Assembly: GCA_032358255.1 (NCBI GenBank)
Contig: JAULBX010026497.1
Location: forward strand, 1 to 46,807
Direction of reading: 5' to 3'
Origin: Heterotrichella gracilis
Lineage: Eukaryota > Sar > Xanthophyceae > Tribonematales > Xanthonemataceae
Length of the DNA: 46,807 bases
How positions within the stretch are numbered: position 1 is the first letter of the stretch; every line of letters begins with the position of its first letter. This document shows positions 1 to 46,807 of the stretch, piece after piece. Under the pieces are notes generated by a model. The model was given only the letters and a program-made list of their open reading frames with translations. It was not told the origin of the DNA and did no database searches. The position numbers and the translations under genes were made by a program.

Positions 1-68
1 ATCGATACACGACCTTGTATTACGCAGACGACAACCGTTTTCGCTTTCAGGGCTTCACACGATCGATA

Positions 69-98
69 TACGACCTTAAGGTCGTACAAGCTTGTACG
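69..98. repeat. Two overlapping perfect palindromes
   Basis: 69-86 is a perfect 18-bp palindrome centred on CTTAAG and 83-98 a perfect 16-bp palindrome centred on AAGCTT. They overlap by four bases. A short direct repeat (ATCGATAYACGACCTT) occurs at 1-16 and 63-78. Confidence 0.8.
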
Positions 99-167
99 GT
101 CACAACTGGCACACCACAGTCACGTGTACGTCGAACACCGTACCACGCGCACGACAACTGTCCAAGG

Positions 168-230
168 AACGACTGGCCTCGCTTTGCGGGCTTCAAAGCA
201 CGACTGGCCTCGCCTTGAGGGCACGCAACG
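168..230. repeat. Degenerate tandem repeat, about 30-bp unit
   Basis: The string ACGACTGGCCTCGC begins at about 169 and about 200; each copy is followed by a related TTG(C/A)(G)GGGC stretch, and a third partial unit (ACGACTCGGC) follows at about 228. No coding role is seen. Confidence 0.55.
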
Positions 231-940
231 ACTCGGCTGGCTTGGCTTCAAGAATGTGCCTCAACTTTCATTATTTTTTTGGCTTCCCTAGCATAGCATT
301 CCACCCCCAATCAAATGTTTTTCCCCCTTGGGGTAAAAAAATTCGGACTATCGTCGATGGGATGGTACATTGCCATTTTTACTTTGCACATGCCTCTTAT
401 TTATACCCATTGCAACGCACATATAATGATACGGGTTCGAGTACTATGATGGCAACTTCTGTCTGATTCATGGGATTGCTCAAAAACGGGTATCACATAT
501 GTCACACCTCATAACGTATATAATACTCGTGGGCAGTAATGGCAGACAGTGTCACTCTCCCACCAAATGTGAACAAAAAGAATGCGGACACGCACGCAGG
601 ACAAGGTTATTCAACAGCTATATCAAGACCATTAGCACCTGGGCAGGGCGTAAACGGCTGGGTGCGGAAATTGCATCGCCGTATTATGTCCCATTGGCCT
701 GCTGGAAGTATCGTAGGCGGGCTGTCATAGCCAGGTTACGAAAGAGCAGTGCCTCCACCCCATGCTGGCTGCTAATGTATCCCTGGCTGCTACAGCCTTG
801 GCTACAACGGGGTGGTAGCACCACTATAGCCTGCTTGCACCCCAGCATGCAACCCCTTTGCGCTCAAGTATGTACCCACTGCTGCTTGTCGTTCGCTCTA
901 GCCCTACTATCACTCTGATTATTGATTACTTGTGGTGTTG

Positions 941-3900
941 CTAAAGCCCGGCTGCAAAGGGGTAGAGGCGCACCACCCCATCCTGGCTGCTGGTCATCAA
1001 TCCCCCCTCAAACATGTGCAGGTCGCTCACCGGGGAGGTGGCGGTGGTGGCTGGGGGCTCGGTGGGGGCGGGGCTGGTGGTGGGGCCTGCGTGGGATGAG
1101 CACATTGCCGCCATCAGCAACAAAGGAAGGGCACATGGCACCCAAAACCTCCACATCGAGCACCTTGCCCAAACCCTCCAAGAGCACCCATTCTTTATCA
1201 ACCCTCAATTTACATCCTAAATGCCTCCAGTACCCACCTCAAACTACCCATCAGTGCCCCGCACCACCCTATCTTGTACCAACTAGGTCGCTGGGCTGCC
1301 ACATTTGCACCAGCGGTCAAACCACACCCCCAAACCCTACACCCAAACCCCCTCCCCCCCTCCCTCCGCCGCATTGCACCCCACCCAAACACTCCACCTA
1401 CAACCTCGCACCTATACTTAATACCCATTGAACGAAATTGGCCACCCACCTACACTCCGCAATAATCTTTTCAACCCAGAATCACGAGTCCGATCACAAA
1501 TCAATAACTTGATATACTTTTCTAGTAGAAAGTAGAAAGAAACAATACGGTATTCCTTTTATTTTTGGAGCCCAACCCCACACCACACCCTCCAAAACCC
1601 TCCAAGCTACCCACCTGCACCCCGCCCCGCTCGGATCTTGTCCACCAGATCGCTGGGCCCCCGCATCTGCAGCGACTGAAGCACCTCGCCAGCCGACAGG
1701 TCCCACACTATCACGCCCCCCTCCCGGCCCCCGCTGACCAGCACTGGCTTGACCACCCCTGGAGCCACTGGCAGGAAGCCTCCGGTGAGGGCGCTCACAG
1801 CGCGGTGCGTCTTCTTGTTGCTCCACAGCACGGCGCCTGGGGGTGAGGAGGGGAATTTGCTGTTAGGTATAAGAAGTGGCGCAAAGGTGCAGTGAAGCGC
1901 TTGGCGGTGCAGGTTGCGAATTTGTCTGACCCCTTCCCATGCACCGTGAATGCCCGGGCCAATCATCAGCATTTTAGGATGGCATCAGCCCTACGACCAC
2001 CACCACCATCACCACCCTTATCCTAACGCACCCAATTACCCCCTCACGAAAATTTGCCACCGCCCCATCACCTGCATGTCTGGCAACAAGTTGATCCCAT
2101 GCCGGATCTGTCAAAATGGGCAAAACAGCTTCCACAAACATGGGGAATAGGGGCACTGGGCAATTTATAATGCATTTTCCCGTCTGATGCCCCGCATCGG
2201 CACCCACCCACCACCACCATCACCCCACGCACGTTCTGTCGCCTGCCCCATCATGCGCATGTCCGCCAGCGAGATGGTTCCATGCTCGCTGCCCGTGGCG
2301 ATCAGCTGCTCGTCAGGGAGCACAAAGAGGCGGGTCACCACGTTCTGCAGGGGGGATTAGATTGATCAGGGGAGGAAACATGTACTTTCAGGTTGACTAG
2401 GGAAGGAATGAAGCACATCAGCACATGGTTAGTGCCAAAAACGAAACAGAGAATAGAAGTGGGGAAAGGAATATAGGGCCCACAATTGCCATGCCCCACC
2501 ACTGCCACCGCCACCTCCACCCCAATTACATTGTGGTGCGTGAGGCGCCTAAACCCTGAGCCCTGAACCCTAAATCCCACTAACATTGTGGTGCGTGAGG
2601 TGCCTAAACCCTAAGCCCTAAACCCCACTTACATTGTGGTGCGTGAGGCGCCCCACCACTGCCGATGCTGGGTGCACCAGCGTATCCAGCAGCGCCACAT
2701 GGCCGGTGCCAGAGCACAGCCCCGCCACTGCCAGGAGGGTGGAGCTGGCGCTGGCATAGGAGATGTCGCAGCCGCGCTTGGAAAGGCCCTGCAAAGGGGT
2801 GAGGATTGTGGTGTGAGGGGCAGGATGTAGATTCTCCCCGCAAGGCTGACAGCAAATGGTACATACCGCGTCAAGACTCAAATGCATGGCGCCTCAATGT
2901 GCAAGGCTGACTGCTAGTCTGGCGCAGTAATTGCTGGAATGTCAACTAAATATAACTTGTTCTGGGCAAATGGACGTGGCAAATCAAATGGGGCAGCTCC
3001 TGTTCTCAGTGAGTGAAGCAAGTCCTCAAGTCCTCACCACCTTGTGCTGACATGATATTTTTGTTAGGGTTTAGGGTTTAGGGTTAAAGGTTTGTGGACT
3101 CCCAGTGATCAGCTTTGAGTAGGGCATGCAAGCCTTACCTGTGTGCACCAGTCCGACATGCAAGCCCCCCTGTCATCAGCCACAGGCGCGTCCACGTGCC
3201 ATGTGGCAACCATTCCACCCTCCCCTGCACAGGCACAGCCAATCACAATCAGGATGGCAATTACACATTACACACACTTGCAACCACGATTATGGTTACG
3301 GGACAAAGACTCCACCTTCCCTGCATTGCAAGGGGACTGGGTGTCAATCAATGAGCGCATTAGAGAAACATAACTCTGTTTACTTTAGATAGTACATGTT
3401 AGACACACATAAACGTGATTGAGCATGGATAGTGAAGGCTGTCGGTGGATGCATCCCTTTAGGGCTGCACATGTAACTGTAAGCATGACTAGTGACAAAG
3501 CCTCATGCCATACCCTAGACACATGGTCACCATCTGCGCCCCTCCTCCCTTCCCCTCACCTATCGCCGCCATCCGCTCCCCTGATCCATGGAAACGAATA
3601 GCCTGTGGCGTGCCCCACCCATCCCCACCCCTGCGGGGGCGCCCAGGGAAACCCACGCCTGCCCCACCCCCCACCGCCCCCTGATCCCCCTCCCCCATTG
3701 GTCGGTACTGCGCCACACACTGGTGCTGGCCGTGCTCCCACAGGAACAGGCTGCCGCTGAGGTCGCCTGCGGGGTTTGGAATCATACATTATTTTGCATA
3801 AGGTAGATGGTGAGGCGGATGAAGAGGATTCAGTGGTTTTAGGGTGAAGTGGCAGGTTTGATTTTGGGGTTTTTGGTCAGGGTATACTTGTATGGCCACA

Positions 3901-6900
3901 CAGTGCTGGCTGTGCTGCTGAGATCGCCAGTGCTGGGAGGTAGAGGTGGTAAAGGTGTCTCACCATCTGCAAAGGGCGTTGGTGACGGGCAGGAGGGCTT
4001 GGAGCAATATGATGCTGGTGTAGGGCGCACTGCCTCCGCCCCTATCCAACCACCGCTAGCCATGTCTAGGCCATGGCCCATGAATGATAGTTCCTACCTG
4101 ACAGGTAGAACGGCCTGGAAGGGTGTGCCGCCAGCGCGCTGGTCTGTATGTTTGGCAGCTGCGGTTGGGCCAAGAAGGTCTGGGTGGTGGTCTTCACTAG
4201 GCGGCGCAGGGAGCTGAACGAGTCCTGCAGAGGGATATTTGTGTTTAGGGTCAGAATTTACGGTTAGGCTTTATTTAAGGTTATTTAATTTGTGGGCGGC
4301 TGTCAGCAAGGGCACAAATTGACCTGAGAACCATGCTCATCCCCATCTATCCCCAAAATCACGCCATTGATTTATTTAAACATTCAAAACCCTGAACAAG
4401 GCCCATCCCCCCCTGTGCACAGGAGTCGATGTGGCGTGCAATGACCTGGAAGAGCAAGGGCCACTGACTGCCACAATGGCAGGACCACCAGCCCTGGGGT
4501 TGAGACTAACCCCCAACAATCTCACCAAGTTCGCAAATTGTGCCTTTTTCTAATGTAGACTTCAGGCACGATTTAGGACATGACCCATCCCCACTGTGCG
4601 GAGAAGTCTATGAGGTCTGCAATAATCTGGGAGAGCGAACGCCCGCTATCCACCACAGTGGCAGTCCCACCGACCCCCAGGGCCAGAGATGGAAGCCGAC
4701 CCCCAATTATTTAACCAAGTCAGAAAACAAATGCTTTAAGACTCTATTTTGCAAACATGACCTGGGTTAATACCAATCGCGAACACCATCCCCACCTGCG
4801 CGGAGGAGTCGATGAGGTCTGCAATGACCTGGGAGAGCGAGGGCCCGCTATCCGCCAGTGTGGCAGTCCCAGCAGCCCCGGGGGTGAAGCTGGCTTCCAG
4901 CAATCCCCGGGATGATGTTGCAGCCACCAGGGATCGGGAGGTGGCGCTGTCCAGCTGGCGGGGGAGCAGGCACAGGGAGAGCAGGCGGTCCTGGGATGGG
5001 AGTAGTGAGATTATGCGGAATAGCGTGCCTTTCTCAAGGGATGGGGATAATTATTAGCGAGAGGAAAAAATGTCGCTGGGAAACAGGGAAGAGGGGACAT
5101 TGGAACTGCAGGGATGGTACGCCGCTGCAAAGAGGAATGGGTTGGGCGTTGCGCTGGAGTGCTTTCTCTTTTCATTCCATTTTTACCCCCCTGACATGCC
5201 TGGAGAAAGCTTGGGCACTACTGCTTTAGTCTATCCCTGAAACGTCAGGTAGGAACACAAAACCAACCGATGCCAGAGCCAGGGACCACCGGCTGCAAAG
5301 CATACTTCCCTAGATTTTGCTTCCCAGGGACCCACCTCGACCTGCAGCACGTGCTTGCACTCCCCAAACAGAGGCTCCGAGGCAGTTGCTGTGGCATCGT
5401 CCAACGCCCCTGACATGCCGGACGACAGCTTGGGCACCACCGATGCCGGGACATGTGCCAGCTTGCGGGGGGTGGTGCCAGGCCGCCTGGGCGGGGGGTG
5501 GGGGTGCGAGGCCAAGCCCTGCAGGGGTGGGGAGTGTTGTGGGTGTGTGAGGGTGGTGGGGCGGGTAAAATGCAGTAGTGTCACACCCGGTATCAGACAG
5601 TGGGGTGCATCTCCTGCATTTGACATGTGGTAACAAAGGGTAAGTGCAAAGGCAATTTATCCTGTATTGCAAAGTGGAGATATTTGGAAATTGAAAGAAC
5701 AGGTGGATTTCCTTCTCATTTCTCCCTCCTATGCATTCAGCAGCAACGCAGATACGACACACACACACACACACACTTACAGCACCCCGCCCCTTTAACA
5801 AACAGATGAAACAGGAACTGAAAACTCCCCACCCCCACACCCCACCTGCATGAGCTGATGGTGCAGCTCCACCACCACCCCCTGGTCCACCACCACCCCC
5901 GCCCCCTCAAGCACAGCCAGCTCAGCAGGGGGGGGCGCGTGCATGCGGGGGGTCCCCACCCCACCACCACCGCCACCACCACCACCGCCACCATCCATCA
6001 GCCAGTGCGACCGAGCCAGGCAGGCAGCAGCCATGCGTGCCTTTGAGCCCCCTCTCTGCACAGTAGCTAAGCTGGGGAGTGTGGAGTTCGGGGGCTCGAG
6101 TGCAGCGCGTTTTGCCTGCTGCGCGGCGATGGCGTCCTCTAATTGCACTGCCTCCAGTGCCATGATGAGGATCCCCGCCACGTCCATGGTGTATCCCAGG
6201 GATGCTGCAACCTAGGGGGAAAAATAATGGATAAGAAAGCGAAACTGGAGGGGTCGTATAAGGTGTTTTGTGTGTGTCATGAGGGCGGAAGAGGACATGG
6301 GAGGGGCAATGCGTACCACCGGCCAGTGCTGGTACCACACTCTGCATTCAGAGTAATGAGTGTCATCCGCGCTTGCCGCACTCCCACCTCCACAACTACG
6401 GGAAATGAGTACCCCAGCCGATCTTTGGACCCTCCACCACCTCCATCCATCCGCACCCCACAAAACCCTAAACAGTACCTGCAGCAGCTTCTCCAGATCC
6501 AGATTGCACTGCTCCGAGGGCTTGAGCGCATATGGGTAGCACCAGTGAAGCACCGTCACTGCACTGGCATACATCGCTGCACAGGCCAGCTGGCTACTGG
6601 CGCTGGGAGGTGCCAGTGGGGGGGGAGGGGGGCGAAGGGAGGCCACCGTCTGTAGGGCCTCGGCTCGCCTGCAAAGAAGGAAAACACAATAATTTCCTCC
6701 ATTTGATGGCTGTTTTATGTTATTCTTTGTAGTGGCCCGGAGGGGGGCCGAAGGGAGGCCACACCTCTGGAGGGCCTCCGCCCACCTGCGCACCAGGTGA
6801 AACATTACTTTCTTGTTAATGAATGGAGTGGATTTCACAATCATAGTAATGATAATGATGGTGATCATCGACGATCCAGTAACAGTAATAGCATAAGTAG

Positions 6901-9900
6901 CAGCAACTTATCGCGTAATATCTCCCCTTGGAGGTAATACGCGACAATATCTCCCCTTGGAGCGGGATGATTGTCGCGTATCCAATAATGAATCAAAATT
7001 CATAATGACAACAAACAATGATAGTAATCCAAGTATCAAGACTGATAGTGACGATAACAGGAAGTTTTCAAGAATAGAGCGCGGTACCTTTCTATCATCC
7101 ACAGCAGCGTTGCCGCACCCCAGTCATCGTGCGCAGCCTTTGCCTCGGGCAGCAACTCATCGCGCAGTATCTCCCCTTGGAGGGGGCTGGAGGGCCCCTC
7201 CGACAGGCGGCACAGCAGCAGCGCCAGCTGGGGGTCGCCCATCTCGTGCCTGAGGTGGGGTGGGGGGGGTAAGGAAAGTGAGCAGGTGCAATCCATGTTA
7301 AGTCAGGATCCTTCTAGAGGGGCCGAGTTGGGTGCCTGGAGGGGCCCTCCCCCCATTCCACCACAACCATCACCACCACCCACCTGCACACGCCCATCGC
7401 ATTACCCATGCTGCCCCCCAGAGAAAAAAGCAGCAGCCACGCTGCCGCTACTGACCCAGCAGCACACACCACCATCACCATCCTCATTGCCATTACCGCC
7501 GCCACCACCACCGACACCACCACCACCTCCATTACCCCCACATCACCACCTCCATTGCCAACAACAACAACAACAACACACCCGCTAGACCACCTCCAAT
7601 ACCACCACCGCCACCATCTCCACCGCCGCCACCCACCTGCACACGCCAACCGCATCACCCAGGCTGCCCCCCAGCAGGAAGAAAGCAGCAGCCAGCTCGT
7701 GCCGGTGCTGGCCCAGAAGCACAAAGGCGTTCTTGCACGCAGCCTGGCGGTGCTTCTCCTCGCCAAAATCGCGGGTCAGGAACTCGGTCAGCTTCTTGTT
7801 GCCCACGGTCTTGAACAGACCCTGCGGAGGGTTTCAGAACTTGGGGTTCAGAAAAAGCCTTGCCAGGATCACAAGTGGTCGGCAAGCAAACTGCGCTTTG
7901 GTCAGCTCTAATGCCAACCAAATCGCCACCGCTGCCCCATGCCACCACCACCACCACACCAACCCACCCCGCTGCACCACCCCTCCCACCTGCAACACCG
8001 CCTTCTTACCCCTCGCCAGGCACAGCAGCGCACAGTCGTGCGCATCCCTCGGGCAAGCAAACGTGCCTTAGTCAGCGCAGCCACCACCACTCCACCGCAC
8101 CACCCCACCCACCTGCAACACCGCCTTCTTGCCCATGGCCAGGTGCAGCAGCGCACAGTCATGCACCTCCTTCAGGCAAACAAAGTGCGCCTTAGACAGC
8201 GCCAGAGCCACCACCGCCGCCACCACCCTGCCGCACCACTCTCCGCACCACCCCACCCACCTGCAACACCGCCTTCTTGCCCATCGCCAGGTACAGCAGC
8301 GCGCAGTCATGCGCATCCCTCCGCCGTGCAAACTGCGCCTTGGCCAGCGCCTCGGCCTGCTTTGCCAGCGCAGCCTTGTCTGTGAGCCAGAACCCTGCCC
8401 CCAGCAGCCGCCACGCGGGCCAGGACATGCGGTGGTCGGTCTCGGCTGATTGGACTGCCTTGATGAACGACATGCTGTCATCAGCAGTGGCAGCGGCGGG
8501 TTGAACCTGGGGGTGAGAGGGTGGTGAGGAGCAGTAATTGTTTAGGGTTTAGGGTTTCATCAGCGGCGGATTGGACCTGGGGGTGAGAGGGTGGTGGGGT
8601 AAGTGGTGGTGAGGAGGTTTTAAGGTTTAGGGTTTAGGGTTTCATCAGCGGCGGGTTGGACCTGGGGATGAGGTGGTGGTGGGGTGAGTGGTGGTGAAAA
8701 GGGTTTAGGGTTTTATCAGCCCACAACTGAAGGCACCACCACACAGCACACCACCACACACCATGCACACCATCCACACACACAGCCCTCACCAGTGCAT
8801 GCGGCATCAGCTCCACAGCCGAAGCAAGCAGCGCCCCTTGCGTCTCAGAAAGCAGCGCCCAAAACACAGAAGCCATGCCCAAGCTGGGCAGGAGCTGCAG
8901 CTTGCTGGACCACTCCAGAGCAGCAGCAGCTGCACTGTGGGGGTGCGCGGCGCCGGCGCCGGTGGGGGGTGGGGGGTCTCTGGTGGTGGGGGTCTGGCCC
9001 GGGAGCCAGGAGAAGGACATGACGGAGGAGGCTGCGGGGGTGGAGGGTGGGGGTGTTTGAGAGTAGGGTGATAGGGTTTACGGTTATTGGTCTGATGGCA
9101 GTCCTGTATACATCCAAGGAAGTGTTGCGGAGGGAGCTAGGGAAGGGCTGACTGAGGCCAGTAAAGGGGATTTTGGTGGGGGAGGTCAAGGGGGGTGGAA
9201 TGGATGACGCCTCAGCGATGTGTCCATGACCCCCTCTGGGCCAGGCTGGAACATATGCAACCAATGCACTAAACGCAAACACAATGCCAACCCTGTGCAA
9301 ACCCATGTAAACTACCAATTTACATAAAACTGCAAGAAAGCACAACCGTAACGCAATGCAATGCATGCACTCACTCATGCTCTGCTTGGACTTGGCGGCA
9401 TCGGCCATGCTGGAAGCAGGCGTGGGCGTGCTGAAGCTCAGGGGGTTGACCTTGCTGGGCTCCTCCTTGCGATTGGCCCCAAGGGCTGCTGCCTGGCTGT
9501 CCACTGTGGTTGCCAGGCGCATGGAGAGAAGGGCCAATTTGGAGGGGTGGTCCATTTGGCCGATTGCGTCCTAGCGAAGAGGAGTGAGGGGGGGGTTTAA
9601 GATGGTGACTTGTGGTGGGTCAGGGTGTGTGGGGGGAAAGGGAAAGAAGGAGGTTGCTCCTGCATACACAAGGGGATATGGTACCTGGCCCAGGCAGCCC
9701 TAAACCGCTAACGGCTCATGTACTCATGTGGCTTTCAATTCATCCTGGGCCAAGTTTTTGCCTTCCTCACCTTGAGGGAAAAGGACTCCAAAGTGAGCAT
9801 AACCACCAGCCTAGCCACCTCCCATATTCACTTCCAAGGGTCCCTAGTCTAGGTTTTAGCATCCTCGACTTATACATTCCCATGCGATACCCTCGCCTAG

Positions 9901-12900
9901 GATTTCAAAGGGTCCTGCATACCCTATGTTATGGTTTTGCCGTCCTCACCTTGAGGGAAAAGGACTCCACGCTGAGCAGACCCCCCAGCCTGGCCACCTC
10001 CCTCAGCTCCTCCCCAGTCAAGCCAGGCACAAGGGGGGGAGGGTACACCTCCCTCCCATCCCCTCCCGCACCCACCTCCTCCTCCTCCCCGCCGTACTTC
10101 TTAAACAGGCTGGCCGCCACCGATTTCGGCCGCTCTATTTTCACCCCCGCCAGGGCCATGAGGTCGGAAACCTCCTCTGAAGTGAGCGGGCTGAGGTCAA
10201 TTTTGGGGACCGGTTTCCGCTGCTTCTGTTTGAAAAAAGTGGCTTTGGGGATGGCTGGCGCGGGTTTCTGGGATTGGGCAGCGGTGGCGGATGTCAGTTT
10301 CTTGGGTCTCATGGGACCATACTCGTCATCGTCAAAGGCCGGTTGGGGGGTGGGTTGGGGCTTTGGTGGGGGTGCGGGTTCCATGCCGAAACCCTCACCA
10401 AAGGCTGCCATATCGAGCATGCCTGCAAGAAAGGGGACCCCAGGTTAGGGTTTGTGGAGTGGGGCGTGTGTGAATAGGGTGGAGCAAAGCTGCACGATCA
10501 GTGTAGGGCAACCCTGCACGGGATAATTGCATCAAGTGCCTTGACACGTCAGAAGGGTTGTGCAAGTGCGGGGACAACAATAGCAGGAGTGGCCCTAACA
10601 TGCTCGAATGCTTGAAATACAGACATGACTCAATTTGAAATGTATGTGGTGTGGACGCATGCTGATGCCCACCTGAGTCTGATGCGCCGCCGCCCCCCAT
10701 GCCAAATGCTGACATGTCCAATTGGCCAGAGTCGAAGCCTGATGTGCCCCCGCCCCCTCCCATCCCAAAAGCCGACATATCCAGCTGTCCCGAATCGACA
10801 GCTGAAGTGGACGGGGGTTCAAATCCTCCACCCATGCCATATGCTGACATATTTAGCTGGCCAGAATCCATGGCTGATGCACCGCCACCACCCATGACAC
10901 CCATCTCAAATGCTGACATATCGAGCTGGCCAGAGTCAACTGCCGAAGTGGACGGGGGCTCAAATCCGCCTCCCATACCAAAAGCCGACATATCTATCTG
11001 GCCGGAATCCATGGCTGATGCACCCCCTCCTCCCATGTCCCCCATGCCAAATGCTGACATGTCAATCTGGCCAGAATCCATCGCCGATCCACCGCCACCA
11101 CCCATGCCAAATGCTGACATGTCAATCTGGCCAGAATCCATCGCCGATCCACCACCACCACCCATGCCAAATGCTGACATGTCAATCTGGCCGGAATCCA
11201 TTGCTGACTGTGACGCAGGTGCACCCCCAAATCCGCCCCCAGATGCCGACATGTCGATTTGCCCTGAGTCCATTGCGGCTTGGCCTGCGGAGGGGAGCGG
11301 GGCACTCGGCGTTAAATCGAGCTCACATGAAGGGGGCCTGCATCGGGTCATCACAGAACCCCCCCCAACCACCATCATCCATTGTACCAGAGTAACACAC
11401 AAAATTGAATATGCGCCAGGCTTGGTTGCGTCAGTCACAAAACTCACGACCATTTGCCACAATCCCGCTGGCCCAGTCCTTTCCATCGGTGGTTGGAAAA
11501 GCAAGCCCAGCCACTGCCCCTCGTCCCCCCTCCAGACCCATCCACACAAGACCTACCGTTTCCAGAGGCGCCTCCTGCCACCTCTGCCTGCCCATTAGAT
11601 TTGGACCCCACTCCAGGAGCGTCCCCAAATGTCTCCTCCACCCATTGGAGCACCGAGGTGTCCAAAAGGTCTCCCAGGGGGGCACAGGCAATCTCTTCAA
11701 GAGGAGGCGGGGTCCCCCTGCAAGGGAAGGGGGGTCATAATCATAGGCGTGGGGACGTGGCACACAGCAGGGCCGGAACGGATAGTGGGGATGCAGAGGA
11801 ATCTCCTTTGCTGAACATGAGCTGCACTGACTTCCTCACTTTTGTTTGGGAAGAACTCTCAACCCTCTAACCCCCAAATAGCAACTCTCCTGAACCATAC
11901 TCCACCCCACCCACCCCACCTGTAGCTCAGCACCGGGTCCTGTGTGTTGAGCCTCAGCCACGTCAGCAGGCGCCGAACCACCCCGGCCGCCCCGCCTGTT
12001 CGCCCCGCCCCTATCATCATCTTGAGGTTGGAGGGGTGGTAGTCGGGCAGAGGTCCACCCACAGAGTAGCATGCCTCGAGCAGGCTGGTGGCCTCGTGGG
12101 AGGTGGGATCTGTCACCTGGTTGGGGGCGAGAGGGTGGGGGTGAGTGGGTGTTTGTGGCGGGCGGTTGGCGTGCAGGTAGGTCGCATGTTCTCTAGAACC
12201 TGAAACGCTTACCCTTAAGTCCTGAGACCCTAAATCAGTAGCATGGCTCAAGCAGGATGGTGGCCTCGTGGGAGGTGGGGTCTGTCACCTGGTGGGGGTT
12301 GGGGGTGGGTGGAGGTTAACTTCAAGGTTTTGTCTGGCAACGGCCGTGGGAGGTGACTGATTTGCATGAGGTATGCAAAGCCAGGGCTCACGTACACAAT
12401 CAACACAATGGTGACTCTTATCTTGGCTGTATTACTTGCTGGGACACATCTCACATGATGAGTCACATGCCGCTCAACCCATCCCCCCCCCCACCACCAC
12501 CCACCTGATTGGGCACCTGCACCAGCTGGTTCCCAGTGGCAAACAGCACCCCACCGCCACCCCCCACCAGCCACGCCCCCGGGCTGTGGGGGAGCGCCAC
12601 TGCGGCTGTGCACACCCACCCCCCCGCGTGCGTCCGGCAGTACACCAGCAACCCCCACCCGCAGCAGGAGACGGCTACGGAGGGTACTGGTGCCAGTTGC
12701 GGGAGCCAGGCCAGCGCCGAGGGTGCGTCTGGGAGGGGTATGGATGCCTCGCAGGTGTAGTGGGGCTGGAGGGGGTGGGAGGCGGCTTCCCAGACCTGTG
12801 TGGAGGGTGAGGGGGGTTTAGTCAGTCAAAATATATTATATTTAATTTTTAATTTTCAGGCGTAAACCTGGTGCTCAGAAGATTGCAAGGTGTTTGTCAA

Positions 12901-15900
12901 TGTCTCACAAGATGTCAGCGCGTGTGCATATGCTGTTGCTCATTAGGTTTTATTGAATGCAATTGAGAAAGTGGATCGCCACCACCATCACCGCCGCGAT
13001 CCCCACCCCACCACCACCCACCCACCTGCAGCTTGTCCGCGCCCTCCCCTTGACTCCCCATGGCCGCAGCAATGTAGCTCAGGGAGGGCGAAGTGGTCAC
13101 CGCAACAGGGAACGCCCCCTCCGAGCTCGCACCAAACTCCCACACAGGCTCCAACCGCACAGTCCTGCATAAGCAGTCAGTTAGTTAGCAAGCAAGAAGT
13201 ACATTTGAGCATTCTAGTTACAACTCCAGATTAGCAAGTCTGGGAATATCTCACCCAGTCAACAAACCAGGCTCCTCTGACACTGGTGCCAGTGTGGCAG
13301 AGGGTGGTTATCACTAGGCGTGCCGCTTACCGCACTGGCATCCTACCAATTTCACCTGCTAATCTGGCTGTAGTGATGGAAAACATGTGCGTAATTCCAT
13401 TGACAGTGATTGATGAGGAAGTTACATATCACCCACTGTAAATCAATCCCCTGGCCTCTGAGGCAACCCCAAGGGCGTACACCAACGGGTGAATTAGTAA
13501 CCATTGAGTGCAGAGATACATGAATTTCAGCAATTGCAAAGCCCGAGCAGCCCCCAGCCTCGCACAAGCGGCAGCAGCAGCTGTACACACCACTGAATAA
13601 CCTTGCCTGATCATATGGCCTCAGGCTTACCTGACCCCATTGGCTGAGAGCAAAACCCTTATGAGGGTAAACACCCCCGTGGTGGTGACCAGCAGCAGGT
13701 GGTCGCCCCCCTTGTGGGGGGGGTGGAGGGAGAGGAGGGTGGCAGCCCCCAGAAGGGGGGTGAGGGGGAGAGTGCCCAGCATGGAGGCGTGGAGGGCGTG
13801 GTGGGAGGAGTGGTGGGGGGACACCTGCCGGGGGTGGGTGGAGTGGGGGTTGGGGTTGGGGAGGTATTGGGGTTGTGCAATGACGCTGCCAATAGCTTGT
13901 AAATAGCCCCTTAACAAACTCTCCATCGTATGCGCAGCACCAGTGCACTTGCCCTCCCGATACCCTACACAGCACACCTGCACCAATGCCAGAAACTCGC
14001 CACTGTAAGCCCCACGCCTTACCCCACCCCACCTGCCAGAGCCAGCAGAGCCCACGACCATAAACCCTATACCAAACCCTGCATACCTGCCAGAACGCCA
14101 GGGAGTCTGCCAACCTCCCCTTGCCCTCGCCAGTCGAGGCCTGTAGCCAGCATCCCAGCAGATGGGTGGTGGCCTTGCCCTCCTGAGACACAGCCAGCTC
14201 GAATATGGACTTGACCTGCGGGAGGGGTGGGAGGGGTTGAACTGCTGCAGCATGCAATCACCCATGCAGCACGCCACCTGCTCATTGGGGTGTGGGGGAC
14301 AGCTGCAGCATGCATTCGACCATGCAACAGGCCGCATTCCCAGTGATAAGACCATAGTGTCTGAGGGCACAAGCATGCCCGGCACTACCCCTCCCGTACA
14401 GACCATGGACCCTAAACCCCACACCACAAGCGTCCTGCGCCATTCCAGCTCACCACCGCCACCCCTTCACCCACCTTGGGGCTGTTGCCAGGCACGTGAG
14501 TTGACAGCACCAGCTGCCCAATCCCCGCGTCCCCTTCCTGCCCCCCCGACTCATGCGCGTGCACCTCAAACAGGTCCAGGCTTGCTGAGCTGGCAGCGGC
14601 GAGCAGCGCGGCATCTGTGGGCAATCCCAGGGAGCACTGCAGCCAGCCCACCGCTGAAAATGGCTCCGAACCCCTCCCGCTGATGTCGCTGGAGATGAAG
14701 GCGAAGGGTTTCAGCTGGCCCGGCTCCCACAGCACCACCAGGCCTGTGCGATCCAAGGTTAGTTAGTTGCAATCCCTGGTTGATCCCATGCAATCCATGA
14801 ATTTGTGAATGTTCATTGTAGTGCATGCCAGCCAGCTGGCTCAGCTCCCACATGCCAGGCCTGTAAGAATCATGAAATAGTCGCTTGCAATCCATACACG
14901 ATTAAATGCGATCCATAGTTTGGGCTGGCCCGGTCCGTGAGCACACTCATTGACGTGCACTGCGCAATGTGCCCTGGCTGAGTGATTTGTTAACAATAAG
15001 TTGTTTACAAGATTGTGATTTTTAAACAGTTTGTGCTGCAAGGCCAAGTCACCCCAGGGTGCTTGGGCAGTTCGTGCAAGGGCATTCGAGGGCAGCTGAA
15101 AGCAGCGCCTGGGCTGATAGGAGGCATTGCTTGAGGGCTTCTCACGCGCCTGGTGCACTTCGCCGCCTAGGTAAACCCTCTGCAAGCCGCAGCAGCTCTG
15201 GCTGAGCAGGCAGGCCAAGGGTTATACCAAGACCGTGATATGCAGCAGGCGTTTGACAAGCCGCCATGCACTGCTTTACACCAGCCGCGCCTAATGTCAC
15301 CTGTTTGGTTCAAGGTGCCAGCTACCCCGCTGTGGTGCAGTAGCCTCCCCATGGGCCCCATAGCCGTTTCCTATAACATGACTCCGTAAACCCTATATTG
15401 AACCTATGTGGACCGTAAACTAAGTCAACGCTCAAGTCCCCCCCCCCCCCTGCTGTTACCTGTTCGATCCATGGTAGCAGCCACTCCACTGTGGTGATGG
15501 CAGGCCAGGGCTGCGATTGGTTCCCGGTGGCCAAGCAGGCTGTGACGCGCATTTTGCTGCAAAAGAAAGAATTACAGTAAGATCATGGCAGGCAGAGGGA
15601 ACGTACAAATAATCCACTCCCCCCGCTTGTTTTGTAAGTTGATTACATGTATTCCAGCCGTACAGCCTGATCAGCAGTCAGCCCTGCTTGGCTTGTCCAG
15701 CCAACCCCGTCCTAGTGCAACCACTGCTTGCACCCCTGGCTTACACCATCTCTGCACCGGCAAATGCACACGGAACCCGTGACATTCATGAAACTACACA
15801 AAACTAATTACATTTACCTGGAGCGTGAGGTGGCGTTTCACGATCGGGGCCGAGGGCACGTTATCCATGGGGCTGACCCTGCAGCTGTGCAGCAGCCCCA

Positions 15901-18900
15901 CCCCCGCCTCTGGGTAGCTGACGCTCTGGAAGGTGTGCAGCAGGGGGTGGTGGTCTGCAGGGGCCCAGGTCACCCGGCTGCTCAGGGTGCGGTGGCTGGT
16001 GGACCCCGCCACGTGGCGCGAGATGGAGGGCTGCGTGGAGAAGCCCCACAGCACGGCGCGGGGGGAGGCGCGGGCGCGCGCGTTGCTGGGGGTGGCGTTG
16101 ATCACCACCTGCAAAGTTAATGCATGAATTGCATGAAAATATGGATAATACAGGAAAATATAGCATAGAAAAAGGAAAGATAGCATAGCATAGAAATGAA
16201 AAAGATAACATAGAATAACATATATTGCAATAGGCTGAAGCAGTGCTGACGAGGCCCGTACGTGACTGCACAGCCTGTCCTGGGACACCAAGTGTTTGAG
16301 CCCGAGGAGGTGTCAAACAATTGGACATATTTACCACCTGGAATAGACCGTCCACCATCCACCACCACCAACCACCCTAACCCCCACCCCCACCTGTGCC
16401 AGTCCGTCCACCGCCCACAGCAACATGTGCTGCTTGTTGTCACACGTCTTGGCCAGCACAGTGACCCACTGCACAGCCGAGGTGTGGTCCAGGTGGTGTG
16501 CATCTGCGAGAGACAAGCAATAACCCATTACAATGACATTCACAGTACCCTTTACCGACGCTGCATGGTGTGTGTGCTGGCCAACACGTGCGAGCAAGAG
16601 TTTACTGAAAGGCCTGACCTGAAATCTACAATAGCAAAGGTGTTCACTGGTGGTCCAGGGGTGCACGTGTGCCGGGGACAAGCTTCACCTGCTACTGCCA
16701 TGCAGTTATCATTCCATCCTCCAGGGAGTGTTTGGCAAACCCTGAACCCTAAACCCTAAAGCCATTGGCGGGGACCCAAAGGGTGGAGGTCAAGCTGAAT
16801 GGTGCAGTTGCCGCATGCAGTTTAGGCAACCTTCAACCTTGGCCTTGAGGCGTACCTAAGAATAAAGATCTTATCACAATCAAGAATGGTACCAGACCTG
16901 ACAAGGCACAGCCTGTGCAAATATGCGTGTTGGGACACCACATGCAATACCTAAGCCTTACCCATGACAACGGGTTGGCTCCAGCAGGCTTGGGTGTCCA
17001 CGATTGCCTTCAAATTCAGCTCCAAGGGGGGTTCCACAACCAGAGTCACGCAGAAGCTGGACAGGGGCTGCAGGGGGTGCTTGGGCTGCGGGTGGGTGCT
17101 GAAGGTGGGGGTGGGGACCAGCACCACCTCCACCCACACCCGCACCACTCCATCCGCCGCCACGGTCAGTAGCGCGGGCTTGGTGGTGGGGTGGGTGGTG
17201 GGGGTGTCGGGTGGCTGGGGGAGGCGGGGGCTCCACTGCATCCCCACCACCCCCGCGGGGTGGCGCAGTTGCTCGGCGTGCACCGAGTGGGGGGTGGGGG
17301 TTGGCTGGTGGGGGGTGGGACTGGTGGGGGGTGGAGACGCCACCCCCTCCGGCCACCACACGGTGGCAGATTTGGTCATGGATCGGGAGGAGGCGCATGG
17401 GGCATACACGTCTGCGCCTGCCGCCACTAGATCGTGTGGCTCGGGGATGTGCCCCACCCACACCTGGAAAGGGAAAGGAGGGGGGATTAATTGGGGTGTA
17501 GGGTTTAGCCATGCAATAGGTTAAGGGAAGATAAGGAAACAGGTTTTCACATGGGCGGTAACGCCGAAGCCATCTCCCCGGGGCTCGTTCCCACAGGTTA
17601 CAGGCCATAGGCAATGATTCGGTGCATCAAGGTACCACTAAGGAACTCGAAGCTTTCGTCATTCATAAATGGTGAGACCTGCCAAGACAGATCTGCGTGG
17701 CGCAAAGTGTGCAAGGGCCGCACAGCTGGAAATGCATGCTGACCACCCATCCACCAAAAGTAGCCCAAATGGTTTGTCCCACATGCTATGTCGCCAGCGA
17801 CTGCCCCGCTACGGTATTTGTAGGTCCTGCTAGGGATTTGGAGGGGTCTGCTAGGCTAATGGCCAGGTGCCACATGGCACTCGACCTGCTATCCTTGCAG
17901 AAGGAGTGGCAGAAATTGTTGAAGTTCTAGGGATTTGAGTCAGCAGTTTTAGGGTTTCGCAGCGCACCTGCTGCGCCACCAGCGACTGCCCCGCTAGGGT
18001 ATTGGCAGGGCCCGCTAGGGTACTGGAAGGGTCTGCCAGGTGCCACATGGCAATCGACCCGCTGTCATCGCAGCACAGGAGCCCATCCAAACGCTGCGTG
18101 AACTCCAGCCTGCGGGGTACATGCTCCAGGTGGATGGCACACAATCGATGCCCCGCCTCGCCACCATTCGACAGCTGCATGGCGGGGCCCTCGCCCAGCG
18201 CCGCGGCATCGCGCAATGCCTCAATGAGGGCGGTGGTTGAGAAGATGGCGATGGAGGTGCCGGCGGCTGCGGCCAGGAGGTGGGTAGGACCCCCGCCCCA
18301 GGCGACGGTGTGCACGGGGGGCACCTCCCCTCCCGAGCTCAAGGGGTTGAATCGGAGGGTGGCTGCCACCACCGGCTTGGATTTTTGGGTGGGTTCGCCC
18401 GCCTGCGGGAAGGGTGGTGGTGATGGGTGGTGGGTGCGTGTGGGGAAGGGGGGGAGAGAGTTGTGGGCCCTGTGGGCGTGCGAAATGGGCAATTTGGATC
18501 TGGGGACAAACTCTATATTCTGAGTGGTGTGCATATGGAGGGGATACTTTTGACCCAGCTCAATGAGTTTTGAGTCCGAGCGTGGCTGACACCACACGCT
18601 TGCGAAAGGGTGGTGGGGGTGGGGGGACGTACCATGCCCATGCCAAAGTCTGAGATCACCAGCAGGAGTGTAGATCGAGTAAGACCAACGAACGGTGCGA
18701 ACAGTGCCAGGACCGAGATGCTTGTCGCCGCATGTAGTATATTGACCTCGAATCCGATTGTTTTGCTGCACGTAACTAACTGAGCGAAAGGCCCATGTCG
18801 AGCAGGGTCAAGGGCCAATCTAAATGCATGCTTTGATGAACGGGTTGCAAACAGGTCAACACGAGTGTAACGAGCATACGAAACGACGTGGGTGGGTTTG

Positions 18901-19079
18901 CATGTGCGGTCGAGCCCATGCATGCATACCTTCCAGTACTGCACTACAATGGCTCCCGCCTTGCCACCATAGGCGATGAACTGCACGTCGGGCAGCTCTG
19001 GCGTTGCAAAGCCCTGGATGGCGCTGGTGGGAGGTCCTGCAAACCAGTCCGAGATGCGCAGCTGGCCCACTCCTTGCAT
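941..19079 (-). CDS. RAV1: Rav1/DMXL (rabconnectin-3) WD-repeat protein, RAVE-type V-ATPase assembly factor, 32 exons
   Basis: Large cytosolic scaffold that in yeast and animals promotes assembly of the V1 and Vo sectors of the V-ATPase. The joined exons give 2404 aa. N-terminal WD40-like blades fill residues 1-900; 'HSLLGHREPIAALAC' at about 550 is a typical blade start. The Rav1 helical domain starts near 930 ('LPDYHPSNLKMM') and resumes at 1540-1760 with the family hallmarks 'WRLLGAGFWLTDK', 'DAHDCALLYLAMGKKAVLQ' and 'AAAFFLLGGSLGDAVGVC'. A second WD40 set closes the protein ('AAHPSRPFYLSGGDLSGSLF', 'LVSGGREGGVIVWDL', 'SQDGVVRLYPF'). A Gly-rich repeat block fills 1038-1241. The ATG at 19079 follows an in-frame TAA by 15 nt. 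Length lies between yeast Rav1 (about 1350 aa) and animal DMXL (about 3000 aa). Family assignment is firm; individual exon edges are inferred. Confidence 0.9.
2058..2290. repeat. Degenerate copy of the exon 30 3' part in the next intron
   Basis: 2058-2107 resembles 2238-2290 in the same orientation, with shared blocks such as GCCCCATCA, GCATGTC and TCCATGC. The copy lies in the intron downstream of exon 30 and is strongly diverged. Confidence 0.5.
2530..2652. repeat. Exon 29 donor edge in three copies with telomere-like spacers
   Basis: A 20-bp string (ATTGTGGTGCGTGAGGYGCC) occurs at 2530-2549, 2585-2604 and 2633-2652. The last is the true 3' edge of exon 29 of the Rav1/DMXL gene. Each copy keeps a GT just outside the edge on the minus strand. 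The spacers are CCCTAAA-like tracts. Confidence 0.85.
3065..3091. repeat. Telomere-like tract in an intron
   Basis: Three consecutive (T)TTAGGG-like units lie in the intron between exons 29 and 28 of the Rav1/DMXL gene. This is one of many such intronic tracts in the window. Confidence 0.8.
4425..4910. repeat. Exon 25 3' end in three direct copies about 190 bp apart
   Basis: The true edge is at 4796-4910; copies lie at about 4606-4700 and 4425-4520. Shared blocks include GTCGATG, GGTCTGCAAT, CTGGGAGAGCGA and GTGGCAGTCCCA. The splice donor is damaged in the middle copy (CACAG|TGGGG). The block just outside, CCATCCCC(A)C, is duplicated as well. Confidence 0.8.
5186..5445. repeat. Copy of an exon 24 interior segment in the downstream intron
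   Basis: 5186-5222 resembles 5403-5440 inside exon 24, sharing CCCCTGACATGCC and AGCTTGGGCAC. The copy lies in the exon 24-25 intron in direct orientation. Confidence 0.65.
5757..5776. repeat. (AC)10 microsatellite
   Basis: A dinucleotide run in the intron between exons 23 and 24 of the Rav1/DMXL gene. Confidence 0.95.
5846..6211 (-). other. Exon 23 with polyglycine linker in the Rav1/DMXL protein
   Basis: The exon codes a helical stretch (about residues 1806-1860), then 'LMDGGGGGGGGGGGVG' near plus positions 5955-6000, then a Val-rich strand. The polyglycine is encoded by a GGT/GGC/GGG-rich low-complexity tract. The length of this tract may vary between strains. Confidence 0.7.
6605..6788. 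repeat. Exon 22 5' end with acceptor, duplicated
   Basis: 6733-6788 repeats 6605-6675 in direct orientation (GGAGGGGGGC.GAAGGGAGGCCAC, then TCTG.AGGGCCTC.GC, then CCTGCG or CCTGCAA). The acceptor is kept, so the intron holds a second candidate 3' splice site upstream of exon 22. Confidence 0.8.
6905..7190. repeat. Exon 21 interior segment with two intronic copies
   Basis: The string TATCTCCCCTTGGAG occurs inside exon 21 near 7168 and in the downstream intron near 6919 and 6948. The leading TCGCG(C/T)A and GCAACT(C/T)ATCGCG contexts match too. The two intronic copies are only about 30 bp apart. Confidence 0.8.
7383..7705. repeat. Exon 20 3' end with donor, duplicated
   Basis: 7383-7446 copies 7633-7705 directly. 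On the minus strand both copies read toward 'FF.LGG(S)(L/M)G(D/N)A(V/M)GVCR' and both end at a GTGGGTGG donor. The copy lies about 254 bp downstream in the intron, so a second usable donor is present. Confidence 0.8.
7990..8345. repeat. Exon 19 3' end triplicated, with donors
   Basis: The true edge starts at 8261; copies occupy 8113-8190 and 7990-8066, and a short remnant lies near 7870-7900. All keep CTGCAACACCGCCTTCTT next to a CCCAC donor complement. The 8113-8190 copy is bounded by CTAAG and GTGGGTGG. It is exactly 78 nt and reads in frame as a second 'VHDCALLHLAMGKKAVLQ' helix. The 7990-8066 copy is 77 nt and therefore out of frame. Confidence 0.85.
8480..8725. repeat. Exon 19 acceptor edge repeated with TTTAGGG filler
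   Basis: The CAGCGGCGG(G/A)TTG(A/G)ACCTGGGG segment is found at the true edge (about 8490-8512), then near 8562-8582 and 8647-8667, with a short remnant near 8713. Between the copies lie GTTTAGGGTTTAGGGTTT tracts at about 8537-8554 and 8622-8642. Confidence 0.85.
9773..10010. repeat. Exon 16 3' end with donor, duplicated
   Basis: 9766-9830 repeats 9943-10010 in direct orientation: CCTCACCTTGAGGGAAAAGG, then GACTCC, TGAGCA and CCAGCCT(A/G)GCCACCTCCC. The donor (AAG|GTGAGG on the minus strand) is intact in both. Confidence 0.85.
10673..11284 (-). repeat. Coding tandem repeat: nine to ten copies of a 19-24 aa Gly-rich unit
   Basis: Exon 15 of the Rav1/DMXL gene is almost entirely a direct repeat with the core 'DSGQ(I/L)DMSAFGMGGGG'. 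Nine copies lie in this exon. A tenth, diverged copy (DSG / MLDMAAFGEGFG) is split across the next intron into exon 16, so the array probably grew by duplication of one ancestral segment at an exon end. Copies differ at a few positions, and two carry an 'FEPPSTS' tail. The block is probably disordered and sits between the N-terminal propeller region and the remaining Rav1 helical region. I know of no function for it. Confidence 0.9.
12070..12295. repeat. Exon 13 5' end with acceptor, duplicated
   Basis: 12240-12295 repeats 12070-12125 (GGTGGCCTCGTGGGAGGTGG, then TCTGTCACCTGG). The upstream copy keeps a CACCAG|GTGACAG acceptor but meets an in-frame TGA within about 18 codons, so using it would truncate the protein. 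Confidence 0.85.
14710..14867. repeat. Exon 8 acceptor edge, degenerate copy
   Basis: 14827-14867 resembles 14710-14750, sharing CAGCTGGC, GGCTC(A)GCTCCCACA and CCAGGCCTGT. It lies upstream of exon 8 in the intron. A nearby segment repeats TGCAATCC(A/C)T several times. Confidence 0.6.
15298..15505. repeat. Exon 7 3' end, degenerate copy
   Basis: 15298-15345 resembles 15457-15505. On the minus strand the copy reads 'LHHSGVAGTLNQTG' against 'CHHHSGVAATMDRTG' in the exon, and both are followed by a GT. Confidence 0.7.
17783..18065. repeat. Exon 3 3' end, degenerate copy in intron
   Basis: 17789-17897 resembles 17975-18065: CCAGCGACTGCCCCGCTA, then GGGTCTGC, AGGTGCCACATGGCA and TCGACC(C/T)GCT. 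The copy is direct and has accumulated indels. Confidence 0.8.
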
Positions 19080-19823
19080 GGCGAACTGCCCTTAGGTTCC
19101 GGTCATAGTGTCACTCCTCCAAATGCAGGCATGGGACCATGGCCTCGGTCACTGTGCAAGCTTCCGAGCAAACCGTGTCACCTAGGCACGTCGAAGACGG
19201 ACGTGACCGATGTGCAGGTTTGCTGATTGAATGCGAATTGCACCTTAGCCAAAGGCGTAGCTCCCACTCATAGAGGCCAACGGCACGGCACTGTTTAGGG
19301 TGCCCCGTTTGGTAAGGAAGTGCTTGGTACACACAGCAGCCCACTGGGCGTGGATGCTTGAATTGTAAACCTCACTTTGCGGTGTTGCGTCCCTGTTGGG
19401 GAGGAAGAAACAGGTTGTTGCACTGCAAGCTGTTGTGGATATCACGGCAGAATGGTCTCTTGGGGCTGGAATCGCACAGCCGGGAAGGACCCGAGTGCAA
19501 GGTGGAATATAACACAAGGAACTCATCGCCCACTGGGGGGTCACCTTGGCTCAAGGTTTTGAGCCTTGGCAAGCAGTTCAAAAAGAGGGCGGAATTCCAG
19601 CACAAGTCTAAACGTGGATTGAAACCTCTCTAAGAGCTTTCTCCACTTTCCAAGCTGACCCTGTCCCCAAGGAATTGGACCATAACAGTGACAGTCACTG
19701 TGACGATGCAGACCGGCATGAGTTCTATAACATTCATCATCAGCGGGAGCTGCCAGTTGCAACCACAACAGGGGGGAGGCAGCGCTGCCAGCACTTCCGA
19801 GATAATAAATGTTCCGGGAACAA

Positions 19824-19913
19824 CACTGTATCGATGGCGCCCTTGAGAGCATCATTGGTGTGCAAGGTCACTGTATCGATGGCGCCCTTGAAAGCATCAT
19901 CGGTGTGCAAGGT
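19824..19913. repeat. 45-bp direct tandem repeat, two copies
   Basis: Units lie at 19824-19868 and 19869-19913 with few differences. The unit is a multiple of three and reads on the minus strand as 'HT(D/N)DA(F/L)KGAIDTV'. No gene could be built around it. Confidence 0.85.
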
Positions 19914-20688
19914 CAGCTTCACAGACAAGTTGCAGGCTGCACAATGAGCAAAGTAGATGGGTAAAGTTACACTCACGTTAAACAAAGTGGAGAGGCAAAC
20001 CACAAATCCCGGAGTAATAGTGGTGTGAATAGCAGCAGGCTTTGAACACATCAGCAGGTGCGTTCAAAACAGCTTAGTGGTGTGCCGACATCAACTCAAA
20101 TACAGACCATAATACACCGCCCGCTCTGGCCCACCATGCACGCCAGCTGCTCTATCAATAACTCTGCAAAATATTGGGCATGGGTTCAAACTACGAACAA
20201 AAGAAAGATGAAAAACCAACGTTTGACAATGCCGGCACGCAGCGGGAAAAGTCCTTCCTCTGTGGTGTAATAACCTCACGGCAACTCAGCAACTGCATAG
20301 TTGCTGTATGGGCAAAAAAGAGAGGCGGCTTGTTGGCAGTGACAAGCACACCCTAGGCAGGCCTTTGGCACCAGGACCACTGTTTAGGGTGGAGGAAACC
20401 CTAAACCCTAACAATCAAGGGTACACACTACCACTGAGGGGGCGCGCATACTGCGCTATTCATTTATTTGGACAGTGGTTGCTATAAAAACTGCTTCACG
20501 CACCAGAAGTCTACTCCTAGGCATCAAGCCAGGCAGAACCACCCACCTATGGGTTTAGGGTTTGGGGTACCGCTGCGGGATGAACCCAGCCATGCACAAG
20601 GGAAGCTGACAGGGTGCACGGCTGCAAGCCTCAGGCGTTCATAGGTAGGGTGGTGAAGGCAACAGGTGCGATTAGAAAACGCAAGCAG

Positions 20689-20813
20689 ACCCTAAAGGGT
20701 TGATTGTGCGCAAGCGTAGACACCCTTGAGAACAAGCGCATGCAGACCCTAGAGGGTTTATGCATGCAAGCTCATACTTCGAAAATCACGTATGCAAACC
20801 CTAGAGGGTTTAT
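20689..20813. repeat. Three-fold repeat with telomere-like inverted core
   Basis: ACCCTARAGGGTT occurs near 20689, 20743 and 20799, each preceded by GCA(G/A)-type sequence. The core pairs CCCTA with AGGG head to head. It lies in the presumed HAC 3' flank. Confidence 0.75.
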
Positions 20814-21246
20814 GACACGCATGCTTGCACACCCGCCTACACAATTGATGCTAACAGAGACTCCGGCTGCCCGCGTCCTAGCAGCAGGCAGCCGCGCTCT
20901 TGAAAATAGATCAGCAAATTACCGGCTGCAAGAAATCCACTGGAAAAGCCCGCCCAGCCCAGGGCGGGCCAAAAATAATAACTGCAAAACGATTGCATCC
21001 CAGGCTCCCCCCATATGGAAGAACAAAGCTCCTGGCAAGGCCTCGCCTCCAGATTCCCAAAAGAAAAACACACAAACCCCGCCGGCTCGCGGGCCGACCC
21101 CCACCCCCACCAGCCCGCCACCCTCGCTCAGTAGACCCAGAGCTTCAGCACGCTGCGGCGCTGGTGGCGAGGCATTGCCAGATGGCGCTGCTGGAGATGC
21201 TGCAGCTCGCACAACCCCACAGCAGCAACAGCGGACACTGCTGCGC

Positions 21247-24200
21247 TCAGTAGGCCAGCTGCGCCGTGCTCTGCAGCTGCGCGGCGCGCTGCTGCTTGAG
21301 CATCTGCTGGTACGCGTGGCGCCGCTTCTCCTCCTGGCGCGCCATCTGGCGCCGCCGCAGCTCGCGCAGCTCCTGGCACCGCGGCACCGGGCAGTTGGCC
21401 ACCGTGCACTGCTTTGCGTGCAGCTGGAGCAGCGCCCACATGCGCCTGCGCCAAGGGGAGAAGGCAGGGTCAGCACCAGTATCAGAGGGGTTAGAGCGAG
21501 TCAGCATGAAGCATGTGTTCCACCAAGGGGCATTGGCAACTCCATGGACCCCACACTCATACACAGACTTGTGACCTCTTTGATGCATGCTGGACCCTAC
21601 ACCATTATTCTGAACCCACACCTGCTCAAATGCACCACCCCGTGACTTTGTCTGGTGCATGTCGCCACGTGCTAGAACCCTATGTTCTACACCCTGAACC
21701 CTACACCCACCTGCACAGGTGGCAGCCCCCCGTGACCTTCTTGGTGCACGTCACCGCGTGCTGGAACAGCATCTTGACCTTCTTGCAGTTGGTGGAGTGA
21801 CACTGCGCGTTGTTGCAGGCGGAGGCGTGCACCACCAGGTGCAGGGTGCGCTGCAGCTGCACAGCGCGCTCGCGCCGCTCCTCCTCGGTGAGCCGCGTGC
21901 GGGTCTCGTCAACCTTGCGCGCATGCGGCTGCGGGGAGGGAGGTTGGGGTTCGGGTTTGGGGTTTAGGGTTATAATCTTGCCCACCTTAGGCGCATGCGG
22001 CTGCGGGGAGGGATGATGGGGTTAGGGTTTAGGGTTAACAGTCTGGTCCACCTTGTGCGCGTGCGGTGGGGGAGGGGGCAGTTCAGCCAGACAGCACACT
22101 TTCAGCCCCACGCGGAGCGCACTGATCAAAGTCAAGAGCATGCTCAGTATGGTCCCAAACCACCAACATAAAACTCTGAATGAAGCATCAAGCAGGTCAA
22201 TATTTGTAAACTCTGAATGAATGGTTGGAATTCCATCAAGCAGGTCAATATCTCTGGTATGAATCCCATCACGCCTGTCACTATCCATAACACTGATAAA
22301 TCCTCTGGCTCATACTACTTGGAATATGTATGGGATACCCCTCACCTGCAGCGGGTGCGGATGCGACTTGGTGGGGTCTTGATAGCACTTGCCGCACTGG
22401 TCAAAGTCGGTGCACACCGTGCATCGGAAACCCCCGCCCGGCTCAATCTCGGCATTGCACGTGTTGCAGGAGCAGGCAAACGCGGGCGCGCTTGGGTTGT
22501 GCAGGTGGTACAGCACCATCATGGAGCTGTGCTTGGCGCGGCGCAGGGAGTCAAATTGGTAGTGGTTGCCCTGGCAGAGGGACAGGAAGGCCTGCAGGGA
22601 AGAAGGGAAGAAACACAGTCAGCATGGAGGGAAGGAAAGCACAATAATGGATGCAGATTGGACGGTATAGCCAAGACTTTGAAGTTCGCAGGGGAGATGT
22701 AGTAGGTCACCAGTACTGGTTGGGTACTGCCATGGCAAGCAGACAGGAGGGCCTGGCATGGTAGTAGAAAATTCGCGGCGCCATGCAAGCCACAACAAGG
22801 ACGCCCAAGTTGCCACACCGCAGCACTGATTTAGACTGGCCAAAATGAACACCTGGGCACTCTTGGCGCACCAATCAACCCCACCCCAATGCCATGGCCC
22901 TAATCCTTACACCCAAAACCCTCCACCGCCTCCCACCTGGCGCGTGTCAAAGAACTCGCAGTCGATGTCCCCTATGTTGTCCTTGATCATGGGCACCTCC
23001 TCCACCTTGTCGCACCGCAGGTCCTGCAGGGAGATGCCTGAGGGCAGGCCCTTGGATCGGCCGCCGTTGGGCGCGTGCAGCGCCTGCGCCTCGCGCTGGT
23101 AGCAGTTGGCGCACAGCTGCAAGCGAGAAGAACAGCAACCTCAAAATTGTGAAACAAACATAGAAATTGAAGTGCAAACACGAATCAATTACACTAGCAT
23201 TTGGACGAGAAGTTACACAAGCAGCGCCAACATCCCACTACCTGGCACCGCATTCACAAGGCTGACCACTCAGCCTGGCTTACCCAACCTGCCTGCTGGT
23301 TGCATTGCAGCCAGGATGCTTGCAATGAACAATCTAGTTATGCCCCCTTACCTGGAAGCGCGACATTGACTGCACCGACTTGCCAGTGCCCGATCCAGGC
23401 GTCTCCAGGCTGATGCCCTCAAAGGTGCGCTCGGTTTTGACCGTCTTGGAGGGCGGCGCTGGGTGGTAATACCTGCGGGGACAACGCATTTTAGTTCACT
23501 TGGCCACGATGTGTAGCAAAAGCAGGGTGCTCGGCTTGGAAGGCAACATGGCTGTTTATTTTCTTTTTATAGAAACATATCTTCGATTTCTTAGAAACCC
23601 TGTTCTTTCCTACTGTTTTATTGACCTGCTTAATTATACCTCAACTTTCTTCGCAGCACCCGCCTATGTCCCACGATGGTGTTCTTCCTTCAGTTGCCCC
23701 CTGAAGCTCTCCCTCGGCTTATAACCTTCTACAGTTTAAGTTTTATCCGCGCGGTTTGAGACCCACAGGTACCCATTTTCCTACGCAGGCAGCACCCACC
23801 TCTGGCCCACGATGTACTCCCGGCAGAAGCTGCATGGCTCCTGCAGGTGCACCACGATGAAGTCCTCCTTCATGCCCTGGATGATCTCGCTGAGCTTGCA
23901 CATGAGGTGCTCGTCGGTGGAGCCGCCCAGGCCGTAGCGCTTGCCCTTGGCGCCCGTCTTGCTGCGCGCAGACCCCTTCTTGGACCCCTTGCCAGCCTGG
24001 CGCTGCTCCTCGCTGATGTTGCTCAGCGAATTCTCGGCCTCGCCTGGCCAGTAGTCGCCTGCACGCACGCGACATGGTCAATGCCCGCTTTAACCAGATA
24101 TCTACACCGCTTTTCTATCAAAAACCACGAGAAAACCTTCTGAGTGGCTCTGCTCGCTGACGTTCTTAACGAGTGCTCGGCCATAGATGCATTGGGTTCT

Positions 24201-27200
24201 GACTTCAATGTGGTAATATAATTCTGTTCCAGTTAACTCACATTCTACTGTAAAAATTGCTATTATTTTTTTTGGTCTGAACAATGGTTTCCATTCATCT
24301 TCTTCTTGCGTACCGTCAAAGTAGGGCAGGTGCATGGCGCTGCACTTGTCCAGCCTGTGGTCCTTGCCCCCTTCGAAGAAGGTGTCGAAGAGGTTGGAGA
24401 TGTAGGTGACGATGCCCTCCTCCTTGGCGCGCCGCAGCAGCGACAGGTACCACTCCCGCAGCCGGTCGGAGCGGGGCGTCTTCTGGCGGTTGGGGTGGCA
24501 GTACAGGATGTAGTCGTCGCCCTGCACAGGTCACGGGGGTCAGCGGCAGGGGGTGGCGGTGCAGGGTGTAGCCAACGCCCAGCAAAGTCTCCACCCCCCC
24601 ACACAGCCCCCCCCTCTTTCCCCCGCTTACCCGCACAGCCCCCATACCCTCGACGCAGGGCAGATACAGAAGCACATGCAGCTTGTGGTGTCACCCTACA
24701 AGGCCACCTCCACCCCCACTCCGTCACCTAGAGCAGCAGGCAGTCCAAGACGTACATATACATATACCACCTCCTTCACCCTCTCGAAATAGCCACGCAC
24801 AATCCATGGCGCACCATCGAGCGCAGGCAGAACCACAACCACCAAACGTTACCACCTCCCTACACATCCCGCAGCCACCACCACCACCACCCACATCCAC
24901 CAACTCCTCACCTGCAGCGGCGGGCATGCCCAGATGTACATGGACGTGTACCCCGCCTGCTTCACCCACTTGAGGTAGCCCATGAGCAGCTCGTGGTACA
25001 CCAGCGAGCGCAGCGCCATGCCCGGCCGGTTGGCTGCCTGCACCTCGTCGGGCATGAAGTACTTGACCGAGTCCAGGTAGGACAGGTACACGCACTTTTT
25101 GTTGGGCAGCGGGTTGGTGTCGTCGTACTCCTGCATGTACAGGCAGTACAGGCACACGTCCACGCCGTCGATGCGCTGGAACATGAGGATCACCTGCGCA
25201 AGAAAAGGAAAATATATAAGAATGAGTAGAAATGTGATAACAGTGCAGTACAGGCACACATCCATGCAGCAACAGTATGGCCCGTGGCAAGGTGTCTATG
25301 GATTCGATGATCTGAGCGTCTTAGGCATGCAAATCTAGAGGGAGCAGATGAGGCCATGCAGGGTTCAGGGTTCACCTTTTGCTTGTACAGGAACGCGTCC
25401 GGGTAGCCCTCGTCCTTGAACGCCGCCATGAAGCGCGGCTTGATGTCCAGGCGTTTGGTCACATTGTTGATCACGCGGATGGTGATGCCCTCCGCGGTGG
25501 GCACCTCGTGCGGGAGCTTGCCCTGCGCAAAGCGAGCACACCAGGTGAGCATCGGCACACCTTCAACTCCGCGGGGCCCCGCCCGCCACCACCATGTGGT
25601 GAATTCCTACTACCAGAGCCCCAAGACCCTGGCTAGCGGGCGTTGAAACCCTGGATGGTGATGCATCAGCAGTAACTTGCCCTGACCACATCGAGCACGC
25701 CGAGCAAAACAAAACCCTCAGACACTTCACTTATAACCCAGCACAGCCCACCTGTAGCACCCGCCGGTGCAAGCAGCACCGCTCACAACCCTGATCTCAA
25801 CCCTCAAACCCTACACCGCGCTCACCTGCAGCACTGCGCGCTCCTGCCTCTCCGCCGCCAGCGCTGCCTCCACCCGCCGCTGCAGCGCGTCGCTCAGCTC
25901 CGTGGTTGGCAGGTCCTTGGCTTCAAGCATGGACTGCGGCCGGACAATCACGGGCTTGCGCTCGCCGCGCTGCAGGCCTGTGTGCACAGGGTTTAGGGTT
26001 TTAGGGTTAAGGCTCCTTGGTCAGCAGAATGGACTACAGCCACACAGGAGTGGGCTAACTATAGGGTGTAGTAGTGTATTGGTCCTTGGCCTCCAGCATG
26101 GACTGCAGACATGGGCCTGCTTAGGGCTAAGGTTCAAGGTTTAAGGGCAAAGTCAGGCCAGGGAATGTGGCTGGCAGCATTTCAGCGACAGTCCGTGGCA
26201 GCGCAGTACACACCAGTGTGGGGAGATTGCTAAGGCCGGACAAAAGCAATGCAACCCTGTCGTGTCGACTCATCTGAAAGTTTAGGGTTTAGGGTTTGCC
26301 CACCTGCCAGCAGGCATAGTGGGCACCAGTATGGCCTCCCCTCCTCGTTGCGCCCCTTGTTGAACAGCCCGCAGATCTGGTGCACCCACTTCTGGCACAG
26401 GTCGCACTCCACCCACCCCTCCTCGATCTGCAGAGGCGCATACACCCACTCAGGTCAACAGCTTGCATTTTTATTGTATACATATAAACCCTGATGTTCT
26501 TCGCTTCTTGGTGCAAATCCTGTCCAGCCATCCTGATTTTCATCCTTTCCTACGCTACCACCACACACCTCCTCGTCATTCTTGCGCTTCTCAAGCTCCG
26601 ACTTGCGCACAGGGAAGCCATCCAGCTCCAGCTTGTCGGTCTTGAGCTCGGTCATGCAGGAGTGACACCAGTGGCCCTTGACCTCGGCGTTGGCGGGGGT
26701 GGAGTAGAACACCTGGCCGCGCTTGATGCGCTGGCCGCAGCAGGTGCAGTACAGCGAGGGTGGCTCAAAGGTGAGGCGCACCAAGCCGCACACAAAGCAC
26801 AGGCTCTCGTCGTTGTAGTTGACGGGCAGCAGCGGGCCCTTGGCTTTCCCTGCAGGGTTTAGAGTTTAGTGTTAAGGGCAAGACAGCAAGACCTGTCCTT
26901 CTTTGTAGTTGCCTCACAGCAGCGGGCCCTTGGCTTTCCCCGGAACCGTCCCTGGGTACCCCCGCCCTGATCCCCTCCCTTGTAAGTATGTTCATGTGGC
27001 CCATGGCCCTACCTACCGACCGCCTCGCCCCCTCGCACCGCACCAACATTACACCCGCTGCATTTCCATCCACCTGCCCCGCCGTGCGCCGCCGCGCGTA
27101 GATTTTCCAGGTGCGCCCTGGTTTCCTCCCATGGGAAGCACTCCCACATGCAGGCGCCAAGCAACACCCAGCCCTTCGTGTCCTAACCCATTCCCCCTCA

Positions 27201-27519
27201 CTGGAGAAAGTGATCCCATAAAGCAGCACTGACCAGGCCACTGCCCATCCCAGGGATGCAGCACAGCCCATGCAACCCTGCAGCAACCCTCTCCACAACT
27301 CGGGAATAATGCACACCAAGCGTCCATACATTACATGCCTAAATCGCGTGTGTTTGCATGCATGTGTTGCCACCCACCTGCCCCGCCCTGCGCCGCCGCG
27401 CGCAGCTTGTCCAGGTGTGTCCTGATCTCCTCCGCAGTGAAGCACTCGCACAGTGAGGTGCCAGGCATCTGGCCGCTCATCGACATGCGCGCCCGCTTCT
27501 GGGGGGGGCCTTCCACCCC

Positions 27520-27551
<32 letters not shown>

Positions 27552-30500
27552 GCTGCTGGAACTGTTGCACCTGCGGCAGTGGTCACAAGTTTTTCACTTT
27601 CTTTGTTGTTGCCAGTGACTAGGGCCAGTCAATGGTCAAAGGCCATTTATTCCCCATCACCATTCTTGTTGTATGACGTTTCTCGCTGCGGGAACCCCCA
27701 AAACCTCGTTATTTTTAACGTACTGGCCACCCACAATTCTCCATTTCCGGAGGATTTGCCAGAGTTGATAAATAACCAGTAAGCTCTAAGCACTGACCTG
27801 CATTTGCTGCTGCTGGCGCTGCATCTGCATTTGCTGCTGCTGCTGCAAGTTGGGCTGGTTGACGGGTATCATGGTCATGGGGGACAGGCCCACGTTGCCG
27901 TTGAGGAGCGCAGGGTTGCCCTGCGTGGTTAGGGAATTCGGGTTAGGGTTTAGGGTTAGAGAATTCAAGTTAGGGTCTAGGGTTGATGGGTGTCATGTCC
28001 TGACAGGCAGGCGTGCACAGCTATAAACACGCGGTATAAGCCTGGTAAGCAGTGTTTAAAAGCGCGAGCGTGCAACAGTCGCCCCAAACCTGGCTGTGGC
28101 AGTGAAAACCCTTGTACCTGGCTGACTATGAGAAGGCCCCAGTAGCTAAAACATAGGTTACAGTGAAAGGCATTCCCAGCCATAAAAAGAAAAGTCAACG
28201 TACCTGGCCCATCTGCCCATTCATCTGCAGCTGCGCCTGCTGCATGCGGGCCTCCTGCATCCTGCGCGCCTGCTCCTGCTGTTGCTGCTGCTGGTGCTGC
28301 TGCTGGTGCGCAACCTGCTGCTGCTGCTGCTGGGCAACTTGCTGCTGCTGGGCAACTTGCTGCTGCTGGAGGGAACATATTACAGGATTAGGTAGATAGG
28401 TAGGTAGTGAGTACATGCATTTCCAGCAAAAAATTGGAAAAAGGTTCAGTCAGTCAGCTTTGCTGCTGCCAAAGGGAACGAGTCAGGTAAAAGTCAAACA
28501 ACAGCAGCAAAAAGCAGGGTCTGGAGTCTGGCGATATGTACACGTTAACAGGAGGTAGAAAGCAACACCCTTAGCCAAGACAAGGTTTCTGGTACGGTTG
28601 ACTAGTGAAGCTCCTCTAGTGATGCAGCGCTTCACACAGGGAGTTGAAAGGAAACACCAGCACAGCAGGCAGGGGGCGGCGCGCGGGGCAACGCCCGGGT
28701 TGCGTCACAGGTACTATGCACAGTACACACCCAGCAAGGTTTTTAAGCCAATCCTGGCCTGTGTTTTGACCTGGACCTGACTGGCGTGTGACCCTAGCGT
28801 GACCCTAACCACTACAGGCTGCGGCGGTACCTTCTGCATGGCCAGGTTCTTCTGCGTGATGTACTGCTTCACAGGAGCGCACACGGGGCAGTTTGCGTTC
28901 TTGCAGCGCTGGTGGTGCTTCAGGAGCTCCTTGGAGGCGGTGCAGCGGGGGTACTGGCAGTTGGTGTCCTGCGCAACGAGGTGTCGAAGGTAGGTGATCG
29001 AGAGTTCCAAGCAGGCGTCAAGCTATTTACTTGGTGGCAGTAGGTGTGCGCCGCACCCCTACTCAGTAAGCCAGCACAGGTGCTCGGCTGGAAAGCCTTT
29101 GCCGCGTTTGCGACTGTTAGTTTGTGAGTTGCACACAGGGTCAAGATAGTTTACAGCAAGTCGGTCAGTTACTTGCAGTTGGTGACCTAGGTCAAGAGAC
29201 GCCGACAAAGGTTCCCAACTAGCTCAACCTTCACCCAAGTCTAACACAGTGCAGTCACTCTGCATAGGCCCACCCGCCTAAGGGTGGAAGATAGGCCCAC
29301 CCACCTTGCACTGGAATATGTGCCGCCAGAGCTGCTTGGCCACCGTGCAGTTCTGCCCATACTGGCACTGCCCGTCGGGGGCGTTGCACTTGGCGCAGTG
29401 CCGCAGGAACAGCAGCCAGCGCTGTTGCTTCAGGATGGTCTGGCGCTGCTGGTCGGAGCGCGCTTGCGCGTCGGGGTCGTTGGGGCCCCCTTGGTCACCC
29501 GCTGCGGACCAGGGAACAGAACAGGTCAGGGGCTGGGTTGAGGGTTTAGCGGGTTACGCGTTAAGAGGTTTAGGGTTAAGTATCTACGCGTCGGGGGCGT
29601 TGAAGTGGCCCAGGTCACCGCTTCGCACCACGAAAGCATGTAGGGTGACGGGTATGCGTTGGTGTCGCTGGACCCCACTGCTTACCTGCACCAACTCCAA
29701 GGTCAACCCTGCTAAGTTTGAGAACTAGCTACTTTTTACTCGCATCCAAGCACGGCCAAGTTTGCAAACACGCTTGCACAGTTTGTAACATCCAGCCTTC
29801 TTTCTCACTAATGCCTTGGTACAGTTATGGAAAACTAGCAAGTGGCCCTAAGTGCCCCCACAGCCCATTTTTCAAAACCAAACCCCCACTATGGTTCGCT
29901 CTATAGCCACCAGATACCTAGCCAACCAGCAAAAGAGGCACCAACAACAGCAGAAAGACAAACCTTGTATTTGCGGCGTCAGCATGGGCAGCGTTTGGCT
30001 GAGGATCCCTGGTTGCGCCAGGTTACCCGCACCAAGGCCCTGCTGCATCAGCGGGCTGGGCTGGGAGTTGTTTCCCAATGGGACCATGTTGTTGCCCAGG
30101 GGCGCCATGCCGGGAACTGCGGAATCGAAAACAGCTGATTAGCAACTGGTGCTCCTATAGTGCACAATCAACAGAAGGGTTCAGGACAGGACCACTCGCC
30201 GTGAACCGTGCAACACTGACTGCTAACCTCTCTCTGCTGCTGGAGTAGATGTGAGCAAGTAACAAACTAGGCTGGCTACAAGCAGTCAGTCAGACAAATA
30301 TGCACTATACTAGCAAGTGCAGCAAAGGGTTACTATGAAGCATTGCCACCATTTATTAGAGTGAGCAGCTCTGCACGCCAGCACTAAGCAGGCCTTTCCT
30401 GATACTGCAACACCAGCCAGTCTAGCTGGCAACAAGCAGGAGGTGGTTGGCAAACTACGCGCAATCTGTCGGTCAAAGGCAGGCAAAGGGTGGTCCCAGA

Positions 30501-32406
30501 GCAACAAGTACCTGCAGCGGCGTTCTGCTGCTGTTGTTGCTGCTGCTGCTGTTGCTGCTGTTGCTGCTGCTGCTGCTGCACCTGGTTGACTTGCCCCAGT
30601 GGCACCATACCCTGCATCTGTTGCTGCTGGTTTGGAGCACCCACCGGCACCATGCCAGCGTTGAGCTGCAGCATGTTCCCCCCTTGCATCTGCACCGCAC
30701 AGCAAGCAACCAAGTTAGTACGAGCGCCACAGCCAGGTTAGCACTACTGGGTATGCCTTACCCCAACTCAACAGCCCAAGGCTTGTCGAACCACTGCTCA
30801 CAATGTGCCAGATAGATGCCAGCCATTATGGCATACCCCAACACCACAAGGGCATTTTTTCAAACCCAGCGACAGGTACATCATAAACACAGAACTGAGC
30901 AACCCACGGCGTACCTGCAACTGCTGTTGTTGCTGCTGCTGCTGCTGTTGGTGGTGCTGCACCTGCACCGCCATTGGGTTCTGTGCGCCAGACACTGGAA
31001 CCTGCATCCCACCTCCCATCTGGGCTGGCACCATTCCTACAGGCCACACATATAGACTGTCAGCGCGGCTCAAGGATGCTCGTTTGTGTGCAACTTCAAG
31101 TGGGTAAGTCTATGAGTGGCTACAGAGCGCTGACATAGCAGAGCACTGTGTGGAAAGATGTGCGTTAGACATCATGTGGGTACCTGCACCCAATGGGTGC
31201 CATGAGGACCCCTCACAACCTCTCCAACTCACCGTTGATCATAATCCGCTGTGGCTGCTGCGCCTGAGGTTGAGCAACCTGCAAGGGCATAGCGCGCTTG
31301 TCAGAACTAGTTGGGTGGGTGTGGATGTTCAGTGGTAGGAGGCAAGTCATCTAGTGCAGTGGCCTGCAGTCCGCAGCAATTGTTGCTGCAGAGGTTGTTA
31401 CCTGAATGGTGCCGCCAGGGCCTGCATTCCATTCTCGTTGACCCCTGAGAAGCACAGGAGCGCCATTGCTCATCACTGACCCACTCCCTGCTTGCAATGC
31501 AGCCTGCCCCCTCAGGATGCCTGGCTGCATCTGCGGTTGCTGCATGTTGCTGACAGTCACCAGGTTGACTGTGCTATCCGCCTTCGGCAATGCTGGGCCC
31601 GACATGGTCATATTCTGTGCCCCGTTCAGCGAAGGTTGCTGCTGGAGCCGATAGTTGACATTGGGATTGTTCATGCCGGTGTTGGTCACAAAACCCGTTC
31701 CAGCCGCTCCCAGGTTGATGGAACCCTGCAAACCCACGTTAGCTTGCCCTTGAAGCATTCCCGCTTGCATCGGCACAGGCTGCGCCCCCGGCTGCTGCAC
31801 TACCTGGCCCATTTGGTTTGTGAAGTTCATCTGCTGCCCCAGGTTAGGACCGGAAACAAACCCGTTGCTGCCGGGGAATTGCTGCAAAGTGATCCCCCCA
31901 GCAGGACGGGCTTGCTGCTGAGAGGTGTTTCGAGACACCATTTGCCTAGCGACCTTCTGAAGCCGCAGCTCAAGCGTTCCTGCGTCTTCATACTCGTCCT
32001 GTGTACCCAGTAACAACACCAATCAGCACTGGGTGCAGGCAGAAAAGGCGAGGATTATAGCCATGAAAACAAGCGGTAGCCGCACCCGAGACTTGGCAGT
32101 CTTGTACAAAGCCTCTTCGAGCCTTTTTATGAAGTCCGGCAGCTTGTCTTGCCACTCTTGCGTCACATTGGGCTTCTTTTGGTTGAACAGAAGGAAGCTG
32201 AGCACAGGGAAACACAGCGTTCAGCGTCCAGCAGACGGTCAGTGAGCACCGGAAACGGACAGGATGCAAGTCTACAATGCTCCATCTTACATCTGGTTGA
32301 TAAGGTTCTTCCTGGTGGGGTTGTCCTGCTCGCTGTGCCAAGTCCTCCAGTTGGTTGCCTGTCTCTGGGGGGCCTGCCCTGATGGCACCCCCTGTTGCGG
32401 CAGCAT
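21247..32406 (-). CDS. HAC1: p300/CBP-type histone acetyltransferase, plant HAC family, 24 exons
   Basis: Nuclear transcriptional co-activator that acetylates histones using acetyl-CoA. The joined exons give 1517 aa. Residues about 20-95 match the N-terminal KIX-like region of plant HACs ('[16 protein letters not shown]', '[18 protein letters not shown]'). Gln-rich linkers follow to about 440. TAZ1 spans about 465-550 with its Cys/His ligands ('[19 protein letters not shown]', '[13 protein letters not shown]'). Cys-rich and PHD fingers lie at 735-847 ('[19 protein letters not shown]'). The HAT domain spans about 850-1240 ('[16 protein letters not shown]', '[19 protein letters not shown]'). 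A ZZ finger lies near 1345-1380 ('[16 protein letters not shown]') and TAZ2 at 1400-1490 ('[16 protein letters not shown]'). There is no bromodomain, as in land-plant HACs. The ATG at 32406 directly precedes the conserved N-terminal region; TGA is at 21247-21249. Confidence 0.95.
21565..21772. repeat. HAC exon 23 3' part, degenerate intronic copies
   Basis: 21636-21683 resembles 21723-21772: CCCCGTGAC.TT.T.TGGTGCA, then GTC.CC(A/G)CGTGCT(A/G)GAAC. A weaker third copy may lie near 21568-21600. Both copies are in the exon 23-24 intron within TAZ2. Confidence 0.65.
21915..22075. repeat. HAC exon 23 acceptor edge in three copies with telomere-like filler
   Basis: The true edge is CTTGCGCGCATGCGG|CTGCGGGGAGGG at 21914-21940. 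Copies follow near 21985-22012 and 22050-22075. TTTAGGG-like tracts lie between them at about 21953-21970 and 22020-22037. The middle copy keeps a complete CCCCGCAG acceptor. Confidence 0.85.
25910..26120. repeat. HAC exon 15 5' region with two intronic copies and telomere-like filler
   Basis: GGTCCTTGGC.TC.AGCATGGACTGC.G occurs in exon 15 near 25911. Related segments lie near 26011-26045 and 26080-26110. A GGGTTTAGGGTTTTAGGG tract lies at about 25987-26006 between the exon and the first copy. Confidence 0.75.
26825..26942. repeat. HAC exon 13 5' edge, copy in the upstream intron
   Basis: CAGCAGCGGGCCCTTGGCTTTCCC is present at about 26827-26850 (exon edge) and about 26918-26941. The filler between includes GGGTTTAGAGTTTAG. 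Confidence 0.85.
27074..27440. repeat. HAC exon 12 3' end with donor, duplicated
   Basis: 27071-27130 copies 27375-27434: CACCTGCCCCGCC.TGCGCC, then GCCGCGCG, TCCAGGTG and TCCTCC. The copy lies about 304 bp downstream in the intron and keeps the donor. Confidence 0.8.
27378..31036 (-). repeat. Polyglutamine-coding CAG/CAA runs in HAC linker exons
   Basis: Gln runs are coded in the exons at 30915-31036, 30512-30689, 28204-28365, 27798-27920 and 27378-27570. Several run up to an exon end, for example ten or more Gln at the 30512-30689 3' end and twelve at the 27378-27570 5' end. The codons are mixed CAG and CAA. Gln-rich linkers are usual in HAC and CBP/p300 proteins. Confidence 0.85.
29455..29627. 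repeat. HAC exon 8 5' end, degenerate copy
   Basis: 29583-29627 resembles 29468-29508: GCGTCGGGG.CGTTG, then GGCCC..GGTCACC.GCT. TTTAGGG-like sequence at about 29565-29576 lies between them. Confidence 0.65.
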
Positions 32407-33347
32407 ATTGCTAGACCGTAGAAGGTAACATAGCCACCGGTGGTTTCAAACCTGAAGTGCCAACGAACTAGCTGCTAGCAAGCCTTGCTTTGCCCACTTT
32501 ATCAACCTGGCTTGAAACCCAGGTGAAAACTGCTCGAGGCGGAGTGGCCAGGGGGTGTATGAGATGCAAATTCCCTCCCGAAGGTCGATATGATAGTAGT
32601 TCACAACGAGGAAGGATTACACATCAAACCTGATCAGGGGTTCTATGATGGAAATATAATGCAACAGGGGGTTATAAATGACCCTTTCATCATATGTGAT
32701 CATACATAGATTACCCCAAATCAATACGCTGGAGGGTTTGCGGGGCCCAATAAGGGTATACTTTTTCCCTTTGCCGCGCGCGACCGAGTGCAGCAAGTGT
32801 TGTTCGGTCAGGCGTGACGAGTCTCCACCACCACATTGCCGAGGGCAGGACATCATAGTTCAAAATACTTAAAGCTTTACTACGAAGGTGGCAGCAGGGG
32901 AGGAGTGAAGCTGTGGCCAGGCCTTGGATTGGACTTTGTCATCACCCAGCCACAAGGGAAAATGGTTGCGAGAAGGGTGCACAGAATTGTATACACATGT
33001 TATGTGTTATATTGGGATAATATCAAGCCAACGAACGGTCCACGAGTCAACGAACAATTCAGGAAAAAGAGGCACGCTGTACTGTGGGACTGGCAGGCAT
33101 TAGGTCAGGTGCCTCGTGCACCCAAAACAGTACACTGGTTGTTTAGAGTATCACCGTTGCACAAGGCACTGCAGCCACCACTCATGGGCCCAAGGGACTC
33201 GCAGTTCTCCCTGACCTATCCAACGTCTGGTGCACTGCCCTCCAGTTAGCAAGGGGGTGCAAAAGGTGGGCGGATGCCCAAAAAGGTGGGCGCAGCCTAA
33301 GCGCTCACAATGTAGCTTGCAAAGCCACCAAATCCCTGCTGAGTGGC
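32407..33347. other. Spacer between the EAF1-like 3' end and the HAC start
   Basis: About 940 bp that must hold the EAF1-like 3' UTR and the HAC promoter and 5' UTR. I see no gene and no clear TATA box. AT-rich stretches occur at 32580-32720. Confidence 0.55.
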
Positions 33348-34954
33348 TCAGGGGTTGGTGTTTGTGGGCTGCACCCCTGGCTGCAACACTGGGATGCCAA
33401 ACTGCCCTTGCGGCATGGCAATCTGCATGGGCGCTCCAATAGCCTGGGACCCCAATCCCTGCGGGAGCGCCATCGCCATCCCGGGAGGCATCACCTGCAG
33501 CGCTGCGGCTGCGGCCTGCGGCGAGCTTGCTATCCCGCGCGCCTGCCCGTTCTGCGCCAAGGCGATCGACGCCATGGGCGACTGCATGGCCACAGCGCCG
33601 AGCTGCCCTGGTTGCAGAACTGGCGCCATGGCTTGTAGCTGCAGCCAGGTCACAGGGACAAGTGAGTCACCAGACCCGTGTGTATCAGTATGCAACGCAT
33701 CCATCCCAGTGCTTCAAGCCGCCGCCTCTCAACAAAAATGCTGGTGAGATTGTTGGGCAACTAAATAACAACCCATAGCATGCATGCAACCTCCACTGCC
33801 AGCGCTGGGGTAGCTCCTCAACCAACCCAAACTACACCAACCAAATACAGCGTAGGGGAAACAAGCTATTGGTTTACCAGGTCCCTGCTGATGCCTGCAC
33901 CTAGCAAGGAAAGGCCAGTCACAGGACTGGGCAAGTTGGTGTGCAACCAGGTGTGCAGCGTGTACCAACCTGGAACACAGCAGCTGGGGCCGCCCCCGCA
34001 CGTATGCCCTGCACGCCAGGCGCCAGTGCCCCCATCACCTGCTGGCTCTGCTGTAGCCGCTGCTGCACCTGGAACTGGGCCTGCTGCTGCATCGCGGCGA
34101 CTTGCGCTTGCGAGGCTGCACGCGGGGCACACAGTCTCAGTCAGCAGGGAATCCCAGTGGGGCACCCTTGCCCAAACAAGGCGCCAGGGTTTCTATGGGG
34201 CAGGCACTTGGCAGCGGTTTGCAAAGGGCGAAATTGCATAGGGTGTGGCCGCTATTGGACTGGCCATTCTGCTGCAGCGCGGCAATTTGTGCTTGCGAGG
34301 CTGCACACAGGTTCAGCTGCTGCTTGTTGGTCTTCCGCTGCTCCGGAGTTTAGGAATCAGGGTGTAGGGTTTGGGTTCAGGCCCACCTTGCACAGTACCC
34401 TGCGTCGCCTGCTGCTGCTGCCGCTTCTGCAGCTGCTGCACGATGGCGTTGCGCTGCTGAGGGGTCAGCTGCTGGCCGTTGAACTCCCCGGTCTGCAGGA
34501 TCTGCTGCAGTTTCTGGTAGGAGATGTTGACGGTGCGCGTCTGGCTCAGTCCCTGCTGCTGCTGTGCCCCTGGTTGGCCCTGCGCCTGCGCCTGCGCCTG
34601 CGCCTGCGCTTGGAGCTGGGCTTGGACCTGCGCCTGGACCTGGGCCTGCACACGGGGGAAGGATTTCACTTAGGGTTTTCTGGCATTATTGTAGTTGGTG
34701 AGCTGCCAATTTTGAACCTAACTCTGAACTCACTCCCGTAGCGGTTCAGAGTTAGGTTTCCTACTTAGTAGGAAGCGAAGGCAGGTTGTGAGGGACAACG
34801 TGTGCGCTCACGAGCAATGGACACAACTCGGGCGTGGCACTTGGCCAGGAGTATGGCGTGTGGCCATTGCTGGTGGATGCATGGTACTGATACTGTAACT
34901 GTAACACCGACACAGGTTGGCGTAGCTTCTGGCCGTACCTGCATCGCGGCAGCC

Positions 34955-34986
<32 letters not shown>

Positions 34987-37900
34987 TGCTTGCAGCTGCT
35001 GAACCTCCATCGGCGAGGCGCCAACCTGCGGGGTGCACAGATAAGGGTTAAATTGCAGCTTCAGCTTTGCATTGGCCAGGCGCCAACGGTTAAATTTGCA
35101 GCTTCAGCTTTGCATTGGCGGGTGCATAGATTAGGCCTCACAATGCGCAGCCGTTGTCCTACTCTTGGGGCAAAAGTAGCGCGTGGCAGGGGCAACCTTT
35201 CCCACCAGACCCATTGGAAAGGGCAACAAGGAGTATTTCAATGGTCCATTTGAATTCCCTAAGGTACATGTTTCACAACATCACAGTACTCCAGGGAGAA
35301 TGTTACAAGAAGAATGCCCTTGCCCATTTAGGGTACTTGTTAGAATTTTCATCTGCGGCGCACCCTCCCTGTCAAAGCAGCTACAGCTGCAGCGACAGCC
35401 ATGGCAACTTGCTGTAGCTGCATGTTTTTGTCGACCCACCTTCTTCAGCTAGTTGATAAACAGATAACCGCTGGACGTGAAACAACATATCGCGTTCTCG
35501 AACAAAATACAGCCATTTCCACCTGATAAACACATTGCCCTACCTGAGGCATGCCCGCCATGGCAGCCTGTTGTTGCTGCAAGGGCAAGGGCAAGGCGGC
35601 GCCGGGGGCCACAGCAGCAGCGGCAGCGGCGTTGTTGGCAGCGGCCTGCGGTTGCGCAGCCCCCACCGATGCCGGGGCGGGTGAGGTGGCAGAGGTGGGC
35701 TGGGCGTGGCCGCCGCCTGGAGGCTGCGGGGCAGGAGGGGGCTGCACAAAGAGGGCACATTCTTTATTTCCAGGTGCACATGTTCAAGGTGTAGGTATAA
35801 TGTTCAGGTTCCAGGGGAGTGCAGGCTGCGCATGAGGATCAAGAATGCAAACACACGTGCAGTACTCCGGGTTTGGGGGGTAGCTGCACACAGAGGTGGG
35901 ACGTTAACTCCAGATGAATTGCCCTACACCCAGCCACCAGCTGCTGCTGCACCTGCGTCGCCTGCACGGCTTCGGGGCGGCTGCAATTCTGCTTGGGCTT
36001 GCAAGTGAGGCCGTTAACCTCTAAAGGGGTGAGCATGCACTAGACCTTACACCTATAACCCTATCCCCGGCGCACCATTTGCTGCTGCGACTGCGTGGGC
36101 TGGACAGCGGCGGCTGCTGCAGCAGCGGCCGCGGCGGCGGCGGCGGCCGCGGCCGCCTGCTGCACCTGTGCCTGTGAGGTCAGCTCGATGATCTCCATGG
36201 GGTTGAGCATGCGGCCGCCTGTGGAGAGCATGAGCTTGGCCACCACCGCCTCGTGGGAGACATGCGTGTCCTGGCGGATACGCCGCGACTGCAGGTTGCG
36301 CGGGTCCTCCTGCAAAGTGGAAGCAACGAGTCGATGAAAATAATACCAAAGATTAGAGATGCCCAAACAGGGAATTGGCGGGTCCCCCTGAGCCAAGCAC
36401 ATGCCAATGTGGCCTGGTAGATCAAGTATACCCCACACCCAATGCAGGCTGCCCCGCCTGAGCGCGCACCCACCTTCTCTGTCGCGCGCTTCTGCTTGAA
36501 GATGGTCCCCACGTGCACCATGGCCTCCATGGTCTTGCGCAGCACCGCGTCTGTCACGGGGAGGGACTTGGTGAGCAGTTCGCGCGCGAACACCTTGTTG
36601 ATGTTCATGGCGGCCAGCGCGCTCTCCTCTGACACCTCGGGGTTCTGGTCGGGGTTCTGCAGTGGAGAGATTAGGGTTCAAGTTAGGTTTCTGCGGGGCA
36701 TACTCAGCGATGGATGGATTTAGGGTGAAGCAAGAAGATGAATAATCAGAAAACACAGAACAGAGGGACAACCACAAGGAGGGGAAGTTGCAGCGCGCCA
36801 ACGTGCAGCGCGCCAACGTGGGGATTAGGGCTTAATAATGTTTTTGGCACATGCCAAGATAGCCTTCCAGCGCTGCCTGCACATCCTGCACTGCTCAGGG
36901 CGGCGGTGGATGCCCTTCAGAACCCTACACCCTAAATTGCAGTGTTGCGGGTGAGAGGTACCACCATGGCTGAGGTGTGGGGCTTCCCCTGTAAGCAGCG
37001 TTCAGTGCCAACATGGTCACGGGTTGTGGTGGGGCGTACCGAGATGGTCTTGAAGCGCTGCCTGCACTGCTCAGGGCGGCGGTAGATGCCCTGTAGCACG
37101 CTGCTGGCGCTGAGCACGTCGCTCACCAGGTGCCAGTTGCTGCCAAACTCGTGCACGATGGCGCACAGCAGCTGGTCCTCCTGGGTGGTCCACACAGCCA
37201 GCGCCCCGGCCCCGGCCAGCGTGAGCGCCGACCGCTGCTTCAGCAGCTGCACATGGTGGGGCACACACTCGTCAGGAGGGTTTTGGGTTCAGTAATTGGA
37301 GGCACGATGGCACGTGGGTAACCAAGGTGCAAGGGTTAGGGTTTAGGGCGAGGCGCTGCAGCAGGTCCTCTTGCGTGGTCCACATAGCCTGCGGAAAGGG
37401 CCCGACCAAGGTCAGCGCAGACCGCTACTTCAGCAGCTGCACGTGGCGGGGAACACCGCCGTCAGGAAGGGCACAGGGTTGGGCAAGAGCGCACAGGGAG
37501 TTGGAGTTAAGGGTTTGAAGTGTGTGCCGCAGGCGCTTGCACCACCACATGTACCACCAGGACACAGGGGTTTAGGGTTTAACATGTAGGGTTTGTTAAG
37601 CGCGCGTACCCCCGCAGCTGCCGGTGTAGTGAACGAGTCCATGCGCGCCAGGGCGGTGGGCTTGTTCCCCAGCCTGCTTGGCTTGCCCATCTGCTGCTGC
37701 TCGGCTGCGCGCTTCCTGGCAAGTTCCTGTGTGAAGGAATCGGCCCCAAATGTTACTTATGGCCCTGACCCCATACCATCAATAATGCATATTTGTTGAA
37801 ATACACCCTTGCAACAATTTTGCCAGCTTGGCTTCCCTCTACATTCCAAGCCTACTAGATTACCATAACCAGGTCAACATTTAAATGACATACCCTCCAC

Positions 37901-40645
37901 CCAGCAGTGCAGGATTCAACCTGGTTGTACACTGCCCCCTTGTAGTCCACCGGTGTCAATAGCAAAACAAATTTTGGTGAATGTCCGGCATCAATTTCAA
38001 ATGACTGTTCAGGATTTAGTAGACCTGCCCCAATCCCTACCTGCACAGCCTTCTGCTTTGCTAACTTCTGCTCCCTGATGTTGCGCATGACCACCAGGTC
38101 GTCGTCCTCGTCGTCAAACTCGCGACCCTTGCGCTTGAGGCGGTCGGGCCTGCGTGGGGGCAAACAGGGTTTAGGGTTAGGGTTTAGGGGTTAAGAGTTA
38201 CTCGGGGGCAAACAGAGTGTAGGAGTTCGAGGTCAGGGCCACTCGTCTTCACACTGCAGCCATTGCGCTTGCAGCGCAGGCCCCGCACCAGGCCCCGCAC
38301 CTTCTTTAGGTTCTAGAGGTTTAACTCTCCTGCCAGCAGTCCCTAAACCTGTACCTGTACTTCTAGCGAAGCCGCATGACCCCCCGGCACCTCACTGACC
38401 GCTACTGCAGGGACTGCTAGCCTCGACCGCTGTGTGCCCTTCTTTTGGCGAGGACTGCCCCATTGCGCCAGGCATGCCCACCATGCACCCTAAATACAGA
38501 ACCCTAAACCCCACAAGCGGCATGTCAGCAGCATGACCCTGTGTTTTACCGCACCTGCCCGTTCCTGCAGGGACAACCAGCCCCGGCCGCTGCATGCCCT
38601 TCTTGTTGGCCAGCACCACCCCCTTGCGCCCAGGCATGCCCACCATGGACCCCTCCAGCCCAGGCTCGGTACTGTAGTCCTCCATCAGGTGCGCGGGAAG
38701 CTTCTTCTTGCGCCGCTTCTTGCCTGGAGGGTTGGGAGGAGAAGTTTAGTTAGGGCTCCGGATACAGGACTCAAAATACAGATTTCTGGACACACGTGCT
38801 CTACGCCCTGGTCCTGCCCCTAGCGCCTGTTTCACCGCCATCCATCATCTTTGATTCCTGAGCCAGCATCTGCGCCTCAACCAGCCGCATACACCGTACA
38901 TGCTAACCCTACATCCTAAGCCATGCAGCCCTAAACCCTTAACCCTAGCCAGCAAACCCTTCCCCTTCCGCCTTGCAGCATGCACTGTCCCCCCAGTGTT
39001 TACCTGTCTCGTCGTCCTCCATGACCTCTGATTCCTGCGCCAGCCTCTCCGCCTCCACAAGGGCAGCCTGCTCGGCCTCGTACACCTGCTGCGCCTGCTG
39101 CGACTTGACCCACTCAACCTCAGAGTCATAGTCGCGCACAAGCTGCACACAGGGGGCAATTGCTCAGCGGCGGGTGCGTGCGCGCGTGGGTGGGGTGGGG
39201 GTTTGAGGCGCGGCCACGGTTGTGCTTGTCAGGAAAAAAGGGGGCCAGGTTCACAGCCGATTGTTCACCGATTCAATGATTGTAATTACTTGACATCCTT
39301 GTCAGCTGTTTTAATATACGAGTTGGTGTAAAACTGAGATCATACATACGCTTTTACTTCTTTGCCACAAATGTTCAATAACAAAATTAAGAATAAAAAT
39401 AATATCCATGCCCGCACCTGTTCATGCTCCACCGCTTTGATCTCCTCGTCCGCTTCCAGTTGCTTCAGGACCGCATCCAATAGGCGGTCGTCGCACTGGT
39501 ATTGGAACACAGCTTCGGTGATGAGCGGCGGCGTTGAAGGCTCAAAGAAACCTGCAGCCATCACAGGTTTCAAGGTCCATGCCATCCCAGGATTCAAGGG
39601 AACCAGAGATATGCAACCACACTATGCATGGTGACCAGCTGGGCTGCCAATGCAGAACCCATTATCACCAACTACTCACCACCTGCGCCAATGTCCCGAC
39701 AGGCCTTCATGCAGTAGGTAACCACTGAGCGCCACTACTCCCATACGCATCCACACCCACTACACCCACCCATCCTGCACCCATCCTGCACCCACCATCT
39801 GCAACGATGTCCCTGAAGATGTACTCCTCCTCCTCCTCCTCCCGCGTCTTCCTGCCAGAGGGCTGGGCAACCTCCGCGGCATGGTCCAGGGTGCGAGACT
39901 TGCAGACCTCCACATCGGCGTGCGCAGCTTCCGCCTCTGGCGTGTGCTGCAGGCCCTTCCTGCCGGCTTGCGCGCACGCGTAGGCAAAGTAGCGCGCAGT
40001 ACATTGTTTCCACAGCCGCTCCTGCAGGACCAGATAATCAGACTTTAGGGTTTAGGGTTCGGGTAAGGTAGTCATGTACAAGCAACGCAAAGTAGCAGGT
40101 GGCGCACTGCCTCCCCAACGCTCCACAAGACGATTCAATCTCCAGTGCATATGAGTGGAAGTGTTAGACTTTAGGGTGACCCAGGGTACCCCGCTAACCA
40201 AGGCAGAACGTGGCGTAGGTATTCTACCAGGGAACAGCCAGTGCAACCCAAGACTGTGAGAGTTGGTGTAAGCAGTGCTACGGCAGATGCTGAGCTGGCT
40301 ATATCACTGGAACGCAACTAACTGACTAGATTCAAAACGGTGCGCACCTGAGCAAAGTCAACTGCCAGCCACTTGGCTTCTTTCAGAAGGTAGTCCCACT
40401 GGCCCAACTCCCGGGGAGGCTCTTCACTTGGCTTCTCATACGCAAAGGCCACCAGTGGTTTCACCGAGCCATCAACCTGGACGCGGTTTGAACAAGTTAA
40501 GGACTTTTCTCGGGAAATCCTTGGTAAGGGTCTGACCACCCAAAAACGAGCTTAACTGTCCCACAGGGTTGGAGAATGCGTTGGAGACCTGGCATACCTT
40601 GAAGGGGGCCTTGCGCTTCTGTAACGCGGCTTCAGCAGCCTTCAT
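33348..40645 (-). CDS. EAF1: EAF1/Vid21-like HSA-SANT scaffold of a NuA4-type acetyltransferase complex, 17 exons
   Basis: Nuclear platform protein expected to hold together a NuA4-type histone H4/H2A acetyltransferase complex. The joined exons give 905 aa. An HSA domain lies at about 40-85 ('LGQWDYLLKEAKWLAVDFAQ' then 'ERLWKQCTARYFAYAC'), followed by an acidic stretch ('REEEEEEYIFRDIVAD') and a basic region. A SANT/Myb-like domain spans about 385-440 ('VWTTQEDQLLCAIVHEFGSN', 'GIYRRPEQCRQRFKTIS'); both the spacing and 'YRRPEQCRQR' resemble plant EAF1. The C-terminal half is rich in Gln and Ala, with a run of about 18 Ala near 555. No SNF2 ATPase is present, which separates it from p400, SWR1 and INO80. 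The protein starts unusually close to HSA. A pyrimidine-rich AG just upstream of the ATG hints at a 5' intron, so an upstream exon may be missing. Confidence 0.85.
34080..34315. repeat. EAF1-like exon 16 5' end with acceptor, duplicated
   Basis: 34268-34313 resembles 34081-34125: CTGCTGCA.CGCGGC.A.TTG.GCTTGCGAGGCTGCAC. The copy keeps a TGTGCAG acceptor complement. Confidence 0.75.
35016..35122. repeat. Short intronic tandem duplication touching the EAF1-like exon 14 acceptor
   Basis: AGGCGCCAAC and GCAGCTTCAGCTTTGCATTGG each occur twice in direct order at 35016-35076 and 35080-35122. The first AGGCGCCAAC is the 5' edge of exon 14. Confidence 0.75.
35935..36130. repeat. EAF1-like exon 12 3' end, degenerate copy
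   Basis: On the minus strand 35935-35990 reads 'EAVQATQVQQQLVAG' against 'AAVQPTQSQQQMV' at the exon end. The copy is direct and lies about 140 bp downstream in the intron. Confidence 0.7.
36862..37105. repeat. EAF1-like exon 10 (SANT) 3' end, copy in intron
   Basis: 36868-36922 resembles 37050-37095: AGCGCTGCCTGCAC, then TGCTCAGGGCGGCGGT.GATGCCCT. CCCTACACCCTAAA filler follows the copy at about 36923-36936. Confidence 0.85.
37145..37455. repeat. EAF1-like exon 10 5' end with acceptor, copy upstream
   Basis: 37349-37452 resembles 37160-37263: CAG(C)TGGTCCTC.TG.GTGGTCCACA.AGCC, then GACCGCT.CTTCAGCAGCTGCAC.TGG.GGGG. GGTTAGGGTTTAGGG filler at about 37335-37349 lies between the copies. Confidence 0.85.
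38405..38660. repeat. EAF1-like exon 7 3' end, copy in intron
   Basis: 38408-38489 resembles 38567-38650: GGGAC..C.AGCC.CG.CCGCTG..TGCCCTTCTT, then GGCATGCCCACCATG. CCCTAAATACAGAACCCTAA filler follows at about 38487-38506. Confidence 0.85.
38850..39065. repeat. EAF1-like exon 6 3' part, copy in intron
   Basis: 38851-38886 resembles 39026-39060: CTTTGATTCCTGAGCCAGC against CTCTGATTCCTGCGCCAGC, then CTC.GCCTC.AC.AG. CCCTAAACCCTTAACCCTA filler at about 38930-38948 lies between. Confidence 0.75.
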
Positions 40646-42915
40646 GGCGCCTGGACACCTACTGCAAAAAGGGGGGTCGAGTTTGAAGTGCGCACTGAGG
40701 AATGGTCACCCTGCAACACCCTAACACCCTACAGAACAACAACACCAACAGATACAGAGGGGCGCCTGTGGAATGAAGATTGGGCCAGGTGTCATAGCAG
40801 TAACATATAAAGGGATTCCAGATGGTCTGTGAAGAGGAAGGGGGCTTGGGGCTGTGCATGGGTTTTTACCTTGGTAGTTGCGCCAAGTGTCAAATGGAGC
40901 CGTGCTCAAAATGAGCCATGGGCAAACCTTCTCAACCCCAAAAAGCTTCCAAGGCTATAGAGGGACGCTTAAAGGTGTTAGGGAAGGCGAACAGCCCCAG
41001 CTTTACCACTCTTTTTGTTAACCCAACCTCATGGGCCAAACCCCCATGCTGGCCCAAGGGAACGGCTTCTCAACAAGCTCGTGCTTCCCAGTCAGTTTAA
41101 ATTGCATGGAAAGGCTTCAAAACCCGCTGCGCCCGCGTATTACCGTGTAATGCATATAGCGCTCACTATTCAAACTTGCTCATTTTGAGTCACCATCCCA
41201 TGGGGGAGCTGTAGGGCCAAACTTCTAGACTTCGAGCAGGGCAGCACCACGGCCCAGCAACAGACTAGAGCCCACCGAAACGTTCGTCAACCCTTTTCAG
41301 AGGAGCAGTGAAAGATCGTCGCCTTGCTGGGACGCTGTTGACATCATGATCATTTTGGGTGGACTTCTCGCCACTGGGTGCGGCCACGTACGGGCAAGGA
41401 ATGTTTCCCCCCTTGGTTGCTTGCTGATGCTGGGGACCTGTTACAAGACTAGCCTCGTCACGCTGCGAGCCACTAGGCACAAGTTTGGACAGTAACTGCT
41501 TCTGTCGAAGTGGCGACGAACTTCCTTGTCACTTTTTGGGTCTGTTTGATGTGCACAGTGGCATGCTGTGGATTGTAGGGTTTCTGCACAACCCTAATCT
41601 GGACGCAGGAAGCTCACACCAAGTTACTAGCAACTACACCTCCCACGACAAACAAAAGGCTGCGTAAAGGTATTGGGTGAAGTTTTGGGAAAGTCAATAT
41701 GCTACAGGGCTGAGTGGGTCCCGTAACAACTTCAAGGTATAACGATTAGGGTGGGCATGGTAGGTACCCTACATCCTAGCGTGGGTACCCTCAAAATCTG
41801 GCTCAATGCCCCCTCGCACACACTCTGCTGCCACCTGCCAGGTGCTGCTGAACCCACCCACATGTAACTGCTACAACTGCATTCACACTTTTATCATATC
41901 CACGCGGTGGCATATAATGGCATAAATGATAATGGGCTAGGGCTGCCGCCAATGGAGCCCTCCCTGGTCATCCATTGGTCAACCCCTGCCCAGGCGCCAA
42001 TGCAAACCATTCCAGTACTTGTTTTCATGCTGTTGGCTTGCCAATGGTCTCTGACAACGGCAAACAATCAACAGTGCTGACTGACGTCCGTTGCCATTGC
42101 AAACACAAGTCAAAAGTTGTGTATATGTCCTTGACATCGGCAGTGACGAGTGGAGTTGGCAGCACACTGTATGTGTTGTGCACATATATATCACTGGGCA
42201 CAACTTAATTTTATCAACATTTCATGCACAGCAACATCCTGCTGTTGCATGATCGACTCAAATGGTTGAACGCATGATAGTATCAGCATTGATAATCAAT
42301 TACAGCCAGGAGTACTCCAGTGAGGGTAAATACAAGTTGCATAACCAATCCGTTAGCACATTCACACTATAAAATAGCCAAATGTTCAACTGGATCAGTT
42401 TGCGACACGGCATATCTTATTGCTTGCCATTCAGCCTGAGTGCAAATGGCTATACTGCACATACACTAACACCCATGCGTACCATATGGGTAGCAACTTG
42501 GTTAAATGCCACATCTTGCCAAGTGTGCAGTGCCACATTGCCAATAAATCAAAATATCGAGAGAAAAACCACAGACAATATTGGTTTGTCTTGCTGCACC
42601 AAAAATGTGTATACATACAGCACACTACATCATGGCACAATCATGTTCAAAATTCAAAATGCTATGTATGGCTGCCTATCTTGTCAGCTTTGCCAAACCA
42701 GTTTTGAGTGTGCAGCCACAATAAGGCAAGTACCACTTTATTCCTGCATTTGTCCCAATGCTTGCTCACAAAATGTTCATCCTAATCATCCACCACCACA
42801 GGCTTGCACACAACATGGCTCAGAAAATGTTCCACCAAATGTGGCGCACAAAAACATTGCCTAGCCACTGTTCCACTGGTGCATACCCATGAAGCAAAGC
42901 CCTGCCTGCCTGTAT
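40646..42915. other. Spacer between the secreted repeat-protein gene and the EAF1-like start
   Basis: No supported gene. It probably holds the 3' UTR of the secreted repeat-protein gene and the EAF1-like promoter and 5' UTR, with a possible 5'UTR intron between about 40868 and 40662. A 160-codon plus-strand ORF at 42382-42864 has no recognisable domain. A TGTAA motif (a common green-algal poly(A) signal) lies on the minus strand near 42300-42304. Confidence 0.5.
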
Positions 42916-45068
42916 TCAACGGCCACCCCCCACGATGGTGTTGACGTTGGTGCTGTCAGACCTGGCTCCCAGCACGCCGTTGGCAGTGCCCTGGACATTG
43001 TTGGTGATGGCGCTGTTGCTGCCTGCGCCAGTCCTAATGGTGTTGACGGCTGTCTGGTCGACGGTGGCAACAAGACCGTTTGCTATTCCGGTCTGTCTGT
43101 TGGTGATGGCATTGTTGGAGTTTGCGCCGGAGGCGATGGTGTTGAAGGCTGTGTTGTCAACAGCTGCCACAAGACCGGCATTGGCAGTCCCCTGCTGGTT
43201 GCTGTTGATCCTGCACAACATTTTGAGTAGGAATTAGAAGCAAATTGGTATAATTGCGCCAGCTACATGACTGTCCTGTCTTCATGCATGACATTATGGA
43301 TTGTGATAGATTGCAACAAGTCTGATAGATTGCAACAACTAGTGGATTCATCATGTCATATGAGTAGGCAGGTACATTCTCCAATAAATGGAGACAGCAT
43401 TCTAGTGCAGGGCGCAACTACAAGCAATTGCAGCGCATTGAATAAACCACTTTATTACCAAATAATTAGGCAGTCACACAATGCGCAGCACACATGCACC
43501 GTGCAAGTCCACTTTGTGCAATCCTTGTCCATGCAAGGCACAATGGAACTGCAAGTAAATGCCAGACACCTGCACAGGCCTGGGTACTCTTAACTGACAC
43601 TGCACAATGTATGTACATGCACCAGCACTAATCGTTGCAAGGGGAACGTTCTAGACACTCACTGGTTGTTGGTGTTCCTCCCAGCCAGGATCGTGTTAGC
43701 AGCAAAGTTGTCGGCGTTGGCGTTCCCAAAGGTGCTGCGCGAGTTTGCTGTCTGGGTGTTGTCAATGCGGTTCCTGGCGTTGGCGGAGAGGTCGGCAATG
43801 GTGTTGAAGGAGACGTCTCCTGAGTTGGCCGTACCAAAGAGGGTAGTTGCCCTGTTGTTCGCAGTGTTGGTGATCCTGTTGTTTGGCCTGCAGCGGGGAA
43901 ACCAGATGGGTGAGTCACACTATTCTCAGGGAATTTCGTTTAGGGTTTAAGGATGTGGGTTTAGGGTTTAGGGTCTGGGTTCAGGGTATGCATTCTCTCA
44001 AGGGCCAATAACTCTCAACTCTTTCATGCTGCAGTTACCTTCCAGCAGGACTGAGGGTATAAAATGCTAAGATTATTGTGTACTAAGCAAATTACACGCA
44101 AGCAAATTGTGCTCTAAAACAATGCAGCATGCGCTGGCAAAGGATGGCATCATGACAGACTGACAAAACCCACGGCAGCAATGCACTGGAAAGCTCGAGC
44201 TGCGCTCATGAGTGCTCTATGATCAGAGTGTGCATGCAATGACTGGCTTTAACGCACTGCGTGTGTATATACTCAGGTAATCAGAGGCTGCAATGGTCAC
44301 TTACCTGACACAGTGAAATACAGGCAGGCATGCACATGACAAGACGAACTGGCACACTAAGGATGAATATTGCACAGCATGGGATACACCTACTGTGCAC
44401 CAGTCGACCATGATTCGTGACCATGCCAGAGCAAATTGTACTGTGACCTGTCGCCAGACGGGTGCCACGCCAGGGTTTAGTGTACTGTGCCACGATGGGA
44501 CAGGGTGGGTGCCACCTTGCCGGGGCTGTAACTTACCCTTGGAGCAGCTTGCGCGCCTGCAACGACACAAGGCGAGCGCATTAGTTTCTGACCGTGGTGA
44601 CCAGGATTTTCAAGGTGCGAAGCCATGCGATGGTGCAAGTCGTGTTGATGTGCTTGTAAACAACACTGAGTGCCGCAAGGCTTCTGCAGGGTCTGCACAG
44701 TGGCGGTCAAATCTGACCGGGGACCGTTGTCACAAAGTGTCAAGATGGGCATGCAAGGCACAACGACCGTGATCTATTTGCAAAGAGCAGTTCTTTCTCG
44801 TCAGGGATACAAAAGGGACCCAGAACGCATTCTCAACTGCGCAGTGCAACCATTTTGATTCGGCTTGCAAGTGCCACCCTCTATCCGACTAGAGAACAAG
44901 CGTTTGCAAATGGCAACAGAGACGTGCGCATGGTCACCAGGCAGTGTCCACGACTTGAAATAATGCGCTTACCTTCGAGACTTCAATCTCCACTCCCAAC
45001 GCACACGCCTGCTGAGCAAGCAGCAGGGTTGCGCAGGCCAGGGCAAGGATGGCGATGGAGCGAGCCAT
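42916..45068 (-). CDS. Secreted Asn-rich repeat protein of unknown function, 4 exons with a 20-nt microexon
   Basis: I recognise no named family. Exons are 44973-45068, 44537-44556, 43663-43887 and 42916-43210, giving 211 aa. Residues 1-23 are a clear signal peptide ('MARSIAILALACATLLLAQQ' then 'ACA'). The 20-nt microexon codes the 'RKLLQ' motif typical of secreted green-algal proteins. The rest is about five degenerate 33-36 aa repeats. The last three are the clearest, with the pattern (I)TN..QG.ANGLVA.VD.TAVNTI..GA.SNNA. Regular Asn, Thr, Gly and Ala spacing with alternating hydrophobics suggests a beta-solenoid or curlin-like amyloid fold. There are no Cys in the repeats and no membrane anchor. 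A TATA box upstream suggests inducible or high expression. It is probably an extracellular or cell-wall protein, by inference. Confidence 0.75.
43940..43990. repeat. Telomere-like tract in an intron of the secreted-protein gene
   Basis: Several TTTAGGG-related units lie between exons 2 and 3. No exon-edge copy was found beside this one. Confidence 0.8.
44537..44556 (-). other. 20-nt microexon (codes ARKLLQ plus two bases)
   Basis: The exon is flanked by TTGCAG on its 5' side and GTAAGTTA on its 3' side. It starts in phase 0 after exon 1 and ends in phase 2. The next exon supplies the missing base, so the frame reads on into 'GPNNRITNTANN'. Skipping it would shift the frame. Confidence 0.72.
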
Positions 45069-45213
45069 TGTGCGACTAGGTGTGAGCTAGCCTACAAGTT
45101 TCAGGATCAGCAACAGCACCACAGGGCGAAAGACAGGGACTTTGTAGGTCAGGGAGAGCAACAGCAACACTAGACAAGGCAAGTTCTGGCTCGAGGGGGT
45201 GCAAGATGGCTGC

Positions 45214-45220
45214 TTTTATA
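45214..45220 (-). promoter_or_regulatory. TATA box (TATAAAA on the minus strand)
   Basis: The motif lies about 146 bp upstream of the ATG of the secreted repeat protein, on the same strand and in a suitable position for a core promoter. No comparably clear TATA box was seen ahead of the other three genes. Confidence 0.55.
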
Positions 45221-46208
45221 GGCGAACTTTGCAGTAGCGTGTTTAGCTTCCAGACCTGATGCTTGCGCGGTATACGCGGTTCCGCATCACGGAATTTTGG
45301 TCACGTTGCTGGATTTGCACCACCTTTGGTACAACGTTGTTGGCTGCGTTGGCCGGTATCGTAGTAGGCTGCCACTTGAAGTGCTGCGCACTTATCAGCC
45401 TGTGCCATGCCGCGCCACACCTGCGCCCCTGTGATGCATCATCTGACCAAGTTGATGTGGATGCACCCCAACGTTGGTGCAAATGTTGCGCGCGGCAAAC
45501 GTGCTGTTCCTTTGAATGATAATGTGGGTTGTGTCACCAGCCCATGAACACACAATTGCATGCATGCATGAAGTGAAAAGAGCCAGTCTGAGGTGGTATG
45601 CATAGAGTCTATGCAGGACCGACCCGCACACATGGTTGCCTTTGTCCATTGTGCATCGAGGGCGTTAGCTGCACGTGCATGAGTGCGTGGTTATTGGAGC
45701 GAATACGTGGGTTGAAGCCACAGTTTGTCGAGCTGAGAGTTAAAAGAAGGCGCCGAGGGCACAATCACGAGGGCATTCCATGTGAGGGGGTATTATCGTG
45801 CTTGAAATGCCGTTTGCAAGGGGATTGATCACGTGGGGAGAGTCTTTGCAGTGACCAACGAAGGCGTACCTTTCAAATCACACCAACTGGTACTGGTTGT
45901 ATCCCATATTGGAGGGTGTGGACCCTGCACGTCATGCACGGGTCATCACATGTACCACGGGATCCAGGACCACGTGATGCATGGGGGTTCGACCTCGCTA
46001 TGCTCTTGCCGGACAACAAATGATGTTCGCATTTTATTTGTTTCAGCTGTTGCTACTTCATTTGCCTTCAAGTGCTGGGTCAGATTCGTATTTTGGATCT
46101 GGTGGGCACCTGAATTCGAGCAGTCCTGGGCTAAGAGCTCTGTCGTGACTGGGTGACCCTTGTAGGGAGTTCACCACATCATGTGTCACACAGTGTCATA
46201 CGCCTTAT

Positions 46209-46314
46209 GCAGGCAAGCTTTCACAGCCTCCTTTGTCACCGCTCTGATAACTGCTGTGACAAAGCAGACTGTGAAAGCTTGCCTGCTTTGTCACCGCTCT
46301 GATAGGTGCTGTGG
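46209..46314. repeat. Nested inverted and direct repeat (foldback unit)
   Basis: 46209-46226 and 46269-46286 are perfect 18-bp inverted arms. A 19-bp direct repeat (CTTTGTCACCGCTCTGATA) occurs at 46231 and 46286. The loop contains GTGACAAAG at about 46256-46264, the reverse complement of its start. Confidence 0.9.
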
Positions 46315-46518
46315 TTGCATTTAGTTGATCATGATTGCATCTTGAACTTCATGCATGCCCGTCTCAGACGGAATGCATGCAAAATCCAGTCTCAAATTAA
46401 TTGCATGCAATCTTGCGGTAATTATTGATTCCAGCCTCTGACATTCCAAAATTTGAGTCAGAATAGCATGCACCCTTGCGCAAGTGGCGCCGTAAGCCTG
46501 ACACGCTGCAAATGCGCC

Positions 46519-46595
46519 ACTGGGTCCCATCTCAGTTTTGGTCATGCCCCGGATGACCAAAACTGAGATGGGACCCAGTTTTGGTCATCCGGGGC
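46519..46595. repeat. Two mutually exclusive hairpins sharing a central strand
   Basis: 46519-46545 and 46553-46579 are perfect 27-bp inverted arms around a 7-nt loop. 46546-46565 and 46576-46595 are perfect 20-bp inverted arms around a 10-nt loop. The strand 46553-46565 can pair with either side, so only one hairpin can form at a time. Confidence 0.92.
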
Positions 46596-46596
46596 G

Positions 46597-46615
46597 ACTA
46601 TGCCAATGGCATAGT
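46597..46615. repeat. Short hairpin next to the switch-like hairpins
   Basis: The 9-bp arms 46597-46605 and 46607-46615 have a one-base centre. It directly follows the larger pair. Confidence 0.75.
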
Positions 46616-46807
46616 ATTACTGGGTATCAGGAATAATGAGCACAACTACGCTAGAAGACACAAGCATGTGGCCCAGCACCATTGGCCAAACAATCCGATA
46701 AAAAACTTAATATAAAAAGACACAGAGTGAATCCACACACGGACATTATTCCCCCACTGCAATTCCACATTGAAATCAGGAGTGTTCTATCCCAGCGGGA
46801 CAAAGAC

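Follow-up and report, generated by a model that had tools for sequence, protein, structure and literature searches.

Roughly one intron in five of Heterotrichella gracilis carries a copy of an edge of its own flanking exon, and this exon-edge duplication is real and genome-wide. The copies are direct and local, occur across the sampled genome and are of all ages. The new DNA is probably a block made of the copy and the filler that parts it from the exon, put in at the exon edge by staggered-break repair and then spliced out. Biologists have long asked how introns acquire their DNA, and the affected introns keep a readable record of their lengthening. With copy identity spanning 71% to 100%, one genome allows measurement of how often such events occur, where the breaks fall, what supplies the filler and how splicing is affected.

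Gene models and samples

The window (the whole 46,807-nucleotide stretch analysed) is one contig of a 68.5-Mb assembly, and the sequence sampled here amounts to 0.5% of one genome. Genes were modelled with a self-trained HMM gene finder, for which the window and a 280-kb sample served as training material. Across both it predicted 62 genes with 381 introns; median lengths are 297 nt for introns and 149 nt for exons, and the introns show a clear donor and acceptor consensus. All exon edges discussed below are predictions of this model, which errs in places, for example with introns of 24 and 37 nt. Two sets of introns were drawn from it: one of 326, leaving out genes that score below 25, introns below 60 bp and introns whose flanking exons are short, and one of 363, leaving out introns below 80 bp. 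All genes of the window that could be named by domain lie on the minus strand.

941–7532, minus strand: HMM model distinct from that of gene 1, though it may form the 3' part of that gene; weak beta-propeller matches below cut-off
7585–19079, minus strand: gene 1, RAVE subunit 1 (RAVE1)/DMXL-like protein (HMM model and Rav1p_C, PF12234)
21247–34645, minus strand: gene 2, CBP/p300-type histone acetyltransferase (KAT11, ZZ and two TAZ fingers)
36076–40645, minus strand: gene 3, Myb/SANT-domain protein (Myb_DNA-binding, PF00249, in exon 37040–37246, E 1.3e-9)

The Rav1p_C domain of gene 1 is matched in exon 8267–8506 (E 5.7e-12) and, below the curated cut-off, in exon 11916–12116 (E 3.9e-5). Gene 2 matches p300 structures with E 1.7e-23; the model joins it to gene 3, and the boundary between the two is approximate. 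Within gene 1, positions 10690–11276 hold coding repeats in units of about 60–70 bp that translate to DSGQxDMSAFGMGGG, which the model calls intron.

Exon edges recur in the adjoining introns

A search of the window that made no use of annotation found 33 local direct repeats and no inverted ones at start distances of 20–500 and a score of at least 24, in keeping with the original prediction that the copies are direct and never inverted. Six of the 33 are the coding repeats at 10.7–11.3 kb, and seven further inverted repeats, which start within 20 bp of each other, are hairpins. Twenty other stretches, 200 kb in all, gave 43 direct repeats versus 1 inverted at a score of at least 24, and 67 versus 14 at a score of at least 18. 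Direct, same-strand, local repeats at the joint are a mark of staggered breaks, and the 43 to 1 ratio fits that class.

The repeats fall where exons meet introns. Among the 326 introns, 69 (21.2%) match their own flanking exon on the same strand at a local-alignment score of at least 18; 20 of these lie in the window, which contributes 64 introns to the set. At the same score, reverse-complemented introns match in 3 of 326 cases (0.9%), exon edges taken from other genes in 5 of 1630 tests (0.3%), and non-adjacent edges within the same gene in 1.7% of 297. The original prediction had named the similarity of introns to their own exons, set against that to other exons, as a check that could refute it, and own-exon similarity is far higher (69/326 versus 5/1630). 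Its further claim that pieces of one exon do not turn up in other genes, so that transposition is not the source, is borne out by the same 5 of 1630, by the four fillers searched, all of them unique, and by the one exon piece searched genome-wide: this 68-bp sequence is found once in the exon and once in that exon's adjoining intron, with no third copy.

A finer scan, from which a coding-repeat artefact at 11039–11138 was removed, found copies in 73 of 363 introns, 85 in all, of which 47 are on the donor side and 38 on the acceptor side. In the window the automatic scan gave 26 edge copies in 21 introns, or 25 copies in 20 of 68 introns once the artefact is taken out; a tandem-repeat scan and inspection by eye added three arrays that the automatic scan had missed (2521–2652, 8480–8713 and 21915–22076), for a total of 28. 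This agrees in number with the 'about 28' places first proposed, a list that was incomplete and that cannot be matched to ours one by one; the five places for which three copies had been claimed all hold them. Beyond the window, copies are found in 53 of the 295 introns (18.0%, locus-bootstrap 95% interval 9.9–25.7%), and these come from 14 of 24 loci, so copies are unevenly spread between loci. Copies make up 4.1% of intron bases. The sites in the window are as follows, with percentages giving the identity of the copy.

2521–2652, minus strand: three copies of a donor edge, with degenerate TTTAGGG repeats after each (tandem-repeat scan, sense-strand reading)
4396–4905, minus strand: donor edge of exon 4796–4990 in three copies about 180–200 bp apart, including the copy at 4594–4682 (83%)
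6739–6781, minus strand: copy of acceptor edge 6624–6664 in intron 6669–7102 (93%; 79% over 75 bp in the annotation-free list)
6900–6934, minus strand: copy of exon piece 7149–7183 in intron 6669–7102, ending short of the splice site (91%)
7964–8350, minus strand: donor edge in three copies, the exon copy being 8211–8350 or 8113–8215 depending on the model (tandem-repeat and edge scans)
8480–8713, minus strand: acceptor edge in three copies, with the exon head and then AAACCCTAAACCCTAAA between copies (tandem-repeat scan, sense-strand reading)
9756–9823, minus strand: copy of donor edge 9935–10002 (88%), with a 111-bp filler found in a single genomic place
12237–12316, minus strand: copy of acceptor edge 12065–12142 (86%), with a filler that opens with a telomere-like tract and is found in a single genomic place
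18554–18602, minus strand: copy of exon piece 18333–18379 (81%)
21622–21678, minus strand: copy of donor edge 21711–21767 (80%)
21915–22076, minus strand: three copies of an acceptor edge, separated by CCCTAAA-like filler (tandem-repeat scan, sense-strand reading)
24732–24826, minus strand: copy of donor edge 24916–25013 (73%)
25240–25267, minus strand: copy of p300 HAT exon piece 25139–25165, ending short of the splice site (93%)
26081–26106, minus strand: copy of exon piece 25912–25937, with a telomere-like stretch between (92%)
26900–26939, minus strand: copy of acceptor edge 26810–26849, with telomere-like filler before the used acceptor (88%)
27074–27178, minus strand: copy of donor edge 27378–27482 (76%)
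34259–34300, minus strand: copy of acceptor edge 34074–34115 (83%)
36885–36926, minus strand: copy of exon piece 37061–37102 (88%)
37353–37436, minus strand: copy of acceptor edge 37163–37246, with CCCTAAA-like filler (79%)
38395–38490, minus strand: copy of donor edge 38555–38652, with TTTAGGG-like filler (83%)
38827–38884, minus strand: copy of donor edge 39004–39061, with TTTAGGG-like filler (78%)

Repeat pairs were also collected: 166 pairs reduced to 114 clusters once low-complexity repeats and overlapping pairs were removed, and 74 of these join an exon to an intron. In the 74, all 32 donor-edge copies lie downstream and all 28 acceptor-edge copies upstream; 13 involve the exon interior only. 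A single pair takes in both edges, and tandem duplication of whole exons was rejected on this count. The exon parts of copies measure from 21 bp up to 110 bp, the latter being the limit of the probe. Copies lie 58–361 bp apart in the window scan and 86–365 bp apart across the 74 pairs. In this small sample the distances cluster at about 100–124 and 157–221 bp, possibly a nucleosome-scale spacing.

Some sites are arrays (8480–8713 and the sample locus L017 are tandem), and 18 of the 85 edge pieces have an additional copy within the same intron. Such sites are what ordinary tandem duplication with minisatellite slippage would leave, becoming visible at exon edges through the one copy that is conserved. 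However, where listed pairs reach 88% identity or more, their copies are separated by 27 to 261 bp, a stretch that in some cases contains a further copy, and in the clearest two-copy pairs (98%, 91% and 88%) the intervening 65, 73 and 105–111 bp are not shared. Moreover, the simulation described below includes the detection bias on which this explanation depends, yet does not reproduce the observed pairs. We therefore think slippage very unlikely as the general cause.

Filler and copy appear to enter together

We lean, with modest confidence, towards reading the exon-edge copies as scars left where staggered breaks were repaired at the edges of exons. Two nicks on opposite strands, some 20–130 bp apart, would straddle a splice site; fill-in of both ends would double the segment between them; and the ends would be rejoined with filler, often degenerate telomere repeat, to give segment, filler and segment. 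The exon-proximal copy would go on serving as the exon edge, and the filler with the other copy would become intron, be spliced out and then decay. The staggered break, the fill-in and the source of the telomeric DNA are steps that we infer. Splicing would in this way hide the scars of faulty break repair, one route by which introns lengthen.

As filler and second copy become intron, the intron should grow by the repeat distance, and subtracting that distance should leave an ordinary intron. This is what is seen: the corrected lengths resemble those of event-free introns (Kolmogorov–Smirnov (KS) p=0.63 for 61 edge events; p=0.23 for 47 introns with a single event). The coding-repeat artefact is still among the 61 events, here and in the tests that build on them, such as those of identity profile, telomere tract, polarity and break motif.

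In the main alternative, a templated insertion, repair of a break within the intron involves a polymerase that switches to the exon edge close by, copies that edge and switches back, so that the copy is pasted into an intron that already exists. Copied segments do tend to start at the splice site and extend into the exon, as if primed there. The length test rejects this alternative if the paste falls at a uniform place (p=0.0016), but lets it pass if the distance is fixed (p=0.12). If the staggered break is right, the intronic acceptor copy should lie at what was the native end of the intron. Pyrimidine content upstream of that copy, at 0.568 (n=26), differs both from native acceptors (0.640, p=0.04) and from random intron interior (0.517, p=0.02); where the intron part of the copy is short (n=18) it is 0.531, random-like, as a paste would have it. 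A further point counts against the staggered break itself: doubling an acceptor would leave the old one upstream in a working context, which may often harm splicing.

The original prediction had offered staggered-break repair or polymerase re-priming as the cause. The first fits better, because of the intron-length fit and the telomere-like DNA between the copies, and re-priming keeps its fixed-distance version. The pyrimidine test does not decide; on balance we favour the staggered break over a templated insertion, which we consider unlikely.

Telomere-like DNA lies between the copies

Several contigs of the assembly start or finish with perfect CCCTAAA arrays, and the genome's own telomere repeat (TTTAGGG) also lies inside the chromosome. 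Telomere heptamers occur at 8.86 per kb in introns, compared with 1.02 for the reversed motif, at 0.80 versus 0.51 in exons, and at 3.07 versus 0.89 elsewhere. Intron growth here is linked with telomere-like DNA, which is about nine times as dense in introns as the reversed-motif control. Heptamers are present in 48 of 69 introns with copies and in 97 of 257 without (odds ratio 3.8), a difference that persists in the four classes of intron longer than 200 bp. Uninterrupted telomere arrays, 38 bp or more in length and perfect, also occur mid-contig, near 52.1 kb in C109 and near 45.7 kb in C120, both contigs of about 105 kb.

The position of this DNA bears on how it arrived. At donors, telomere-like sequence lies beside the exon-proximal, used copy in 14 of 32 cases, far above the 1.98 expected from position-matched native sites (p=1.9e-9), and at acceptors in 5 of 27, with 1.64 expected on the same basis (p=0.02). 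It adjoins the intronic copy at its exon end in 21 of 59 events and the used copy in 19 of 59, and is found outside the intronic copy in 6 of 61, against 3.6 of 59 expected from native flanks. Random windows of event-free introns contain it in 4.2% of cases, and the reversed control motif is found in 7 of 59, 4 of 59 and 2 of 61 at the three positions, respectively. By bases, 14.0% of filler is telomere-like, compared with 6.0% of the remainder of the same introns and 2.2% of event-free introns. This enrichment inside the block points to joint insertion of filler and copy; a templated insertion makes no prediction of telomere-like DNA beside the used splice site.

A telomere-like tract is present in 27 of 59 fillers; the other 32 have none. 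The youngest event, at about 8034–8109 in sample locus L019, has an exon part that is 100% identical. About 24 bp around the donor CAG|GTG are doubled, with some 30 bp of near-perfect TTTAGGG repeat between, and the order is exon end and GTG, TTTAGGG repeat, and the exon end again with its native donor. Tracts are about as degenerate in young events (0.87 in 11) as in old ones (0.86 in 15), which makes a plain telomerase product doubtful. Nor does strand polarity support telomerase, with 15 of 27 tracts fitting, and 10 of 20 among those flush with the junction; for want of this polarity we do not class the events as interstitial telomeric insertions. Introners, transposons or another mobile element as the source of filler were rejected, as each of the four fillers searched genome-wide, by a search that skips very common words, occurs in a single place.

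Within the 326 introns, telomere-like motifs have a preferred orientation. Over the final tenth of the intron length, 130 motifs have the C-rich strand as sense and 7 the G-rich one, and in the first tenth the two stand at 89 to 83. The bias at intron ends would fit a filter imposed by splicing, as AG occurs in the G-rich strand.

Exon edges are affected beyond uniform breakage

We compared the observed pairs with a neutral simulation in which staggered duplications fall uniformly, survive only if splicing is spared, decay and are then detected in the same way; length, age and constraint were drawn uniformly from ranges that we chose. The simulation yields 436 exon–intron to 589 intron–intron pairs, and the genome shows 74 to 12. 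Of the 114 clusters, 12 more have both copies touching exons and 16 lie in unannotated DNA. Random placement alone would give 43% exon–intron, 28% intron–intron and 29% both-exon pairs. Among pairs of at least 86% identity the ratio is 15 to 1 by list count, versus 140 to 201 simulated. Exon edges are thus affected about eight times beyond the prediction of uniform breakage, in young pairs too. The templated insertion fares no better here, as it should copy intron pieces as often as exon edges.

The copied segments also end near the splice site. In a profile from which pairs above 97% identity were left out, identity is about 0.84 along the exonic stretch; past roughly −5 on the acceptor side and +8 on the donor side it drops close to background. 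Of the 11 edge pairs with identity of 86% or more, 64% have a copy with no more than 15 intron bases, compared with 19% in the simulation; below 80% identity the observed and simulated shares agree. The simplest form of the staggered-break model, with breaks blind to gene structure, fails on the edge excess and on these ends, which imply that either the breaks or a later step favour exon edges. The preference for edges over intron interiors, and the stops just outside the splice site, are not explained by the model as it stands; as a guess, the G-rich strand that runs out of the exon at both splice sites may be especially prone to breakage or to taking up telomere repeat.

One way to meet both is active targeting, in which breaks or template switches are aimed at exon edges by splice-site sequence, transcription, chromatin or methylated CpG of exons, with telomere repeat captured at G-rich ends. 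Beyond the eightfold excess and the stops at the splice site, two properties speak for it. Read out of the exon, both edges tend to be G-rich past the splice site (G at about 0.26–0.59 per position, an informal reading). Second, transitions (C-to-T and G-to-A) in intronic copies affect 60 of 416 CpG positions versus 110 of 1808 elsewhere, a 2.4-fold excess that suggests CpG methylation in this genome. However, inspection by eye of 61 events shows no clear motif or CpG peak where the copy breaks off inside the exon, the polarity of tracts is random, the excess depends on a simulation with chosen ranges, and the intron part of copies below 80% identity is as long as simulated. We regard targeting as distinctly unlikely.

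A more speculative and likewise unlikely reading makes splice sites hot spots in this lineage for both breakage and telomere capture. Ends would break, and acquire telomere-like DNA, on the G-rich strand that runs out of the exon. Telomere-like DNA holds splice signals: CCCTAAAC supplies pyrimidines and a branch-point-like CTAAA, and the other strand supplies GT and AG. An insert bringing such ready-made signals could be spliced out at once, and introns might grow outwards from exon edges over generations.

Retention of exon edges, and ends at the splice site, might also be expected if the copies were functional alternative splice sites or decoys under selection. Their splice dinucleotides are retained at about the rate of other dinucleotides (19 of 26 acceptors versus 17.8 expected; 23 of 30 donors versus 20.9), and the identity of copies ranges between 71% and 100%; selection on copies as splice sites was rejected on the unraised dinucleotide conservation, and we hold this explanation to be highly improbable. 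Two other origins were tried and rejected. Intron birth by duplication (the AGGT model) would make donor and acceptor regions alike in the same register, which is so in 0 of 381 introns at a score of at least 12 (0.4 expected) and in 11 at a score of at least 8 (7.75 expected). For an RNA-derived copy, continuation into the neighbouring exon was seen in 0 of 61 events at a score of at least 8.

Relation to described systems

The event appears to work like a staggered-break duplication, and its combination of features, copy size, frequency and focus on exon edges were not found described in the literature searched; exon-edge copies with telomere-like filler are absent among the matches listed from titles and abstract openings of the open literature. 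The original prediction went further in saying that no described system matches, and this does not hold: two reports describe intron repeats from staggered breaks in Daphnia (PMC4202315) and duplication over an exon border in potato (PMC4974935). It had not included the telomere-like filler, the genome-wide extent, the edge excess beyond neutral expectation or the segment ends near the splice site.

The closest parallel is Daphnia pulex. There, direct repeats within introns are read as scars of staggered double-strand breaks that lengthen introns; among new introns 55 of 90 have such repeats, and among established introns 100 of 617, and most new intron DNA is of unknown source (PMC4202315). 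Those repeats of adjacent exons are 4–12 bp long and tied to intron birth, whereas the exon parts here measure from 21 bp up to the probe limit of 110 bp and the introns have no birth signature, and the filler, unlike that described there, is often telomere-like. The potato gene carries, according to the summary of its report, a tandem genomic duplication over an intron–exon border, splice signals included (PMC4974935); that is a single case giving a new intron, whereas here many cases lengthen existing introns and filler lies between the copies. Direct repeats near the borders of many introns have also been read as break scars (PMC11782384), but they are 4–30 bp long (mean 11.4 bp), were sought within 80 bp of borders and are attributed to intron insertion.

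In mammals, telomere repeat is found at mended breaks, with duplication of the flank in 6 of 130 rodent and 4 of 25 primate cases in the data excerpted (PMC2246262). The likeness lies in telomere repeat at breaks, sometimes with doubled flanks; duplication is a minority outcome there, and here no polarity was seen and tracts are degenerate even when young. The duplication shares are not comparable, because our events were detected by their doubled flanks. Where the protruding ends of a break are complementary, small tandem duplications arise through CST–Pol alpha-primase: the staggered ends are filled in and the stretch between the nicks is thereby doubled, as proposed here; the exon-edge bias and telomere-like filler do not feature in its abstract (PMC8355091). 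Introners, as summarised in PMC9860276, are likewise insertions in genes that splicing removes, but form families of similar elements, some with 3–9 bp target duplications, whereas the four fillers searched here are unique. In two plant genomes, the regions 5' of genes are preferred sites of telomere motifs (PMC3022908).

Other repeats in the window

Between the gene models, a 45-bp unit occurs twice at 95% (19824–19915). Near the contig end, at 46510–46600, an inverted repeat consisting of GGGTCCCATCTCAGTTTTGGTCAT and its complement was spotted by eye; it is perhaps a small inverted-repeat element.
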